Shown: piece after piece, positions 1 through 64,000 of the stretch
Layout of the letters: every line of letters begins with the position of its first letter
Position numbering within the stretch: the stretch's first letter is position 1
From: Streptomyces sp. CA-210063
GTDB lineage: Bacteria > Actinomycetota > Actinomycetes > Streptomycetales > Streptomycetaceae
Reading direction: 5' to 3'
DNA: 64,000 bases
NCBI RefSeq assembly: GCF_024612015.1
Contig: NZ_CP102512.1
Coordinates: 310,001 to 374,000 of the forward strand
Made by a program: the position numbers and the translations under genes
The notes under the pieces: model-generated
What the model was told of the DNA's origin: nothing
Database searches by the model: none
What the model saw: the letters and a program-made list of their open reading frames with translations, nothing else

Positions 1-1296
1 GAGCGTAGGCTGGCCGACGGACGAGATCGTCCACTTGACCGGAGGTGAGAGCCAGCGGTGGGGGAATCCTCTCGGATCGCGGGGCAGGACAGTCTGCGGG
101 CGGACGCCCGACGCAACCGGCGGCGCATCCTCTCGGCTGCCCGCGTGGTCTTCGCCGAGCACGGCATCGACGCGCCCATGGCGACCGGCCCGACGGGCCG
201 GGGTCGGCGTGGCGACGGGCACAGTGTCGCCGGTCGGGCGCCTGTCCATGATCTCCTCCTGCATGATGGGCGATGCTGGGTCGACATCGGTGAGCACGGT
301 CGGTGCGATGTACAGGTCGTCGCGGTCGTGCCGGCCTCCCACCGCCGGCCGGCCGGAATCGAGCAGACGGGTGAGCCGGTCGAAGTGCCGCTCGTTGATG
401 ATCCGGCCGAAGTCGGGTGAGGTCTGCGGGGTGGTGCCGAACCGGGCCTCGACCGCCGCGCGCAGGGCGGGAACCAGTGCGGCGGCGGTGGCAGGATCGG
501 CCAGAACGTAGTCGGGGGCTATGCACATCTGCCCCGCGTTGCCGAACTTGCCGCCGACCAGCCGCTTCGCGGTCTCGTCCACGTCAGCGTCGGGCGCCAC
601 GAAGACCGGTGACTTGCCCCCGAGTTCGAGCGTGACCGGGGTGAGGTGCTTGGCGGCTGCGGCCATGACGATCCGGCCGACGGTGCCATTGCCGGTGTAG
701 AAGATGTGGTCGAAACGCTGCGCCAGCAGGGCCGTGGTCTCCTCGGCGCCCCCCTCGACCACGGTGAGCACATCGGCGTCGAAGTACTCACGCAGGAGGC
801 GTGAGGCGACCGCCGAGGTGTGCACCGAGATCTCGCTCGGCTTGGCCACCACGGTGTTCCCGGCGGCCAGTGCGCCGATGATGGGGTCGATGAGAAGGTG
901 CAGGGGGGCATTCCACGGAGCGATCACCAGGACGACCCCGAGCGGGTCGTACGTGGTGTAGGCCGTGGTCGTGGGACCGAAGTGGGCGGGAACCTCCACC
1001 GGGCGGGGCTGAAGCCAGTTCTCGAGATTCGCCAGTGCCTCGTCGATGTCGCCAATGGTGGAGTCGATCTCGTGCGCCTTGGCCTCGGCGGCGTTCTTCC
1101 TCAGGTCCTTCCAGAGGGCTTCGATCAGTTCCTGCTCGTTCTCGACCAGCAGTGCCCGCAGCCGCTGCAGTTGGTTGACGCGCCAGTCGAGTGGGCGGGT
1201 GACGCCGGTGTTGAACGTCGTACGAAGGCGGCCGACCACCTCCGCGGCCGTTTCGCTCTGGTGCGTCCTCGGCTCGGTCGCCTGTGTTGCGGTCAT
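1..1296 (-). pseudogene. Aldehyde dehydrogenase (ALDH3-type), 3'-truncated
   Basis: The ATG at 1296 starts a clear NAD(P)-dependent aldehyde dehydrogenase. Visible motifs are APWNAPL near 127, AAGNTVVAKPSE near 145, TLELGGK (catalytic Glu about 224) and NAGQMCIAPDYVL (catalytic Cys about 258), the ALDH3/coniferyl-aldehyde pattern. Homology stops at 'MQEEI' (about residue 347, nt 254), where family members continue EEIFGP and roughly 100 more residues. The frame stays open to the window edge but encodes only antisense of the TetR fragment. The start overlaps the recombinase stop as ATGA. Both catalytic residues survive but the C-terminal part of the fold is lost, so activity is doubtful. Confidence 0.8.
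58..250 (+). pseudogene. TetR-family regulator, 5' fragment
   Basis: A GTG start at 58 follows GGAGG and opens a typical TetR N-terminus (RRNRRRILSAARVVFAEHG). After 'DAPMAT' (about residue 43) the frame is lost, but the helix-turn-helix resumes one frame over as ARRAGVGVAT, so a small indel sits near 188. Beyond about 250 the sequence is the antisense of the aldehyde dehydrogenase. What remains is part of the DNA-binding domain only, so it cannot be functional. The regulator may once have controlled a neighbouring dehydrogenase, but that is inference. Confidence 0.6.
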
Positions 1297-2927
1297 GGGG
1301 TGTGCTCCGTTCTTGATGCAGGCCGCGCCGTCAAAGGCGTTTTTGGCATGCCGTAGTGCCCGGTGGTGCCGAAGGGCGAGTCGAAGAAGTCCCGGCAGGA
1401 CGACAGCCACAGGTCCATCTCGCCGGCCAGCAGCTTCTTCGCGTCTGCCGGCTCGACGCCGAGTTCCTTCGCCGCGGTGGCGGTGTCGTGCTTCAGCTCG
1501 GCCTCCCGCTGCGGCGGGATCACCCGCAGCTGGACCGCCTCCTGGAGAGCGTGGGACAGACCGTCGGCGACCGCGGCCTCATGCAGCGGCCGAAGCGCGG
1601 GGATGTCCGCGTAGTGGGCGGCGGCCACTTCTTTGGAATGGCCGCGGGCCAGCAGCGGCAGCTGGCCCTTGGTGACCCGGTAGAACTCCGCCTTGTAGGT
1701 CTTGCGCAGACGTCTGAGGTGGACCGTCAGCCGGTCACCGTGCTCGTCGCGCAGGTCTTGCCGTTCGCAGAACGCGATGGCGGCGAACCGGGGCCGGTAG
1801 TGCCGTACTCCGCCGCGGATCTTGGCGCCGTTGGGGTGCCAGTAGATCCACAACGCCGTCTTCGACTCGTCCCCGGTGTGGGCCCGTGCCCGGCGGGTCA
1901 GCCGCAGGGCGAGGCGGATCAGCCCGCCCGGGGTGCCTGGGCTGCCGTCCCGGACCCGCATCCGATTGACCTCTCTGCCGTGCCGGCGCCGTTTGACGTA
2001 CTCGATCTCGACATAGCCGCGGGTCGCGTTTTTCAGGCAGTACACCGAGAGTTCCAGCGCGCTCTCCGGTTCCAGACCGGTGGACAGGATCAGCAGCAGG
2101 TAGATGGCCGTCAGGTCCTCCGAGGAGGGAAACACCGCGTGGTGCAGCTCGGGGTGCTTGCCGGCCCAGGACTGCGGGCCCATGCCCGGCCGGCGGGTGC
2201 GGTGAGACATCAACTGCCGGCGGCTGATGGGGCCGTGGCGGTCCAAGTACCACAGCACGTTCTCCCACCGTCCCCAGCCGCCGGTCAGCGGGTCCTCGCC
2301 TGCGGCCACCGCGGGGTCCGCCTCGGTGGCCAGCCGCCGTACCGCTTCACGGATATGGCTGCGGCAGGCTTCCCGCAGGGCTTCGGCGACCTGCGGCGGA
2401 AAGGCGTCCACCTGGTTCCCGAAGTGCGGCCGGGGCTGGAGCCCGACGAACATCAGCCGGTCGTGCAGAGCCGGGCTCAGCGTCTGTGGCCGAGCGTCGC
2501 GGATCTCCCGCAGCAACGTCATCGCCTGCGTCAGCATCGCGTAACCCGTCCGCGGCGTCGGCATCGTCGCGTAGAGCCACGTCTCGAAGTTGTTGAGGTC
2601 CTCCAGCGTGATCTGCCCGGTCGTCCAGGTCGCGGCCTCTTCGACCCGGTCGGCGAAGAACGCGTCCCGGTTCCGGGCGACCTGGACGTATGCCTGCACC
2701 GTTCCGGGCGAGGCGATCCGGCGGCCGACCCGTGCCATCGAGCGGATCGTCTGCGCCAACTCGCGTGCTAGAAGCAAGCACTTGGCGTCCGTGAGGTCGA
2801 CGAGGGTGGACGGCCGGTCGGGAAGCTCAACCCGGAAGGCCAGCGGAGAGATGTCCTCGCCCGCCTGCGCGGCCTCATCCATCGGCAGCGCGAAGTTCGC
2901 CCGGCGCGGGCGCCTCAGCCCGCTCAT
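1293..2927 (-). CDS. Tyrosine recombinase / integrase A
   Basis: A 544-residue protein with a C-terminal tyrosine-recombinase catalytic domain. Visible are HLRRLRKTY (H-x-x-R box), ARGHSKEV and AAAHYAD (candidate nucleophile Tyr). The box I region reads STGLEPESALEL, where an Arg is normally expected after TGL; none is obvious, so catalysis may be atypical. The ATG at 2927 overlaps the stop of recombinase B (TGATG), which implies translational coupling, and its own stop overlaps the aldehyde dehydrogenase start (ATGA). Such chained recombinase genes are typical of small multi-recombinase mobile elements. No excisionase or cargo gene is visible. Confidence 0.8.
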   Translation of the reverse strand: MSGLRRPRRANFALPMDEAAQAGEDISPLAFRVELPDRPSTLVDLTDAKCLLLARELAQTIRSMARVGRRIASPGTVQAYVQVARNRDAFFADRVEEAATWTTGQITLEDLNNFETWLYATMPTPRTGYAMLTQAMTLLREIRDARPQTLSPALHDRLMFVGLQPRPHFGNQVDAFPPQVAEALREACRSHIREAVRRLATEADPAVAAGEDPLTGGWGRWENVLWYLDRHGPISRRQLMSHRTRRPGMGPQSWAGKHPELHHAVFPSSEDLTAIYLLLILSTGLEPESALELSVYCLKNATRGYVEIEYVKRRRHGREVNRMRVRDGSPGTPGGLIRLALRLTRRARAHTGDESKTALWIYWHPNGAKIRGGVRHYRPRFAAIAFCERQDLRDEHGDRLTVHLRRLRKTYKAEFYRVTKGQLPLLARGHSKEVAAAHYADIPALRPLHEAAVADGLSHALQEAVQLRVIPPQREAELKHDTATAAKELGVEPADAKKLLAGEMDLWLSSCRDFFDSPFGTTGHYGMPKTPLTARPASRTEHTP

Positions 2928-3740
2928 CACGCACCCTCCAGGGCCGACAGGTCGTCGATACTGCCCTCCGTCAGCCGTCCCGCCATCTCCGCGACCGCCT
3001 CGTCGATGAGTTCCTGGGCCTCCGCCAGGGAGTCCAGGTAGATGTAGGTCGAGCTGATGTGGCGGTGCCCCAACAATCGCTGCAAGATCCGCAAGGGGTC
3101 GCCCATGACCCGCTCGTAGGCGCCCATCCGCAGGTCGGAGGAGCCCGAGCGCATTGAGGCGATCTGCTGGCGGACCAGCTGCGTGAGCATGTGAATGGCG
3201 AACGTGTGCCGGCATGTGTGGGGCGAAGCCTCCACCGGCGTCCCGGCCGCCGCCGTGCGCTCGCCGGCCCGGGTGAACGCGTACTCCCACGAGTTGAGCG
3301 TCATCGGAGTGCCCCGCTCGCTCAACCACAAGGCCAGCGGCCCCAGCCGGGTGCCGCCCGCGTCGACCTCGACCAGCCGCCTCCGCTCGTCCGGCGACAG
3401 ATCCGACCACCGGACCGAGATCCACCGGCCGGACGCCGCCCGCAGCGAGCCGCCCAGCGGGCCCGCGTCGCGTGCCTCGATCCACCGCCGTCCCGGCCAG
3501 CCTCCTCGCCCGGCGGCCCGAGCGAGCGTCACCGCCCGCTCCACCTCGGCGTACTCCGTCACCCGCCGCAGCACCCGCACCGGAAGCCAGACCGACCGGC
3601 CGCGGTCGCCCTTGGTCGTCAGCACCGCCAGGTCCAGCCGCGTAGAACGCTCCTCCGGCAACGGCCGCAGCCGGGCCAGCTCCGGCTCCAGCAGACTGCC
3701 GCCCTCCTCCAACCGGGCCCCCGTGGTCAGGGCGCGACCG
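2927..3740 (-). pseudogene. Tyrosine recombinase B, 5'-truncated
   Basis: About 270 C-terminal residues of a site-specific recombinase. All catalytic boxes can be read: TTGARLEE (box I Arg), HTCRHTF (H-x-x-R), LLGHRHISSTYIYLD (His and nucleophilic Tyr). The N-terminal DNA-binding domain is missing: near 3730-3750 the sequence changes to the coding strand of a potassium transporter. The open frame continues further upstream but is antisense to that transporter and shows no recombinase features. With recombinase A it forms a coupled pair, perhaps the remnant of a three-recombinase element. Confidence 0.7.
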
Positions 3741-4719
3741 TCCTCGCGCAGCTCGCGGATGCCTCGCTGGGCCACAACTGGGCGTTCTACGTCATCCAGT
3801 TCGCCACGATGATCCTGCTGGCCCTGTCGGCCAACACCTCCTTCGGCGGGCTGCCGGCGCTGCTGAAGCTGCTGGCCCGGGACAACTACCTCCCGCACGT
3901 CTTCGCCCTCAAGGCCGACCGCCAGGTCCACCGGCACGGCGTCCTCGCCCTGGCCGCCGTCTCCGCCACGCTGTTGGTCTTCTCCGGCGGCGACACCAAC
4001 ACCCTTGTGCCGCTGTTCGCGATCGGAGTGTTCGTCGGATTCACCATCGCCCAGGTGGGGATGGTCCGGCACTGGCGCGCGGAGCGGGGCCCGGGATGGC
4101 CCGCCAAGGCCGTTCTCAACGGCTTCGGCGCGCTGCTGACCGGCCTGTCCGCGGTGGTGGTCACGGCGACCAAGTTCGAGGAAGGCGCCTGGTTGATCGT
4201 GATCGCGCTGCCTCTGCTGGTGGCGCTCTTCGAGACCGTGCATCGCGCGTACGGGGAGATCGGCGAGCGTCTCGGTCTCGGCCGGGTCCCGGAGCCGCCG
4301 CACCGCGACCGTTCGATCGTGATCGTCCCGGTGTCGAACCTGTCCCGGCTGACCGCCGAGGCCCTGGGCGCCGCCGCCTCCCTCGGCGACGAGGTCCGCG
4401 CGGTCACCGTGTGGCACCCGGAACCTGAGGACCGGGCCCAAGCGCATGCCCTGGCGGGAGCCTGGGCGGAGTGGGACCCCGGCATCCCGCTGATCCCGCT
4501 CACCTCCGAGCGCCGCACGCTGGGCCGCCCGATCGCCGCGTACGTCCGCGAGACGGCCGCCGCCGAGCCCGGCGCCCGCGTCACGGTGCTCATCCCGGAG
4601 GCCAACCGGGGCGCCTGTGGCAGCGGCTCCTTCAGAACCAGCGCGGCGTGGTCGTGGCCCACGCGGTACGGCGGGAGACGGACGCGGTGATCTGCCGGCT
4701 GCGCTTCCGGCTGCGATGA
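3738..4719 (+). pseudogene. KimA-like APC potassium transporter, 3' fragment, frameshifted
   Basis: From about 3738 the plus strand encodes the C-terminal third of an APC-superfamily permease (TVLAQLADASLGHN, LARDNYLPHVFALK, LVPLFAIGVFVGFT) followed by a hydrophilic tail with the VIVPVSNLSRLT segment. The order resembles KimA-type potassium importers. The 5' two thirds were removed at the recombinase junction. Near 4608 one base is missing from a G-rich run: the tail continues in another frame (GRLWQRLLQNQRG) to the TGA at 4717. It directly precedes kdp, so it was probably part of a potassium-uptake block. Confidence 0.7.
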
Positions 4720-4857
4720 GCGCCCCTGCGGTGTAAGAGCGGTGTCAAAGGTCGAAGCGTTGCCGTTAGGGACCCGTCAAGGCCGATCGTTTTTGGCCGA
4801 CGAAGGGGTTTCCTCTTTTCGTCCGATTCTCTTTCGAACCTCTTCTAGGAGTTCGCG
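4720..4857 (+). promoter_or_regulatory. Leader/promoter region of the kdp operon
   Basis: These 138 bases separate the dead transporter from the first kdp peptide and must hold the kdp promoter. The stretch is less GC-rich than its surroundings (GTTTTTGGCC, TTTCCTCTTTTCG). A purine-rich AGGAG lies 6-7 bases before the first ATG. A KdpE site is expected here but could not be assigned with certainty. Confidence 0.45.
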
Positions 4858-4941
4858 ATGGCCGATGTGGCCTTCGTCGTCACCACGATCGCGGTGTTCG
4901 CGCTGGTGGCTCTCGTCGCCAAGGGGGTGACGAAGCTGTGA
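4858..4941 (+). CDS. 27-residue single-pass membrane peptide preceding kdpF
   Basis: The ATG at 4858, preceded by AGGAG, opens a 27-codon frame that is almost all hydrophobic ([20 protein letters not shown]) and ends in a short basic tail (AKGVTKL). It ends at 4941, and its last bases overlap the GTG of kdpF in a GTGA arrangement, so it is translated with the operon. It resembles KdpF in size but lacks the KdpF-type FPERF ending, which the next frame has. Inference: an extra small Kdp subunit or stabilising peptide in the membrane. Confidence 0.6.
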
Positions 4942-5027
4942 CCGTCGAGAACGTCGTCGGCCTGATCGTGGCCGTCTCCCTGCTGGGCTATCTCGTCCTC
5001 GCCCTGATCTTCCCCGAGAGGTTCTGA
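4938..5027 (+). CDS. kdpF: KdpF, small subunit of the Kdp potassium ATPase
   Basis: A 29-residue peptide from a GTG start: one transmembrane helix ([18 protein letters not shown]) followed by PERF, the usual KdpF ending. KdpF is a lipid-like peptide that stabilises the KdpABC complex. It overlaps the previous peptide by four bases and lies eight bases before kdpA. Confidence 0.8.
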
Positions 5028-5035
5028 GCAGCCAC

Positions 5036-6700
5036 ATGGGTCCCGTACTTGCCGGCGTGCTCCAGCTGCTCGCGCTGATCGCGGCACTGGCGCTCGCCTA
5101 CCGCCCCCTGGGCGACTACATGGCCAAGGTCTACTTCTCCGACAAGCACTGGCACGTCGAGAAGTGGATCTACAAGGGCATCGGCGCAAACCCGAGCACC
5201 GAGATGCGCTGGCCCGCCTATCTGCGCGGCGTCCTCGCCTTCTCGGCCGCCGGAGTCCTCTTCCTTTACCTGCTGCAGCGGCTCCAGGGCGTCCTGCCCG
5301 GCTCGCTGGGCTTCTCCTCGATCGACCCGGATCAGGCGTTCAACACGGCCGCGTCGTTCGTCACCAACACCAACTGGCAGTCGTACTACGGCGAGCAGGC
5401 CATGGGCCACGTCGTGCAGGTCGGCGGCCTGGCGGTGCAGAACTTCGTCTCGGCGGCCGTGGGCATGGCGGTAGCGGTCGCGCTGGTGCGCGGCTTCGCC
5501 CGCTCGCGCACGGGTGAGCTGGGCAATTTCTGGTCCGACATGGTGCGTGGCGTGACCCGCATCCTGCTGCCGCTCTCCCTGGTCGCCGCGGTCGTGCTCG
5601 TCGCGTGCGGTGTGATCCAGAACTTCTCCGGCATCCACGAGGTCGGGCAGTTCATGGGGGGCTCGCAGCAGTGGAACGGCGGCGCCGTCGCCTCGACGGA
5701 GGCCATCAAGGAGGTCGGCACGAACGGCGGCGGCATCTTCAACGCCAACTCCGCCCACCCGTTCGAGAACCCGAGCCCGTTCTCAAACCTCTTCGAGATC
5801 TTCCTGCTGCTGGTGATCCCGTTCTCGCTGACCCGGACCTTCGGCCGGATGGTCGGCTCCCTGAAGCAGGGCTACGCGATCCTCGGCACGATGGCGACGA
5901 TCTGGTTGAGCTTCGTCGCTCTGATGATGTGGACCGAGTTCGCCCACCACGGGCCGGCGCTCGACATCGCCGGCGGCGCGTTGGAGGGCAAGGAGGTGCG
6001 CTTCGGCGTCAGCACCTCGGCGATCTGGGCAGTCTCCACGACCCTCACCTCCACCGGTGCGGTCAACTCCTTCCACTCCTCCTTCACCGGCCTCGGCGGC
6101 GGTATCCAGCTGCTGGGCATGCAGCTGGGCGAGATCGCGCCCGGCGGTGTCGGCTCCGGCCTCTACGGCATGCTGATCATGGCGATCATCGCGGTGTTCA
6201 TCGCCGGTCTGATGGTCGGCCGTACGCCCGAGTACCTGGGCAAGAAGATCGGCACCCGCGAGATCAAGTTCGCGGCCTGCTACATCCTCATCACTCCGGC
6301 GCTGGTGCTCATCTTCACCGCCGCAGCGATGGCCCTGCCCACCCCGGGCAACTCGATGACCAACTCCGGCGCGCACGGATTCTCCGAGATCCTGTACGCC
6401 TACACGTCGGGCGCCAACAACAACGGCTCCGCCTTCGCCGGCCTGAACGCCGACACCCAGTGGTTCAACACCACCATCGGGATCGCGATGCTGCTGGGCC
6501 GGTTCCTGCCGATGGTGTTCGTGCTGGCCCTGGCCGGGTCCCTCGCCGAGCAGAAGCCGGTCCCTGCCACCGCGGGCACGCTGCGCACCGAGAAGCCGCT
6601 GTTCACCGGTCTGTTGGTGGGCGCGATCCTGATCATCACCGGTCTGACGTACTTCCCGGCCCTCGCGCTGGGTCCGCTGGCCGAGGGACTGGCGACATGA
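5036..6700 (+). CDS. kdpA: KdpA, potassium-binding channel-like subunit
   Basis: A 554-residue polytopic membrane protein of normal KdpA length. It starts [12 protein letters not shown] and carries the four selectivity-filter-type segments of KdpA, e.g. [32 protein letters not shown], and [14 protein letters not shown]. It binds potassium and passes it to KdpB. Its stop overlaps the kdpB start as ATGA, so translation is coupled. Confidence 0.95.
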
Positions 6701-8826
6701 CCACCGACACCAAGAAGCAAGAGGACGCCATGTCCACCGCCACCACTCCCACCCGGGCTCCCCACCAGGATGTCCCGACCGGTCACAAGGAAGGCCGGGT
6801 CGGCGCCGGGCTCTTCGACCCCAAGCAGCTGGTCAGGTCGCTGCCGGACGCCTGCCGCAAGCTCGACCCGCGCATCATGGTCAAGTCGCCGGTGATGTTC
6901 GTGGTCCTCGTCGGCTCGGTGCTGACGACGATCTTCTCCTTCAAGGACCCCGGCGACTGGTTCGGCTGGGCGATCAGCGCCTGGCTCTGGCTGACCGTGA
7001 TCTTCGCCAACCTGGCGGAGGCGGTCGCCGAGGGCCGCGGGAAGGCGCAGGCCGACACGCTCAGGAAGGCCAAGACCGACACGGTGGCCCGGCGGCTCGT
7101 GGACGACCGTGAGGAGCAGGTCCCCGGCACGGACCTGCGCGTCGGCGACCTGGTCGTCTGCGAGGCCGGCGACATCATCCCCGGCGACGGTGACGTCGTC
7201 GAAGGCGTCGCGAGCGTCGACGAGTCGGCCATCACCGGCGAGTCGGCCCCGGTCATCCGGGAGTCCGGCGGTGACCGGTCCGCCGTCACCGGCGGGACGA
7301 AGGTCCTCTCCGACCGCATCGTCATCAAGATCACCACCAAGCCCGGCGAGACCTTCATCGACCGGATGATCAACCTGGTCGAGGGCGCGGCCCGGCAGAA
7401 GACACCCAACGAGATCGCCCTCAACATCCTGCTCGCCTCGCTGACCATCGTCTTCCTGCTCGCCGTGGCCACACTGCCGCCGTTCGCGGACTACGCCGGC
7501 ACGCACCTGACCATGGTGGTCCTGGTCGCCCTGCTCGTCTGCCTGATCCCGACCACCATCGGCGCCCTGCTGTCGGCCATCGGCATCGCGGGCATGGACC
7601 GACTGGTGCAGCGCAATGTGCTCGCCATGTCCGGGCGGGCCGTCGAGGCCGCCGGTGACGTGTCGACGCTGCTGCTCGACAAGACCGGCACCATCACGCT
7701 CGGCAACCGCCAGGCGTCGGAGTTCGTGCCGGTGAGCGGGACGACCGAGGCCGAGGTCGCGGACGCGGCACAGCTGTCGTCGCTGGCCGACGAGACGCCC
7801 GAGGGCCGCTCCATCGTCGTACTGGCGAAGGAGAAGTACGGGCTGCGTGAGCGTCACCAGGGCGAGCTGGCGCACGCCGAGTGGGTCGCGTTCACCGCCC
7901 AGACCCGCATGTCGGGCGTGGACGTGGACGGCAGGAAGGTCCGCAAGGGCGCGGCCGGTTCGGTCATCGCCTGGGTGCGGGAGCAGGACGGAGAGATCGC
8001 CGAGGACGCGGACACCCTCGCCAACCGGATCTCCGAGGCCGGCGGCACCCCGCTGCTGGTCGCTGTCCAGGACGACGCGGGCGCCCGTGTGCTGGGCGTC
8101 ATCCACCTGAAGGACGTCGTCAAGGAGGGCATGCGGGAGCGGTTCGAGGAACTGCGCCGCATGGGCATCAAGACCGTCATGATCACCGGTGACAACCCGC
8201 TGACCGCCAAGGCGATCGCGGACGAGGCCGGGGTCGACGACTTCCTCGCGGAGGCGACGCCCGAGGACAAGATGGCGCTGATCAAGCGGGAGCAGGCGGG
8301 CGGCAAGCTCGTCGCGATGACCGGCGACGGCACCAACGACGCTCCCGCCCTCGCCCAGGCGGACGTCGGCGTCGCGATGAACACCGGTACGTCGGCCGCG
8401 AAGGAGGCCGGCAACATGGTCGACCTCGACTCCAACCCGACCAAGCTCATCGAGATCGTCGAGATCGGCAAGCAACTGCTGATCACCCGGGGCGCGTTGA
8501 CGACCTTCTCCATCGCCAACGACGTCGCGAAGTACTTCGCGATCATCCCGGCGCTGTTCGCGGCCGTCTACCCGGGCCTGGACAAGCTCAACATCATGAA
8601 CCTGTCCTCGCCGGACTCCGCGATCCTCTCCGCGGTCATCTTCAACGCGCTGATCATCATCGCGCTGGTGCCGCTGGCCCTGAAGGGCGTGCAGTACCGG
8701 CCGGTGAGCGCGGACAAACTGCTGCGCCGGAACCTCGGGATCTACGGCCTGGGTGGGCTGATCGCCCCGTTCATCGGCATCAAGATCATCGACCTGCTCA
8801 TCTCCCTCATCCCCGGAATCGGTTGA
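6697..8826 (+). CDS. kdpB: KdpB, P-type ATPase subunit
   Basis: A 709-residue P-type ATPase, the energy-coupling subunit of KdpFABC. Motifs in order: TGES near 180 (actuator loop), DKTGT with the phosphorylated Asp at about 328, [12 protein letters not shown], and [11 protein letters not shown] near 543. The start at 6697 overlaps the kdpA stop; an internal ATG at 6730 is possible, because the extra N-terminal residues ([11 protein letters not shown]) are poorly conserved in character. Confidence 0.95.
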
Positions 8827-8831
8827 GCGCC

Positions 8832-9497
8832 ATGAAAAACACGGTCATCAACACCGCCCGGCTGTTCGCGGCGGGCCTGCGCGCCCTCCTCGTGCTGACC
8901 CTGGTCACCGGTGTCGTCTATCCGCTGGTCGTCACCGGCATCGCACAGGGTCTGTTCAACGACAAGGCGAACGGCTCGGAGATCAAGGCGGGCGGCAAGG
9001 TCGTCGGCTCGTCCCTGATCGGGCAGGCGTACAACCTGCCGCTTGAGGGCCGGGAGACCCCGGAGCCGGACCTGAAGTGGTTCCAGGGCCGCCCGCAGAA
9101 CGGGCTGGGCAGCAACAGCGTCAACACCCAGTACAAGCTGATCCTGTCCGGCGCCACCAACCGCTCCGCCGACAACGAAGAGCTCATCCAGTGGGTGAAG
9201 GACGCAAAGGCCGCAGTCATCAAGGACAACTCGGTGACCGCCTACACCGTCAAGCCGTCGGAGGTCCCCGCCGACGCCGTCACCTCCTCCGGCTCCGGAC
9301 TGGACCCGGACATCTCCCCGACGTACGCCGACCTCCAGGTCCACCGGGTTGCCGAGCAGAACGGCCTGCCCGTCGACCAGGTGCAGAAACTCGTCGACGA
9401 GCACACCGAGGGCCGCACCCTCGGCTTCATCGGCGAGCCCCGCGTGAACGTCCTCGAACTCAACATCGCGCTCAGGGAACTCGCGGCGAAGAGCTGA
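8832..9497 (+). CDS. kdpC: KdpC, assembly subunit of the Kdp ATPase
   Basis: 221 residues from the ATG at 8832; a TTG nine bases earlier, overlapping the kdpB stop, is an alternative. There is one N-terminal transmembrane helix (LLVLTLVTGVVYPLVVTGIAQ), then the periplasmic-type domain with SSLIGQ, SGSGLDPDISPTYADLQVHRVA, and LGFIGEPRVNVLELN, all KdpC signatures. It raises the potassium affinity of the complex. Confidence 0.93.
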   Translation: MKNTVINTARLFAAGLRALLVLTLVTGVVYPLVVTGIAQGLFNDKANGSEIKAGGKVVGSSLIGQAYNLPLEGRETPEPDLKWFQGRPQNGLGSNSVNTQYKLILSGATNRSADNEELIQWVKDAKAAVIKDNSVTAYTVKPSEVPADAVTSSGSGLDPDISPTYADLQVHRVAEQNGLPVDQVQKLVDEHTEGRTLGFIGEPRVNVLELNIALRELAAKS

Positions 9498-9515
9498 TGG
9501 CGTTATGCGACCCCC

Positions 9516-9562
9516 GCGGGAGCCGGCGGCCCGGAGCACGCTCCGAGTCCGTCGGCTCCCGC
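9516..9562 (+). terminator. Hairpin between kdpC and kdpE
   Basis: GCGGGAGCCG at 9516 pairs perfectly with CGGCTCCCGC at 9553, and CGGAG/CTCCG can pair inside the loop. No T-tract follows. It lies 19 bases after the kdpC stop and probably limits read-through from the structural genes into the regulatory genes. Confidence 0.55.
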
Positions 9563-9621
9563 CGCCGTAGGCGAACCGGTGGGGGTCCCTACCCCGCGCA
9601 TGACAGGAAAGGCGCACGCCG

Positions 9622-10305
9622 ATGACTCGGGTGCTGGTCGTGGAAGACGACCCCCAGCTCGTACGAGCCCTTGTGATCAACCTGCAGGCCCGCCAGTACG
9701 GCGTGGACGCGGCACCCGACGGCGCCACCGCGCTCCGACTCGCCGCCGCGCGCCAGCCCGACGTGGTTCTGCTGGATCTCGGGCTGCCGGACATGGACGG
9801 CGTGGACGTCATCAAGGCCCTGCGGGGCTGGGCCCGCGTACCGATCCTCGTGCTGTCCGCGCGCCGTGCCTCCGACGAGAAGGTGGCGGCACTGGACGCG
9901 GGCGCCGACGACTACATCACCAAACCGTTCAGCATGGGCGAACTGCTCGCCCGGCTGCGGGCCGCCGTCCGCCGCACCGAGGACCTGCCGCTCGCGCCCG
10001 AGGCGACGCTGGTCGAGACGGACGACTTCACCATCGACCTGCTGGCCAAGAAGGTCCGCCGAGACGGGCACGACGTGCGCCTGACCCCGACGGAATGGCA
10101 CCTGCTGGAGATCCTCGTCACCAGTCCCGGACGCCTGATCACCCAGAAACAGCTCCTGCAGGAGGTGTGGGGTGCGTCGCAGAGCAACAAGACCAACTAT
10201 CTACGGGTGTACATGGCCCAATTGCGCCGCAAACTGGAGGCTGATCCTGCCCATCCCCGGTACCTGATCACCGAGGCGGGGATGGGCTACCGCTTCGAGG
10301 GATGA
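9622..10305 (+). CDS. kdpE: KdpE, response regulator of potassium limitation
   Basis: A 227-residue OmpR/KdpE-type regulator. The receiver domain has the acidic pair ED at 8-9 and the phospho-acceptor Asp52 (VLLDLGLPDMDG), the Lys region ITKPFS, and a C-terminal winged helix (RLTPTEWHLLEIL, TNYLRVYMAQLRRKLE, GMGYRFEG). It should activate the kdp structural genes on phosphorylation by KdpD. It lies before kdpD and 67 bases apart from it, whereas kdpDE order with overlap is usual. Confidence 0.93.
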   Translation: MTRVLVVEDDPQLVRALVINLQARQYGVDAAPDGATALRLAAARQPDVVLLDLGLPDMDGVDVIKALRGWARVPILVLSARRASDEKVAALDAGADDYITKPFSMGELLARLRAAVRRTEDLPLAPEATLVETDDFTIDLLAKKVRRDGHDVRLTPTEWHLLEILVTSPGRLITQKQLLQEVWGASQSNKTNYLRVYMAQLRRKLEADPAHPRYLITEAGMGYRFEG

Positions 10306-10372
10306 ATCCCGTGACTCCAGCGGATGAGACCTGCCCCCTGGCCTGATAGCCCACGACCGCAGAGACGAGAAC

Positions 10373-12919
10373 ATGGCACGCGGCAAGCTTCGGATCTACC
10401 TCGGTGCGGCACCGGGCGTCGGCAAGACGTACGCCATGCTCTCCGAGGCCCACCGCCGGACCGAACGGGGCACCGACTGCGTGGTGGCCTTCGTCGAGCA
10501 CCACCGCCGGCCGCGCACCGAGGTGATGCTGCACGGCCTGGAGGAGATCCCGCGCAAGGAGCTGGAGTACCGGGACGCGGTCTTCACCGAGATGGACGTC
10601 GACGCAGTCCTGGCCCGGCACCCCCAAGTCGCGCTGGTCGACGAACTCGCGCACACCAACGTCCCCGGTTCCCGTAACACCAAGCGCTGGCAGGACGTCG
10701 AGGACCTGCTCGCGGCCGGGATCGACGTCGTGTCGACGGTGAACATCCAGCACCTGGAGTCCCTCGGTGACGTGGTGGAGTCGATAACGGGCGTACGGCA
10801 GCGGGAGACCGTCCCCGACGAGGTCGTGCGCCGCGCGGACCAGGTGGAACTGGTCGACATGTCGCCGCAGGCGCTGCGCCGCCGTATGGCACACGGCAAC
10901 ATCTACAAGCCCGACAAGGTCGACGCGGCCCTGTCGAACTACTTCCGGCCCGGCAACCTCACCGCGCTGCGGGAGCTGGCCCTGCTGTGGGTGGCGGACC
11001 GGGTCGACGAGTACCTGACCGAGTACCGCAGCGAACACCAGGTGTCGAAGATCTGGGGCTCGCGTGAGCGGATCGTGGTCGGACTGACGGGAGGGCCCGA
11101 GGGGCGGACGCTGATCCGCCGGGCCGCCCGGCTCGCGGAGAAGGGTGCGGGCGGCGAGGTGATGGCCGTGTACATCGCCCGCAGCGACGGCCTGACCTCC
11201 GCCTCGCCCAAGGAGCTGGCCGTCCAGCGCACTCTCGTCGAGGATCTCGGCGGCACCTTCCACCATGTGGTCGGCGAGGACATCCCGGTGGCGCTGCTCG
11301 ACTTCGCGCGCGGGGTGAACGCCACCCAGATCGTGCTGGGCGTCTCGCGGCGCAAGGGCTGGCAGTACGTGTTCGGGCCGGGCGTGGGGGCGACGGTGGC
11401 CCGGGACTCCGGGCCGGACCTGGACGTCCACCTGATCACGCACGACGAGGTCGGCAAGGGGCGCGGGCTGCCCGTCGCGCGGAGTGCGCGGCTCAGCCGC
11501 TCCCGGATCATGGCCGGCTGGCTGGCCGGCGTGGTCGGCCCGGCGATCCTCGCCCTGCTCCTGACCAACATCGACGCGGACCTCGGTCTCGCCAACGACA
11601 TGCTGCTGTTTCTGTCGGTGACGGTGGCGGCGGCCCTGCTCGGCGGGCTCTACCCGGCCCTCGCCTCGGCGGCGTTCGGCTCCTTGCTGCTGAACTACTA
11701 CTTCACCCCGCCCCTGCACCGGCTGACCATCGCCGACCCCAAGAACATCGTCGCCATCGTGGTCTTCGTCGCCGTGGCGGTGTCCGTGGCGTCCGTGGTG
11801 GACCTCGCGGCCCGGCGCACCCACCAGGCGGCCCGGCTGCGCGCCGAGTCGGAGATCCTCTCCTTCCTGGCAGGCAGCGTGCTGCGCGGCGAGACGAGCC
11901 TGGAGGCGCTCCTTGAGCGGGTGCGCGAGACCTTCGGCATGGAGTCGGTGGCCCTTCTGGAGCGCCGGAGCGACGTCGACCCCTGGACCTGTGCGGGCAG
12001 CGTTGGCCCACGGCCGTGTCAGTCCCCGGAGGCGGCGGACGTCGACATGCCGGTCGGGGACCACATGGCGCTCGCCCTCTCCGGCCGGGTGCTGCCCGCA
12101 GAGGACCGCCGGGTGCTGGCCGCGTTCGCCGCGCAGGCCGCCGTCGTGCTGGACCGCCAGCGGCTGAAGCACGAGGCCGACCAGGCGAAGATGCTGGCCG
12201 AGGGCAACCGCATCCGCACCGCGCTGCTCGCCGCCGTCAGCCACGACCTGCGCACCCCGCTGGCCGGCATCAAGGCATCGGTGTCGTCCCTGCGCTCCGA
12301 CGACGTGGAGTGGTCCGAGGAGGACCAGGCCGAACTCCTGGCCGCGATCGAGGAGGGCGCCGACCGGCTCGACAACCTGGTGGGCAACCTCCTGGACATG
12401 TCCCGCCTCCAGACCGGCACCGTCGCTCCGCTGATCCGTGAGATCGACCTGGACGAAGTCGTGCCCATGGCGATGGGCGGCATACCGGACCCCGAATCCA
12501 CTGTCGTCCTGGACGTACCGGAAAGCCTGCCCATGGTCGCCACGGACAAGGGGCTCCTGGAGCGGGTCGTCGCCAACGTCGTCGAGAACGCCGTCAAATA
12601 CAGCCCCACCGACGAGCCCGTCCTGGTCTCGGCCAGCGCCCTCGCCGACCGTGTGGAGGTCCGGGTGGTGGACCGCGGTCCCGGCGTCCCCGACGAGGCC
12701 AAGGACCGCATCTTCGAGCCCTTCCAGCGCTACGGCGACGCCCCCCGAGGCAACGGAGTCGGCCTCGGCCTCGCGGTCGCCCGCGGCTTCACTGAGGCCA
12801 TGGGCGGCACCCTCCAGGCCGAGGACACCCCCGGCGGCGGCCTCACCATGGTCCTCAGCCTCCCGGCCGCGGGCCGCCCACCGGTCACTTCCGACCTTTC
12901 CGCGACGGCCGTTCCGTAG
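10373..12919 (+). CDS. kdpD: KdpD, potassium/turgor sensor histidine kinase
   Basis: An 848-residue sensor kinase. Domains in order: the N-terminal KdpD domain with Walker A GAAPGVGKT (11-19) and DELAHTN, a universal-stress-like domain near 230-360, four transmembrane helices (about 380-480, DUF4118), a GAF-like region, then HisKA with AVSHDLRTPL (His about 624) and HATPase boxes ENAVKYSP, DRGPGVPDE and GVGLGLAVA. Complete and apparently functional. An additional kdpD fragment lies at 16480-16840. Confidence 0.95.
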   Translation: MARGKLRIYLGAAPGVGKTYAMLSEAHRRTERGTDCVVAFVEHHRRPRTEVMLHGLEEIPRKELEYRDAVFTEMDVDAVLARHPQVALVDELAHTNVPGSRNTKRWQDVEDLLAAGIDVVSTVNIQHLESLGDVVESITGVRQRETVPDEVVRRADQVELVDMSPQALRRRMAHGNIYKPDKVDAALSNYFRPGNLTALRELALLWVADRVDEYLTEYRSEHQVSKIWGSRERIVVGLTGGPEGRTLIRRAARLAEKGAGGEVMAVYIARSDGLTSASPKELAVQRTLVEDLGGTFHHVVGEDIPVALLDFARGVNATQIVLGVSRRKGWQYVFGPGVGATVARDSGPDLDVHLITHDEVGKGRGLPVARSARLSRSRIMAGWLAGVVGPAILALLLTNIDADLGLANDMLLFLSVTVAAALLGGLYPALASAAFGSLLLNYYFTPPLHRLTIADPKNIVAIVVFVAVAVSVASVVDLAARRTHQAARLRAESEILSFLAGSVLRGETSLEALLERVRETFGMESVALLERRSDVDPWTCAGSVGPRPCQSPEAADVDMPVGDHMALALSGRVLPAEDRRVLAAFAAQAAVVLDRQRLKHEADQAKMLAEGNRIRTALLAAVSHDLRTPLAGIKASVSSLRSDDVEWSEEDQAELLAAIEEGADRLDNLVGNLLDMSRLQTGTVAPLIREIDLDEVVPMAMGGIPDPESTVVLDVPESLPMVATDKGLLERVVANVVENAVKYSPTDEPVLVSASALADRVEVRVVDRGPGVPDEAKDRIFEPFQRYGDAPRGNGVGLGLAVARGFTEAMGGTLQAEDTPGGGLTMVLSLPAAGRPPVTSDLSATAVP

Positions 12920-13202
12920 AGCGACAGGCTGTGACGGACGACGGCTGTAGTCCGGGTCAGCAGTAGGAACAGCCAGGCCGGCAGCCGCACGAGTCGTCCT
13001 CGGGTGCCGAAGAGGTCGCGGTCGGGACGCGAAGAACCCGAACGGCAGACGGCCAGGCCCGCTGGGGTCGCACATCCCTTGGACGGGGTCGGCGAGCATC
13101 TCCAGGACCAGGCCGTGCGCGGTGAGGCGGCCGGGCATGGCCCTGCAGCCGCGTGGTGCGGACGGGCGATGAACGTGGCGCTCGGCCCGGGGGGCGGCGT
13201 GA
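12920..13202. other. Gap without a recognisable gene
   Basis: This 283-base stretch follows kdpD. The minus strand has a reading beginning MPGRLTAHGLVLEMLADPV at 13138 that looks protein-like for about 35 residues and then loses character. I could not assign it. It may be another gene scrap. Confidence 0.3.
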
Positions 13203-13591
13203 TCAGACCGTCGTGTCTTCTTTTCCGGTCTCGTCGCCGGCGGCGCGCTCGATGTCGTCGGTCAGCTGCTTCCGGGCACGGGCGGGGACGTAGCCGCCCT
13301 CGGAGTAGTTCTGGGCGAACGCGTCGACGAACTCCACGGGGTCTTCCCCGACGATCTCGCGGACCGGCGTTTCGTCGGCTACGGCCTGCTCGAACAGGTC
13401 GGCGAGGTCTTCGAACATCGCCGCATTGCTGTCGCCGTCGGTCGGCACGAAGTGCATCAGGTACCGCTCGATCGCCTCGACAGCCGTGCGGTAGTTCTCG
13501 GGAAGCTCTTGACGCGCGCCTTGTACGCCCTCCAGCGCTTCTTGGGCCCGATCATCTTCGCGATGAAGCCGGTCTTTTCGGCGTCGGACAT
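13203..13591 (-). pseudogene. DUF1048-type protein paired with PadR, with an apparent frameshift
   Basis: Starting at the ATG at 13591 the protein begins MSDAEKTGFIAKMIGPKKRW, and its continuation lies in another frame as LPENYRTAVEAIERYLMHF to the TGA at 13203. One G appears to be missing near 13507 (AAG-AGCTT where AAGGAGCTT would restore VKELPENY). Together the parts give about 129 residues, the usual size of the DUF1048 proteins that accompany PadR regulators. Their role is unknown; they are often linked to membrane or drug-resistance loci. Either a real frameshift or a sequencing error. Confidence 0.65.
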
Positions 13592-13593
13592 GG

Positions 13594-13923
13594 TTACTTG
13601 CCCCCTTCGCGGAGCTGTTCCAGTCGTTCCGTGAGGAAGCTCCACGTCCTCCAGAACTCTTCGAGGTACTCCCGTCCCTGAGCATTCAGGGAGTGCACCT
13701 TGCGTGGCGGCCCCTTCTCGGAGGGGACCTTCTCCACGTCGACGAGACCGCGCTTCTCGATCCTGAGGAGCAGCGCGTAGATGGTTCCTTCTGCGATGTC
13801 GGAGAAGCCCTGCTCCCGCAGCCGTGCCGTGATCTCGTAGCCGTAGGCGGGGCGGCCGGACAGGGACGCGAGGATGATCCCCTCCAGCGTGCCCTTGAGC
13901 ATCTCCGTCTCCAGCTTGGTCAT
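13594..13923 (-). CDS. PadR-family transcriptional regulator
   Basis: 109 residues from the ATG at 13923. The winged-helix PadR fold is clear: LKGTLEGIILASLSGRPAYGYEI, IAEGTIYALLLRIEKRGLV, KGPPRKVHSLNAQGREYL. It lies two bases before the DUF1048 gene, so the two are co-transcribed. Dyad sites just upstream fit autorepression, the normal mode for PadR proteins. Confidence 0.85.
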   Translation of the reverse strand: MTKLETEMLKGTLEGIILASLSGRPAYGYEITARLREQGFSDIAEGTIYALLLRIEKRGLVDVEKVPSEKGPPRKVHSLNAQGREYLEEFWRTWSFLTERLEQLREGGK

Positions 13924-13943
13924 GGACCCCCTCCTCCCTCCAC

Positions 13944-13991
13944 TAGTCAGCGCTATTGAGTACCGGTACACAGTAACGCTGACTACCGGTA
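13944..13991. promoter_or_regulatory. PadR operator candidate
   Basis: TAGTCAGCG (13944) and CGCTGACTA (13977) form a perfect 9-bp inverted repeat, with the palindrome GTACCGGTAC centred between them (13960-13969). A second copy of the core, CTACCGGTACT, follows at about 13983. Two such cores 23-24 bases apart immediately before a padR start are strong candidates for an autoregulatory operator overlapping its promoter. Confidence 0.6.
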
Positions 13992-14154
13992 CTTAGCAAG
14001 ACGGAATAGCGAGGGCTCGGGTCAGTCCTGCGGCTCCCGCGGTAGACCTGCCGCTCACGCACAGCCTCACCCTGCGGGGTACGCGGACCGGGCACCGCAG
14101 CCCGGACGGACAGGTCCAGATCGAGACGGCTGTTCGTGTCCAGCTCGAACCGGC

Positions 14155-14274
14155 CGTAGGAATTGACATGGGTCGGTCTCGTTGTTCTTGTTCGCCTTGG
14201 TGCGGGCCAGGCGGTAGCTCGCGGTGCCGGTCTCGATGAGGGTGGCGTTGAAGGTGAGCCGGTGCACGATCGCC
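14155..14274 (-). pseudogene. IstB-like (IS21-type) transposition protein, C-terminal scrap
   Basis: About 38 residues read AIVHRLTFNATLIETG and SYRLARTKANK, which resemble the C-terminus of IS21-family ATP-binding proteins. The reading begins directly at the ktrA stop and is not continued upstream. A further unassigned minus-strand reading (NSYGRFELDTNSRLDLDL) follows to about 14090. Both look like debris of mobile elements; the assignment is from pattern memory only. Confidence 0.4.
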
Positions 14275-15000
14275 TCACTGGTCCAGCTCCGCGAACGTCT
14301 CCACGGCCTGGGTCCTGCCGGTGACGATGATGACGTCGCCCGGGTGGACGACCGTCTCGGCGGTGGCGTGGGTGAAGTCGGCGCCGGGGCGTTTGATGCC
14401 GACGACCGTCACGCCGTACGAACTGCGTACCCGGCTCTCGCCGAGGGGGACGCCGCCGACGACCTTCGGGGCGAGTGTCTTGATCAGGGCGTAGTCGCTG
14501 TCGAAGGTGATGAAGTCGAGCATCCGGCCGGTGACCAGATGAGCCACACGCTCGCCCATGTCGTGCTCCGGCAGGACCACGTGGTGGGCACCGATACGCT
14601 CCAGGATCCGACCGTGCTGCCGGGAGTTGGCCCGGGCCCAGATACTGGCCACGCCGGCGTCGACGAGGTTCGAGGTGGTCAGGATGCTGGCCTCCAGGTC
14701 CGTACCGATGCCGACCACGACGCGGGAGAAATCGCCGACGCCGAGCTGGGCCAGCGCGGCGGGGTCGGCGCAGTCCGCGGCGGCGGCCTGGGTCAGCTCG
14801 TCGCCGACCTTCTGGACGACACCGGCGTCGGCGTCGATGCCGAGCACGTCCCAGCCGCGCCGCATCAGCTCCGCCGCCACGGACTGTCCGAAACGGCCGA
14901 GACCGATGACCGCCACTCTGGAATCCGGGCGGGCCGGGCGACGATCGACGCCCGAACGCCGACGCCGGTGGGGACGCAGGAACTTGAGACGGTCAGCCAA
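14275..15000 (-). CDS. ktrA: KtrA/TrkA-type NAD-binding regulator of potassium uptake
   Basis: A 241-residue cytosolic RCK protein. The Rossmann motif GLGRFGQSVA lies near 33, followed by the RCK-N nucleotide site and a RCK-C (TrkA-C) domain (LGESRVRSSYGVTVVGI, VHPGDVIIVTG). It gates the KtrB channel in response to nucleotide. Its start overlaps the ktrB stop by eight bases, so the two form a unit. A basic N-terminal extension (FLRPHRRRR) precedes the fold. Confidence 0.88.
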   Translation of the reverse strand: MADRLKFLRPHRRRRSGVDRRPARPDSRVAVIGLGRFGQSVAAELMRRGWDVLGIDADAGVVQKVGDELTQAAAADCADPAALAQLGVGDFSRVVVGIGTDLEASILTTSNLVDAGVASIWARANSRQHGRILERIGAHHVVLPEHDMGERVAHLVTGRMLDFITFDSDYALIKTLAPKVVGGVPLGESRVRSSYGVTVVGIKRPGADFTHATAETVVHPGDVIIVTGRTQAVETFAELDQ

Positions 15001-16360
15001 TGACGGGTCGCTCCTCGGGCAGGGAGTAACGGCGGTCGCGCTGGCGCAGGGCGAGCGCGCTGGCGAGAGTGATCGGGCCGACGCGCCCGACGAACATCAG
15101 GACGATGACAGTGAGTTGGCCCGCCGCCGGAAGGTCTGCGGTGATGCCGGTGCTCAGACCGACCGTGCCGAAAGCGGAGACGGCCTCGAACAACACGGCC
15201 TCGGCCCGCTCCTCGGTGACGGCGAGCAGCACCAGCGTGCCCGCTATGACGAGACCGACGCCCAGCAGCGCCACGGTGAGGGCCTGGCGCAGCGTGGCCG
15301 CGGTGAGCCGCCGGCCCATGATGTCCGTGTCGGCGTGCCCACGGATCTCGGCCAGGATCGCCGCCCCCAGCACCGCGAACGTGGTGACCTTGATGCCGCC
15401 CGCGGTACCCGCGCTGCCGCCGCCGATGAACATCAGCACGCAGATGCCGAGCAGGGTGGCCGGTTCCATGGCGCCGGTGTCGACGGTGTTGAAGCCCGCG
15501 GTGCGCGCGCTCGCCGCGGTGAAGAACCCGTTGAGCAGCTTGTCGGCCCATGCCATGGAGCCGAGCGTCCGCGGATTGTCCCACTCCAGCCCGCAGGTCA
15601 GGACGGTGCCGACAACGAGCAGGGCCGCGGAGGTGACGAGGGTGAGCCGGGTGTGCAGGGACCAGCGGCGCCGGATGCCGCCCCGGGCGCGGGGGCGGTT
15701 GCGCAGCAGTTCGAGCAGGACGGGGAAGCCGAGGGCGCCGAGGACACTGGCGACGGCGATCGGCAGGACGATCCAGGGGTCGTCCGCGTAGCCGACGAGG
15801 TTGTCGTCGCGCAGCCCGAACCCGGCGTTGTTGAAGGCGGAGATCGCGTAGAAGATCCCGTGGTAGGCGGCGTTTCCGGCCCCCAGGCCGTGGCCGACGT
15901 GGAAACGGACCGCGACCACGACCACCGCGACGAGCTCGATGGCGAGCGTGGTGCCCGCGACTCCCAGGACCACCCGACGGATGTCACCGGCGCCGCCGCT
16001 CCGCTCCGCCTGTGTGGTGAGCTGCGTCCGCATCCGCAGCCGCCCGGAGACGAGCAGGGCCAGCAGCGACGCGAGCGTCATGATGCCGAACCCGCCGACC
16101 TGGATCAGCGCCAGGACCACGCCCTCACCGAACCCGCTCCAGTGGCTGCCGGTGCCCACGATGGACAGCCCACCGCTGACCGCTCCGGTGGCGGTGAACA
16201 GGGCGGTCAGCACGCCGGTGTCCCGTCCGGTCTCGGTGGCGGCGGGCAGCATCAGCAGGGTGGCACCCAGCAGTACGACGAACGCGAAGGCCAGGACGAC
16301 ACCTTGGGCGGGATGGCCGGCGAGGCGGGACCAGCGGGCCCGAGTCGTACCCACGGCCAC
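14993..16360 (-). CDS. ktrB: KtrB/TrkH-type potassium channel subunit
   Basis: A 455-residue membrane protein with the four pore repeats of the Trk/Ktr/HKT superfamily: TATGAVSGGLS, ISAFNNAGFGL, ASARTAGFNTVD and VSAFGTVGLSTG. The gating loop is represented by GGGSAGTAGGIK. It imports potassium with KtrA. The Gly of each filter repeat is present, so it looks functional. Confidence 0.9.
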   Translation of the reverse strand: MAVGTTRARWSRLAGHPAQGVVLAFAFVVLLGATLLMLPAATETGRDTGVLTALFTATGAVSGGLSIVGTGSHWSGFGEGVVLALIQVGGFGIMTLASLLALLVSGRLRMRTQLTTQAERSGGAGDIRRVVLGVAGTTLAIELVAVVVVAVRFHVGHGLGAGNAAYHGIFYAISAFNNAGFGLRDDNLVGYADDPWIVLPIAVASVLGALGFPVLLELLRNRPRARGGIRRRWSLHTRLTLVTSAALLVVGTVLTCGLEWDNPRTLGSMAWADKLLNGFFTAASARTAGFNTVDTGAMEPATLLGICVLMFIGGGSAGTAGGIKVTTFAVLGAAILAEIRGHADTDIMGRRLTAATLRQALTVALLGVGLVIAGTLVLLAVTEERAEAVLFEAVSAFGTVGLSTGITADLPAAGQLTVIVLMFVGRVGPITLASALALRQRDRRYSLPEERPVIG

Positions 16361-16433
16361 CAGCTACCTCCGTTGTCCCGCCATCACCAGCTCACAGCAT
16401 CCCTGTCTGGGCGGGCGTACGGAACGCGCCACG

Positions 16434-16452
16434 GCGTTAAGAAGGCGTTGGG
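16434..16452. promoter_or_regulatory. Possible direct-repeat regulator site upstream of ktrB
   Basis: GCGTTAAGAAGGCGTTGGG contains two GCGTT half-sites one helical turn apart, as OmpR/KdpE-type regulators favour. It lies about 75 bases before the ktrB start. A vaguely similar stretch (GTCAAAGGTCGAAGCGTTG) lies in the kdp leader at about 4742. This is suggestive only. Confidence 0.25.
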
Positions 16453-16479
16453 ACCGGCTGATGGCGGTGCTGCTGTCAG

Positions 16480-16840
16480 GTCACCGGACCGCGCCGCGGG
16501 TTTCGTCGGGGTGCGTGCGGCGGTGCAGGAACCGGCCGTGTTCCTTGAGCCGGCTGCGCCGGGTGGCGCCGATGACGATCTGGGGGGGCGATGATCTGCT
16601 GGGCGAACTCGAGAACGGCCCGGGCGGTGTCGTCCCCGGTCACCGTGCGGAAGCTGCCGCCGAGTTCTTCGACCAGGGCCCGCTGGTGGGCGAGGAGTTC
16701 GGGGGAGGCGGTGGTGAGCCCGTCGTCCCGTTCTACTGGATGGCGAGGAACTCGCCGCCCGCCCCACGCGAGGCGGTCCGTTGGCCGCGCCGGATGAGTC
16801 GGTCCCCGGCGAGGCCCCGGCGTTGGCCGGACGACCTCTG
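16480..16840 (-). pseudogene. Fragment of a second kdpD (universal-stress domain)
   Basis: Pieces in shifting frames align with the intact KdpD: RLIRRGQRTASRGAGGEFLAIQ, then DGLTTASPELLAHQRALVEELGG, then QIVIGATRRSRLKEHGRFLH. The intact protein has TLIRRAARLAEKGAGGEVMA, DGLTSASPKELAVQRTLVEDLGG and QIVLGVSRRK. One break lies at a run of seven Gs near 16585. No N-terminal ATP domain or kinase domain is attached. It shows that the island once held, or received, another kdpD. Confidence 0.7.
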
Positions 16841-16973
16841 CACGCCCACTGAGATCACAGGAGACAAACCAGCGCCAGTGTGAACCTGCGCTCCGGATAT
16901 CCCCCACTGTGCCTGGAGTGTCTCCCGATGCCGAGCCCGTGACCCCAGCCATAGGCAGTCGATGCATCCGTTG

Positions 16974-17176
16974 AGCTCTTTGACGCTGAGGAAGTCGGCG
17001 GAACGACCGACCCTGAAGACCCGTACCGCAGAATCCGGCGCACCGAATACACCCTGCTTCTGATCGTCGTGGCCCTGGGAGCCGCCGGGGTGGTCACGGA
17101 AACGGTGTGGTTGCTCGGGATCGCGGCATGGTTCCTGATCACCGTCGGCCTGATGGAGATGTTCTTCCGCCCTTGA
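16974..17176 (+). pseudogene. Small membrane protein reading without a clear start
   Basis: A frame ending at the TGA at 17174 encodes DPYRRIRRTEYTLLLIVVAL and a second helix WLLGIAAWFLITVGLMEMFF. It has two likely transmembrane segments and looks protein-like, but the in-frame region back to a stop at about 16947 contains no ATG, GTG or TTG. It is either a remnant or uses an unusual start. Between it and 17388 nothing else was seen. Confidence 0.35.
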
Positions 17177-17387
17177 CCGTGCCCCGCCTGGCGCGGTTTC
17201 AGCACGCTCAACGGGGTGAGGCTGGGAGGGGAACAAGGCCGAGGACGAGCCCAGCCGACCGTGTGCCCACCCCGGATGCGGCTGCCAGGGCTGAGATCCG
17301 CATACTCGATGATCGTCGGGTGCGGTGACTGGTGGGACCGGGTGCGCTGCACAGGTAGGCAAGGCCAATGGGGGACACGTGGGGGAT

Positions 17388-19370
17388 ATGAAGGACGCCA
17401 ACGAGCTGACGGTGCCGGAAGTGGTGGACAGTCCTGCTCTGCGGGCGCAGCCGACCGGAAGTCTGGCGCGGTGGTTGCTGCATCATCGGGTGCAGCCGGT
17501 CGGGCCGGCGGCAGGTGAGGGGCATACCGAGCCGCACGCCTGGTGGAAGGTGATGTGTCTGACCGGGGTGGACTACTTCTCCAGCCTGGCCTACGTGCCG
17601 GCGATCGCGGCACTCGCGGCCGGGGCGGTATCGCCGTTGGCGACGTTGCTGATCGTGGCGTTGACTCTGGTGGGGATGCTGCCGATGTACCGGCGGGTGG
17701 CTAGGGAGAGCCCGCACGGAGCAGGGTCGGTGGCGATGCTGGAGGATCTGCTGCCGTTTTGGCGGGGCAAGCTGTTCGTGCTGGTGCTGCTCGGCTTCGT
17801 GGCCACGTCGTGGATCATCACGATCACGTTGTCCGCCGCGGACGCCTCCGTCCACATGGTGGAAAACCCCTACCTGCCCCATGCCCTGCACGGTCACGAG
17901 GTCGCCATCACGGTGGCGCTGTTGCTGGTCCTCGGAGGGGTGTTCCTGCTCGGGTTCAGCGAAGCGGTCAACGTGGCCATCCCGCTGGTCGCGGTCTTCT
18001 TGGTCCTCAACGCCGTGATTATCGCCGTCGGATTGGTGGATGTGTTCACCACGCCGGGGGCCTGGTCGGCGTGGACGGACGCGCTCGGCGAGGGCGGAGG
18101 CGGGTTCGGCGATCTGGCGGGGCCGGCACTGGTGGCGTTTCCGCTGCTGGTGCTGGGCCTGTCCGGATTCGAGACCGGGGTGAGCATGATGCCGCTCGTG
18201 TCCGCCGACGGCGCCGACGCTGAGCAGCGGCTGCGCTCGCGGATCCGAAACACCCGCAGGCTGCTGACCACCGCCGCGCTCATCATGAGCGTCTACCTGC
18301 TGTCCGCGAGCTTCGTGACCACCGTCCTCATCCCTCACAAGGAGTTCGAGCCCGGCGGCGCGGCCAACGGCCGTGCCCTGGCCTGGCTGGCCCACGAGCA
18401 CGTCGGGGAGGCGTTCGGCACCGTCTACGACGTCAGCACCATTCTCATCCTGTGGTTCGCGGGCGCATCCGCGATGGCGGGGCTGGTCAACATCGTCCCG
18501 CGGTACCTGCCCCACTACGGCATGGCCCCGGAGTGGGGACGCGCGGTACGCCCGGTCGTGATGGTCTACACCGCCCTCTGTGTTCTCATCACCATCGCGT
18601 TCGACGCCGACGTCGACGCCCAGGCCGGCGCCTACGCCACGGGCATCCTGGCCATGATGGTCTCCGGCGCATTCGCCGTCACCGTCTCGGTCGTACGCCG
18701 CCGGCGGCGCGCGACTGCCACAGGCTTCGCAGCTCTCACCGCGGTCCTGCTCTACGCCCTGGTGGCGAACATCGTCGACAAGCCCGACGGCATCGCCATC
18801 TCCGGCATGTTCATCGCCGGCATCATCGCTGTGTCGCTGATCTCCCGGGTGTCGCGCACCACCGAACTGCGCGCCGACCGCATCGTCTTCGACGAGGCCG
18901 CCCGCCGGTTCATCACCGACACCCTCACCCACGACAACTCCATCAACATCATCGCCAACCGCCGTCAGGCCGGCGACGGCGCCGAGTACGCGGCCAAGGA
19001 GCGCGAGCAGCGCGGCAGCAATCCGGTGCCTGCCCCGGCCGATGTCCTGTTCGTGGAAATCGACGTGGTCGACCCGTCCGACTTCAGCGAAGTCCTCGCC
19101 GTCCGCGGCGTCGAGGTCGACGGATACCGCATCCTGCGCGCCGAGGCACCGGCCGCCCCGAATGCCATCGCCGCGATCCTGCTCGCCCTGCGCAACGCCA
19201 CGGGTGTGCAGCCGCACTGCTACTTCGCGTGGGCCGAAGGCAGCCCGCTGATGCACATGTTCCGCTACTTCCTGCTCGGCCGCGGCGACACCGCTCCGGT
19301 CACCCGCGAGATCATCCGCAGCAACGAACCCGACCCCGACCGACGCCCCGGCATCCACGTCGGCGGCTGA
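17388..19370 (+). CDS. APC-superfamily permease with cytosolic C-terminal domain
   Basis: 660 residues from the ATG at 17388. About twelve hydrophobic helices begin at [16 protein letters not shown], with [19 protein letters not shown] in the middle, followed by a 170-residue hydrophilic tail ([35 protein letters not shown]). Substrate cannot be told from sequence. Amino acids are the default for the superfamily, but its place next to Ktr and Kdp and the soluble tail make cation transport conceivable. Confidence 0.75.
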
Positions 19371-19544
19371 CCCAGCGCTCCGTCCGGCGAAGACGACGCC
19401 CAGGGCCTGTCCGATGAGTCAGTGACGAGCCGGACTGTCGATCGTTCAGCGCCGTCCAGATCGGGGTGATCTGGTTGATTCAAACCCGCAGATGATCGGG
19501 CGTTTTCCGCCCGCAGGCCCGCGGCACGCCGCCCGGCGGAACGG
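19371..19544. other. Convergent gap between the APC permease and gtrA-like gene
   Basis: Nothing protein-like was found. The stretch separates convergent genes and should hold termination signals, but no strong hairpin was identified. Confidence 0.4.
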
Positions 19545-20069
19545 TCAGGCGGCGTGGCAGAGCACCGCGCGGCCGGCCGGGGCCGAGGCGCGGGCCACGG
19601 TCGCGGGCACGGGACGGGCGGTGCGGACGGGGACCGTGGCCTGGGAGCGGTTCCGCGCGAAGACGACCAGGCGCAGCACCGCGAACCGCCCGACACCGGC
19701 GAGTGCGGAGGCGGACAGATAGACGACCTGCTCGGCCACGGCACCAGGCGCCGTCACCAGCTGCTGCAGGACAAGCATCGCCACGCAGGTCACCACGTAC
19801 GCGGCCGCCGCGGACCCGGCCGACTGCGCGTGCTGGCGCCAGGTGGCGCGCCCGCCCGCGCCGAAGGTGAAGCGGGCGTGCAGTTCGGTGGCGAGGAGCG
19901 TGGATGCCACGGTGATCAGGGCGTTGGCCAGGGCCCAGGGAATCCGGGAGGCGAGGGCTGCCACGGCGAAGCTGGAGGCGAGCCCCACCCCGCCGCCGCA
20001 GAGCACGAAGCGGGCGAAGGCGGTGAAGGCGCCGGGTGTCGCCTGCTGCATGTTCTGTGCGGTCTCCAT
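19545..20069 (-). CDS. GtrA-family small membrane protein
   Basis: 174 residues with four predicted helices: FVLCGGGVGLASSFAVAAL, ALANALITVASTLLATELHARFTF, a third at SAAAAYVVTCVAMLVLQQL and a fourth at VVYLSASALAGVGRFAVLRLVVF. The pattern of a short loop with ELHARFTFG is typical of GtrA/DPMS-associated proteins, which move polyprenyl-linked sugars or take part in cell-surface glycosylation. The neighbours give no further hint. Confidence 0.75.
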   Translation of the reverse strand: METAQNMQQATPGAFTAFARFVLCGGGVGLASSFAVAALASRIPWALANALITVASTLLATELHARFTFGAGGRATWRQHAQSAGSAAAAYVVTCVAMLVLQQLVTAPGAVAEQVVYLSASALAGVGRFAVLRLVVFARNRSQATVPVRTARPVPATVARASAPAGRAVLCHAA

Positions 20070-20106
20070 GATCCGGCCCCTTTGATGGCTTACTCCGCGA
20101 AAACGC

Positions 20107-20220
20107 GCACCACTCGGTCTGCGAGGCCGAGTGGTGCACCACTCATGCGCCAGTATGGCACATGAGTGGCACCATTAGGGGCCAGATGTGGCGCCACATG
20201 TCACATCTGTGGCGCCATGG
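20107..20220. promoter_or_regulatory. Cluster of dyad operators upstream of the gtrA-like gene
   Basis: Within about 115 bases: GCACCACTCG/CGAGTGGTGC (20107 and 20128), the palindrome GTGGTGCACCAC (20131-20142), ACTCATG/CATGAGT (20141 and 20161), the palindrome ATGTGGCGCCACAT (20186-20199) and a further GTGGCGCCAT near 20210. The half-site GTGG followed by its complement recurs at least four times. This is a dense operator array for an unidentified repressor, just before the gene starting at 20069. Confidence 0.6.
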
Positions 20221-20420
20221 TGTGGAGGGAGTTGCGAATGTGCAGGTCAGCGACCCAGCGCAGCTTCGGTGGGTGCTGTAAATGCTCATCGCTGCCGATG
20301 GAGTCGTAGACAAGGAGGGCGAAGGCAGCTACCTGTGCCCGGTGCCAAATCCGCCCTGGCCATGCCTTGGCCGAGGCTCGCGATGCGGCCGAGAACGCGG
20401 AGAACGCGCGTGGGTCGAGT
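20201..20420 (-). other. Unrecognised C-terminal gene fragment
   Basis: A minus-strand reading of about 70 residues ends at the TGA at 20201 (RIWHRAQVAAFALLVYDSIG, KLRWVADLHIRNSLHTMAP). It looks protein-like with balanced composition but has no start, because upstream of it the other strand is the glycosidase fragment. I do not recognise the family. Confidence 0.35.
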
Positions 20421-20424
20421 TCAC

Positions 20425-21331
20425 CGCCGGTCGCCTGGACGAGGACGGGACGTGGAGCGGCAACGCTCAACTCAGTGACTGGCTCGACCCGGCCGCCCCA
20501 CCGGAGGACCCGGCGCGCGCCACCACCGACTCCGCCTATGTCGCCACCGCCTTCGTCGCGCACAGCGCCCGGCTGCTCGCCGACGCGGCCCTCGAGCTGG
20601 GCCACGCCCACGACGCCGACCGGTACGCGGCCCTGCACCGCCGTACGGCCGAGGCCGCCTGGCGCACATGGGGCGACCACGCCCGTACCACCCAGACCGG
20701 CTGCGCCCTCGCCCTTCAGTTCGGCATCGCGCCCGCCGCCGAACGAGCCGCGGTCGGCGAGGCCCTCGCCGCCCTGGTCCGCGCCAACAGCGGCCGCATC
20801 GCCACGGGATTCCTCGGCACCCCCTTCGTCCTGCCCGCCCTCAGCGGCACCGGCCACACGGCCGAGGCGTACCAGTTGCTTCTCAACACCGAGTGCCCGG
20901 GCTGGCTCTACCAGGTCGAGCGCGGCGCCACCACCATGTGGGAGCGATGGGACGCCATCCGCCCCGACGGCACCATCGACACCGAGAAGGCCGGCACGAT
21001 GCTGTCGTTCAACCACTACGCCTACGGCGCCGTCGCCGCCTGGCTCTACCGGACCGTCGCCGGATTGCGCCCCACCACAGCCGGCTACCGCACCCTTGAG
21101 GTAGCCCCGCGACCGGGGGGCGGGCTCACCTCGGCCGACGCCTCCGTGACCACCCCGTACGGCAAGGCATCCGTCGCCTGGTCCCTCAGTGACACCACGT
21201 TGACGGTGGACGTCTCGCTACCCCCGGGCACGACCGGAAGGTTCCGCGCACCCGAGGGCTGGCGCTGCACCACCGATGTCGGCCGACTCGGGTCCGGGGA
21301 CCACCGCCTGGTCCTGCACTCCCGCTCATAG
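20425..21331 (+). pseudogene. GH78 alpha-L-rhamnosidase, C-terminal fragment
   Basis: The reading becomes glycosidase-like at about 20425 with GNAQLSDWLDPAAPPEDPARA, followed by the (alpha/alpha)6-barrel helices (LLLNTECPGWLYQVERGATT, WERWDAIRPDG, SFNHYAYGAVAAWLYR) and the C-terminal beta domain (GYRTLEVAPRPGGGLTSADA). These are hallmarks of bacterial rhamnosidases of roughly 900 residues or more. Only the last 300 residues remain and the junction carries no start codon of its own. Confidence 0.8.
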
Positions 21332-21356
21332 CCCCTCAGACCAAGGAACGCGCACC

Positions 21357-21809
21357 ATGCCGACCGACCACGACCACGGCGCCGCCGAGCTGAGTCTCGA
21401 CGACAAGGCCTCGCTGCTCTCGGGCCATGACTTCTGGTCCACCAAGTCCGCGGAACACGCGGGGATCCCCTCGCTCGTACTCAGCGACGGCCCGCACGGT
21501 GTCCGCCGCCAGCGTCGGGAAGCCGACAGCCTCGGGCTGTACGACAGCGAGCCGGCGACCTGCTTTCCGCCCTCGGTCGCGCTGGCGTCCAGTTGGGACC
21601 GGGACCTGGTCGGCCGGGTGGGAGAGGCGCTCGGCCGCGAGGCGAGGGCACTGGGCGTGGACGTACTCCTCGGCCCCGGCGTCAACATCAAGCGCTCGCC
21701 ACTGTGCGGCCGACACGCCGGCCACCCGGGCGACGTCCGCGCGGCGCGGTGCGGGGGAACCCGCGCCACGCCCCACCACTGGTGTCATGAGAACTCCCGA
21801 CGCATGTGA
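21357..21809 (+). pseudogene. GH3 beta-glucosidase, N-terminal fragment
   Basis: The ATG at 21357 follows an AAGGAACG ribosome site and starts a GH3 N-terminus (LSLDDKASLLSGHDFW, LVLSDGPHGVRRQ, CFPPSVALASSWD, VLLGPGVNIKRSPLCGR). Homology ends at about residue 120 (nt 21716), before the catalytic Asp. The remaining 30 codons are unrelated. It was likely co-transcribed with the rhamnosidase before truncation. Confidence 0.8.
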
Positions 21810-22064
21810 CCATCGAACGAGGTCAACCGCATGACCGCGCGGTCACTGGCCGCGCGGCCATGTCTACGTAGCCGCAGGCTCCGCGTCAAGGGCACACACA
21901 GCATTTGTTGCGTCGACAGGCGGGACGACCTCGGCAGGGGCGGTCCGCTCGACGCGTCCTGCTCGGAGTCTTGCCAGCGGACCCTCGGAAAGTTCACTCT
22001 TCGACGCGTCGACCGATCGACTTTGTCCGATCGCGTTTGTTTCTGGTCGTATCAGCGACCACCT
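21810..22064. other. Gap between glycosidase fragments
   Basis: No gene was recognised. CGACGCGTC occurs twice (near 21950 and 22003), the second in a CGACGCGTCGACCGATCGAC context, without a clear function. Confidence 0.35.
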
Positions 22065-22385
22065 CCCGCCATGCCCTGGAGCCGACGCGCCAAGGGCAAC
22101 GGCACCGCCCGGTATCTGGCCACCCACCCCGACCCGGGCACTCTCGCCGACCTGCTGCACCGCATGTGCCGGGAGGCCGATGTGACACCGGAGCATCAGG
22201 TCCCTGCCGGGATCGAGGTCGTCCGGCGCCGCGGCAAGGAGGCCGACTACCTGTTCCTCATCGACCACGCCGGCCCAGGGAGCCGACGTACCGGCCGAGG
22301 GCGTGGAACTCCTCACCGGCACGCCGGTCAGCGGCACCGCCACCGTCCCGCCGGGAGGCGTCGCCGTCATCCGCGAAGCACACCG
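22065..22385 (+). pseudogene. GH42 beta-galactosidase, C-terminal fragment, frameshifted
   Basis: The reading GNGTARYLATHPDPGTLADL, VPAGIEVVRRRGKEADYLFLI and DHAG matches the C-terminal domain of GH42 galactosidases. It then shifts frame near 22270 and finishes as VELLTGTPVSGTATVPPGG and VAVIREAH, the usual end of the family. The catalytic barrel is missing altogether. Confidence 0.65.
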
Positions 22386-22510
22386 ACCCGACCCCGGCTT
22401 CGCGGGCCACGGAGGCCGTGGAGGCGTTCAGGCCGTCGCGGGCGAACGCTGGGGGTCCAGCAACCGGATCGCCCTATCCACTTGCCGTGCTACTGTGGCC
22501 ACATCGAACC

Positions 22511-22550
22511 GGAAGGGTCTATCCGGATCCCTAAACGGATAGGCCTTTCC
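22511..22550. promoter_or_regulatory. Inverted-repeat operator before the SDR
   Basis: GGAAGGGTCTATCCG (22511) and CGGATAGGCCTTTCC (22536) are complementary at 13 of 15 positions around a 10-base spacer. The element lies 34 bases before the GTG of the SDR and has the size of a TetR- or MarR-type operator. No such regulator is adjacent. Confidence 0.5.
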
Positions 22551-22583
22551 GAATACTCCTCGTTCTCTCCCCGGAGGATCGCT

Positions 22584-23291
22584 GTGACCAGCATCGCCAT
22601 CGTCGGAGCCGGCCCCCAGATGGGCCTGGCCATCGCCCGTACCTTCGGCGCCCAGGGCTTCGACGTCGCCCTGATCTCCCGCAACCGCGAGAAGCTCGAC
22701 GACCTCGTCGGCAAGCTCGGCGCCGAGGGCGTCACCGCCGCCGCGTTCCCCGCGAACGTGCTCGACCGCGCCGGACTCGCCAAGGCCCTCAAGGACGCCG
22801 CCGACCGGTTCGGCGGGATCGACGTCCTGGAGTACTCCCCGGTCGGGACGTTCGGCGTCACCACCCTGACCGCTCCGGCCACCACCGAACCGTCGGACGT
22901 CGAGTTCGAGATGAACTTCCAGCTCTACGGGGCCATCGCCGCCACCCAGGCGGTCCTGCCCGCGATGCGCGAGGCCGGCGCCGGCACCCTGCTCTACACG
23001 ACCGGCGCCGGCTCGATCTGGCCCGACCCGCGGGTCGCCAACGTCAACGCCGCCGCGGCCGCGCTGCGCAACTGGGTGATGAACCTGCACAAGGAACTGG
23101 CCGACGCGGGCACCGGCATCCAGGCCGCCCACATCGGCATCGACTCATCGATCGGCGTCTCCGTCATCCCCGGCGTGGAAGCGGCCCGGCCCGAGCAGAT
23201 CACCCCCCTCTACTGGGACCTGCACACCACCAAGCGCGACGAGGCCGAAGTCGTCTTCAAGCTCGGCAACGAGGACTTCCCTCGCGGCTGA
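22584..23291 (+). CDS. Short-chain dehydrogenase/reductase (atypical)
   Basis: 235 residues from a GTG preceded by CCGGAGGATC. The N-terminal nucleotide site is GAGPQMGLAIARTFG, and NREKLDDLVGKLG fits NADP binding. The region expected to hold the Ser-Tyr-Lys catalytic set reads LLYTTGAGSIWPDPRVANVNAAAAALRN, with no Tyr-x-x-x-Lys visible, so the reaction may differ from classical SDRs. Probably monocistronic or co-transcribed with the MDR gene 157 bases downstream. Confidence 0.75.
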   Translation: MTSIAIVGAGPQMGLAIARTFGAQGFDVALISRNREKLDDLVGKLGAEGVTAAAFPANVLDRAGLAKALKDAADRFGGIDVLEYSPVGTFGVTTLTAPATTEPSDVEFEMNFQLYGAIAATQAVLPAMREAGAGTLLYTTGAGSIWPDPRVANVNAAAAALRNWVMNLHKELADAGTGIQAAHIGIDSSIGVSVIPGVEAARPEQITPLYWDLHTTKRDEAEVVFKLGNEDFPRG

Positions 23292-23448
23292 CACCGCACC
23301 GTTCCCTCGTCGAACCCTGATCGCGCCGTGGCCCGATACGTCGCGGCGCGATCCGAGAGAAGGCTTCCGCCGACCACGAACTGTCGGGCTCGACCACGAA
23401 CGCTGCCCTCTGACGCAAGAAGCGAAAAGCAAGAAAGGAAACGCGCTC

Positions 23449-24408
23449 GTGCGAGCTCTCATCACCAACGACTACGGCGACTCCCCCAAGATCGCCAGAG
23501 TCCCACGCCCGGACTTCAGCCCCGACGAGGTACTGGTGGAGGTCGTGTCCAGCTCCGTCAACGGCTTCGACGCCATGGCCGCGGGCGGTCACCTCAAGGG
23601 CATGCTGCCTCATACGTTCCCCGCGGTGCTGGGCAAGGACTTCGCCGGAACCATCGAGGCGGTCGGCGCCGACGTGCGGGGCTTCGCGCCGGGCGACGAG
23701 GTGTTCGGCGCGGTGACGGACCTGTCGGTCGGCCGGGGCACGATCGCCGAGTACGCGGTGGTGCGACCCACAGTCGGTCTGACCCACCGTCCCGCAGGAC
23801 TCGACAGGGCGCAGGCCGGCGCGTTGACCATCGCCGGATCCACCGCCTACGCCGCCGTCGAAGCCCTGGCGCTTCAGCCCGGCGAGACGGTCCTGATCGT
23901 CGGCGCCACCGGAGGAGTGGGCTCGCTGGCCGTGCAACTGGCGAAGGCCACCGGGGCACGGATCCTCGCCACCCACCGCGATACACGCGGCGCCTCCTAC
24001 CTGACCGGACTCGGCGCCCACGAGCCGATCGACGCCACCGACGACCTCGCCGCCGCCGTACGCAAGCACGCCCCCGACGGTGTGCACGCGGCCCTCCACC
24101 TGGCCGGAGACCTCGACACCGTCACCGGCCTCGTCAAGGACGGAGGCCGACTCGCCACACCCGCGGCCCAGCCCGCGCCGGATGCCTACGCCGACCGGGG
24201 ACTGTCCGTCATCCCGGTCATGGCCGATGCCGGCGCCACGGTCCTGGACCATCTCGCCACCGAGGTCGTGGCAGGCCGACTGCACGTGCCGATCGCCCGG
24301 ACCTTCACCCTGGACCACGCCCCCATGGCCCTCCGCGCCTTCGACACCAGCAAGAACGGAAAGATCGCCATCTACCATCGCAAGGGAGCGGAGATCATCC
24401 TGTTCTGA
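23449..24408 (+). CDS. MDR quinone oxidoreductase-like enzyme
   Basis: 319 residues from a GTG start (AAGAAAGGAAACGCG upstream). N-terminal GroES-like domain (AVLGKDFAGTIEAVG, GFAPGDEVFGAV) and Rossmann domain (VLIVGATGGVGSLAVQLAKATG). There are no zinc-ligand cysteines, so it belongs to the NADPH:quinone reductase-like branch. Substrate unknown; probably detoxification of quinones or enones. Intact, in contrast to the fragments before it. Confidence 0.85.
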   Translation: MRALITNDYGDSPKIARVPRPDFSPDEVLVEVVSSSVNGFDAMAAGGHLKGMLPHTFPAVLGKDFAGTIEAVGADVRGFAPGDEVFGAVTDLSVGRGTIAEYAVVRPTVGLTHRPAGLDRAQAGALTIAGSTAYAAVEALALQPGETVLIVGATGGVGSLAVQLAKATGARILATHRDTRGASYLTGLGAHEPIDATDDLAAAVRKHAPDGVHAALHLAGDLDTVTGLVKDGGRLATPAAQPAPDAYADRGLSVIPVMADAGATVLDHLATEVVAGRLHVPIARTFTLDHAPMALRAFDTSKNGKIAIYHRKGAEIILF

Positions 24409-24506
24409 TGATCCCGTGTCGGGAGGCCTTCCCCGTCGCCCCGGGCGGCGAGTCGACATGCGGGCCCTACGGACGAGGACCTGGATGCTCGCCCCGGGGC
24501 CCCGGA

Positions 24507-25898
24507 TCACTCGTCGTTCACCCAGCGCATGAGGCGTTGCAGTGGGTAGAAGCCGTCGTGGGAGAGGCCCGGCGGCATGCCACCCGCTCGGCCGAGGGAC
24601 ACCACGCGCTGGACCCCGGCGCAGGCGAGGGCGTCGCGCAGTTCCGCCTTGCGGGAGTCGGGGTACACGCCGACCGTCTGGGTGGCGACCCCGGCCTGGG
24701 CGACGGCTTCGGACAGGGCGGTGACCGGGACCACGTTGACGATCTTTCCGTCGGGGTGGAAGTCCACCGGTTCGGGCGAGCGGATGACCAGGCCCCGGCC
24801 GTCGTAGCCGCCCCATACCCGGTACTCGGGCGCCAGGGAGCGCAGGACGTCGATCTCCTCGCGGAGTTCCGCGGCGACCCGCGGGCCGTCGGCGGAGCTG
24901 AACTCCCTTGCCACGCCGAGGCGTTCGCACAGCAGTGCCGCGTAGCGGTCGGCGTCGTCCCAGGTGCCCTCGACGAACTGGAAGCGGCTGGCCACGCAGG
25001 CCTGCTGGTTGAAGAACGTGGCATCGGCGGCGCCCGCGTCGGCGGCCCGGGCCAGGGCATGTGGCGATGCGAAGGCCTCGCGGCCGATCAGCGAGATGGA
25101 GGTCTTGGGGTCGAAGGAGACGAGCTCGAACCCCGGACCGACGTACCTCAGCGCCCCGCGGATCGTGGCCTCGCCGCCCCAGGCGACCAGCTTGTCGAAG
25201 AACTGTGGGCGGAAGAGGACGCTCTCCACCGCTTCGTCGCCGCCGCGCCAGTACACCGCCGAGAACGAGCGGACCACCGGATGTCCGGGGGCCACCGCGG
25301 CCATGGTGCGCAGGATCGCGGTCGCGGTGAACAGGTCGTTCGAGGGCAGCTTCAGCAGGTTGACGCCCTTGGTGAGGGCGCCGCGCACGACGGACATCGC
25401 CGCGACGCCGGGTGCGTTGCCGGCGATGATGTGCACCAGCCTGGGCGGGAACGCGCGGGTGGCCGCGATCCGGTTCTCGGGCAGCCGCACCTCGCGCCAG
25501 CCGTCGAGTACGTCGGCGCCGCCGAGTTCGTGGTCGATCTGGGCGTACAGGTTGGGGCGTTGGAAGCTGCGCCAGAGTGCGGCGTAGGCGCGTTCGAGTA
25601 CCTCCGTGGGCAGTGGGCTGACCCGGTCCATCCGCTCCAGGGCCTCGGTGAGCAGGCCCTCGCGGTCGGCCTTGAGGGCGTCGCCGGTCTCCACGAGCAG
25701 GTCGACGATCTCCGCCACGGGGACGTGGAAGGCGGGGCCGGGTTCGGTGCGGGGCCAGACGAGGCGGTCCAGGTCGAGGGCCGGTGCCGTGAAGGAGGCG
25801 TCCGCCCGGCCGTGGGTGGTGTGCGGGCCGACGTCGACCTCGCCGCGGATCACATGGGCGACGGCCACCGGGCCCACTGCCGTTGTCGTGGGCCTCAT
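24507..25898 (-). CDS. LuxC-family acyl-CoA reductase
   Basis: 463 residues of the aldehyde-dehydrogenase superfamily branch that contains LuxC, the NADPH-dependent reductase making fatty aldehydes from acyl groups. Visible are PPRLVHIIAGNAPGVAAMSV, LTKGVNLLKLPSNDLFTA, and FFNQQACVASR with the nucleophilic Cys at about 301. It starts in a 4-base ATGA overlap with luxE. No luxA/luxB-type luciferase subunits occur in the window. Here it may reduce a CoA- or protein-bound acyl intermediate, or run in reverse. Confidence 0.85.
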   Translation of the reverse strand: MRPTTTAVGPVAVAHVIRGEVDVGPHTTHGRADASFTAPALDLDRLVWPRTEPGPAFHVPVAEIVDLLVETGDALKADREGLLTEALERMDRVSPLPTEVLERAYAALWRSFQRPNLYAQIDHELGGADVLDGWREVRLPENRIAATRAFPPRLVHIIAGNAPGVAAMSVVRGALTKGVNLLKLPSNDLFTATAILRTMAAVAPGHPVVRSFSAVYWRGGDEAVESVLFRPQFFDKLVAWGGEATIRGALRYVGPGFELVSFDPKTSISLIGREAFASPHALARAADAGAADATFFNQQACVASRFQFVEGTWDDADRYAALLCERLGVAREFSSADGPRVAAELREEIDVLRSLAPEYRVWGGYDGRGLVIRSPEPVDFHPDGKIVNVVPVTALSEAVAQAGVATQTVGVYPDSRKAELRDALACAGVQRVVSLGRAGGMPPGLSHDGFYPLQRLMRWVNDE

Positions 25899-27322
25899 CC
25901 GTGGATCATCCCCCGCACATAGGAGTCGAGTGTCGCGGCACAGGTGATCTTGTCGTCGCCGCCGAGGTCCCCGTAGCGCCGGATGTCGGGCAGGACGGTC
26001 GGGCCCGGTCTGCCGCAGTCACACGGGGAGAAGTTCACGCGGACCCGGTCACCGCTGATCAGCCCGCCCCAGCGGCCCTCCAGGGAGACGTCGAGGAAGG
26101 CGAACCGGCCTTCCACAACGCCCTGTTCGGGGTTCAGCAGGGTCTCGCCCGTCTCGTCCAGCACCAGCGGGATCACCCACGGCGGCACGTGGTAGTCGCC
26201 CTTCTCGCAGGCGAGGCAGGAGCCCTGAAGCTCCGTCATGCCGTAGCTGCGGACCCGTCGGACGCCGTCGTAGAAGGCGGCGAGCTGTGCCTGGTAGTCG
26301 TCGGGCAGCGCTCGGCCCTTGTTGCCGCCTCCGCTGAGCACCAGGGTGTCCGGGTGGAGGCCGCCGTCCGGGACGCCGCGGGCGCGCAGGGCCTGGATCA
26401 GGGTGAACTGCTGGTTGTTCATGCCCGCGATGAGGAGCGGTTCGTCGCGGTGCTCGGCGATGTCGTCGACGATCCGGGCCAGGGCCGCGTCCAGTTCCTC
26501 CTCCCTGGCGGCCGAGACGCTCTCGAAGGCGCTGATCTCCTGCGGGGTCGCGGTGCCCTCCGCCATCCGCCGGCGCAGCAGCGCGCTGCTCATCAGCTCG
26601 GACACCCGCATCGGGTCGTCGGTGAGCAGCCGGGTCTCGCCGGGGCGCGCGAAGACGTCCGCGTGCCAGCGGAAGCCGTCGACGGAGCGCATCGGGCCGC
26701 TCGCGGGTGCGAGCAGATAGCCGCGTCGGGTGGGCTTCGGCGGGAGCGGGTCGGGCCAGCAGGTGAGGTTCTCCAGGATGTCGTGCAGGAAACCCAGGTC
26801 GCTCGCGTCGCAGTTGAGGAAGGACACCTTCCCGGAGGTGCCGCTGGTGATGTACGGGCGGTGGCCGGCGGCGGTGATGCGGTCGGTCCACTCGTCGATG
26901 TCGCGGACGCCGTCCATGTCGACGTCGTCCGGTTCGACCGCCGAGACGGTGGTGTACCAGCGCAGCAGCCGGTCCCAGCGGCCGGCGTCGATGAGGGAGA
27001 CGGGGTAGGACTTGTAGCTGGTGTGCGAGAAGAGCAGCGGTACGAGGTCGTCGAGACCGGTGATGTCGCGTACGCCGCTCTCCTCCGCGCGGGTGCGCAG
27101 CAGCGGGATGCGTTCGCGGTGTGCGGTGAAGGCCTCTCGGGCCGCCTCCAGCTGCAATTCGCGTAGTTCCGCGGCGGGTTGGTCGAAGGTGCCGGAGAAG
27201 ACGAGGGAGCGGATCTGCTCGCGTGCGCCGGACACGGTGTTCACCTCATTCGGTTCATTCGGTTCATTCGGTTCATTCGGTTCATTCGGTTCAGTCCGTT
27301 CATTCGGTTCACTCGGTTGCAT
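25895..27322 (-). CDS. LuxE-family acyl-protein synthetase
   Basis: A 475-residue adenylating enzyme of the LuxE/PaaK type: YITSGTSGKVSFLNCD (ATP-binding loop), LSGGGNKGR, YGMTELQGSCLACEKGDYHVPPW and YGDLGGDDKI. LuxE activates a fatty acid and passes it to LuxC. The ATG at 27322 lies inside the end of livF (14-base overlap) and is followed by E-P-N repeats encoded by a 9-bp tandem array. A GTG start at about 27228, after the array, is an alternative. It is in one operon with the transporter genes. Confidence 0.82.
   Translation of the reverse strand: MQPSEPNERTEPNEPNEPNEPNEPNEVNTVSGAREQIRSLVFSGTFDQPAAELRELQLEAAREAFTAHRERIPLLRTRAEESGVRDITGLDDLVPLLFSHTSYKSYPVSLIDAGRWDRLLRWYTTVSAVEPDDVDMDGVRDIDEWTDRITAAGHRPYITSGTSGKVSFLNCDASDLGFLHDILENLTCWPDPLPPKPTRRGYLLAPASGPMRSVDGFRWHADVFARPGETRLLTDDPMRVSELMSSALLRRRMAEGTATPQEISAFESVSAAREEELDAALARIVDDIAEHRDEPLLIAGMNNQQFTLIQALRARGVPDGGLHPDTLVLSGGGNKGRALPDDYQAQLAAFYDGVRRVRSYGMTELQGSCLACEKGDYHVPPWVIPLVLDETGETLLNPEQGVVEGRFAFLDVSLEGRWGGLISGDRVRVNFSPCDCGRPGPTVLPDIRRYGDLGGDDKITCAATLDSYVRGMIHG
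27248..27319. repeat. 9-bp tandem array, eight units, at the luxE 5' end
   Basis: CATTCGGTT repeats at 27248, 27257, 27266, 27275 and 27284; CAGTCCGTT at 27293, CATTCGGTT at 27302 and CACTCGGTT at 27311 complete eight units without a gap. Translated on the minus strand it gives the E-P-N run of LuxE. Unit gain or loss keeps the frame, so it would change only the tail length. Confidence 0.9.
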
Positions 27323-28022
27323 AAGTTGTCTCTTCGGCGAGGTAGGACGACTCGATCGCGTCCAGGTGCCCGCGCAGTTCCTCCGGGGTGCCCGTCAGGG
27401 TGACGCGGCCGCGGTGCAGGACGTACACCCGGTCGGCGATGTCGAGCACCTTGCGGACGTGCTGTTCGACCAGCAGCGCCCCGAGGCCCCGGTCCGCCGC
27501 CTCGCGTACCGCGCGCAGCAGGCGGTCGACCACGAGCGGGGCGAGACCGAGCGACAGCTCGTCCGCGAGGAGCAGCTTGGGGGCGCGGCACAGCGCGCGG
27601 GCCAGCGACAGCATCTGCTGCTCGCCGCCCGACAGCATTCCCGCGCCCGTCCTGAGGCGCTTTTCGAGCTCGGGGAAGAGTTCCAGTGCCTGCCGCGTCG
27701 CCACCCGGCCGACCCGCAGGTTGTCCGCGGTGTCGAGGCGGGTGAAGACCGCCCGTTCACCGACGTACGCCAGGCCCTGGCGGGCGCGGCGGTGCAGCGG
27801 TGCGCGGCCGGGCTCGCCCAGCCAGCGCACCTCGCCGTCCATCGGGGCCAGGCTGCCCGAGAGCGCCCGGAGGGTGGTGGTCTTGCCCGCGCCGTTGGGT
27901 CCGAGGAGGGCGACGACCTCGCCGGGGCGGACCTCGATGTCGAGGTCCGCCACGACGGGCCGGCTGCCGTATCCGGCGGACAGGGCGCGGGCTTCGATCA
28001 GGGGTGAGCCGGTGTCGTGCAC
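27309..28022 (-). CDS. livF: Branched-chain-type ABC transporter ATPase LivF
   Basis: A 237-residue ABC ATPase with Walker A GPNGAGKTT, Q-loop region, signature MLSGGEQQMLSLARAL and Walker B LLLADELSLGL, ending with EQHVRKVL, a LivF-like layout. It pairs with the LivG domain of the fusion permease. It follows the binding-protein gene on the same strand and overlaps luxE. Substrate class (amino acid, amide, aromatic or alicyclic acid) is not determined by sequence. Confidence 0.92.
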   Translation of the reverse strand: MHDTGSPLIEARALSAGYGSRPVVADLDIEVRPGEVVALLGPNGAGKTTTLRALSGSLAPMDGEVRWLGEPGRAPLHRRARQGLAYVGERAVFTRLDTADNLRVGRVATRQALELFPELEKRLRTGAGMLSGGEQQMLSLARALCRAPKLLLADELSLGLAPLVVDRLLRAVREAADRGLGALLVEQHVRKVLDIADRVYVLHRGRVTLTGTPEELRGHLDAIESSYLAEETTYATE

Positions 28023-28049
28023 GCGCGTTCTCCTTCGGTCAGCTGGCGG

Positions 28050-29291
28050 TCAGCCGGCCGACATCGCCGTCAGCACCTTGCGGACGTCCACGAAGGTCGC
28101 CCCTTCCTTCGCCCACTCGATCTTGCCGTCACGGATGACGAGTTCGGTGGCCGTCGTGTTGTGGATGCGGTTCATGCCCTCGATCGGCAGGGCGGTCTTC
28201 TCGCTCCAGGTCAGGGACGGGGTCAGTCCGCCGGTGTCGATGCCCGAGGTGGTGTTCAGCTCCTCCACCAGGGCCTTGGCCGTGATCGTCGGCACTTTCT
28301 CGGCGGCCTCGGTGAAGACCTTGAAGGCCACCCAGGTCGTCCCGTTGGCGCCGTTGCTGGTGTCGATCTCCTTGTCGCCCTCGGCGGCCTCGACGAAGTT
28401 CTTCCAGGCGGCGTCGGAGGTCGGCGGGTAGTAACCGGTGATCGCGGCGCCCTCCAGCGGGCTGCCGCTGCCGCCGGTGGTCTCGGCCAGTTCCGGAGTG
28501 AGGTTGCCGACGACGCTGCCGACCTCGGTCTTCGAGCCGGACTGCACATACGCCTTGACGAAAAGGTCGGAGTGCGTGCCCAGGATGACGCTCACGCAGT
28601 CGCTGCCCTTGGTCGCGGCGGCGACCTGCGGGGCGAGGTCGGTGGCGGTCACCGGCACCTTGAGGTCCTTGGGCGCCGCCCCTCCGGCGGAGGTCACACC
28701 GAGGGCGAGGAACCGCGCGACGGTCTCGGCGGCGGCCACGTCGTACCGAACGCCCGAGATCTTCTTGCAGCCCTCCTCCACGAGCTGCTGCCCGTGGGCC
28801 GCGAACACCGTCGGGGTGCCGCCGTTGACGGGGAAGGACAGCGGGTTGGAGAACTCCGCCGCCGAGACGCCGGTCCCGCCGATGTACGGGATGCCGGCCT
28901 TCTCCAGGATGGGCATGTAGCGGTCACCGGCGAGGCTGTACGAGCCCACCACCGCGACCACCTTCTCGGCGACCGCCTGCTGGGCGCACTTCTCGGCCTC
29001 GGCGGGGGCGTTCTTCTCGTTGCAGGTGAGCACCTCCAGCCGGCCGCCCTTGATGCCGCCGTTGGCGTTGATCCACTTCTCGTAGGCCTGGGCGGTGTGC
29101 CGGACTCCGGGCTGGGCGCTGCCCTGGGTGTCCTCAGGGGCCCAGACCATCACCTTGACCGGCGCGCCCTTCAGGGCGGAGGTGTCGCTCGAGGTGCTGG
29201 AAGCCTCTCCCCCGCAGCCCGCGGCAAGCAGCGCTCCCGTCACCGCGAGACAGCTCGCTGCGGCACTTCTGCGTCGGCGTGAGTCGTTCAT
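28050..29291 (-). CDS. Lipoprotein substrate-binding protein of the Liv-type importer
   Basis: 413 residues from the ATG at 29291 (GGAGGG upstream). A lipoprotein signal (RRRR then CLAVTGALLAAGC, lipobox Cys about 26) is followed by a type I periplasmic-binding fold (GGIKGGRLEVLTCNEKN, AEKVVAVVGSYSLAGDRYMPIL). It captures the substrate at the cell surface. It is first in the operon with livF, luxE and luxC, divergent from the fused permease gene. Confidence 0.88.
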   Translation of the reverse strand: MNDSRRRRSAAASCLAVTGALLAAGCGGEASSTSSDTSALKGAPVKVMVWAPEDTQGSAQPGVRHTAQAYEKWINANGGIKGGRLEVLTCNEKNAPAEAEKCAQQAVAEKVVAVVGSYSLAGDRYMPILEKAGIPYIGGTGVSAAEFSNPLSFPVNGGTPTVFAAHGQQLVEEGCKKISGVRYDVAAAETVARFLALGVTSAGGAAPKDLKVPVTATDLAPQVAAATKGSDCVSVILGTHSDLFVKAYVQSGSKTEVGSVVGNLTPELAETTGGSGSPLEGAAITGYYPPTSDAAWKNFVEAAEGDKEIDTSNGANGTTWVAFKVFTEAAEKVPTITAKALVEELNTTSGIDTGGLTPSLTWSEKTALPIEGMNRIHNTTATELVIRDGKIEWAKEGATFVDVRKVLTAMSAG

Positions 29292-29421
29292 GGTTCCCTC
29301 CGCGGGACTCGTCATTGAGTTGGCGAACAGCATGGGGTGCGTTTTTGGGTTAGTGAAGTACTCTCGGCACAATTATTTAAATAAATGCGCTGTCTGGCCC
29401 TGTCCCCTGGGAGGTTCCTCG
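29292..29421. promoter_or_regulatory. Divergent promoter region of the transporter genes
   Basis: This 130-base region drives the binding-protein operon leftward and the fused permease rightward. Its core is an A/T-only stretch AATTATTTAAATAAAT (29371-29386), which stands out against the high-GC surroundings and resembles the AT-rich boxes at other promoters in this island. A GGGAGG ribosome site precedes the ATG at 29422. Confidence 0.6.
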
Positions 29422-32193
29422 ATGGACGACATCCTGCGGTTCGCGCTGCTCGGCCTGGGGCTCGGTGCCCTGTACGCGCTCACCGCGCACGGCATCGTGC
29501 TGGTCTACCGGGGCTCCGGTGTCCTCAACTTCGCGCACGGCGCGATCGGGATGGCCGGCGCCTATGTGCAGTGGGAGCTCTCCACCCAGCACGGCGTCCC
29601 GTACTGGCCCGCCACCGCCTGCGGCGTCCTCGCCTCGGCGGTGCTGGGCGTCCTCACCCACCTGCTGGTGCTGCGCCCGCTGCGCCGGGCGTCCACGCTG
29701 GCCCGCCTGGTCGGCACCCTGGCGGTGTTCATCGTGATCACCGCGATCGCCGTCAAGCGCTACGGCGACAGCCTGGAGCTGGTGCCGGGCAAGCTGCCCA
29801 CCGAGCTGCTGACGATCGCCGGGGCGACGATCTCCGAGGACCGCGTCTGGCTGCTCGGCATCGCGGTCCTCGTGACCGCGCTCCTCCATCTCCTCTACAA
29901 GCGCACCCTGTTCGGCCTGGGCACCACGGCGGTCGCGGAGAACGAGGGCGCCGCCGCCGCGCTCGGCTGGTCCCCGGATCTCATCGCCACCGGCAACTGG
30001 GCGCTGGGCTCGGCGCTGGCCGGACTGACCGGCATCCTCATCGTGCCGGTGATCGGCCTGTCGGTGACCGGGCTGACCACGTTGCTGCTGAGCGCGTTGG
30101 CCGCCGCCCTGGTCGGCCGGTTCTCCTCGTTCCCCATCACGCTGGCGGGCGGTCTGGTCATCGGGATCGTGCAGTCCGAACTGACCCGCTTCGGCTCCGA
30201 CATCACCGGACTCGCCTCGTCGGTGCCCTTCCTCGTCATCGCCCTGGTGCTGGTCGCGCGCGGCCGGGCGCTGCCGCTGCGCGGCACGTTCCTGGACCGG
30301 CTGCCCGCCCTGGGCACCGGCAGGGTCCGCCCCGTGGCACTGGCTGTCGCCGTCGCCGTCGGACTGCTGCTGGTGAGCGTGTCGACGCCGCTGTGGGCCG
30401 ACGCGATCACCAACACCCTCGTGATGTCGCTGATCATCCTGTCGATCGTCGTGGTCACCGGTTACGCGGGCCAGGTCTCCCTCGCGGCCTACGCCCTCGC
30501 CGGGACGGGCGCGTTCATTGCGGGACACACGGCGGCCGACTGGGGCTGGCCCTTCGAACTCGCCCTGCTGGCAGGCGTGTTGGGCACGGTGCCGATCGGT
30601 CTGCTGTTCGCGCTCCCAGCGGTCCGCACCCGTGGCGTCAATCTCGCGATCATCACGCTGGGTCTCGGCACGACACTGGAGGCGATGGTCTTCCAGAACA
30701 CCGACCTGTCGACGAGCCCGGGCAGCGACGGCATCGCGGTGGGCCGTCAGACACTCTTCGGAATCAGCGTCTCCGGGGTCGACCATCCGCAGCGGTACGC
30801 CGCCGTGGTGCTCGTGCTGTTCGTCGCCGCCACACTCGTGGTCGCCAACGTACGGCGCAGCCGCACCGGCCGCCGGCTCATCGCCGTACGGGCCAACGAG
30901 CGGGCCGCCGCCGCGCTGGGCATCGACGTCCGCGCGGCCAAGCTCTACGCCTTCGGCCTCTCGGCGGCCGTCGCCGCGCTCGCCGGAGTGCTCACCGGCT
31001 TCCGCTCGACGTCGGTGGTCTTCTCCGACTTCGCGTCCTTCGACTCCATCACCGCGCTCGGACTCGCGGTCATCGGCGGGGTCGGCTTCCTCGTCGGCCC
31101 GCTGTTCGCCGCGACCTTCGCCGCCGGCACGGTGGGCGCCCGGTTCGGGGACCTGGTGCTGCCCGGGCTCAGCGAATGGATGCCGCTGATCGGCGGGATC
31201 ATCCTGGTGCTGACCCTCGTGGGCAACCAGGACGGCATCGGCAAGGACATCGGCAAGCAGGCGGAGGGCATCCGCCGCAGACTGTCGCCGAGGCGCGACA
31301 CGGTCACGGCCACGGCGGCCAGGACAGCGGCCACGGCGGCCAGGGCGGCCTCTGCGGGTTCGGCGACCTCGGCGGCCTCTGCGGCCTCGGCGGCCTCGGC
31401 GGACGAAGCGGCCGTGCCCCGAGCCGCACCGCTCCCCCTCCACGTACGGGGCCTGACCGTGCGCTACGGCGGTGTCGTCGCCGTGGACGGACTCTCGCTG
31501 GATGTCGAGCCAGGGCAGGTCGTGGGTCTCATCGGACCCAACGGCGCCGGCAAGACCTCCGCCATCGACGCCGTCACCGGCTTCACCCGTGCCGCGTCCG
31601 GCGGTGTGCGCCTCGGTGACCGGGAGGTGACCCGGCTGCCGGTGCACCGGCGGGCCGCGGCGGGGCTGAGCCGGTCCTTCCAGTCGCTGGAGCTCTTCGA
31701 GGACATGACCGTCCTCGACAACCTGTACGCGGCCTGCGACCGGCCCGGCCGCTGGACGTTCCTGACGGACCTGGTGCGGCCCGGCAGCCGTCCGCTGCCC
31801 GCCCATGTCCTCGTCGCGGTACGGGAGTTCGGGCTCCAGGACAGTCTGGACCGGCCGGTGGGCGATCTGTCGTACGGGGAGCGCCGGCTGCTGGCCATCG
31901 CCCGTGCGGTGGCGGCCTCACCGTCCGTGCTGCTCCTCGACGAACCGGCCGCCGGGTTGTCCGACGACGAGACCCGGGAGCTGGCCCGTCTGGTGCGGCG
32001 GCTCGCCGAGGACTGGGGCATGGGCGTGCTGCTCGTCGAGCACGACGTCGACATGGTGATGAGCGTCTGCGACCAGGTGGTGGTCCTGGACTTCGGGCGG
32101 CTGATCTGCGCCGGTACGCCGGAGGAGGTGCGCCGGGATCCGGCGGTGCGAGCGGCCTATCTGGGTGACCTGGAGCCGGAGACACTGTCCTGA
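29422..32193 (+). CDS. LivH-LivM-LivG fusion: two permeases and ATPase in one chain
   Basis: A 923-residue protein. Residues 1-290 are a LivH permease (ALYALTAHGIVLVYRGSGVLNFAHG), about 295-620 a LivM permease (VVTGYAGQVSLAAYALAGTGAF, GVNLAIITLG, VRANERAAAALGID), about 626-668 an Ala/Thr/Ser-rich linker, and about 670-923 a LivG ATPase (GPNGAGKTSAID near 705, LSYGERRLLAIARA near 815, LLLDEPAAGLSDDE near 836). These are normally three genes. No stop or frameshift is seen between them. With the binding protein and LivF it makes a complete importer. Confidence 0.9.
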   Translation: MDDILRFALLGLGLGALYALTAHGIVLVYRGSGVLNFAHGAIGMAGAYVQWELSTQHGVPYWPATACGVLASAVLGVLTHLLVLRPLRRASTLARLVGTLAVFIVITAIAVKRYGDSLELVPGKLPTELLTIAGATISEDRVWLLGIAVLVTALLHLLYKRTLFGLGTTAVAENEGAAAALGWSPDLIATGNWALGSALAGLTGILIVPVIGLSVTGLTTLLLSALAAALVGRFSSFPITLAGGLVIGIVQSELTRFGSDITGLASSVPFLVIALVLVARGRALPLRGTFLDRLPALGTGRVRPVALAVAVAVGLLLVSVSTPLWADAITNTLVMSLIILSIVVVTGYAGQVSLAAYALAGTGAFIAGHTAADWGWPFELALLAGVLGTVPIGLLFALPAVRTRGVNLAIITLGLGTTLEAMVFQNTDLSTSPGSDGIAVGRQTLFGISVSGVDHPQRYAAVVLVLFVAATLVVANVRRSRTGRRLIAVRANERAAAALGIDVRAAKLYAFGLSAAVAALAGVLTGFRSTSVVFSDFASFDSITALGLAVIGGVGFLVGPLFAATFAAGTVGARFGDLVLPGLSEWMPLIGGIILVLTLVGNQDGIGKDIGKQAEGIRRRLSPRRDTVTATAARTAATAARAASAGSATSAASAASAASADEAAVPRAAPLPLHVRGLTVRYGGVVAVDGLSLDVEPGQVVGLIGPNGAGKTSAIDAVTGFTRAASGGVRLGDREVTRLPVHRRAAAGLSRSFQSLELFEDMTVLDNLYAACDRPGRWTFLTDLVRPGSRPLPAHVLVAVREFGLQDSLDRPVGDLSYGERRLLAIARAVAASPSVLLLDEPAAGLSDDETRELARLVRRLAEDWGMGVLLVEHDVDMVMSVCDQVVVLDFGRLICAGTPEEVRRDPAVRAAYLGDLEPETLS

Positions 32194-32223
32194 AACGCTC
32201 GGAGTCGCTGTCCTGAAACGGGT

Positions 32224-32256
32224 CGGAGGCGCTTCCCAGTACGGGAAGCGCCTCCG
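32224..32256. terminator. Strong bidirectional terminator
   Basis: CGGAGGCGCTTCCC and GGGAAGCGCCTCCG form a perfect 14-bp stem around a 5-base loop, followed by CCCTCGTTTCT. It separates the convergent fused-permease gene and an SDR gene. Confidence 0.85.
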
Positions 32257-32271
32257 GCCCTCGTTTCTGCT

Positions 32272-33066
32272 TCAGGCGTCCCGCAGGTCCGCGACATACG
32301 GCGCGTGGGACAGCAGCCCGCCGTCCACGCGCAGGGTGTGCCCGGTGACGAAGGCCGACTCGTCGGAGGCGAGGAAGACGACCGCCGAGGCGACGTCCTC
32401 GGGCCGGCCAAGGCGCGGCGTGAGGTGATGGCGCAGCATCGCCTCCCGGATCGCCCCGTGCGCCGAGCCGGAGCTCGCCGGCGTGACGATGAACCCCGGC
32501 GCGATGGCGTTGCAGCGGACGCCCTGCTTGCCGTACTGGGTGGCGACGTACTGCGTGAGGTTGATGAGGGCGGCCTTGGAGGCGCCGTACGCGGGATTGC
32601 GCAGATCGCCCGCGAGGCCGGACCCGGACGAGGTGTTGATGATCGAGCCGCCGCCCCGGGCGATCATGTGCGGGACGGCGGCCTGGACGGCGACCATGGT
32701 GCCGCGCAGGTTGATCCGCATCGTGTCGTCCCAGACCGCCGGGTCGGCCTCCACCACGGCGAGGTCCTGACGGGCGGCCAGATGGGTGGCCGCCGCGTTG
32801 TTGTGCAGGACGTCGAGGCCGCCGTACGTCTCGACCGCCGTGGCCACCATGGCCCGGACGCTGTCGACGTCCCCCAGGTCGACGACGACCGCCGTGGCGG
32901 AGCCTCCGGCGGCCCGGATCTCCTCCGTGACCGCCTTCGCGCCGTCGGCGTTCAGGTCGGCGACGACCGTGTGCGCTCCCTCCGCCGCCACGCGGCGGGC
33001 GGTGGCGGCGCCGATGCCGGACGCGGCGCCGGTGACGATCGTGATCTTCTCGTCGAGCCGTCCCAT
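32272..33066 (-). CDS. SDR-family 3-hydroxyacyl-CoA/alcohol dehydrogenase
   Basis: 264 residues from the ATG at 33066. Classical SDR: TGAASGIGAA near 12, DLNADGA, NNAAATH, INTSSGSG then YGASKAA (catalytic Tyr and Lys), and PGFIVTP. It is last in the operon that starts at 37747 and probably oxidises a hydroxyl of the acyl intermediate, NAD-dependent by the acidic residue after beta-2. Confidence 0.88.
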   Translation of the reverse strand: MGRLDEKITIVTGAASGIGAATARRVAAEGAHTVVADLNADGAKAVTEEIRAAGGSATAVVVDLGDVDSVRAMVATAVETYGGLDVLHNNAAATHLAARQDLAVVEADPAVWDDTMRINLRGTMVAVQAAVPHMIARGGGSIINTSSGSGLAGDLRNPAYGASKAALINLTQYVATQYGKQGVRCNAIAPGFIVTPASSGSAHGAIREAMLRHHLTPRLGRPEDVASAVVFLASDESAFVTGHTLRVDGGLLSHAPYVADLRDA

Positions 33067-33082
33067 GGCCGAACCGCCTTCC

Positions 33083-34291
33083 CTAGTCGGTGAGTTCACT
33101 GCCGACGACGGAGACGAAGGAGACGCATTCGCCGGGCCCGCCACCGAGGTTGTGCGTCAGGGCGAGCGAACGCCCCTCGGCGACGGACTTCACGGTCCGC
33201 TCGGGCGGTGCCTCGCCCCGCAGCTGCAGCCACGCCTCGAACATCATGCGGAGGCCCGAGGCGCCGATGGGGTGGCCGAAGGCCTTCAGACCGCCGTCCG
33301 GGTTCACGGGCAGCGAGCCGTCGAGGTCGAACGCCCCGCTGCTCACGTCCTTCCACGCCTGTCCGCGCTCGGCGAAGCCGAGGTCCTCCATCAGCACCAG
33401 TTCGGTGGGGGTGAAGCAGTCGTGGACCTCCGCGAGGGCGAGTTCGGCGCGCGGGTCGGTGATGCCCGCCTGCCGGTAGGCCTCCTGTGCGGAGGCGACG
33501 ACCTCGGGGAAGGTGGTGAAGTCGTACTGCGGGTCGAGGAGCCCGTCCGCCGGACCGGCGACGAAGGACAGCGCCTTCACGAAGACCGGCTTGTCCGTGT
33601 ACTTGTAGGCGTCCTCGGCACGCACGACGATCGCCGCAGCCGAACCGTCCGACACACCCGAGCAGTCGAACACGCCGAGCATGCCCGCGATGATGGGCGC
33701 CGAGCGGATGCGCTCCAGCGGGACCTCCTTGCGGAACTGGGCGCGGGGGTTGCGGGCCCCGTTGACGTGGTTCTTCCAGGCGATACGGGTGATGACGTCC
33801 TTCATCTCCTCGTCGGAGAGCCCGTACTTGGCCGCGTAGGCGGGGGCGAGCAGGGAGAAGTTGGCCGGGGCGGTGATCTCGCCTCGGCTGTCGTCGCCCG
33901 CGCCCGGGATCGCCGTGCCGGACAGCCCGGACATACCGGAGTCCTTGAGTTTCTCCACGCCGACGGCCATCGCCACGTCGTACGCCCCGGAGGCGACGGC
34001 GTAGCAGGCGTTGCGCAGCGCCTCGGATCCGGTGGCGCACATGTTCTCCACGCGGGTGACCGGCTTGCAGGGCAGGCGGAGTGCCCGGCTCAGGGTCAGC
34101 CCGGACACACCGGAGGCCTGGGTGCCGAACCAGAACGCGTCGATGTCGTCGAGGGTGACGCCGGCCGAGGTGACCGCGTCTCCCACGGCGTCCACCAGCA
34201 GATCGTCGGCCGAACGGGTCCAGTGCTCGCCGAAGGGCGTGCAGCCCATGCCGACGATCGCGACCCGGTCCCGGATTCCGTGCGAGCTCAT
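33083..34291 (-). CDS. SCP-x-like thiolase
   Basis: 402 residues. N-terminal Cys motif ENMCATGSEALRN is present, as are HDCFTPTELVLMEDLGF and GHPIGASGLRM. The C-terminal motif reads THNLGGGPGECVSF, as in the SCP2/lipid-transfer thiolase branch rather than the C-x-GGG of FadA thiolases. Its start overlaps the stop of the HMG-CoA-synthase-like/DUF35 gene as ATGA, which suggests the two proteins form a complex. Confidence 0.85.
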   Translation of the reverse strand: MSSHGIRDRVAIVGMGCTPFGEHWTRSADDLLVDAVGDAVTSAGVTLDDIDAFWFGTQASGVSGLTLSRALRLPCKPVTRVENMCATGSEALRNACYAVASGAYDVAMAVGVEKLKDSGMSGLSGTAIPGAGDDSRGEITAPANFSLLAPAYAAKYGLSDEEMKDVITRIAWKNHVNGARNPRAQFRKEVPLERIRSAPIIAGMLGVFDCSGVSDGSAAAIVVRAEDAYKYTDKPVFVKALSFVAGPADGLLDPQYDFTTFPEVVASAQEAYRQAGITDPRAELALAEVHDCFTPTELVLMEDLGFAERGQAWKDVSSGAFDLDGSLPVNPDGGLKAFGHPIGASGLRMMFEAWLQLRGEAPPERTVKSVAEGRSLALTHNLGGGPGECVSFVSVVGSELTD

Positions 34292-35736
34292 ACGGCCGTC
34301 TCCCCACCCTCGACGTTCTCGGCCGGCCGCACCGGCCGCGCCTTCCAGAAGTAGTTGTGGACGCCGGCGGCCGTGACGGTCCGCCGGAACGTCATCTCCA
34401 CCCGGGCGCCGATGACGGCGTCGGCCTCGGTCGCGTCGGTCAGCTGGCAGCGGAACCGTCCGCCGCCGTCGTAGTCGACGACCACGACGAGCATCGGCGG
34501 GCTGGGCGTGTGGGCCAGCCGGTCGACGGTGAACGTGGCGACCGTGCCGCGCACCTGCTCCATCGGCTCGTCGGTCATGGCGTCGACACTCCGGCAGGAC
34601 GCGCACACCCGGTCGGGCGGCAGCTGCCGGGTGCCGCACTTCTCGCAGCGGGCGGCGACGAAGCCGTACTTCCAGGCGGTGCGGCGGTGCGCGGGCGGCG
34701 CGTAGGGCGGCTCGGGGTCCGGCCGGCGGGGTGGTTCGCGGTCGAGCAGGCCGCGCCAGGTGAGGTAGGTGGCGTACGGCATCGGGGCGCTGCCCGCGGC
34801 GATCTGGGCGGCGACCGGGCGGGCGGCTCGGTGGGCCGGGAGGGCGTCGGTGGTGCGCAGCAGGAGCACTCCGGCGCCGTCGCCGAGCACGACGAGCGCG
34901 ATGGTCTCGCCGGGGGCGGCCCGGTCGAGGACGTCGGCGAGGAGCAGGCCGGGCTGGGCGGTGCCGGCGTTGCCGATCGTCGCGGTGAGGTCCGGGGTCA
35001 CCGCCTCGGGGCGTGCGCCGGCCGCCCGCCGGACCGCCGTGCATGCGCGCGCGTGCAGGCCGGAGACGACCAGGTGGTCGATGGCCGCGCGGTCAAGACC
35101 GGCCTGGTCGAGGGCGGCGCTCAGTGCCTTGTCCGCGAGGGAGACGTAGATGTCCTCGGCGAACCGTTCCTCCCAGACCCGGGAGGTGCGCGCGCCCGGC
35201 AGCCGCCAGCGTTCGAGGATCTCGTCGCTGACCGTGTCGTGGGCGAGCAGTTCGGCGATGACGGGGGCACCGTTGCGGTGGCCGCCGAAGACGAAGGCCG
35301 CCGCGCCGTCGCCGCCCGCGATCTCGTCGTTGCCGCCGGGCAGCCCGGTGCGCAGGTCCGACAGCACGGCCAGGGTCGGCACCGCGGAGCGGGCGGCGGT
35401 GACCAGCGCGCCGAGGCCGGAGCGTACGGAGCCGGCCATGTCGACGGCGAGTACGTGCTCGTCGAGCCGGAGCGCGGCGTGGACGGCGGTCGCGTTGGTC
35501 TTGTCGAGGTAGGCGGGTGCGGCCGTGGCGAGGAAGAGCTGGCCGACGCGGGAGCGCAGTCCGTCGCGGGTCAGCGCGGCGCGGGCCGCCTCGACGGCCA
35601 TGGAGGTGGTGTCCTCGTCGTAGCCCGCGACCGCGCGGGTGCCGCGTCCCGGGGGTGTGCCCAGCGTGGCCGCGACATCGGCGCGGGCGAGGCGGTGGTA
35701 CGGCACGTGGGCGCCGTACGCGATCAGTCCGGGCAT
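34288..35736 (-). CDS. HMG-CoA-synthase-like protein fused to a DUF35 domain
   Basis: 482 residues. The first 340 have the 3-oxoacyl-ACP/HMG-CoA synthase fold (GAHVPYHRL, SMAVEAARAAL, GGDGAAAFVFG, IGNAGTAQPGLLLADVL). The rest is a DUF35 zinc ribbon plus OB fold (CEKCG near 364, CASC near 379, GTVATFTVDRLAHTP). At the place of the nucleophilic Cys the sequence is VDMAGSVRSGLGAL, with no Cys, so Claisen catalysis is doubtful. DUF35 modules bind CoA intermediates and bridge thiolase-fold partners. Flanked by two thiolase genes with overlapping ends. Confidence 0.75.
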   Translation of the reverse strand: MPGLIAYGAHVPYHRLARADVAATLGTPPGRGTRAVAGYDEDTTSMAVEAARAALTRDGLRSRVGQLFLATAAPAYLDKTNATAVHAALRLDEHVLAVDMAGSVRSGLGALVTAARSAVPTLAVLSDLRTGLPGGNDEIAGGDGAAAFVFGGHRNGAPVIAELLAHDTVSDEILERWRLPGARTSRVWEERFAEDIYVSLADKALSAALDQAGLDRAAIDHLVVSGLHARACTAVRRAAGARPEAVTPDLTATIGNAGTAQPGLLLADVLDRAAPGETIALVVLGDGAGVLLLRTTDALPAHRAARPVAAQIAAGSAPMPYATYLTWRGLLDREPPRRPDPEPPYAPPAHRRTAWKYGFVAARCEKCGTRQLPPDRVCASCRSVDAMTDEPMEQVRGTVATFTVDRLAHTPSPPMLVVVVDYDGGGRFRCQLTDATEADAVIGARVEMTFRRTVTAAGVHNYFWKARPVRPAENVEGGETAV

Positions 35737-36968
35737 CAGCGTCCTCCAGGAGCTTCGTTGCCGGTGCGTTCGAAGATGGCCGCCAGTCCCTGTCCGCCGC
35801 CGAGGCACATCGTCTCCAGGCCGTAGCGGGCCTGGCGGCGGTCCAGTTCGCGCAGCAGGGTGGCGAGGATGCGGCCGCCGGTGGCGCCGACGGGGTGGCC
35901 CAGCGAGATGCCGGAGCCGTTGACGTTGAACCGCTCGAAGTCGGCGTCGGTCAGGGCCCATTCGCGGGTGCAGGCGAGTACCTGGGCGGCGAAGGCCTCG
36001 TTGAGTTCGATCAGGTCGATGTCGGCGAGCTTCAGCCCCGCGCGCTCCAGGGCCCTGGCCGTGGCGGGCACGGGCCCGATGCCCATGGTCTCGGGCGGTA
36101 CGCCGACCACGGCCCAGGAGACCAGGCGGGCCAGCGGGCGAAGGCCGAGTTCGGCGGCCCGTTCGGGGTGGGTGACGACGCAGAGCGAGGCGCCGTCGTT
36201 CTGGCCGCTGGCGTTGCCGGCGGTCACGGTGGCCTCCGGGTCCTGCCGGCCGAGCACGGGGCGGAGTGTGGCGAGCTTCTCCAACGACGAGTCGGGGCGC
36301 GGGTGTTCGTCCGTGTCCACGACCGTCTCGCCCTTCCGGGTGCGTACGGTGACGGGCACGATCTCGTCGGCGAAGCGGCCCTCCCGCTGGGCCGCGACGG
36401 CCTTCTCGTGCGAGCGCAGAGCCAGCCGGTCCTGTTCCTCGCGGGGAATGGCGTACTCGCGTCTCAGGTTCTCGGCGGTCTCCAACATCCCCCCGGGGAC
36501 GGGGTGGTTGACGCCTCCTGACGTCACGCGTCCACGGGCCAGGCGGTCATGGAGCATGGTTCCGGCGCCGCGCACGCCCCAGCGCGCGTCGGTGGTGTAG
36601 AACTCGGCCTGGCTCATGGACTCGACGCCGCCGGCCAGTACGAGATCGCTCGCGCCGGTCTGCACCTGCATCGCGGCGGTGATGATCGCCTGGAGTCCGG
36701 AGCCGCAGCGGCGGTCGATCTGGAGTCCCGGCACCTCGACGGGCAGTCCGGCGTCCAGGGCCGCCACGCGGCCGATGGCCGGGGCCTCGCCGTTGGGGTA
36801 GCACTGCCCGAGGATCACGTCGTCGACCGCCGTGGGCGGGACCCCGGTGCGGTCCAGGAGAGCACGTACCACGGTGGCCGCGAGGTGCGCCGCCGTGACG
36901 TCCCGGAAGACTCCCCCGTACCCTCCGACCGGGGTCCGTATCGGTTCGCAGATCACCGCGTCACGCAT
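35736..36968 (-). CDS. Acetyl-CoA acyltransferase (thiolase)
   Basis: A 410-residue class II thiolase. The nucleophilic Cys is about residue 88 (IDRRCGSGLQAI), with GHPVGATGGR and CLGGGQGLA completing the active site. It would cleave 3-ketoacyl-CoA in beta-oxidation. The stop overlaps the next start by one base (TGATG). It lies second in the operon headed by the SDR at 37747. Confidence 0.92.
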   Translation of the reverse strand: MRDAVICEPIRTPVGGYGGVFRDVTAAHLAATVVRALLDRTGVPPTAVDDVILGQCYPNGEAPAIGRVAALDAGLPVEVPGLQIDRRCGSGLQAIITAAMQVQTGASDLVLAGGVESMSQAEFYTTDARWGVRGAGTMLHDRLARGRVTSGGVNHPVPGGMLETAENLRREYAIPREEQDRLALRSHEKAVAAQREGRFADEIVPVTVRTRKGETVVDTDEHPRPDSSLEKLATLRPVLGRQDPEATVTAGNASGQNDGASLCVVTHPERAAELGLRPLARLVSWAVVGVPPETMGIGPVPATARALERAGLKLADIDLIELNEAFAAQVLACTREWALTDADFERFNVNGSGISLGHPVGATGGRILATLLRELDRRQARYGLETMCLGGGQGLAAIFERTGNEAPGGR

Positions 36969-37000
36969 CCGTCATGCCTTTCATCAGCGGGTGCAGGGGG

Positions 37001-37747
37001 TCACATGTACCGGCCACCGGTCACCTCGACCACGGCTCCGGTGACGTAGCTCGCCAGGCCGGAGGCGAGGAAGAGGACGACCTGGGCGACCTCGGCGGGT
37101 TCGCCGGCGCGGCCCATGGGGATCTCCGCGAGCTTTGCGTCCCAGGCGGCCGGGGGCATCGCCTCGGTCATGGCGGTACGGATCAGGCCGGGCTGGACGG
37201 CGTTGACGCGGATGCCCGCCTTCGCGAGTTCCTTGGCGGACGCCTTGGTGAGGCCGACGAGTCCGGCCTTGGCGGCGCTGTAGTTCGTCTGGCCGAAGTT
37301 GCCGACCTTGCCGGCGATGGAGGAGATGTTGACGATGCTGCCGCCCTGTCCGTGGGCGCGCATCGCCTCGGCGGCGTAGCGCGTGCCGTTCCAGGCGCCG
37401 GTGAGGTGGACGTCGACGACGGCGCGGAAGTCGGCCAGGGCCATCTTGCGCAGGGTCGCGTCCCGGGTGATCCCGGCGTTGTTGACCATGATGCCGACCG
37501 GTCCGAAGGCGGCCGTGCCATGGGCGATCAGGGCGGCGACCTCGTGCTCGTCGGTGACGTCGCACCGCAGCGACGTGGCGGCCACGCCGCTCCTGGTGAG
37601 GCGTTCGGCGGCTTGTGCCGCGGCGTCCGCGTTGATGTCGCCGAGGACGACTGATGCGCCCTCGGCGCCGAGCACGCCGGCGATCTCCAAGCCGATGCCC
37701 TGTGCGCCACCGGTGATCACCGCGTGACGGCCGTCCAGCAGTCCCAT
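37001..37747 (-). CDS. FabG-like SDR
   Basis: 248 residues from the ATG at 37747. [56 protein letters not shown] and [13 protein letters not shown] are near-canonical FabG/3-hydroxyacyl-CoA dehydrogenase motifs, with a complete Ser-Tyr-Lys set. First gene of the leftward five-gene operon. Its promoter region faces that of the acyl-CoA dehydrogenase at 37870. Confidence 0.9.
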
Positions 37748-37869
37748 GTCAGCCCGCCCCTGGCTCGACGCTTCCCTCACTATTCCTTGTAAATAGATAA
37801 CCTATTATGCTGAAACAATCAATACAGCGATCTGCTGTGCGAGCGGGCCGGAACGAGGAGAGTGCGCAG
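37748..37869. promoter_or_regulatory. Divergent promoter region with AT-rich box
   Basis: Contains TAAATAGATAACCTATTATG (37790-37809) followed by CTGAAACAATCAAT. These elements resemble TTAGATAATTATA and CTGATTGC at the promoters near 41620, 47815 and 53091. It serves the SDR operon to the left and the acyl-CoA dehydrogenase to the right. Confidence 0.5.
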
Positions 37870-39084
37870 GTGGACATCAGCTATCCCCCGGAGACCGAGA
37901 CGTTCCGCACCGAGGTCAGGACGTTCCTCGCCGAGGCGCTCCCGCCGGACTGGGCGGGCATCGGCGCCCTCGACGAGGAGGCGGCCCGGGCCTTCGCCCG
38001 CGACTGGCGCGGGCGGCTCGCCGAGCGCGGCTACCTCTCCCTCACCTGGCCCGAGCGTTACGGCGGCCGTGGCCTGTCCAAGCTCCACCAGGTCGTCCTG
38101 ATGGAGGAACTCGCCCTGGCCGGTGTGCCGTTCGGGCTGCCACAGGACACCTTCGGGGTGAAGATGCTGGCGAACACCCTGCTGCGCTGGGGCACGGAGG
38201 AGCAGAAGGCCCATTTCCTGCCCCGCATCCTCAGCGGCGAGGACACCTGGTGCCAGGGCTACTCGGAGCCGGACGCGGGCTCGGACCTGGCTTCCCTGAA
38301 GACGCGCGCCGCACTGGACGGCGAGGAGTGGGTGATCGACGGCCAGAAGGTGTGGACCTCCGGCGCCCACCACAGCGACTGGATCTTCGTCCTGGCCCGC
38401 ACGGACCGGGACGCCTCCAAGCACCGCGGCATCTCCTTCCTCCTCGTCCCGCTCGACCAACCCGGCGTCGAGGTACGCCCGTTCCGCATGATGAGCGGGC
38501 AGCTCCACTTCAACGAGGTGTTCTTCGACGGCGCCCGCACCCGCGCCGATCTCGTCGTCGGCGGCGTCGACAACGGCTGGACGGTGGCCCAGAGCCTGCT
38601 GGGGGTGGAGCGTGGGGAGGAGGCGGCGACCAATCCGATCCTGTTCAAGGCGGAGGTGGAGCGGCTGGTCGAGCTGGCGCGACTCCACGGCAAGGACCAG
38701 GACCCTGTCATCCGGCAACGGATCGCCTGGTGCTGGTCGAAGGTGGAGATCATGCGCTATCTCGGCTACCGGATCCTCACCGGCTGGCTGAAGGGTGCCG
38801 AGCCCGGCCCCGAGACGTCGATCGCCAAGCTGTACTGGAGCGAGTACCACACCGAGGTCACCGATCTGGCGATGGACATCATGGGCCTGCACGGCCAGGT
38901 CCCGGTGGGCCGCCCGCCGCTGCGCACCTACCGTGCCGACGACCCCGGCGCCGCCAACTCCTCGGCGTCCTGGTCGACGACGTACCTGATCGCCCGCTCC
39001 GGCACGATCTACGCGGGGACGTCCCAGGTGCAGCGGAACATCCTCGCGGAGAAGGTGCTGGGGCTGCCGCGGGAGCCGAGGTGA
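37870..39084 (+). CDS. Acyl-CoA dehydrogenase, FadE29-like
   Basis: 404 residues from the GTG at 37870, chosen because GAGGAGAG lies eight bases upstream; an ATG at 37807 has no ribosome site. Motifs: GYSEPDAGSDLASLKTRA, VIDGQKVWTSGAHHSDWIF, and the C-terminal IYAGTSQVQRNILAEKVLGLPRE, as in the alpha chains of steroid-type heterotetrameric dehydrogenases. A FadE28-like partner lies at 58251, another at 51920. Confidence 0.88.
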   Translation: MDISYPPETETFRTEVRTFLAEALPPDWAGIGALDEEAARAFARDWRGRLAERGYLSLTWPERYGGRGLSKLHQVVLMEELALAGVPFGLPQDTFGVKMLANTLLRWGTEEQKAHFLPRILSGEDTWCQGYSEPDAGSDLASLKTRAALDGEEWVIDGQKVWTSGAHHSDWIFVLARTDRDASKHRGISFLLVPLDQPGVEVRPFRMMSGQLHFNEVFFDGARTRADLVVGGVDNGWTVAQSLLGVERGEEAATNPILFKAEVERLVELARLHGKDQDPVIRQRIAWCWSKVEIMRYLGYRILTGWLKGAEPGPETSIAKLYWSEYHTEVTDLAMDIMGLHGQVPVGRPPLRTYRADDPGAANSSASWSTTYLIARSGTIYAGTSQVQRNILAEKVLGLPREPR

Positions 39085-39128
39085 CCCACCGGGTCGCTTT
39101 CGTCTTCGGCGGGGCGCCGTCGTGGCTG

Positions 39129-39169
39129 GTCGCGTCACGCGACGGAGTCGCATAGCGCCCCTTAGGGCG
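39129..39169. terminator. Weak hairpins between convergent genes
   Basis: GTCGCGT/ACGCGAC (39129-39143) and CGCCC/GGGCG (39156-39169) are adjacent small stems after the acyl-CoA dehydrogenase; the second overlaps the end of the DUF2889 gene. Confidence 0.4.
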
Positions 39170-39791
39170 TTACCGAACCGCCGGACGAATCGGCCCGGCC
39201 CGCTTCGGGTTCAGGGTCTTGCGAGGACATCTCGAAGATCCTCAGCTCGGGGACCGGACGCGGGCCGGTCCCCGGGCGCCAGCCCGCGTCGAGCTTGCGC
39301 AGGCCCACGCCGTCCGGTGCCCAGATGTGGCAGCTGTTCAGCACCCCGGCCGTGGCGCGCGGGTCGTGGGAGGGCCGGCCGGCCATCCGCAGCCCCGCGT
39401 TGGCCGAGATGCCGGCCTGGACCACGGCCGGCCCGAGGACCCGCGCCAGCTCGTACAGGTGGGAGCACCCGGAGACACCGCGAAACCGCTCCTGGATGGC
39501 GCGGTTGTATCCGGCGGCGACGCTCAGCCCGACCAGGCCGTCGAAGACGGGCGTGATCAGCGGGCACTCGGCGTGCGGGAAGCCGCGCATGTCGGCGCCG
39601 GCGGCCACGATCACCATGTCCGCGAGGCGCACCCGCACCGCGAGCACCATGCTGTGGATGACGGCGGCCGACGGCTCGGCCCAGGGTCGGTCGTCGAGCA
39701 GCTCCGCCTCGACCGAGATCTCGTCGTCGCCCTCCCGGTACGCGGAGACCGTGATCGTCCGGCGGTGCAACGGCAGTTCGCTCCGGGTCAC
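39162..39791 (-). CDS. DUF2889-family protein
   Basis: 209 residues from a GTG overlapping the crotonase stop (GTGA). The ITVSAYREGDDEISVEAELLDD opening and the GVSGCSHLYEL and LNSCHIWAPDG segments are typical of DUF2889, a family of unknown function. A conserved Cys-Ser-His and a second Cys-His suggest a catalytic or metal site. Translational coupling to the enoyl-CoA hydratase links it to the degradation pathway. Confidence 0.75.
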   Translation of the reverse strand: MTRSELPLHRRTITVSAYREGDDEISVEAELLDDRPWAEPSAAVIHSMVLAVRVRLADMVIVAAGADMRGFPHAECPLITPVFDGLVGLSVAAGYNRAIQERFRGVSGCSHLYELARVLGPAVVQAGISANAGLRMAGRPSHDPRATAGVLNSCHIWAPDGVGLRKLDAGWRPGTGPRPVPELRIFEMSSQDPEPEAGRADSSGGSVTP

Positions 39792-40597
39792 GACGACTCC
39801 TCCTCCCCCAGCGCCGCGAACTCGGGCGTGCGGCGCTCGATGAAGCTGCGCACCCCCTCGCGGTAGTCGGGGGCGCGCTTGGCCACGGCGAGCAGCGCGG
39901 CCGCGCTGTCGCGGCTCTCGGTGAAGCCCCTCGCCTGGTCGTCGGCGAGCTGCCGCTTGATCAGGGACATCGCGTACGGACTGGCCGAGCGGGCCAGTTC
40001 GGTGGCGTACGCCAGGGCCGTCGGGAGGAGTTCGCCCGGCTCGACCAGACGGTTGACCAGGCCCATCGCATGGGCCTCCGTCCCGGTGATCCGACGTGAG
40101 GACAGCAGCAGATCGCTGGCGTTGCCGTGGCCGACCAGACGGGGCAGGAGCCAGGACACGCCGTCCTCGGCCACCAGTCCGCGGGCGCTGAAGGCGGCGG
40201 CGAACTTGGCGTGCGGCACGGCGAACCGGATGTCGCACATCAGCGCCTGGTTGAAGCCGATGCCCGCGCAGGCGCCGTTGACGGCCGCCACGACGGGCTT
40301 GGGGAAGGACATGGGCCGGCTGCGCGGGGGCAGCTGGTCGGTCGGCCAGGGGCGGGCACCGGAGGACGCCCCGTCCAGCACGCTCATGTCCATCCCCGGG
40401 CAGAAGCTGCGCCCGGCACCGGTGAGCACCACGGCCCGTACCCGGGGATCGGCCTCCGCCCGGTCGAACAGCTCGTTGTAGAGGAGCTCCATCTCCAGCG
40501 TCCAGGCGTTGTGCCGCTCGGGCCGGTTCAGGGTGAGGAGCATGACCCCGTCGTCGGTGAGTTCGGTGAGGATCACCGGGGTCGGATTCTCGGTCAT
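39788..40597 (-). CDS. Enoyl-CoA hydratase/isomerase (crotonase)
   Basis: 269 residues from the ATG at 40597. LTLNRPERHNAWTLEM, GRSFCPGMDMSVL (oxyanion segment) and AAVNGACAGIGFNQALMCD are crotonase motifs, with FSARGLVAEDGVSWLLPR holding one candidate catalytic Glu. Closest in the window to the crotonase at 46360; the two share the FCPGMD and ACAGIG segments. Divergent from a GntR gene. Confidence 0.88.
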   Translation of the reverse strand: MTENPTPVILTELTDDGVMLLTLNRPERHNAWTLEMELLYNELFDRAEADPRVRAVVLTGAGRSFCPGMDMSVLDGASSGARPWPTDQLPPRSRPMSFPKPVVAAVNGACAGIGFNQALMCDIRFAVPHAKFAAAFSARGLVAEDGVSWLLPRLVGHGNASDLLLSSRRITGTEAHAMGLVNRLVEPGELLPTALAYATELARSASPYAMSLIKRQLADDQARGFTESRDSAAALLAVAKRAPDYREGVRSFIERRTPEFAALGEEESS

Positions 40598-40632
40598 CGG
40601 GGTCACTCCCACGGAAACCGTCGCGTTAATAG

Positions 40633-40649
40633 ATAGATGAATCATCTAT
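40633..40649. promoter_or_regulatory. Perfect dyad between crotonase and FadR-type regulator
   Basis: ATAGATGA and TCATCTAT form a perfect 8-bp inverted repeat around one central A. It lies in the divergent region between the genes starting at 40597 and 40737, where an autoregulatory site for the GntR protein is expected. GATTCAT recurs at 40706. Confidence 0.5.
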
Positions 40650-40736
40650 ATCTCATCGGCGACGATCATCCAACCCTTGACCTGGTATCCTCGATGCACT
40701 AAGACGATTCATTTGGCTATATGAGGAGAGCTCACC

Positions 40737-41540
40737 GTGGCCGAGGCAGCCCGCGCAGCAGAAACGGCGATCGTGCCCGCCCCCTCCCGCAACCGCGTCG
40801 GACGCCAGGTGCGGGTGCCGAAGACCGCCGAGCTGGTCGCCGCGCATCTGCGCCGCCAGATCGTACGGGGTGAACTGAAGCCCGGTGACGCGCTGCCGCC
40901 GGAGTCGGGCCTCATGGAGCAGTTCGGCATCTCACGGCCGACCCTGCGGGAGGCGTTCCGCGTCCTGGAGTCGGAGTCCCTGATCACGGTCCGCCGCGGC
41001 GCCCACGGCGGCGCCCGGGTGAGCGCGCCCGACGCCGACGTCGCCGCCCGCTTCGCCGGTCTGATCCTCGAATACCGCGGGGCCACCCTCGGCGACATCT
41101 ACCGCGCCGCCGCCCTCATCGAGCCGCCCTGCGCCCGCCAGCTGGCCGTGAAGCACACCCCGGACGACATCAAGCGACTGCGCGACGCGGTGGCCGCCGA
41201 GAAGTCCGTCCTGGACGACCCGCTCGCCCTCGTGGAAGCCCAGGACGCCTTCCACGCCCTCCTGATCGAACTCACCGGCAACCAGACCCTGATCCTGCTG
41301 TGCGGCATGCTGCGCAACATCATCGACCGGGCCAACGCCTCCTACACCGCGGCCGCCACCGACGCCGAGACCCAGAAGGCACAGGCCCTCAAGGGGCACC
41401 GCGCCCATGTGCGGATGGTCGGCCTGATCGAGTCCGGCAAGGCCGACGAGGCCGAGAAGCTGTGGCAGCGGCACATCTCCAGCGCCGACGACGTGGTGAA
41501 CGCGGCCGGCCCCAAGACGGTGCTCGAACTCCTCGACTGA
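40737..41540 (+). CDS. FadR-type GntR regulator (FCD family) 1
   Basis: 267 residues from a GTG. Winged helix-turn-helix: VAAHLRRQIVRGELKPGDALPPE, FGISRPTLREAFRVLESESLI, VRRGAHGGARV. The C-terminal FCD ligand domain has YRAAALIEPPCARQLA, DAFHALLIELTGNQ and GHRAHVRMVGLIESG, with metal-ligand-type Asp/His residues. It probably senses an acyl-CoA or acid intermediate and represses the island. Close paralogue of the regulator at 60441. Confidence 0.9.
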   Translation: MAEAARAAETAIVPAPSRNRVGRQVRVPKTAELVAAHLRRQIVRGELKPGDALPPESGLMEQFGISRPTLREAFRVLESESLITVRRGAHGGARVSAPDADVAARFAGLILEYRGATLGDIYRAAALIEPPCARQLAVKHTPDDIKRLRDAVAAEKSVLDDPLALVEAQDAFHALLIELTGNQTLILLCGMLRNIIDRANASYTAAATDAETQKAQALKGHRAHVRMVGLIESGKADEAEKLWQRHISSADDVVNAAGPKTVLELLD

Positions 41541-41619
41541 CCGGGCGGAACGGCCCCCGCCGACCCGCCCTCCGCCACCTCCCGGCACTCCCTCGCTCCG
41601 ACCCCTTGCGCTCGATAAA

Positions 41620-41636
41620 CAGTTAGATAATTATAG
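41620..41636 (+). promoter_or_regulatory. 17-bp AT-rich box, copy 1
   Basis: CAGTTAGATAATTATAG lies 59 bases before the amidohydrolase start. An identical 17-mer occurs at 53091, and ACTGA follows in both after the same distance. It may be a promoter or a regulator site. Confidence 0.6.
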
Positions 41637-41678
41637 AAGGCGTACTGAATAGATCCTGGGGTTCCGGAGGCGACGGCC

Positions 41679-42860
41679 ATGGCCGAACAGCGGAAGCGCA
41701 TCTTCGACTGCGACCAGCACATGTACGAGGAGCGGGACTCCTTCACCCGCTATCTCCCGAAGGAGTTCCTCGGTGCGGCTGTCGCACCGGTGACCCTGCC
41801 GGACGGGCGGGAGGTGATTCTCGCCGGCGACCGGATCGTCGTCTGTCTGGAACCGGAGTTCGGGCAGGTCTACCGCCCCGGCTCGCTCAAGGAGATGCTC
41901 AAGGCGATGGCCTCGGGCAATCCGGAGGAGACGTACCAGTTCGAGCCGATGCACGAGGCCTACCAGAACCGCGACGCCCGGCTGCGGATCATGGACGAGC
42001 AGGGACTCGACCAGACGATCATGTACCCGGGCGGCTGGGCACTGGTCGCCGAGGAGTATGTGAGCGGCGTCGAGCCGCTCTACGCCAACTACCACTCGTT
42101 CAACCGGTACATGAACGAGGTGTGGGGCTTCAACCACCAGGGCCGCATCTACGCCCCGGCCCTGCTCTCACTGCGGGACCTGGACCACGCGGTGAAGGAG
42201 CTGGAGTACGTCCTGAACGAGGGCGCCCGCTTCATCCTGCTGCCCACCGGCCCGATGTACGGCCGCTCGCCGGGCGACCCGTACTTCGACCCGTTCTGGA
42301 AACTGGTCAACGAGGCCAAGGCGAGCGTCTGTTACCACATCAGCGAGTTCTACTACAATTCGCAGGTGGCGCCCGCCTGGGGCTTCGACCCCAGCCCCAT
42401 CCACTTCCGGATGTCGGCCTGGCAGTGGCAGAACACCTACGGCCAGCGGCCCATCGAGGAGACGCTGTCCGCGCTGATCTTCGACAACTTCTTCGGGCGC
42501 TTCCCGGACATCAACATCCTGGTCTCCGAGTTCGGCTCCGAGTGGGTGCCGCACTTCGTCCGGCACATGGACAAGAGCCGGGGCATGGGCCGCAACGGCC
42601 CCTGGATCGGCGGGCAGTTGGACGAGCGCCCCAGCCAGATCTTCCGCAAGCACGTCCGCGTGGTGCCCTATCCCGAGGACGACATCGTGAACGTCGTCAA
42701 GCGCCTCGGCCACCACGAGTCCATCGTGATGGGCTCCGACTTCCCGCACGCCGAGGGCCTCGCCGCCCCGGCCGACTTCCGCAAGCACATCGCGGAGCTG
42801 GACGAGTCCGCCCAGGACGACATCATGTACAACAACGCTCAGCAGCTGATCAGCCGCTGA
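41679..42860 (+). CDS. Amidohydrolase_2-family metal-dependent hydrolase/decarboxylase
   Basis: 393 residues of the amidohydrolase-2 (ACMSD-like) fold. It opens FDCDQHMYEERDSFTRYLP, a D-x-H variant of the metal site; CYHISEFYYN and GSDFPHAEG supply the later His and Asp. The family includes hydrolases and decarboxylases of cyclic acids; homologues accompany lipid or steroid-like catabolic genes in actinobacteria (family knowledge). The reaction here cannot be fixed. Preceded by GGAGG and the 17-bp box. Confidence 0.8.
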   Translation: MAEQRKRIFDCDQHMYEERDSFTRYLPKEFLGAAVAPVTLPDGREVILAGDRIVVCLEPEFGQVYRPGSLKEMLKAMASGNPEETYQFEPMHEAYQNRDARLRIMDEQGLDQTIMYPGGWALVAEEYVSGVEPLYANYHSFNRYMNEVWGFNHQGRIYAPALLSLRDLDHAVKELEYVLNEGARFILLPTGPMYGRSPGDPYFDPFWKLVNEAKASVCYHISEFYYNSQVAPAWGFDPSPIHFRMSAWQWQNTYGQRPIEETLSALIFDNFFGRFPDINILVSEFGSEWVPHFVRHMDKSRGMGRNGPWIGGQLDERPSQIFRKHVRVVPYPEDDIVNVVKRLGHHESIVMGSDFPHAEGLAAPADFRKHIAELDESAQDDIMYNNAQQLISR

Positions 42861-42879
42861 GCGCCGTACGCACCTTCCG

Positions 42880-42922
42880 CCTGGCGGCGGGCCCGGTCTA
42901 ACCGACCAGGCCCGCCGCCAGG
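42880..42922. terminator. Convergent terminator hairpin
   Basis: CCTGGCGGCGGGCC and GGCCCGCCGCCAGG form a perfect 14-bp stem with a 15-base loop. The right arm lies inside the 3' end of the serine hydrolase gene. Confidence 0.75.
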
Positions 42923-43995
42923 TTCGCGATGTCGGTCAGCAGGGCGGTGCCGCGCGGAGAGTGGTCATAGCCGGCGAGCGGATAGCCGTTGCTCAGACAG
43001 GCGAAGGACAGGCCGGACTCCGGGTCCATGAAGCCCAGTTGGTACGCCGCTCCGGCGCTGCCGAAGAGCGCGGGCGAGCCGGTCGAGGGCAGGTTGCTGC
43101 CCGCGTCAGGTCCGGCCACGGTCACGAACAGGCCCATGCTCGTACGGCGGACGCCGCCGCCCCCGTAGATCTGCTCACCGTACGGATGGGCGGTCAGCCG
43201 GATCCGGATGCCCTCCGCCACCGCCTCGGGCTTCCACAGGCCGGAGTGGACCAGCGCCTGGAAGTAGAGCGCGACGTCGGCGGCGGTGGCGACCAGGGCG
43301 TGGCTGGGCTCACCGGCCGCCAGGACGTTCGGGTCGGACAGGTACCACGGCCCCCACGGGTCGGGTTCCTGGTCGTCGTCCGTGCGGTCCGTGGCGAGCA
43401 TCGGGGCGACGCTGCCCGGCTGACGCTCCACCGGCACCCCCAACTCGATCGACGACAGGCCCAGCGGCCGTACGATCCGCTCGCGCAGATAGTCGGCGAA
43501 GGCCAGACCCGTGCGCCGCTCGACGATCTCGGCGATCAGCCAGGCCGCCGAAGTGAGGTGGAACTGGAAGCGGCTGCCCGGCGGGGAGTCCAGCCGCCAG
43601 CGCCCGAAGGCGGCCAGCCGCTGCTCGCGGTCGAGCATCTTCGGGTACCCGAGTGGGGCGAAGGGGAAGCCGGCGGTGTGGGTGAGCACCTGCTCGACGG
43701 TGACCTTCTCCTTCCCGTTCGGCGCGAACTCCGGGATGATCGCGGCGACTTGCTCATCCACGTCCAGTAGCCCGTCACCGATCAGCTTCCACACCGCGCC
43801 CGCGACGATCGACCGTCCGACGGACTGCAGGACGTAGCGGGTGCCGGGCTCGGCATCGCCGTAGGTCTCGAAGGCCACCAGGCGGCCGTCGAGGGCGACG
43901 GCGACCTGGGCGGACGGCAGAGGACCGTGCTCGACCTCCCGGCGGATGAGGCTCAGCAGGACGTCGAGTCGCTGCGGGTCGACCTGGTCAGGCAT
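42898..43995 (-). CDS. Beta-lactamase-family serine hydrolase with SxxR motif
   Basis: 365 residues of the class C beta-lactamase/esterase EstB fold. Where the S-x-x-K motif is expected (YVLQSVGRSIVAGAVWKLIGDG, about 58-61) the sequence is S-V-G-R, so the general-base Lys is replaced. HTAGFPFAPLGYPK and the YLRERIVRPLGL segment are family features. It may be an esterase, a lactonase or a non-hydrolytic relative. Its start overlaps the acyl-CoA ligase stop by eight bases; last gene of the leftward six-gene operon. Confidence 0.75.
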   Translation of the reverse strand: MPDQVDPQRLDVLLSLIRREVEHGPLPSAQVAVALDGRLVAFETYGDAEPGTRYVLQSVGRSIVAGAVWKLIGDGLLDVDEQVAAIIPEFAPNGKEKVTVEQVLTHTAGFPFAPLGYPKMLDREQRLAAFGRWRLDSPPGSRFQFHLTSAAWLIAEIVERRTGLAFADYLRERIVRPLGLSSIELGVPVERQPGSVAPMLATDRTDDDQEPDPWGPWYLSDPNVLAAGEPSHALVATAADVALYFQALVHSGLWKPEAVAEGIRIRLTAHPYGEQIYGGGGVRRTSMGLFVTVAGPDAGSNLPSTGSPALFGSAGAAYQLGFMDPESGLSFACLSNGYPLAGYDHSPRGTALLTDIANLAAGLVG

Positions 43996-45451
43996 GTGTT
44001 CCTCCTCGGTACGGCTCCCGCAGGTCACGGCGTACGACCTTGCCGTTCGCGTTGCGCGGCAGATCGTCCACGAACCACCAGCGGACGGGGACCTTGAACC
44101 CGGACAGCCGGGCACGGGCATGGCTCCTGAGTGCCGCCGGTTCCGGCGGGGCGTCGGGGTCGGACGGTACGACGAAGGCGACCACGGTCTGGCCGAGCCG
44201 CTCGTCCGGCACGCCGGTGACCGCCGCGTCCGCCACGCCGGGGTGGGCGGCGACAACCGTCTCCACCTCCAGCGGGTGGACGTTCTCGCCGCCCCGGATG
44301 ATCATGTCGGTCCGTCGGCCGAGCAGATAGAGATAGCCGTCCTCCGCCACCCGGCCCAGGTCGCCGCTGTGCAGCCAGCCCTCGGCGTCGATCCGGAAGA
44401 AATGGTCCGCGCGGGCGTGGATCTCGCCGACGCCGTCCGGGCCCGCGCCCTCGACCCTGATCTCGACCCCGGGTGCGGGGCGCCCCACCGACCGCAGCAG
44501 CTCGGTACGTCCGGCGACCGCCTCCCGGTGGTCCTCAGGGGTGAGCACGCTGATCGGCGAGCCCTCGGTCTGGCCGAACATGTTGAGCATGCGGACGCCG
44601 GGCATCGCCTCGTACGTCCGCCGCAGGGTGCCGGGGCGGATGGGCGCGCCGCCGTACTGGAGGGTCCGCAGCGTCTCGTGGCGTGCCTCGCCGGCCGCCA
44701 GCAGGGTCTCCAGCATCGCCGGGACCATGCTGGTGTGCGTGGTGCCGAGGTGCCGCAGCAGGGCCCAGCCCTCGACGGTGAAGCGGGGCAGACCGGTGAT
44801 CAGCGCGCCGGCAGCCAGGGCGACGGCGATGTTGCCGAGGCCCGCGATGTGGTGGAAGGGGGCGCTGCCGCCGTAGAAGCTGTCGGGGTCGAGCGCGCAC
44901 AGCCGCCCGTTGACGCGGGCCCGGGCGGCCAGGCGCCGCTGGGTCATGGGAACCGGTTTGGGCAGGCCCGTGGTGCCGGAGGTGTGCAGCACGGCGGCGA
45001 GTTCGTCGGGCTCGGCGGTCAGTTCCCGGGTACTGGTGGACAGTTCGGGCACGATGCTGATCCGGCGGCCGGACAGCTCGGCGACCTGTCTGCCGAGGTC
45101 CGCGAACTCGCGTTGTGCCACGAGGACTTGAGAGCCGGTCGCCTTGACGACTTCCGCGATCTCGTACGCGGTCATCCGGACGCCGAGCGGTGCGAGCGGG
45201 TGGCCCGACCCGGCGCCGCCGATCACCAGGGCGAGGGCGTCGGCGGAGGTGGCGACCAACGCGGGGACCGGCGCACCGGGTTCGGGGCCGAGGGTGTCCA
45301 GCCAGTCGGCCGCACCGGCCGCCCGGTCGAGGAGTTCACGTCCGGTCCAGGTCAGGTCGCCGAACCGGACGGCGGGGCGGGCGTGGTCATAGGCGCGGCT
45401 CACCAGGGCGGTCCAGGTGGCTGCCGTCCCGGCCCGCTGTGCGGCGCCCAT
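43988..45451 (-). CDS. Acyl-CoA synthetase (AMP-forming)
   Basis: 487 residues. ATP loop LHTSGTTGLPKPVPMTQR, MFGQTEGSPIS, GWLHSGDLGRVAEDGYLYLLGR, IRGGENVHPLEVE and the C-terminal catalytic Lys in PRNANGKVVRRDL. It activates a carboxylic acid to its CoA thioester. Somewhat shorter at the N-terminus than FadD proteins. It sits between a MaoC pair and the serine hydrolase in one operon. Confidence 0.88.
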   Translation of the reverse strand: MGAAQRAGTAATWTALVSRAYDHARPAVRFGDLTWTGRELLDRAAGAADWLDTLGPEPGAPVPALVATSADALALVIGGAGSGHPLAPLGVRMTAYEIAEVVKATGSQVLVAQREFADLGRQVAELSGRRISIVPELSTSTRELTAEPDELAAVLHTSGTTGLPKPVPMTQRRLAARARVNGRLCALDPDSFYGGSAPFHHIAGLGNIAVALAAGALITGLPRFTVEGWALLRHLGTTHTSMVPAMLETLLAAGEARHETLRTLQYGGAPIRPGTLRRTYEAMPGVRMLNMFGQTEGSPISVLTPEDHREAVAGRTELLRSVGRPAPGVEIRVEGAGPDGVGEIHARADHFFRIDAEGWLHSGDLGRVAEDGYLYLLGRRTDMIIRGGENVHPLEVETVVAAHPGVADAAVTGVPDERLGQTVVAFVVPSDPDAPPEPAALRSHARARLSGFKVPVRWWFVDDLPRNANGKVVRRDLREPYRGGTHA

Positions 45452-45455
45452 CGGC

Positions 45456-45893
45456 TCAGGTCTCCAGGCGGGCCGCCGCGGTGCCGGTGACCACCTCGAC
45501 GCCGTCCTGGTTGACCGTGCGCACGGAGAAGTGGGCCACCGGGCCGGTCGGCGTGTCCTCGATGGACTCGACGGTGGCCGTGGCCGTGAGGGTGTCGCCG
45601 GGCCAGACCTGGGCCTTGAAGCGCACGCCGTAGCGCAGCAGCGCCTCGGTGCCGACCCAGTCGGTGAGGACCCGGCCGGTCATGCCCATGGTCAGCATGC
45701 CGTGGGCGAAGACACCGGGATAGCCGGCGGCCTCGACGGCGAACCTGTCATCGGTGTGCAGCGGGTTGAAGTCGCCGGAGGCGCCCGCGTACTGGACGAT
45801 CCGGGTGCGCTTGAGGTCGTCGACGAGGACGCCCTCGCGGGTCTCGCCGACCTTGATGTCGGCGACCTTGATACCGGCCACGCTCACGCTCAT
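45456..45893 (-). CDS. MaoC-like hydratase, ChsH1-type
   Basis: 145 residues, one hotdog fold with the hydratase 2 motif YAGASGDFNPLHTDDRFAVEAGY-like (Asp and His of the D-x4-H motif present) and FAHGMLTMGMTGRVLTDW. The start overlaps the stop of the companion gene by ATGA. Adjacent single-hotdog MaoC proteins of this kind form heteromeric enoyl-CoA hydratases for bulky substrates. Confidence 0.85.
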   Translation of the reverse strand: MSVSVAGIKVADIKVGETREGVLVDDLKRTRIVQYAGASGDFNPLHTDDRFAVEAAGYPGVFAHGMLTMGMTGRVLTDWVGTEALLRYGVRFKAQVWPGDTLTATATVESIEDTPTGPVAHFSVRTVNQDGVEVVTGTAAARLET

Positions 45894-46342
45894 CGGGGGT
45901 CCTTCGGGGTTGCGGGGCCTTCCGGCACGACGGCCACGGTCACGGCGCTGACAACCGGCTCGCCGTCGGCGTCCCGGTACTCGGTGACGCGCTCGCTGAA
46001 CAGCAGCCGGCCGCTGCGGCCCTGCTTCTCCCAGCTGCGTCCGGGGACGGTGTGCGCGTAGAGCGTCTCGCCGGCGCGCACCGGGCGGTGGTACTCGAAG
46101 TGCTGCTCGGCGTGGAGTCCGCCGCCGCCCTCGGCCATCACGCCGGGGCCGGCGCCGGACCCGAACCACTCCTGGTCCGGCTTGGGCCGCAGGTGGTAGT
46201 CGGGGTCGTAGTGGGCGCTCGCCATGGTGAAGGTGGGCGGTGCGAGGGCCGACTCGCCCTGGTACGCCGGGTTCTCGTCGCCGATGGCGCGGGCGAACAT
46301 CATGATGTGTCCGGCCTCGACGGGGAACGTTTGCCCTGTCAT
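45890..46342 (-). CDS. MaoC-N-like hydratase partner, ChsH2 N-terminal-type
   Basis: 150 residues. FARAIGDENPAYQGESALAPPTF and the HYDPDYHL segment belong to the N-terminal (FAS1-dehydratase-like) MaoC domain, which lacks the usual catalytic D-x4-H but shapes the pocket in ChsH2. No DUF35 domain is attached, unlike ChsH2; separate DUF35 proteins lie elsewhere in the window. Translation is coupled to the catalytic partner. Confidence 0.8.
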   Translation of the reverse strand: MTGQTFPVEAGHIMMFARAIGDENPAYQGESALAPPTFTMASAHYDPDYHLRPKPDQEWFGSGAGPGVMAEGGGGLHAEQHFEYHRPVRAGETLYAHTVPGRSWEKQGRSGRLLFSERVTEYRDADGEPVVSAVTVAVVPEGPATPKDPR

Positions 46343-46359
46343 CTTCGTAGGCTCCTCGG

Positions 46360-47202
46360 TCAGTAGGGCAGGAACGCGTCGCGGGTGGCGTCGTCCGGGT
46401 CGAAGTCCGGGGGCAGGCCCTCGAACTTCGGCTCCCGCTTCTCCATGAAGCTCGCCACGCCCTCCCGGAAGTCCGGTGAGCCCGCGAAGAACTCCATGGC
46501 GGAGTAGGAGCGGGCCAGGGCGTCGGTGAAGGTGCGGTCGAGGTCGCCGTACACCTGGTGGCGCAGGACGGCCATGGCGCGCGGTGAGCAGTTGCGGGCG
46601 ATGTCCCGGGCGTAGGCGCGGGCGGCGTCGAGCAGGTCCTCCGGTTCGACGACCCGGCTGACGAGGCCGAGGTCCTTCGCCTCGTCGGCGTCGAAGACCC
46701 GGCCGGAGAGCAGCAGGTCGAGCGCGTTCTCCAGACCGATGACGCGCGGCAGCACGTACGGCAGGTTGTACTCGCCGGCCAGGCCGCGCCGGGTGAAGGC
46801 GGTGGTGAAGCGGGCGCCGCGGGCGGCGAAACGGACGTCGCAGATGAGCGCCTGGACCAGGCCGATGCCGGCGCAGGCGCCGTTGATCGCGGCGATCACC
46901 GGCTTCGGCATGTCGCGCCTGCTGTACATGGGGACGCGGGCCTGGAGGTTGAGGGACTGCCCCGGCTGCGCGTTCTGCTCCAGGCGCTGGACGTCCATGC
47001 CGGGGCAGAAGGCCCTGCCGGCGGCGGTGACGATCACGACGCGGACGGCTGGGTCCTGGGCTGCCTCGTCGAGAAGCGCGAAGAAGCGGTTCTCCATGGG
47101 GATGCTCCAGGCGTTCTTCCGCTCGGGCCTGTTGAGGGTGAGCGTGGCCACGCCGTCCTCGTCGATCTCGTACAGCACCAGTTCCTGAGCCTCGTCGGGC
47201 AT
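46360..47202 (-). CDS. Enoyl-CoA hydratase/isomerase (crotonase)
   Basis: 280 residues: LTLNRPERKNAWSIPM, AFCPGMDVQRL, AAINGACAGIGLVQALICD, FTRRGLAGEYNLPYVLPR. It shares architecture with the crotonase at 39788. Located between the thioesterase and the MaoC pair on the same strand with tight spacing. Confidence 0.88.
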   Translation of the reverse strand: MPDEAQELVLYEIDEDGVATLTLNRPERKNAWSIPMENRFFALLDEAAQDPAVRVVIVTAAGRAFCPGMDVQRLEQNAQPGQSLNLQARVPMYSRRDMPKPVIAAINGACAGIGLVQALICDVRFAARGARFTTAFTRRGLAGEYNLPYVLPRVIGLENALDLLLSGRVFDADEAKDLGLVSRVVEPEDLLDAARAYARDIARNCSPRAMAVLRHQVYGDLDRTFTDALARSYSAMEFFAGSPDFREGVASFMEKREPKFEGLPPDFDPDDATRDAFLPY

Positions 47203-47206
47203 CGCG

Positions 47207-47710
47207 TCACTCCTCGGTCAGCGGTTCGGCCAGGGGTTCGATGGGGTCGCCGACGCCCGGCCGCTCCCCGGAGATGGTCACCACGACCTGCCCCCGCGCG
47301 CAGATACGTCCGCCGGCCATCACGTCGACGTCGGCGAAGTGCACCCTGCGGCCGCGCCTGACGCAGCGCGCGTAGGCGACGGCCTCCGGGCCCCGGGCGG
47401 GCGCGAGGTACTGCACCGACATCGACACCGTGCTGAGCCGGCTCCCCTTGGTGAAGTCGTGCCCGGCGATCACGGCGCCGGCGCCGGCGGTGTCGATGAG
47501 CGCCGAGATCACCCCGCCGTGGAAGACGTCCTCGTGGGCGGAGAGGGACTCGGCGTAGGGGAGCACGATCTCCACGGCTTCCGGGTCCCAGCGGGTCACC
47601 CGGATGCGGCAGCGGCGGTTGAAGGCGACCCCGCGCTCCCAGCGGGCGCGGAACCACGCCCGGCGTTCGCGCTGCTCCTGTTCGGTGAGGGTCCTCGCCG
47701 CGACGGTCAT
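47207..47710 (-). CDS. PaaI-type hotdog thioesterase
   Basis: 167 residues; the ATG at 47710 is preferred over a GTG six bases earlier because GGAGG lies at the right distance. HEDVFHGGVISALIDTAGAGAV is the PaaI thioesterase motif (HGG), and TVSMSVQYLAPARG supports it. It would hydrolyse acyl-CoA that builds up, sparing CoA. First gene of the leftward operon to 42898. Confidence 0.83.
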   Translation of the reverse strand: MTVAARTLTEQEQRERRAWFRARWERGVAFNRRCRIRVTRWDPEAVEIVLPYAESLSAHEDVFHGGVISALIDTAGAGAVIAGHDFTKGSRLSTVSMSVQYLAPARGPEAVAYARCVRRGRRVHFADVDVMAGGRICARGQVVVTISGERPGVGDPIEPLAEPLTEE

Positions 47711-47855
47711 CAGCACGCCCTCCGGTCTCGGCCTGCGGCCGATCTATATAGTTACATGAATTGGATAGTTGAAGCAATCAAGCAGGGCTTGATCTCGATG
47801 CTAGATGTATTATTTATATAACTGATTGCCTGTCTGTGAACAGAGGGAGAGCTCG
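47711..47855. promoter_or_regulatory. AT-rich divergent promoter region
   Basis: Contains CTATATAGTTACATGAATTG, the dyad ATCAAGC/GCTTGAT (47777 and 47787), GCTAGATGTATTATTTATAT and ACTGATTGCC (47821). The last two mirror TTAGATAATTATA...ACTGATTGC at 53091. It feeds the thioesterase operon leftward and the CoA-transferase rightward. Confidence 0.55.
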
Positions 47856-49052
47856 ATGCCGTCGACCGCCCTGGCCGGGATCCGTGTCCTCGATCTGTCC
47901 CGCATCCTCGCGGCCCCCCTGGCCACCCAGATGCTGGCCGACCTGGGCGCGGAGGTGATCAAGGTGGAACGGCCGGGTTCGGGCGACGACTCGCGGACGT
48001 ACGGGCCGCCGTTCGCGCAGGGGACGGACACCGCCGCCTTCTATCTCTCCTGCAACCGCAACAAGCGGTCGGTCACCGTCAACCACGCCACCGCCGAGGG
48101 GCAGGAGTTGATCCGCGCGCTCGCCGCCCGGTCGGACGTGCTGGTGGAGAACTTCCGCGCGGGGACGCTCGCGAAGTACGGGCTCGACCACGAGAGCCTG
48201 CGGGAGCTCAACCCCCGGCTGGTCTACCTCTCCGTGACGGGCTTCGGCCAGACCGGGCCGTACGCCTCGCGGCCCGGCTACGACGGCATCTTCCAGGCCA
48301 TGTCCGGGATGATGAGCGTCTCCGGGCATCCCGAGGAGCCCATGAAGGTCGGCGTCAGCATGGTCGACATCCTCACGGGGCTGTACGCGTCCACGGCCGT
48401 GCTGGCCGCGCTGCGGCACCGGGACGCCACCGGGGAGGGCCAGTTCATCGATCTGTCCCTGCTGGACTGCGGTCTCGCCTCGCTGTCGCACTTCGCGATG
48501 AACTACCTGGTCTCCGGCGAGGTGCCGCGGCGGCGCGGCAACGGCGGTTACGGCGGGATCCCCTCCCAGGCCTTCCAGTGCTCGGACAAACCGATCTTCC
48601 TCGTCGCCGGCAACGACAAGCAGTTCGCCGGGTTCTGCGCGGCGGCCGGTCGCACCGATCTGCTTCAGGATGCCCGGTTCGCCACGACGTCCGCGCGGAT
48701 CGCGCACCGTGAGGAGATACTGCCGGTGCTGGCGGCGATCCTGCGGACCCGGACGCGGGACGAGTGGCTCGTGGTGCTCGACGAACACGACGTCCCTGCG
48801 GGGCCGTTCAACGAGCTGCCCGAGGTCTTCGCCGATCCGCAGATCCAGCACCGGGAGATGCTGGTCGACGTCGAGGACCCCGTGTCCGGGCGGCTGTCGT
48901 TGCTCGCCAATCCGATCCGGTTCTCGGCGACACCGGTCGAGGGGTACGTGGCGCCGCCGGCGCTGGGGGAGCATACGGCGGAAGTCCTCGCGGCCTTGGT
49001 GGGGGTGACGGATAGTCAGCTTACGCAGCTGCGGGTGCGGGGGGTCGTGTAA
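47856..49052 (+). CDS. CaiB/BaiF-family (type III) CoA-transferase
   Basis: 398 residues from the ATG at 47856 (GAGGGAGAG upstream). VLDLSRILAAPLATQMLADLGAEVIKVERPG and SCNRNKRSVTVNH are the type III CoA-transferase signature; the catalytic Asp is expected in the segment around RPGYDGIFQAMSG or the later SLLDCGLASL. It transfers CoA between acids, giving an ATP-free way to activate the substrate. Confidence 0.9.
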   Translation: MPSTALAGIRVLDLSRILAAPLATQMLADLGAEVIKVERPGSGDDSRTYGPPFAQGTDTAAFYLSCNRNKRSVTVNHATAEGQELIRALAARSDVLVENFRAGTLAKYGLDHESLRELNPRLVYLSVTGFGQTGPYASRPGYDGIFQAMSGMMSVSGHPEEPMKVGVSMVDILTGLYASTAVLAALRHRDATGEGQFIDLSLLDCGLASLSHFAMNYLVSGEVPRRRGNGGYGGIPSQAFQCSDKPIFLVAGNDKQFAGFCAAAGRTDLLQDARFATTSARIAHREEILPVLAAILRTRTRDEWLVVLDEHDVPAGPFNELPEVFADPQIQHREMLVDVEDPVSGRLSLLANPIRFSATPVEGYVAPPALGEHTAEVLAALVGVTDSQLTQLRVRGVV

Positions 49053-49063
49053 CGGCGTTTCCT

Positions 49064-49348
49064 CGCCCCCGCCGCCCCTACCCGTCCCATCCCAGAGGGC
49101 TGTGCCCCCAGACCCCCCTCGGTCGGTTGGTTGACTGCGGGCGAGTGGGGGCTTGTCGCGCAGTTCCCCGCGCCCCTGAAAGACGACGGCCTTGCGGGCC
49201 TACCGTCTCCTGAAGGGCCGCAGGCCCCTTCAGGGGCGCGGGGAACTGCGCGATCAGCCCCCACCTACCCGCAGACAGGCAACGACCCTCAAAGGGGGGT
49301 CTGGGGGCGCAGCCCCCTGGGATGGGACGGGTAGGGGCGGCGGGGGCG
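49064..49348. repeat. Long nested inverted repeat between convergent genes
   Basis: Outer arms of 55 bases (49064-49118 and 49294-49348) are complementary except for two positions. Inside, GTGGGGGCTTGTCGCGCAG and onward (49145-49180) pairs with the stretch ending CAGCCCCCAC (to 49263). An innermost GGCC/GGCC stem closes it. It can fold into a single long hairpin and probably ends transcription from both sides. Such GC-rich palindromes recur between Streptomyces genes. Confidence 0.85.
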
Positions 49349-49377
49349 ATAAACCCTGTCCCGCGCAACCCCCCTGT

Positions 49378-50133
49378 TCACCCGATCAGCGTCCGCCCGC
49401 CCTCCAACATCAGCGTCGCCCCCGTCAGATACGCCATGTCGTCGCTGACCAGCGCGGCCACGGCCCGGCCGATGTCCGTCTCCGGGTCGCCCATCCGGCC
49501 CAGCGGGATACCCGCGAGCACCCGCTCGGCCTTCTCCGGGTGGGCGGTGAAGTACGCCTCCGCCGCCGGGCTGAGCGCGGCCGGGCAGACGACGTTCACG
49601 CGGATCCCGTACGGCCCCCACTCCCGCGCGGCGACCCGTGTCAGGCCCCGGACGGCCTCCTTGGCCATCGCGTACGCGGCGAAGTTCGCCTCTCCCTGCA
49701 CCGCGGCCGACGAGCCGAGGTTGACGACACTGCCTCGGGCGGCCTTCAGATGGGGCAGGGCCGCCCGCATGGCGTGGAAGGTGGCCAACGGGCCGCTGCG
49801 GTAGGCGAGTTCGACGTCGTCGTACGACGTCTCCTCCAGTCGGCGCTGCACGGAGCTCTGCGCGTTGTTGACGAGGACGTCGAGGCCGCCGAACTCCCGT
49901 ACCGTCTCGGCCACCATACGGTCGACGTCCGCGCCCTCGCCCACATCCCCCACGACCGCGTGCGCCCGCCCCCCGCGCTCGGCGATCTCGGCGACCGTGT
50001 CCTTGAGCTTCCCGGCCGTTCGGCCGGTGATCACCACGGCCGCGCCCTCGGCGGCCAGCGCGAGCGCGATACCTCGTCCCACGCCCTGCCCGCCGCCGGT
50101 GACCAGGGCCGATTTACCCGACAACCGCTGCAT
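49378..50133 (-). CDS. SDR-family oxidoreductase
   Basis: 251 residues from the ATG at 50133. TGGGQGVGRGIALAL, TGRTAGKL (NADP-type Arg), VNNAQSSV, GSSAAVQGEANFAAYAMAKEA (Tyr-x3-Lys) and VVCPAALSP. Probably a hydroxyacyl-CoA dehydrogenase or ketoreductase. Its start overlaps the SnoaL-like stop (TGATG), the last gene of a four-gene leftward operon. Confidence 0.87.
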   Translation of the reverse strand: MQRLSGKSALVTGGGQGVGRGIALALAAEGAAVVITGRTAGKLKDTVAEIAERGGRAHAVVGDVGEGADVDRMVAETVREFGGLDVLVNNAQSSVQRRLEETSYDDVELAYRSGPLATFHAMRAALPHLKAARGSVVNLGSSAAVQGEANFAAYAMAKEAVRGLTRVAAREWGPYGIRVNVVCPAALSPAAEAYFTAHPEKAERVLAGIPLGRMGDPETDIGRAVAALVSDDMAYLTGATLMLEGGRTLIG

Positions 50134-50654
50134 CACGTCTCCGTCCAGTCCTTCCAGAAGGCCGCCCAGGTGGGGAAGGCGTCGGGCAGCGCCGGTGCTC
50201 CGGCGCCCTCCCAGCCGTTGAAGCCCACGTCCTGGGGGCGCTCGGTCACATCGGCCGCGTACCAGTGCTGCTCGCGGCGCCGGGAGAAGTACCACTCGCC
50301 GTCCACGCGCGCGTACTCGTCGAGATAGCGGATGGCCATGACGATCCACCGCTCCCCCACCTCGTGCTCGGCCCGGCAGTAGACGGAGCCGGTGGCGGTG
50401 TCGCGGCCGGTGAACTCGATCCGGTGGCCGCAGATCTGGTGGATCGAGCGGTGGAAGCCGCGGACGAGGGGTTCGATGTGCGCCCGTAGTACGTCTCTGC
50501 CGCGCCCGTGGCGACCCATGTCGACGTCGGGCCGGAAGCAGCCCACCCAGGCGTCGAGGTCGCGGGCGTCCACGGCCAGTGCGTAGCGGACGGGCAACTG
50601 CTGGACGGCCAGGTGGGATTCGATGCGGTCGACGCGCTCCTCGATCGGCGTCAC
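50133..50654 (-). CDS. SnoaL-like/NTF2-fold protein
   Basis: 173 residues from a GTG overlapping the preceding dehydrogenase stop (GTGA). VQQLPVRYALAVDARDLDAWVGCF, then a string of strands with HRSIHQICGHRIEF and DEYARVDGEWYFSRRRE, is the bile-acid dehydratase/SnoaL pattern. Members act as dehydratases, isomerases or epoxide hydrolases on hydrophobic rings. A catalytic Asp-His dyad is plausible but not proven. Confidence 0.78.
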   Translation of the reverse strand: MTPIEERVDRIESHLAVQQLPVRYALAVDARDLDAWVGCFRPDVDMGRHGRGRDVLRAHIEPLVRGFHRSIHQICGHRIEFTGRDTATGSVYCRAEHEVGERWIVMAIRYLDEYARVDGEWYFSRRREQHWYAADVTERPQDVGFNGWEGAGAPALPDAFPTWAAFWKDWTET

Positions 50655-51829
50655 GGCCGTGGCTCCTTCGGCAGGCCGAGGAGCTGTTCCCCGATGATGT
50701 TGCGCTGGATCTCGCTGGACCCGCCGTAGATCGTCTCCGCGAGGGAGAGCAGGAAGGAGCGCTGCCGCATGTCCAGGCCGTAGTCCTCGCCCACGATCTG
50801 CCCGGCCGGGCCGGCCAACTCCATGGCCAGGTGTCCGAGTTGCTGGTGGCGTGTCGAGGCGTACAGCTTGGCCGTCGTGGCCTGGGCTCCGGGGGTTCGG
50901 CCCGCGGTCAGTTCGGCGAGGGTGCGCAGGTTGGTGGTGCGCATGATGCGTACGGAGATCCAGGCGTCGACGATCCGGCGGCGCAGCATCGGGTCGTCGA
51001 GCGCGCCCCGTTCGCGGGCCAGGTCGATCAGGGCCTCGGCCTCCCGTTCGAAGCCGAGCTGCTGGGGCAGGAGCGTGGTGCCGCGCTCGATCCCGAGGGT
51101 GGCCATCGCCGTGCGCCAGCCCTGGCCCACCTCGCCGACGGCCATGTCCGCGTGAGTCCGCGCGTCCGAGAGGAACACCTCGGCGAACTCGTCCTGGCCG
51201 GCGAGGTTGCGGATGGGGCGGATCTCCACGCCCGGCTGGTCCGTCGGAAGGAGCAGCAGCGTGAGGCCCTTGTGCCGTACGGAGTCCGGGTCGGTGCGGG
51301 TGAGGACATAGAGCCAGTCGGCGTGGATGCCGAAGGAGGTCCACACCTTCTGCCCGCTGACCACCCACTCCTCGCCGTCGCGTTCGGCACGCGTGCGGAC
51401 CGACGCGAGGTCGGAGCCGGCGCCGGGTTCGCTGAAGCCCTGGCCCCACAGTTCCTCGACGGCGAGGATCGGGGGCAGGAAGCGCTTCTTCTGCTCCTCG
51501 GTGCCCATCTTGAGGAGCATCGGGCCGAGCAGGTCGAGGGCGTTGACGGTGGCCCGGTAGGGGGCGTTCGCACGGGCGTACTCGTACTCGAAGACGATCT
51601 CCTCGAGGAGTCCGAGCCCTCTGCCGCCGTACTCCTCGGGCCAGGCGACGCCCAGCCAGCGCCCGGCGGACAGCTCACGGTCCCAGGCGAGGCGGACCTC
51701 CCAGGCCGCTCCGTCGGTGGGGCCGCCCACGCCCCGGTGCTCGGCGAACTCACCCACCAGGTGGTCCGCCAGCCAGTCCCGCAGTTCGTCGCGGAAGTCG
51801 CGTACCGCGGGCCCGAAGTCCACTTCCAT
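50651..51829 (-). CDS. Acyl-CoA dehydrogenase, FadE29/ChsE2-like
   Basis: 392 residues from the ATG at 51829. GFSEPGAGSDLASVRTRA, VSGQKVWTSFGIHADWLYVLTR and ETIYGGSSEIQRNIIGEQLLGLP. The C-terminal signature matches the alpha-type chain of heterotetrameric dehydrogenases for branched or steroid side chains. The partner type lies directly upstream on the same strand (51920-53038). Confidence 0.88.
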   Translation of the reverse strand: MEVDFGPAVRDFRDELRDWLADHLVGEFAEHRGVGGPTDGAAWEVRLAWDRELSAGRWLGVAWPEEYGGRGLGLLEEIVFEYEYARANAPYRATVNALDLLGPMLLKMGTEEQKKRFLPPILAVEELWGQGFSEPGAGSDLASVRTRAERDGEEWVVSGQKVWTSFGIHADWLYVLTRTDPDSVRHKGLTLLLLPTDQPGVEIRPIRNLAGQDEFAEVFLSDARTHADMAVGEVGQGWRTAMATLGIERGTTLLPQQLGFEREAEALIDLARERGALDDPMLRRRIVDAWISVRIMRTTNLRTLAELTAGRTPGAQATTAKLYASTRHQQLGHLAMELAGPAGQIVGEDYGLDMRQRSFLLSLAETIYGGSSEIQRNIIGEQLLGLPKEPRP

Positions 51830-51869
51830 GTCTGCGTTCTCCTGGGGTCTAGAAGGGTCTCGGAGGGGA

Positions 51870-51940
51870 CTCGGATACCGAGCCGGGCAGGGTCTCGGCA
51901 TCCGAGCCGGGCAGAGGGCTCAGATGCCGAGCCGCGTGGC
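51870..51940. repeat. Three 24-bp direct repeats, each a small dyad
   Basis: Units begin at 51870, 51894 and about 51919: CTCGGATACCGAGCCGGGCA, CTCGGCATCCGAGCCGGGCA, CTCAGATGCCGAGCCGCG. Each holds CTCGG-N3-CCGAG and can form a hairpin. The last overlaps the 3' end of the upstream dehydrogenase gene. The array fills the spacer between the two dehydrogenase genes and may tune their ratio. Confidence 0.7.
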
Positions 51941-53038
51941 GAGCAGTTCCCGGTGGTGCGACGGCGTGCCGAGCAGCACCTCGGAGCTCTTGGCCCGCTT
52001 GAAGTACAGGTGGGCGGGGTGTTCCCAGGTGAAGCCGATCCCGCCGTGGACCTGGATGTTGTCGCCGGCGACCCTGGTGAACGTCTCCGAGCAGAAGGTC
52101 TGGGCGAGGGCCGCCGCGATCGCGGTCTCGGTCTCGTCGCCGGCATCCAGGGCCCACAGCCCGGCGTACGCGGCCGAGCGGGCGGACTCGATGTCCACCA
52201 GCATGTCGGCGCACTTGTGCTTGATCCCCTGGAACGAGCCGATGGGCCGCCCGTACTGCACGCGGATCTTGGCGTACTCCACGGCGGCGTCCAGCGCGGC
52301 CGCCGCTCCCCCGGCCTGTTCCGCGGCGAGCAGGACGGAGGCGGTGGCGAGGGTGCGTTCGAGGGCGGGCCATGCCGTGCCCTCGGTGCCGACCAGGCGG
52401 GCGGGGGTGTCCGTGAACTCCAGACGGGCCTGCTTGCGGGTCTGGTCGAGGGTGGGCAGAGACGTACGGTCGAGGCCCGGCGCGTCGGCCCCGACCGCGA
52501 GGAGGCTGATGCCGCAGGGGGTACGGGCGGCGACCAGGAGCAGGTCGGCGAGATGGCCGTCGGGGACGTAGGTCTTCGTGCCGGTCAGCTGCCATCCGGT
52601 GGCCCTCTCGCGGGCGGTGAGCCCGATGCCCTGCGCGTCCCAGCGGCCGTCGTCCTCGGTGAGCGCCAGGGTGGCCACCGTCGCGCCGGAGGCGATGCCC
52701 GGCAGGAGGTCACGTCGTGCCCGCTCGTCGTCGCAGCGCAGCAGGGCCTCGGCGGCCAGGGCGACGGTGGCGAAGTACGGCCCGCACAGCAGCGCGCGGC
52801 CCGCCTCCTCGAAGACGATGCCGAGGTCGACGTAGCCGAAACCCGAGCCGCCGTACTCCTCCGGCACGGCGAGTCCCTGTAGGCCGAGTTCGCCGGCCAT
52901 CCGCCGCCAGAGGACGGGGTCGTGGCCGCGCGGATCGGCGGCCAGCCGGCGCACGGCCGCCTCGTCGGAGTACTTGGCGAGGAACGACCGGACGACCTTG
53001 CGCAGTTCGTCCTGTTCCTCGCTGAAGGTGAGATCCAT
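51920..53038 (-). CDS. Acyl-CoA dehydrogenase, FadE28/ChsE1-like
   Basis: 372 residues from the ATG at 53038. [59 protein letters not shown] and [24 protein letters not shown]. The ending is typical of the second chain of the FadE28/FadE29 type, which needs its partner to bind FAD. About 48% of positions by eye seem shared with the paralogue at 58251, an impression rather than a computed value. Confidence 0.87.
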
Positions 53039-53090
53039 GCCGAGCTTCCCGTCCTCGCCTGCCGACCGCTTGCCCACACACTCCACGATA

Positions 53091-53107
53091 CAGTTAGATA
53101 ATTATAG
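53091..53107. promoter_or_regulatory. 17-bp AT-rich box, copy 2
   Basis: CAGTTAGATAATTATAG is identical to 41620-41636. It lies between divergent genes (dehydrogenase to the left, crotonase to the right), 47 bases before the crotonase GTG. ACTGATTGCACC follows, and ACTGATTGCC also follows the AT-rich box at 47815. Confidence 0.65.
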
Positions 53108-53137
53108 TATCCGCACTGATTGCACCAGGAGGGCGAC

Positions 53138-53959
53138 GTGACCGATCCGTACGCAGCGTTCGGGAGCCTGACCTTCGAGCGGCCGGCGCCCGGCGTGCTC
53201 CGCGTCGTGCTCGACGCGCCGCACCTCAATGCGGTGGATCCGGAGATGCACGGCGAGCTGGCCGACGTCTGGCGGGTGATCGACCGGGACGAGCAGACGC
53301 GTGCCGTGCTGGTCCAGGGGGCCGGCCGGGCCTTCTCGGCCGGCGGGACCTTCGACTCCATCGAAGCGCTGACCGAGGACCACGCGGTGCGGGCCCGGGT
53401 CATGCGCGAGGCGCGGGACATGGTATATGGAGTGATGAACTGCTCCAAGCCCGTGGTGTCCGCCATCCACGGTCCGGCGGTCGGCGCCGGGCTGGTCATC
53501 GGGATGCTCGCGGACATCTCCATCGCCGCGCGCACCGCGAAGATCGTCGACGGGCACACCCGCCTCGGGGTCGCCGCCGGTGACCATGCCGCGATCTGCT
53601 GGCCGCTGCTGTGCGGCATGGCCAAGGCCAAGTACTACCTGCTGACCTGCGAGACCCTCACCGGCGAGGAGGCGGAGCGGATCGGCCTGGTGTCGAAGTG
53701 CGTGGACGACGACGAGGTCCACGCGGAGGGCCTGCGCGTGGCGACCGTCCTGGCCGCCGGCCCCGCCAGCGCGATCAGCTGGACCAAGCGGTCCCTCAAC
53801 CACTGGTACCGCACCGCCCAGCCGATCTTCGAGGCCTCGCTGGGGCTGGAGTTCTTCGGGTTCGGCGGACACGAGGTCGTCGAGGGACTGGCGGCCCACC
53901 GCGAGAAGCGTTCCCCGGACTTCGAGGGTGTGGCAGGCAAGCACCCGCTCGATCTCTGA
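53138..53959 (+). CDS. Enoyl-CoA hydratase/isomerase (crotonase)
   Basis: 273 residues from a GTG with AGGAGGG upstream. [65 protein letters not shown]. Similar to the crotonase at 57438 (FSAGG, GDGG/GDHA). Followed after 22 bases by a MaoC-like gene in the same direction. Confidence 0.88.
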
Positions 53960-53981
53960 CCCCATCAACAAGGAACCGATC

Positions 53982-54479
53982 ATGACGCTGCAGCAGACCA
54001 CCGAAGTCCCCCCGCTGGTCCGGGGGTTGACCTACGAGGAGATGCCGGTCGGGCAGGTCTTCCGAACCGCCCGCCGGACCGTCACCGAGACCGACCTCGT
54101 CAATTTCGTCACCTGGGGCGGCTTCACCGAGCCGCTGTTCTGGGACGCCACACACGCGGCGGAGGGCGGGTACACCGGCCGGCTGGTCCCGGGCGGCCTG
54201 ACGTACTGCCTCGCCGAAGGGCTCGTCCTCCAGACCAATGTGCTGCACGGTACGGGCCTCGCCTTCCTGCACATGGAACTGACCGTGCGGGGGCCGGTGT
54301 ACGTCGGGGACACGCTCCACGCGATCGTGGAGACGACGGGCTGCCGCCCGTCCAGCAAGCCGGGGCGGGGTGTGGTGACCAGCCGGATCACCGTACGCAA
54401 TCAGCGGGACGAGGAGGTGCTCGTCTACACGCCGGTGCGGCTGATCCGGGGCAAGGACTACGTGGCCGAAACGCGTTGA
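53982..54479 (+). CDS. MaoC-like hotdog hydratase
   Basis: 165 residues. RTVTETDLVNFVTWGGFTEPLFWD is the start of a MaoC dehydratase domain, with GRLVPGGLTYCLAEGLV where the hydratase motif lies; the usual D-x4-H reads differently (F-T-E-P-L-F-W-D), so activity is uncertain. It belongs with the crotonase upstream. Its last 22 bases overlap the 3' end of the opposite gene. Confidence 0.78.
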   Translation: MTLQQTTEVPPLVRGLTYEEMPVGQVFRTARRTVTETDLVNFVTWGGFTEPLFWDATHAAEGGYTGRLVPGGLTYCLAEGLVLQTNVLHGTGLAFLHMELTVRGPVYVGDTLHAIVETTGCRPSSKPGRGVVTSRITVRNQRDEEVLVYTPVRLIRGKDYVAETR

Positions 54480-55873
54480 GTCCGGGCGGGGGCCGGCACC
54501 AGGGTCAGCCCGGCCGCGTGGCCTTCGCCGGGGACGACGGCGCCGCCGAACGCTTCCCCGTGCACCCAGTCCGAGGGGATCGGGGGGCGCGGCGGGGGCT
54601 CGTGGTCGGGGACGGCCATCGCGTAGAGGCGGGTGTAGCGGAACTTCGCCTCCAGATTGTCGAGCACCGACCAGTACTCGTAACCGCAGACGTCCACCCC
54701 GGCCGCGACGAGGCGTGCCAGCCAGGTGAGCCTGGCGCGCAGCAGGGCCCGCCGCCGGACGTCGTCGCTGCGTCCCGACTCGTCGACCAGGTCAAGGTCG
54801 CCCATACCGTTGTCGATGACGGACAACGGCGGCAGCAGGTCTCCGTACAGGTCGTGGAGTCCGGCGACGGCGTCGGCGAGCCCCTCGGGGACGATGGGCC
54901 AGCCGTACGCCGTCGTCTCCACGTCGTCGAAGGGGACGATGGCGAATCCGAGGCCGACGAGCAGGCGGTTCACCTCGTTGAGGGCGCCGAGGCAGCGGCT
55001 GGTCGGCAGCACGCGGGGCAGGTTCTCCGGGGCGGTGACGCGGAACGGGGTGTGCCAGGACAGGCCCAGCAGGTCCTGCGGTGTGGCGATGACCTCCAGG
55101 TCGCCGGGGCGTACGCAGCCGGTGGCCTCCACCGGTGCGACGTCCTCCTCGGTCACCATGTGCTCGCCGAGCAGCAGGGGGTCGAGGAAGAGCCGGTTGG
55201 TCCAGCTCTCCAGGCGTTCCAGGGCGAGGCGGTCGTAGGGGTCGTCGGTGGCCGGGTAGCCGCCGACGAGGGTGACCGTGGTGCCGATCCGGCCGGGTGC
55301 GCCGGCGGCCCTGAGGGCCCGGGTCGCGAGTCCGTTGGCGAGCAGGATGTGGTGGATCGCGGGGAGGCCGGCGCGGCCGATGCCCCGGCCCGGTGTGTAC
55401 ATTCCGGCCACGTGTTCCGCGAGCGTGGGACCGGCGAGGTCGGTGGAGGTGATCCAGCGTGCCACCCGGTCGCCGAAGCGTCGGCCCAGCTCGGCGGCGT
55501 AGACGGCGAAGTACTCGGCGGTGTCGCGGGCGAGCCAGCCGCCGGAGGCCTCCAGCCACGCCGGCAGTGACCGGTCGAGCAGCGTCAGACCGGGCCGCAG
55601 ACCCAGCTCCAGCAGGGCATCGAGTTCGCGGTCGCAGCGGTCCAGGGCGTCCCGGTCCCAGCTGCCCGGCCCGTCGGGCTGGAGCCGCGGCCATCCGGCG
55701 ACCGCCCGGTGCGAGTCGGGTGTGACGCCGACCAACTGCCGGATGTCGTCGGTCCACTGCCCGAAGTGCCCGCCGCGCTCCTGCGGAGGCGGCGGCGGGG
55801 CCGCGATGGTGTCCGCGGTGGCGACTCCCCAGTCGACATCGCGCAGGGATTCATGCAGGAAACCATCGCTCAT
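54458..55873 (-). CDS. GH1-like protein lacking both catalytic glutamates
   Basis: 471 residues from the ATG at 55873. The sequence follows GH1 beta-glucosidases along its length: AGWPRLQPDGPGSWDRDAL, GLTLLDRSLPAWLEASGGWLARDTAEYFAVYA, FGDRVARWIT, YGWPIVPEGLADAV, VDVCGYEYWSVLDNLE. The acid/base motif T-x-NEP reads TSTDL (Glu to Asp, about 145) and the nucleophile motif TENG reads VIDNG (Glu to Asp, about 354). Standard retaining hydrolysis is therefore unlikely. A lone transcription unit inside the lipid island. Confidence 0.75.
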   Translation of the reverse strand: MSDGFLHESLRDVDWGVATADTIAAPPPPPQERGGHFGQWTDDIRQLVGVTPDSHRAVAGWPRLQPDGPGSWDRDALDRCDRELDALLELGLRPGLTLLDRSLPAWLEASGGWLARDTAEYFAVYAAELGRRFGDRVARWITSTDLAGPTLAEHVAGMYTPGRGIGRAGLPAIHHILLANGLATRALRAAGAPGRIGTTVTLVGGYPATDDPYDRLALERLESWTNRLFLDPLLLGEHMVTEEDVAPVEATGCVRPGDLEVIATPQDLLGLSWHTPFRVTAPENLPRVLPTSRCLGALNEVNRLLVGLGFAIVPFDDVETTAYGWPIVPEGLADAVAGLHDLYGDLLPPLSVIDNGMGDLDLVDESGRSDDVRRRALLRARLTWLARLVAAGVDVCGYEYWSVLDNLEAKFRYTRLYAMAVPDHEPPPRPPIPSDWVHGEAFGGAVVPGEGHAAGLTLVPAPARTQRVSAT

Positions 55874-55987
55874 GGCTACCGTCCAGGCGGTCAATGGTTT
55901 AGCGCATTCAACTGAATGTCCGCCGACCGGACGCTAACACTTCGGGGAAACTACGACAATGTTTCGGCCAGATCTCCTCGCGCCGGA
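55874..55987. promoter_or_regulatory. Promoter region of the GH1-like gene
   Basis: Holds CATTCAACTGAATG, a 6-bp dyad with a 2-base centre (55907-55920), near the start of the GH1-like gene. No other element was recognised. Confidence 0.4.
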
Positions 55988-56465
55988 TCAGGCGGTGCCG
56001 AGGACGAGGTCGGCCGCCCGCCAGGCCATGGCCATGATCGGTGCGTTCAGGTTGCCGGACACCATGGTCGGCATGACCGAGCAGTCGACCACCCGCAGGC
56101 CTGCGACACCGCGCACCCGCAGCTCGGCGTCGACGACGTCGTCCTCGGCCGGGCCCATGGCGCAGGTGCCGACGACGTGGTAGCCGCAGCGCCCGTGGTC
56201 GAGGCCGGCGTCGATGATCTGCTGGTCCTCGCGGACCGCGGGGCCCGGCAATGTCTCGGTCGTGATCCGGTCGGCGATCGGCTCAGTCTCGAAGAGCTCC
56301 CGCATACGGCGGAAGAGGGCGGCGCCCACGGTGCGGTCGTGATCGGAGCCGTAGTAGTTCGGCGTGATCGTGAGGGGGGCCTCTCCCGGGGTCCTCGGAG
56401 AGCCGGCCTGCGAGTACGCAGCCCGCGGAGCCCGCGCCCACCACGATGTAGTCGAAGGTGGTCAT
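55988..56465 (-). pseudogene. GMC oxidoreductase with large internal deletion
   Basis: The ATG at 56465 begins TTFDYIVVGAGSAGCVLAGRLSEDPG, the FAD-binding N-terminus of GMC flavoproteins (choline/alcohol oxidase group, about 530 residues). Directly after it, in another frame, the C-terminal end follows: LTITPNYYGSDHD, HGRCGYHVVGTCAMGP and SVMPTMVSGNLNAPIMAMAWRAADL. Some 370 residues are missing. The active-site His-containing tail survives but cannot be made in frame with the N-terminus. Confidence 0.85.
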
Positions 56466-57349
56466 CGCTCCACCTGCCCCGACGGCTCCCCGAAGGGACG
56501 GAACTCCCCCTCATGCCACCAGGGGTAGACGGGCGGCATGTCCTTGCTGACCCGGCCCGGGAACTCGGGCGGCCGTTTGGCGAGGAACGACTGGACGCCC
56601 TCCACGGGGTCCGGGCCGCCGCCGATCTGGCTCATGATGCGGGAGTCGAGGCGGTGCGCGGTCATCGGGTGGGGTTCGCCGAGCATGCGCCACATCATCT
56701 GGCGTGACAGGGCGACGGAGATCGCCGAGGTGTTCTCGGCGATCTCGCGGGCGAGTGCGTACGCCGCCGGCAGCAGCTCCTCAGGCGGGTGGACGGAGCG
56801 GACCAGCCCGGCCGCCAGTGCCTCGTCGGGGCCGAAGACGCGGCCGGTGGACACCCATTCCATGGCCCGCTGCATGCCCACGGCCCGCGGCAGGAACCAG
56901 CTCGCCGCCGACTCCGGCACGATCCCGCGCCGCGCGAAGACGAAGCCGAACTTGGCCGAGGTCGACGCCAGCCTGATGTCCATGGGCAGGGTCATGCTGG
57001 CCCCGACGCCCGCCGCCGGGCCGTTGACCGCCGCGATGACCGGCTTGGTGCTGGAGAAGATCCTGAGCGCGACCCGGCCGCCGGTGTCCCTGTGCCACGC
57101 GCCCGCCTTGCGGTGGTCGAAGGACGAGCCGCCGGAGCTGACGTCCGCGCCCGCGCAGAAGCCGCGTCCGGCGCCGGTCACGACGATCACCCGTACCTCG
57201 TCGTCGGCATCGGCCGCGTCCAGGACGTCCAGCAGGTCCTGCATCATCTGAGGGGTGAAGGCGTTGAGCTTCTCGGGCCGGTTCAGTGTGACGGTGAGGA
57301 TCCGTTCCGCCACCTCGGCCCGCACGGTCTCGTACTCCTGCTCCGGCAT
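56462..57349 (-). CDS. Enoyl-CoA hydratase/isomerase (crotonase)
   Basis: 295 residues from the ATG at 57349, nine bases after GGAGG; a GTG at 57358 is less likely. LTVTLNRPEKLNAFTPQMMQ, GRGFCAGADVSSGGSS, AAVNGPAAGVGASMTLPMDIRLA, FVFARRGIVPESAASWFLPR holds the catalytic Glu position. It overlaps the GMC remnant start as ATGA, so the two were once an operon. Confidence 0.88.
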   Translation of the reverse strand: MPEQEYETVRAEVAERILTVTLNRPEKLNAFTPQMMQDLLDVLDAADADDEVRVIVVTGAGRGFCAGADVSSGGSSFDHRKAGAWHRDTGGRVALRIFSSTKPVIAAVNGPAAGVGASMTLPMDIRLASTSAKFGFVFARRGIVPESAASWFLPRAVGMQRAMEWVSTGRVFGPDEALAAGLVRSVHPPEELLPAAYALAREIAENTSAISVALSRQMMWRMLGEPHPMTAHRLDSRIMSQIGGGPDPVEGVQSFLAKRPPEFPGRVSKDMPPVYPWWHEGEFRPFGEPSGQVER

Positions 57350-57437
57350 ACGCGTCACCCTCCGTCAGCCTCATCACCAAGCGAGCCGTTCCCAGTAAGC
57401 TGAATTAGTTATACCATTGAACTCTACTTACTCATTC
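57350..57437. promoter_or_regulatory. Divergent crotonase promoter region
   Basis: AT-rich GAATTAGTTATACCATTGAA (57402-57421) resembles the other island boxes (TTAG-N-TAT core). It serves crotonase genes on both sides. Confidence 0.45.
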
Positions 57438-58247
57438 ATGGATGCGGCGGTGGATGTGGACATGGCGGATCTGGTGGTGACCTCCCACGGGCCGGTCCGG
57501 CTCATCGAGCTGAACCGGCCCGACCAGCTCAACGCGATGAGCGAGGAGCTGCACTCCGGGCTCGCCTCGGTCTGGGACACGCTCGCCGACGACCCTCAGG
57601 CACGGGTCGTCGTGCTCACCGGGCGCGGCCGGGCGTTCAGCGCCGGGGGCAACTTCGACATCATGACCCGCGTCCAGCGCGACAGCGCGTTCCGGGAACA
57701 GAACGTCGACGAGGCACGGCGGATCATCACCGGCATGGTCCGCTGCCCGCTGCCGGTGATCGCGGCGGTCAACGGCCCCGCCGTCGGCCTCGGTTGCAGC
57801 CTGGCCCTGCTGAGCGACCTCGTGCTGATCGCCGACGACGCGTATGTGGCCGACCCGCACGTCCAGGTCGGGCTGGTCGCGGGCGACGGTGGCGCGCTGG
57901 TCCTGCCCCTGCTCGTCGGCCTGACCCGCGCGAAGGAACTGCTGTTCCTCGGCGACCGGATGAGCGCCGAGGAGGCGGTCCGGCTGGGCGTCGCCAACCG
58001 CGTCGTACCGAAGGACAAGCTCATGGACGAGGCCATGGACCTGGCCGGGCGGCTGGCCGCCCTGCCCGCGCAGGCGCTGCGCGAGACCAAACGGGCGGTG
58101 AACCTGCATCTGGAGCAGGCGCTCGCCACCGTCCTCGAGCCCGCCCTGCTCGCCGAGCGGGACAGCATGCACTCCCCGGACCACATCGCCCTCGTCGAGA
58201 AGATCATCGCAGCGCGCGCCCGGCGCCGGGCCGACGAGAAGGGCTGA
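57438..58247 (+). CDS. Enoyl-CoA hydratase/isomerase (crotonase)
   Basis: 269 residues from the ATG at 57438; an ATG at 57462 (MADLVVTS) fits the family start equally well. [47 protein letters not shown] and VGLVAGDGGALVLPLLVG. It begins a rightward operon with the dehydrogenase and the F420 oxidoreductase. Confidence 0.88.
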   Translation: MDAAVDVDMADLVVTSHGPVRLIELNRPDQLNAMSEELHSGLASVWDTLADDPQARVVVLTGRGRAFSAGGNFDIMTRVQRDSAFREQNVDEARRIITGMVRCPLPVIAAVNGPAVGLGCSLALLSDLVLIADDAYVADPHVQVGLVAGDGGALVLPLLVGLTRAKELLFLGDRMSAEEAVRLGVANRVVPKDKLMDEAMDLAGRLAALPAQALRETKRAVNLHLEQALATVLEPALLAERDSMHSPDHIALVEKIIAARARRRADEKG

Positions 58248-58250
58248 GAC

Positions 58251-59414
58251 ATGGACTTCGCCTTCAGCGACGAGCAGGAGGAACTGCGGCGCACGGTAAG
58301 GGCGTTCCTCGCGGACACCTCGCCCGAGACCGAGGTCCGGCGGCTGATGGAGACCCCGGCGGGCTTCGACCGGGCGCTGTGGCGCCGGATGGGCTCGGAG
58401 CTGGGCCTCCAGGGGCTGGCCGTCCCCGAGGAGTACGGCGGCGCCGGGTGCGGGCCGGTGGAGGTGGGCGTGGTCATGGAGGAGATGGGACGGGCGCTGT
58501 TGTGCGCGCCCTTCCTGTCCTCAGCCGTGCTGGCCACGACCACGCTGCTGCGCTGCGCCGACGAGGACGCCCGCAAGGCCCTGCTGCCGGGCCTGGCCTC
58601 CGGGGAACTCGTCGGGACGCTGGCCCTGACCGAGGACTCCGCCCGCTGGGACGCGGCGGGAGTGCGGCTCACCGCCCGGGAGACCAACGGGAGTTGGCTG
58701 CTGACCGGGCACAAGACGTTCGTCCTCGACGGGGCCACCGCCGATGTCGTCCTCACCGTGGCCCGTACCGACGACGGCATCGGCGTCTTCCGCGTGGACG
58801 GCGACGCGGCCGGGCTGACCCGTGAGCCCCTGCCCACGATGGACCCGACCCGCCGGCAGGCACGCCTCGACTACGAGGACGTACCGGCGACCCGGCTGCG
58901 GACGCACGGCGACGGCTGGGACCTGGTCGCCGAGGTACTGGACCGGGCATCGGTGGCGCTGGCCGCCGAGCAGGTCGGGGTGGCCTCCCGGGTGCTCGAC
59001 ATGGCCGTGGAGTACGCCAGGACGCGGCACCAGTTCGGGCGGCCCATCGGCTCGTTCCAGGCCGTGAAGCATCTTCTCGCCGACGTCCTCCTGGAGGTGG
59101 AGTCGGCACGCGCCGCCGCGCACTACGCGCTGCTCGCCGCCGAGGGCGAGGACCCGGGGCTGCCCGCCGTGGCGAGCCTGGCCAAGGCGTTCTGCTCGGA
59201 CGCCTGTCTGCGGGCGACGGCGGAGAACATCCAGGTGCACGGCGGCATCGGCTTCACCTGGGAGCACCCGGCCCATCTGTATCTGAAGCGGGCCAAGACA
59301 TCACAACTGCTGTTCGGCGACCCTGCGTACCACCGGGAACTGCTCGCGCGGCGCATCGGATTGGACGCCATCACAGTGACATCGGACGCGGACACGGAAG
59401 AAGGAGCGGCATGA
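58251..59414 (+). CDS. Acyl-CoA dehydrogenase, FadE28/ChsE1-like
   Basis: 387 residues. [61 protein letters not shown] and [20 protein letters not shown]. Same type as the chain at 51920; no alpha-type chain is adjacent, so it may pair with the one at 37870. Three bases after the crotonase and overlapping the next gene by four. Confidence 0.87.
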   Translation: MDFAFSDEQEELRRTVRAFLADTSPETEVRRLMETPAGFDRALWRRMGSELGLQGLAVPEEYGGAGCGPVEVGVVMEEMGRALLCAPFLSSAVLATTTLLRCADEDARKALLPGLASGELVGTLALTEDSARWDAAGVRLTARETNGSWLLTGHKTFVLDGATADVVLTVARTDDGIGVFRVDGDAAGLTREPLPTMDPTRRQARLDYEDVPATRLRTHGDGWDLVAEVLDRASVALAAEQVGVASRVLDMAVEYARTRHQFGRPIGSFQAVKHLLADVLLEVESARAAAHYALLAAEGEDPGLPAVASLAKAFCSDACLRATAENIQVHGGIGFTWEHPAHLYLKRAKTSQLLFGDPAYHRELLARRIGLDAITVTSDADTEEGAA

Positions 59415-60433
59415 AGGTCGACGGCAAGCTCAATGTGTGGAGCACCACGGGCGTGGTCGAGGAGGCGAGACACCACGAGAAGGCCGGCTACGACGGTCTG
59501 TGGGCGTCCGAGTCCAAGCACGACCCCTTCCTGCCGCTGGTGCTGGCGGCGGAGCACACCGACCGCCTGGAAGTCGGCACGGCCATCGCGGTCGCCTTCG
59601 CCCGCTCCCCCATGCAACTCGCCTACACCGCACACGACTTGCAGACCTATGCCGGGGGACGTTTCTCGCTCGGCCTGGGCAGCCAGATCAAGCCCCACAT
59701 CGAGCGGCGTTTCGACATGCCGTGGAGCCGGCCGGCGGCCCGGATGCGGGAGTACGTGAGCGCGCTGCGCGCCATCTGGGCCTCCTGGAACGAGGGCGAG
59801 CGGCTGAACTTCCGCGGCGACTTCTACTCGCACACCCTGATGTCGCCCTTCTTCTCTCCGCCGCCCGCGCCCGGCGGCGCGCCCAAGGTGTTCGTGGCCG
59901 CCGTGGGTGAGGCGATGACCCGGGTGGCCGGCGAGGTCGCCGACGGACTGCTCGCGCACGGCTTCACCACCGAGCGGTATCTGCGGGAGGTCACGCTGCC
60001 GACCGTCGAGACGGGGCTGACGAAGTCCGGCCGTACCCGAGCCGACTTCTCCGTCTCCCACCTCCTGCTGACCGCGACCGGCCGCACGGAGGAGGAGATG
60101 GCCCGCGCGATCGACGGCACCCGTGCCCAGATCGCCTTCTACGGCAGCACTCCCGCCTATCGCGGGGTGCTGGAGCTGCACGGGTGGGGGGAACTCGGCG
60201 ACGAACTGCACGCGTTGTCGACGTCCCGCCGCGAGGACAAGTGGGAGGCGATGAGCCGGCTCGTCGACGACGAGGTGCTGCACACCTTCGCGGTGGTGGC
60301 CGAGCCGGACCGGGTCGCGGGCGAGATCCGCCGCCGGTACGGGGCGCTCGTCGACCGGGTGTCCTTCTACACCGCGTACGAGATCGACGCCGCGGTGTGG
60401 GAGCCCATCGTCGGGGAGCTGCACGGAAGTTGA
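59411..60433 (+). CDS. F420-dependent LLM-class oxidoreductase
   Basis: 340 residues of the bacterial-luciferase-like fold. EEARHHEKAGYDGLWASESKHDP, VGTAIAVAFARSPMQLAYTAHDLQ, GRFSLGLGSQIKPHIERRF, and the insertion with PKVFVAAVGEAMTRVAGEVADGLL match the F420-type subgroup rather than LuxA/LuxB. It may reduce or oxidise a carbonyl or enoyl intermediate with F420. Starts by an ATGA overlap with the dehydrogenase stop. Confidence 0.85.
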   Translation: MKVDGKLNVWSTTGVVEEARHHEKAGYDGLWASESKHDPFLPLVLAAEHTDRLEVGTAIAVAFARSPMQLAYTAHDLQTYAGGRFSLGLGSQIKPHIERRFDMPWSRPAARMREYVSALRAIWASWNEGERLNFRGDFYSHTLMSPFFSPPPAPGGAPKVFVAAVGEAMTRVAGEVADGLLAHGFTTERYLREVTLPTVETGLTKSGRTRADFSVSHLLLTATGRTEEEMARAIDGTRAQIAFYGSTPAYRGVLELHGWGELGDELHALSTSRREDKWEAMSRLVDDEVLHTFAVVAEPDRVAGEIRRRYGALVDRVSFYTAYEIDAAVWEPIVGELHGS

Positions 60434-60440
60434 CGGTAGG

Positions 60441-61199
60441 TCAGCCGAGCAGGTCCAGGACGGTGGTCATGGACCTGTTCTGCAGCAGATAGTCCTCCGC
60501 CTCCTGGAGGTGGAGGCGCCACAGCTCCTCGGCGGCCTCGGCCCGCCGCGCGGCCACCAGCTCGACGAGCGCGCCGTGGGCGCGGAAGCCCCGGCGGTTG
60601 GCCCGGATGTTCTCGGGGCTGCCGGCGTCGAGGTCGACATGGGACCAGTTCGCCTGGTCGATGATGTTCCGGACCATGCCGTTGAGGACGCCGAGCGTCT
60701 CGTTGCCCGCCAGCTCGACGACGAGGGCGTGGAACTCCATGTGGGCGCGGATGAAGGCCGACGGGTCGTCCATCAGCGCCTCGGCCTCGGCGACGGCGGC
60801 CCGCAGCCGCTCCAGGTCCTCGTCCGTGCGCCGCCCGGCCAGCAGTCCGGCGCACGGCGCCTCGATCACCGTACGGGCGTCGTACACGTCCTTGAGGGTC
60901 GTGCCCCGGTACTCGAGGACGACCCCCGCGTAGCGGGCGGCCACCGTGCCCTCCGGGGTCTGCACGCGCGCCCCGCCCCGGGCGCCCCGGCGCACGCTGA
61001 TCAGGGACTCCGACTCCAGCACCCGGAACGCCTCGCGCAGCGTCGGCCGGGAGACGGCGAACTCCGCCATCAGAGCCGTCTCGGCGGGCAGCGCGTCTCC
61101 TTCCGCGAGTTCACCGCGCACGATCTTGCGGCGCAGCTGTGCCGCCACCAGCTCGGCCATCTTGGGCACCCGTACCGGTGTGTTCGCCACGGCGTCCAT
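60441..61199 (-). CDS. FadR-type GntR regulator (FCD family) 2
   Basis: 252 residues. VAAQLRRKIVRGELAEGDALPAE, FAVSRPTLREAFRVLESESLI and VRRGARGGARV, nearly the same DNA-recognition helix as the regulator at 40737, so both may bind the same sites. FCD domain: VYDARTVIEAPCAGLLAG, EFHALVVELAGNE, FRAHGALVELV. Last gene of the leftward operon from the ligase; five bases after the DUF35 gene, which fits autoregulation. Confidence 0.9.
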   Translation of the reverse strand: MDAVANTPVRVPKMAELVAAQLRRKIVRGELAEGDALPAETALMAEFAVSRPTLREAFRVLESESLISVRRGARGGARVQTPEGTVAARYAGVVLEYRGTTLKDVYDARTVIEAPCAGLLAGRRTDEDLERLRAAVAEAEALMDDPSAFIRAHMEFHALVVELAGNETLGVLNGMVRNIIDQANWSHVDLDAGSPENIRANRRGFRAHGALVELVAARRAEAAEELWRLHLQEAEDYLLQNRSMTTVLDLLG

Positions 61200-61204
61200 C
61201 TCCT

Positions 61205-61606
61205 TCAGTCACCCGCATCCGGCACGAAGTACGGCAACATGATCTCGTCGGTGAGCGGACGGAAGTCCACCCGGACGCGCAGGCCGATGATTACGCCGTC
61301 CAGGTCGCCCGCGTCGACATGGGACAGCAGGGTGCCGCCGTCGTCCAGATCGACCACGGCGAGCGCGAACGGCGTGTCGAAGCCGGGGCCCGGCGCGCGG
61401 TGCACCACGGTCACGGAGTAGACCGTGCCCCGGCCCGCGCTGGGCACATACCGCCAGTCCCGTGCCAGGCACCCCGGGCAGGCGGGCTCGGGGACGAAGA
61501 AGCGCAGGCCGCAGGTCGGGCAGTGGGGGACGACCAGGTCGCCGCGCCGGGCCGCGTCCCAGAAGGGCCGGGTCAGGGGGGTGGGGGCGGGTACGGGCCT
61601 GCTCAT
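61205..61606 (-). CDS. Stand-alone DUF35 (Zn-ribbon/OB-fold) protein
   Basis: 133 residues from the ATG at 61606, overlapping the thiolase-like stop as ATGA. Zinc ribbon CPTCGLRFFVPEPACPGC, then OB fold (GRGTVYSVTVVHRAP, FALAVVDLDDGG). DUF35 proteins of this type bind the thiolase-fold aldolase Ltp2 in cholesterol side-chain degradation and complete its active site. The coupling to the following gene supports such a complex here. Confidence 0.85.
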   Translation of the reverse strand: MSRPVPAPTPLTRPFWDAARRGDLVVPHCPTCGLRFFVPEPACPGCLARDWRYVPSAGRGTVYSVTVVHRAPGPGFDTPFALAVVDLDDGGTLLSHVDAGDLDGVIIGLRVRVDFRPLTDEIMLPYFVPDAGD

Positions 61607-62757
61607 CGTGTCCTCCCCAGAACGCTCATCTCGTAGTGCTGCGCCCCGGAACCGGCGTTGCCGACGACCGCCAGCTCCGCGCCCTCGATCTGGTGCACGG
61701 CGGTTCCGCGCAACTGCCGTACAGCTTCGACGACTTTGAGCGTCATCTGCTGGGTGCCGTTCCAGGCGTACGCCAGACAGCCGCCGTCCGGGTTGACGGG
61801 GTGCTTGCCGCCGACGGCGATCGCGCCACTGGCCGCGAGCGGTCCACCCTCGCCCTCTCCGCACAGCCCGAGGATCTCCAACTGCCGGATGATCTCGAAG
61901 GAGTTGGGGTCGTAGAGGGAGAAGACGTCCACGTCGTGCGGGCTCACGCCGGCCATGGCGTAGGCGCGCTCGGCCGCGTCCCGGCCTAGCTGACCGACCT
62001 CGCGGTGCAGGGCCGGGTTGGCGTAGGCGGCCTGGTGGTACTCCATGCCTCCGCCGAGGACGGCGACGGGCGGGTGCGGCAGGTCGCGGGCGCGTTCGGC
62101 GGTGGTCACCACGAGGGCGGCGCCGCCCTCGCCGACGATGCAGCAGTCCAGCAGGTGGAACGGTGTGGCCACCATGCGGGAGGCGAGCACGTCGTCGGCG
62201 GTGTACGGGCCGCGCCCGTACATCATCGCCTCCGGGTTGGTGGTGCCGTTGTTGCGGATGGTCGCGGCGACCTCCGCGAGCTGGCGGGAGGTCGTCCCGT
62301 ACTCGTGCATGTGCCGCGCGGCCACCAGCGCGAACTGGGCGACGACATAGCTGCCCCACACGTCGGCGAACTCCAGCGGCACCCCGGCCGCGACCGGGCC
62401 CGCACCGCGCGCGACCAGCTTGCAGCCGCCGACCACGACGGTGTCCGCGAACCCGGCGTGGATGGCCGCCGCCGCCTTCAGCAGGCCCCGCGAGCCCGCG
62501 TTGTCGAGCATGGAATCGCTGGTCCAGCGCAGGTCCCGGCCGAGCATGCGGGCCCAGGAGCTGCCCTCGCCGGGCACGCCGCCCGGGCCGGGCCAGTCGA
62601 CCTGGGCGCCGTCGACGTCCGCCGGGGTGAGCCCGGCGTCCGTGATCGCTCCGCGCACCGCTTCGAGGGCGAGGTCCATGGCGTCGCGGTCCGGGAGGGA
62701 CAGCGCCTGCTCGGTGGCGTACACCCCCGCGACCACGGGCCGGCGGCCGTCCTTCAC
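61603..62757 (-). CDS. Thiolase-fold aldolase-like protein (Ltp2 type), no nucleophilic Cys
   Basis: 384 residues from the GTG at 62757. Thiolase fold throughout (DADADVDGAQVDWPG-like start, ATIRNNGTTNPEAMMYG, HDVDVFSLYDPNSFEIIRQLE, KHPVNPDGGCLAYAWNG). At the Cys position the sequence is LDNAGSRGLLKAA, and the C-terminal C-x-GG is replaced by NAGSGAQHYE. It therefore cannot be a normal thiolase. A retro-aldol role like Ltp2, with the DUF35 partner, is the best inference. Confidence 0.8.
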   Translation of the reverse strand: MKDGRRPVVAGVYATEQALSLPDRDAMDLALEAVRGAITDAGLTPADVDGAQVDWPGPGGVPGEGSSWARMLGRDLRWTSDSMLDNAGSRGLLKAAAAIHAGFADTVVVGGCKLVARGAGPVAAGVPLEFADVWGSYVVAQFALVAARHMHEYGTTSRQLAEVAATIRNNGTTNPEAMMYGRGPYTADDVLASRMVATPFHLLDCCIVGEGGAALVVTTAERARDLPHPPVAVLGGGMEYHQAAYANPALHREVGQLGRDAAERAYAMAGVSPHDVDVFSLYDPNSFEIIRQLEILGLCGEGEGGPLAASGAIAVGGKHPVNPDGGCLAYAWNGTQQMTLKVVEAVRQLRGTAVHQIEGAELAVVGNAGSGAQHYEMSVLGRTR

Positions 62758-62761
62758 CGCG

Positions 62762-64000
62762 TCACCGTCCCGCGCCGAGCTGGTCGCCGCCGGGGTAGCC
62801 GCCCCCACCGAAGCGCTCGTCGAGCGCCTCGTAGTCCTTGGCGTAGTCCTTGGTGCGCGGCAGGGCGTCGACGAACTCCACCGTCTTCGGCTTCTTGTAC
62901 GAGGCGATCCTCGCCCGGCAGTGCTCGATGACGTCCTCGGCCGTGACCGCGTCGGCGTCCGGGCGGAGCACGACGACGGCCTTGACGTCCTGCGCCCAGC
63001 GCTCGTTGGGGACGCCGATCACGGCGGCCTCCTTGACGGCCGGGTGAGACTCGATGCAGTTCTCCACCTCGGCCGGGAAGATGTTCTCGGCGGCCGACTT
63101 CAGCATGCGGGTCGTCGTCCCGAGGAAGCTGAGCGTGCCGTCGGGCTCGCGGCGGCCGAGGTCGGTGGTGTGCCACCAGCCGAAGCGGAAGCGCTCCTCG
63201 TTGATCTCCGGGCGGTTCCAGTAGCCGAGGTGCACGAGGTCGCCACGGACGCAGATCTCGCCGGCCTCACCGATGGCGCACTCCTCACCGCTGCCGTTGA
63301 GGACACGTACAGTGGTGAAGGGGCCCGGTCGTCCCGCGTTGCCGGCGCCCGTGCCGCCGTAGGCGCCGGTCACGGCGAAGCCGGTCACCTCCGTCTGCCC
63401 GTAGCCCCGGCCCTCGCCGCCCCCGTTGCGGGTGAAGCGGCTCTGGTCGGTGGGGATCGTGCCCTGCCACAGGGGTGCGGCGACGGTCGCCCTGAGGTGG
63501 GAGAGGTCGTGCCCGGCCTCGCTGTTCAGGGCGACGAGCTGGGCGATGGTCGGCGGCATCAGATAGGCGTGGGTGCACTGCTCGGCCGCCAGCAGCGGGA
63601 GCAGTTCCTCGGCGACCACCCGGCGGACGATCACGTTCTTGCCGCCGTGGACGAAGGCCGGGACGCCCCAGAACTGGTAGTTGCCGATGTGGAACATCGG
63701 TCCGGCGCCCAGGAAGGCGGTCTCGGTGCCGATGTCGCCCATCCAGGCGGCGCTCGCGCCCATCGCGAGCAGGTTGCGGTGCGAGAGCATCGAGCCGGAC
63801 TGCCGTCCGGAGATGGCCGCGGTGTAGATCACCAGGAGCGCGGAGTCGGGGTCGACGGCCGCGTCGTCCGAGGCGGCGGCCGGGTCCTCGGGCGCGCCGG
63901 AGGCGAGGAAGGCTTCGTAGGACTCCGGGCCCTCGGCGTCGTGACGCAGCCACAACGCCCGGTGGTCGACGCCCAGTTCGGCCCTGGCCTTGCCGACGGT
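62762..64000 (-). CDS. Acyl-CoA synthetase (AMP-forming), C-terminal part, runs off the window
   Basis: About 412 C-terminal residues; the frame is open to the right edge. VIYTAAISGRQSGSMLSHRN is the ATP loop (TAAISG in place of TSGTTG), GYGQTEVTGFA, WWHTTDLGRREPDGTLSFLG, KSAAENIFPAEVE and the tail with KDYAKDYEAL where the catalytic Lys is expected. It activates an acid for the pathway. First visible gene of the operon ligase, aldolase-like, DUF35, GntR. Confidence 0.82.
   Translation of the reverse strand, partial: TVGKARAELGVDHRALWLRHDAEGPESYEAFLASGAPEDPAAASDDAAVDPDSALLVIYTAAISGRQSGSMLSHRNLLAMGASAAWMGDIGTETAFLGAGPMFHIGNYQFWGVPAFVHGGKNVIVRRVVAEELLPLLAAEQCTHAYLMPPTIAQLVALNSEAGHDLSHLRATVAAPLWQGTIPTDQSRFTRNGGGEGRGYGQTEVTGFAVTGAYGGTGAGNAGRPGPFTTVRVLNGSGEECAIGEAGEICVRGDLVHLGYWNRPEINEERFRFGWWHTTDLGRREPDGTLSFLGTTTRMLKSAAENIFPAEVENCIESHPAVKEAAVIGVPNERWAQDVKAVVVLRPDADAVTAEDVIEHCRARIASYKKPKTVEFVDALPRTKDYAKDYEALDERFGGGGYPGGDQLGAGR

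Follow-up and report, generated by a model that had tools for sequence, protein, structure and literature searches.

The chromosome of Streptomyces sp. CA-210063 contains an accessory island of 59 genes that, judged from its gene content, gene order, family placement, catalytic residues and distribution among genomes, probably serves the uptake, CoA activation and CoA-route degradation of a bulky (alicyclic or branched) acid. The island combines two-part acyl-CoA dehydrogenases (ACADs), a two-part MaoC hydratase and DUF35-partnered thiolase-fold proteins in the manner of steroid side-chain operons, and its members are distinct from the steroid enzymes.

Extent and content of the island

The window is the whole stretch of DNA that was analysed, 64,000 nt of contig NZ_CP102512.1 (GCF_024612015.1, positions 310,001-374,000). 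In window coordinates the island spans 24507-86903 (62.4 kb) and so extends beyond the window end; the extent given in a preliminary description of this DNA, 33083-62757, is too short and covers only the middle. Gene order is colinear in all three other Streptomyces genomes compared in full (59, 58 and 58 of the 59 genes) and partly shuffled in other genera. Outside Streptomyces, the only genes that recur with g78 in at least 6 of 17 neighbourhoods are g77, g79, g94, g97 and g100; more than one pathway may thus be represented in the island. Simple arithmetic on the island's share of the 10.86-Mb genome (0.57%) predicts ~0.3 PF00441 (ACAD) and ~0.05 DUF35 matches, and the island holds 8 of 49 and 3 of 9 genome-wide matches, respectively, a crowding far from chance.

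Pfam or NCBIfam searches covered all 59 genes, with g95 represented by its first 46 residues only. The island encodes three alpha/beta ACAD sets (eight ACADs in total), a catalytic-plus-inert MaoC pair, three DUF35-partnered thiolase-fold modules, six crotonases, its own ETF pair, CoA ligases, ABC uptake, two GntR regulators, two amidohydrolases and LLM enzymes. The ACAD pair, MaoC pair and DUF35/thiolase-fold genes named in the preliminary description are all present at their positions, and the scan recovered its DUF2889, SnoaL, amidohydrolase and crotonase genes as well. Among the families reported for the 59 genes, P450, Rieske, KstD and extradiol are all absent; the earlier statement that the 64 kb hold no P450, KstD or ring-cleavage gene therefore stands for the island, the scan having begun at 24507. 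The principal features are as follows.

24507..25877, minus: g42, LuxC-type acyl-CoA reductase (PF05893, 177 bits); last conserved left neighbour in 3 of 3 compared genomes, island left end
25895..27244, minus: g43, no Pfam family; a GTSGK motif suggests a LuxE/PaaK-type adenylating protein; adjoins LuxC also in L076, L092 and L095
27309..32193: g44-g46, branched-chain-amino-acid-type ABC uptake (PF00005, PF13458, PF02653); ATPase and binding protein minus, permease/ATPase plus
33083..34291, minus: g48, thiolase with catalytic Cys (NF004810, 601.6 bits, cut-off 403; Cys and His kept), likely g49 partner
34288..35736, minus: g49, HMG-CoA-synthase-like/DUF35 fusion (PF01796, PF12172, PF08541), synthase Cys lost
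35736..36968, minus: g50, classical thiolase (NF004853, 718 bits, cut-off 551)
37870..39084, plus: g52, ACAD alpha-type subunit, set with g74; Glu at the IVD-type position, Ala at the MCAD position; groups with g66
39162..39791, minus: g53, DUF2889 (PF11136, 102 bits)
39788..40597, minus: g54, crotonase (NF004857, 301 bits, under the cut-off of 341)
40737..41540, plus: g55, GntR regulator (family scan)
41679..42860, plus: g56, amidohydrolase-2 family (PF04909)
42898..43995, minus: g57, beta-lactamase-fold serine hydrolase (PF00144, 167 bits), likely an esterase/lactonase
43988..45451, minus: g58, acyl-CoA ligase (family scan)
45456..45893, minus: g59, MaoC hydratase, catalytic half (PF01575)
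45890..46342, minus: g60, MaoC hydratase, probably inert half (PF13452)
46360..47202, minus: g61, crotonase (family scan)
47207..47710, minus: g62, hotdog thioesterase (TIGR00369, above cut-off)
47856..49052, plus: g63, family III CoA-transferase (PF02515, 446 bits)
50133..50654, minus: g65, SnoaL-like (PF13577)
50651..51829, minus: g66, ACAD alpha subunit, active by residues (IVD position Glu, MCAD position Gly)
51920..53077, minus: g67, ACAD beta subunit, no catalytic Glu at either position
53138..54479, plus: g68, crotonase (PF00378), and g69, MaoC (PF01575)
54458..55873, minus: g70, GH1 glycosidase (PF00232, 184 bits)
55988..56329, minus: g71, GMC oxidoreductase C-terminal remnant (PF05199); its counterpart in G011 is a 533-aa ORF, ~1.1 kb being missing at g71
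56462..58247: g72 (minus) and g73 (plus), crotonases (PF00378)
58251..59414, plus: g74, ACAD beta-type subunit, Glu at neither position, likely g52 partner
59411..60433, plus: g75, F420-type LLM oxidoreductase (TIGR03617, 494 bits, cut-off 278)
60441..61199, minus: g76, GntR regulator (PF00392, PF07729)
61205..61606, minus: g77, DUF35 protein with C4 zinc ribbon, C-x2-C-x10-C-x2-C (PF01796, PF12172), likely g78 partner
61603..62757, minus: g78, thiolase-fold protein without the nucleophile Cys and probable retro-aldolase; forms a clade of its own, with a YDPN motif and with Trp where TcLtp2 has Tyr344
62762..64000, running on to 64351, minus: g79, acyl-CoA ligase (PF00501)
Outside the window, after g79 in the same gene run: g80, aldehyde dehydrogenase (PF00171); the gaps from g76 to g80 are 5, -4, 4 and 28 bp
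Outside the window, L002:16294-16737: further DUF35 domain of the island

Acyl-CoA dehydrogenases and hydratases

Heteromeric ACADs were recognised as adjacent genes in which the alpha subunit carries a Glu at the IVD-type position but lacks one at the MCAD position and the beta subunit has neither. Three sets were found rather than one. The g66/g67 and g89/g88 pairs are adjacent and carry this residue pattern, the latter outside the window, and g52 (37870) and g74 (58251), both inside the range first described, fit by residues and stand apart in the island; homologues of these two lie close together in L078. The best PDB matches of g66 are the 6wy8/6wy9 alpha chains (199 bits) and 4x28_A (183 bits; next 134), and that of g67 is 6wy8_A (165 bits), so the closest solved relatives of both are steroid enzymes; 4x28 we take to be one of the two Chs pairs, ChsE1-ChsE2 or ChsE4-ChsE5. 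In the ACAD tree, which has only two steroid references per subunit, the island alpha rows fall in a 14-row group (98/96) and the beta rows in a 12-row group (100/99), both free of steroid chains. By tree placement, the island ACADs are members of the heteromeric (ChsE-type) superclade and sister to the steroid ChsE subunits, not members of them: the FadE28/FadE29-like designation keeps its place in the superclade and loses its place in the ChsE clades.

Among NCBIfam models, pimC_large is the best for g66 (208 bits, cut-off 624) and pimD_small the second best for g67 (194 bits, cut-off 653), and with scores this far under the cut-offs we rejected the island ACADs as PimCD equivalogs. The same matches would fit ordinary degradation of dicarboxylic or long-chain fatty acids by PimCD-like paired ACADs, and PMC12543098 describes fitness effects of such a pair on dicarboxylic acids in beta-proteobacteria. 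We think this rather unlikely, given the low Pim scores and given that straight chains need no Cys-less DUF35 enzyme, aldehyde dehydrogenase re-entry or amidohydrolases.

The MaoC proteins g59 and g60 have the motifs GDFNPLH and GDENPAY, respectively, the latter without the His, and by motif make up one active and one inert hotdog. The active and inert halves agree with the suggested ChsH1-ChsH2 identity, against which stand the lack of a DUF35 fusion on either protein in the Pfam scan and the PDB scores of g59, 31 bits to ChsH1/ChsH2 compared with 67 bits to a MaoC family protein (best) and 61 to HadB.

DUF35-partnered thiolase-fold modules

In the alignment, g78 has Asp at the nucleophile Cys column; the description of g78 as cysteine-less is thus right for the nucleophile, though cysteines are present elsewhere. 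The base Tyr of the Ltp2 YDHF motif is kept in all 24 rows of the g78 family. Within the g78 clade the third motif residue, His in Ltp2, is Pro in 13 of 15 rows and Ala in the other two, and Trp occupies the place of TcLtp2 Tyr344 in 15/15. The thiolase tree puts g78 on the Cys-less aldolase side, in its own clade, apart from TcLtp2. In 40 of 43 loci g78 has a DUF35 gene immediately downstream; of the others, one ends at the gene, one has DUF35 68 bp away and one has g79 between. The proposed Ltp2-DUF35 pair therefore survives as a Cys-less fold with a DUF35 neighbour, and differs in clade and active site. The trees did not give the outcome named beforehand as refuting the first interpretation, since the ACADs fall in the heteromeric superclade and g78 on the Cys-less aldolase side.

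Two assignments for g78 were rejected: Ltp2 steroid aldolase, on the absence of the YDHF His, of the acid Tyr344 and of any branching with TcLtp2; and, for g78/g77, the Sal type, on YDPN in place of a YDC motif and on C4 rather than C3H1 DUF35 zinc ligation. The roles of the Ltp2 active-site residues are taken from PMC12329534. Because neither known proton donor, Tyr344 (Ltp2) or Cys304 (Sal), is present in g78, its retro-aldol reaction is proposed by analogy.

Two further DUF35 modules are g48/g49 and g90/g91. The PDB matches of g49 are the HMGCS of 6esq and PhlA, and RSG replaces the HMGCS Cys motif in 26/26 aligned proteins, g49 included. As in the archaeal thiolase/HMGCS/DUF35 complex (6esq) and PhlACB (5m3k), a thiolase (g48), an HMGCS fold and a DUF35 domain (g49) are encoded together; unlike them, g49 joins the latter two in one polypeptide and has lost the Cys motif. 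The g90/g91 pair resembles the benzoylsuccinyl-CoA thiolase BbsAB (7pxp) in being a thiolase-DUF35 pair with the nucleophile Cys, and differs in that the HD His is replaced by Gln and the GHP His by Glu in all four rows (g90 and three compared relatives). PhlACB is a biosynthetic complex, and together with the LuxC and PaaK-like genes the g49 match could point to a biosynthetic island whose LuxC, LLM and thiolase-fold genes assemble an acyl product. We regard this as highly improbable: the island has eight ACADs, ETF, ABC uptake and GntR regulators, and the families reported for its genes include none of the carrier-protein, synthase-module or export kind.

Steroid-catabolism markers in the host and carrier genomes

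A profile search found no KshA_C match in the CA-210063 genome. Of 14 other Streptomyces carriers, ten have none and four reach only 90-97 bits (four of 15 with CA-210063 counted), compared with 288-315 bits for the best matches in seven relatives with strong KshA. These seven are among 13 named genomes with a g78 homologue, ten of them from outside Streptomyces, and all seven belong to these ten; most of the KshA-positive carrier genera commonly degrade steroids. In Mycobacterium sp. M26 one contig carries the g78 homologue and, ~67-72 kb from it, two KshA-type genes; in the other six KshA is on another contig or 0.87 Mb away. The HsaC-like model TIGR03213 scores at best 266 bits in the CA-210063 genome (366 needed), at most 66 in carriers G011, G453 and G455, and 304 in carrier G454; KshA together with an HsaC-like dioxygenase, our test for steroid catabolism, was not found in the genome. 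A genuine ChsH2-ChsH1-Ltp2 trio sits 5.1 Mb from the island, its Ltp2 at 68.8% to TcLtp2, and Ltp2 is present in 77 of 101 Streptomyces.

Could the island nevertheless degrade a true steroid, bile-acid or sterol side chain, leaving the rings untouched? The steroid relatives of g66 and g67 and the KshA of 7/10 tested non-Streptomyces carriers, once within ~70 kb, speak for it, as does the Atf1-ChsH4 operon of M. neoaurum, in which, according to PMC10398937, a sterol aldolase with stand-alone DUF35 can be far from ring genes. The KshA results for CA-210063 and the Streptomyces carriers, the separate trio, and six crotonases, two amidohydrolases, GH1 and ABC uptake in excess of a side-chain set make it unlikely. 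From the sister-clade ACADs, the distinct g78, the separate trio and the lack of KshA we therefore favour steroid-side-chain-like oxidation of another, probably alicyclic or branched, acid. The preliminary description is thus partly supported: its guess of a non-steroid substrate agrees with the KshA distribution, and the island genes are not igr genes, the ACADs being sister to ChsE, the MaoC pair unfused, g78 no Ltp2 and the true trio elsewhere.

Proposed pathway and relation to known systems

We infer the substrate class, each reaction and the oligomers of the favoured degradative route. A carboxylic acid would be taken up and converted to its CoA thioester, the alpha/beta ACADs would introduce a hindered double bond, and MaoC or crotonase hydratases would add water. 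Where the resulting beta-hydroxyl is tertiary or hindered, DUF35-bound, Cys-less g78/g77 could catalyse retro-aldol C-C cleavage, and the aldehyde dehydrogenase and ligase of operon g80-g79-g78-g77 may return the aldehyde product to the cycle. This re-entry is modelled on bile-acid degradation, in which Sad and a CoA ligase follow Sal (PMC8399759 for the Sad and aldolase steps). The g48/g49 and g90/g91 modules may perform further thiolytic or related cleavages, and a ring or lactone might be opened by amidohydrolases, crotonases, LLM enzymes or the serine hydrolase.

The island's amidohydrolases, its PaaK-like ligase and its ABC uptake of the branched-chain type also suit aryl acids. Ring degradation of an aromatic or phenylpropanoid-like acid, in which g78/g77 would play the part of the ibuprofen enzymes IpfD/IpfE, is quite unlikely, as the family scan of the 59 genes reported no oxygenase of a ring-hydroxylating or ring-cleaving kind.

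The island resembles the igr operon (ChsE1-ChsE2, ChsH1-ChsH2 and Ltp2; cholesterol/bile-acid C3 side chain) in its alpha/beta ACADs with one catalytic Glu per pair, its MaoC hydratase with active and inert halves, and its thiolase-fold enzyme that lacks the nucleophile Cys, keeps the base Tyr and is accompanied by DUF35. It differs in the sister-clade ACADs, the absence of a MaoC-DUF35 fusion, the Pro and Trp of g78 at the other two known positions, the distribution of the genes among several operons that include many additional enzymes, and a host with separate true ChsH/Ltp2 and no KshA. The proteobacterial Sal-Shy-Sad system (bile-acid C5 side chain) likewise has an aldolase with DUF35, an aldehyde dehydrogenase and a CoA ligase; there the DUF35 is C3H1 rather than C4, the motif YDCY rather than YDPN, and a Shy-type fusion is missing from the island. 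PimCD shares the heteromeric-type ACAD, with g66/g67 at about one third of the equivalog cut-offs. The Atf1-ChsH4 HBC operon of Mycolicibacterium neoaurum, likened to g78/g77 by description only, has an aldolase, a stand-alone DUF35, an ACAD and a regulator away from ring genes, and differs in being induced by sterols and ruled by KstR3 (PMC10398937).

We tentatively suggest, as a possibility we do not yet lean towards, that g78/g77, together with related proteins from Actinobacteria, Proteobacteria and Acidobacteria, constitute a new class of DUF35-bound, CoA-dependent C-C lyases whose active site is of a Tyr/Trp type. Such lyases would be the hallmark of an undescribed pathway, largely independent of oxygen, for a common alicyclic acid of the terpenoid type, and the island might be the complete Streptomyces version of that pathway. 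Two-part ACADs with a DUF35 aldolase, the usual steroid signature, are seen here in a host without the steroid-ring enzyme KshA, and such genes alone therefore do not indicate steroid degradation. The thiolase-fold clade recognised here is distinct and its active site can be tested, and the search for the substrate can start from a defined set of genes.

Conserved extent of the island

The window occupies bases 310001-374000 on one contig of 10.86 Mb. Genes over bases 290001-450000 were called with our own codon-usage caller and numbered g1-g142, and the gene calls and family scans recovered, at its coordinates, every gene named in the preliminary description. That description took 33083-62757 as the unit, an extent ruled out by full-length comparison with three other Streptomyces genomes (G011, G646 and G672), in which conserved gene order delimits a larger block, g42-g100, of 59 genes and 62.4 kb (window 24507-86903, genome 334507-396903). 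Gene order is kept in all three (59/59 genes in G011 and 58/59 each in G646 and G672, the absent gene being the GMC remnant g71), the proteins are 79-97% identical, and a few insertions are found in G672; a fourth carrier, G713, has a partial set in shuffled order. On the left, the compared genomes have no immediate neighbour of g42 in common, and on the right g112 directly follows g100 in G011, G646 and G672, with 11 genes intervening here. The order is shared yet the flanks differ, g78 turns up in 15 of the 295 Streptomyces genomes searched (E <= 1e-120, the present one counted), and a distance of 0.33 Mb separates the block from the contig end; we therefore conclude that the island is accessory. 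It holds 8 of the genome's 49 acyl-CoA dehydrogenase (ACAD) matches and 3 of its 9 DUF35 matches in 0.57% of the chromosome, a clustering far above chance.

Pfam or NCBIfam scans covered all 59 genes, g95 by its first 46 residues only. The redox genes include 8 ACADs, an ETF pair, 6 SDRs, 2 LLM proteins, 1 ALDH and 1 LuxC. Alongside them are 6 crotonases, 3 MaoC proteins, 2 thioesterases, AMP-forming and ADP-forming acyl-CoA ligases, 2 family III CoA-transferases, 2 amidohydrolase-2 proteins, 1 serine hydrolase and 1 GH1, together with 2 GntR regulators and an ABC uptake system of the branched-chain type. The same scans gave no P450, Rieske, KstD or extradiol family for any of these genes. The GMC oxidoreductase g71 (window 55988-56329) is cut to its last 113 residues; the G011 ORF has 533 aa, and the copy here lacks ~1.1 kb. 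No Pfam or NCBIfam model matched g93 (L002:17674-18381 (-), beyond the window end), which adjoins the PaaK-like g94 here and in 8/8 related loci where g93 was found. Of the proteins scored, 110 are homologous to g93 at E <= 0.001, and those with names are mostly Streptomyces hypothetical proteins.

Dehydrogenase and hydratase pairs

The best PDB matches of g66 are the T. curvata alpha chain 6wy8/6wy9 (199 bits) and 4x28_A (183 bits), the next match scoring 134. For g67 the top match is the beta chain 6wy8_A (165 bits), ordinary ACADs reach at most 136 and 4x28_D is fifth at 127. A Glu occupies the isovaleryl-type base position in g66, g52 and g89, with Gly or Ala at the medium-chain position, and in g67, g74 and g88 Glu is absent from both positions. 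This pattern points to three alpha/beta sets (g66/g67, g52/g74 and g89/g88) and two ordinary ACADs, g81 and g87. One Glu per pair is also the arrangement of the steroid ACAD heterotetramers, as described in a section of PMC8399759.

In the ACAD tree, the island alpha rows share a branch with the two steroid alpha chains (support 100/100), within which the island rows and their relatives form their own 14-row group (98/96). The beta rows likewise share a branch with the two steroid beta chains (100/99) and fall in a 12-row group (100/99) that leaves the steroid chains outside. Reference enzymes in this and the thiolase-fold tree were few and PDB chains only. Judged against two steroid references for each subunit, the island's alpha and beta ACADs appear to belong to the heteromeric (ChsE-type) superclade, outside the steroid families; the tree rules out the 50651/51920 pair as FadE28/FadE29 itself. 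NCBIfam scores agree with this probable placement: g66 reaches 208 of the 624 bits needed for pimC_large, and g67 reaches 217 of 450 for IpdE2 and 194 of 653 for pimD_small. Adjacent ACADs resembling such pairs also occur near 6.02, 7.99 and 9.12 Mb, so pairs of this kind are not rare in this genome.

The MaoC protein g59 carries the active motif GDFNPLH and its neighbour g60 has GDENPAY, lacking the His, which suggests an active and an inert half, the same logic as in the ACAD sets. Against the PDB, g59 scores 67 bits with a MaoC family protein, 61 with HadB and 31 with the ChsH1 and ChsH2 chains; these 31-bit scores and the absence of DUF35 from both g59 and g60 in the Pfam scan rule out a ChsH1-ChsH2 identity.

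The true igr-type genes lie elsewhere in the genome. At 5.510-5.513 Mb (L155:9162-11904 (+)) we found a ChsH2-ChsH1-Ltp2 trio. Its members are a MaoC-type protein fused to DUF35, a small MaoC protein whose 26.9 bits fall slightly short of the cut-off (27), and an Ltp2 that is 68.8% identical to TcLtp2 across the 372 residues compared. Counting the present genome, 77 of 101 Streptomyces genomes carry this Ltp2 (E <= 1e-120). Another Ltp2-like protein (46%) is encoded near 6.08 Mb.

Thiolase-fold and DUF35 modules

Three thiolase-fold modules are found in the island, each with a DUF35 zinc ribbon of the canonical form C-x2-C-x10-C-x2-C, whereas the DUF35 partner of the bile-acid aldolase Sal is described in part of PMC12329534 as having a C3H1 ribbon. 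In the first module, g48 retains the canonical Cys and His, and g49 (window 34288-35736) joins an HMG-CoA-synthase fold to DUF35 in a single protein, with the Cys motif lost in 26/26 aligned proteins. A search of the 61 nearest genomes located g49 in 13, including 2 of the 37 that belong to this genus; homologues of the fusion number in the thousands (of 7999 sequences scored, 7266 reach E <= 0.001). The g90/g91 module lies outside the window. The nearest match of g90 is BbsB, at 161 bits against 153 for SCP2 thiolase; the Cys of g90 is retained, and Gln replaces the HD His and Glu the GHP His in 4/4 rows. A second g90/g91-like pair (53%, 46%) with an ACAD beta-like gene is found at L160:8231-11043 (-), 0.47 Mb from the opposite chromosome end.

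In the Cys-less g78 the motif is YDPN. According to a section of PMC12329534, the base of TcLtp2 is Tyr294 of YDHF and its acid Tyr344, and CtSal uses base Tyr302 and acid Cys304 of YDCY, its Gln352 occupying the position that corresponds to Tyr344. The base Tyr is retained in 24/24 rows of the wider g78 family. Within the g78 clade, the Tyr344 place is Trp in 15/15 rows, g78 included, and the third motif residue is Pro in 13/15 and Ala in 2/15; the other 9 rows of the wider family have His at the Trp place. Since the known acid positions of TcLtp2 and CtSal (the latter a partial row in the alignment) are both empty, the proton donor of g78, if any, would be new. The tree places Ltp2 with two plasmid sequences and apart from the g78 clade; this separation, the active-site residues and an identity of only ~35% to the genome's own Ltp2 at 5.51 Mb rule out g78 as Ltp2.

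Distribution and the steroid question

Among the matches listed, the nearest g78 homologues (at least 92% identity) are all Streptomyces records. Those of at least 55% come from Streptomyces, Amycolatopsis, Actinomadura, Kitasatospora, Nocardioides, Gordonia, mycobacteria, Parafrankia, Pseudonocardia, Aquabacterium, Hydrogenophilaceae and bins of a Sphingomonas, an alphaproteobacterium and an Acidobacteria member, and DUF35 directly follows in 40 of 43 such loci. Fifteen of the 16 non-Streptomyces loci at this level were annotated in detail together with L133-L135; the sixteenth, L094, entered the neighbourhood count. Across 17 non-Streptomyces neighbourhoods (up to 21 kb, three <14 kb, one 41 kb; homologue threshold 45%), g77 recurs in 13, g79 in 11, g94 in 7, g97 and g100 in 6 each and others in at most 4. 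Amycolatopsis and Actinomadura have much of the island set, shuffled, with 15/18 and 18/21 matched genes at 62-86% and the rest at 31-56%.

Shuffled subsets are also found on plasmids of Rhodococcus DMU1, BH4 and RHA1 and of M. branderi, for which we found no named pathway. The BH4 plasmid (L134) has homologues of g97 (79%), g88/g89 (62/67%), g90 (55%), g56, g57 and g81, and a g78 relative of only 33%; it and the M. branderi plasmid (L135) carry catabolic clusters with DUF35-thiolase pairs and several adjacent ACADs, and these clusters have many genes in common with the island. A P450 adjoins the M. rhodesiae JS60 relative, but its nearest matches, ancestral CYP125 and then CYP101 types, are too unspecific to name a substrate. 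A large ORF beside the g78 relative at three loci (L082, L083 and L090) was considered as a possible KstD, but judged by its start it is probably a hydrolase and not a flavin dehydrogenase.

A profile search with KshA_C gave 0 matches in this genome, although the ChsH2-ChsH1-Ltp2 trio is present, and an extradiol match of 266 bits in the genome consequently has no KshA near. Among the 15 Streptomyces carriers, this one counted, 4 exceed the Pfam cut-off, at 90-97 bits only. In 13 named genomes with a g78 homologue, none of the 3 Streptomyces has a match and 7 of the 10 others reach 288-315 bits (best), which counts against a non-steroid reading. Amycolatopsis, Gordonia and mycobacteria, among these seven, commonly degrade steroids. 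Each of the seven has a strong KshA no more than ~52 kb from a strong extradiol match. Five of them carry the g78 homologue on another contig, and in Kitasatospora it is 0.87 Mb away. Mycobacterium sp. M26, with its g78 homologue ~67 kb from two KshA-type genes, is the sole case of the seven that could be a KshA-g78 link.

The preliminary description was thus right in its observation, and its guess of a non-steroid substrate is supported by the KshA_C results in this genome and the Streptomyces carriers. The tree, the g78 residues and the MaoC scores do not bear out its igr labels (FadE28/FadE29, ChsH1-ChsH2 and Ltp2).

Proposed pathway

We found no publication on such an island in the open-licence literature, judged by titles and abstract openings. 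The run g80-g79-g78-g77-g76, with gaps of 28, 4, -4 and 5 bp, unites an aldehyde dehydrogenase, a ligase, the putative aldolase, DUF35 and a regulator, the same logic by which Sal, the aldehyde dehydrogenase Sad and a CoA ligase act together in bile-acid breakdown, as outlined in part of PMC8399759. The sequence itself shows the enzymes, residues and gene order; the route they would serve is inferred. An acid would enter through the ABC system and be converted to its CoA thioester, which enzymes suited to hindered carbons would shorten through dehydrogenation and hydration steps. The g78/g77 pair would cleave a hindered beta-hydroxyacyl-CoA, and the other two DUF35 modules, g48/g49 and g90/g91, would make further cuts. 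As the family scans gave no oxygenase of a known ring-attacking type, any ring would have to be opened by hydrolysis or by the LLM enzymes. The enzyme types suggest that the substrate is of the alicyclic or branched class.
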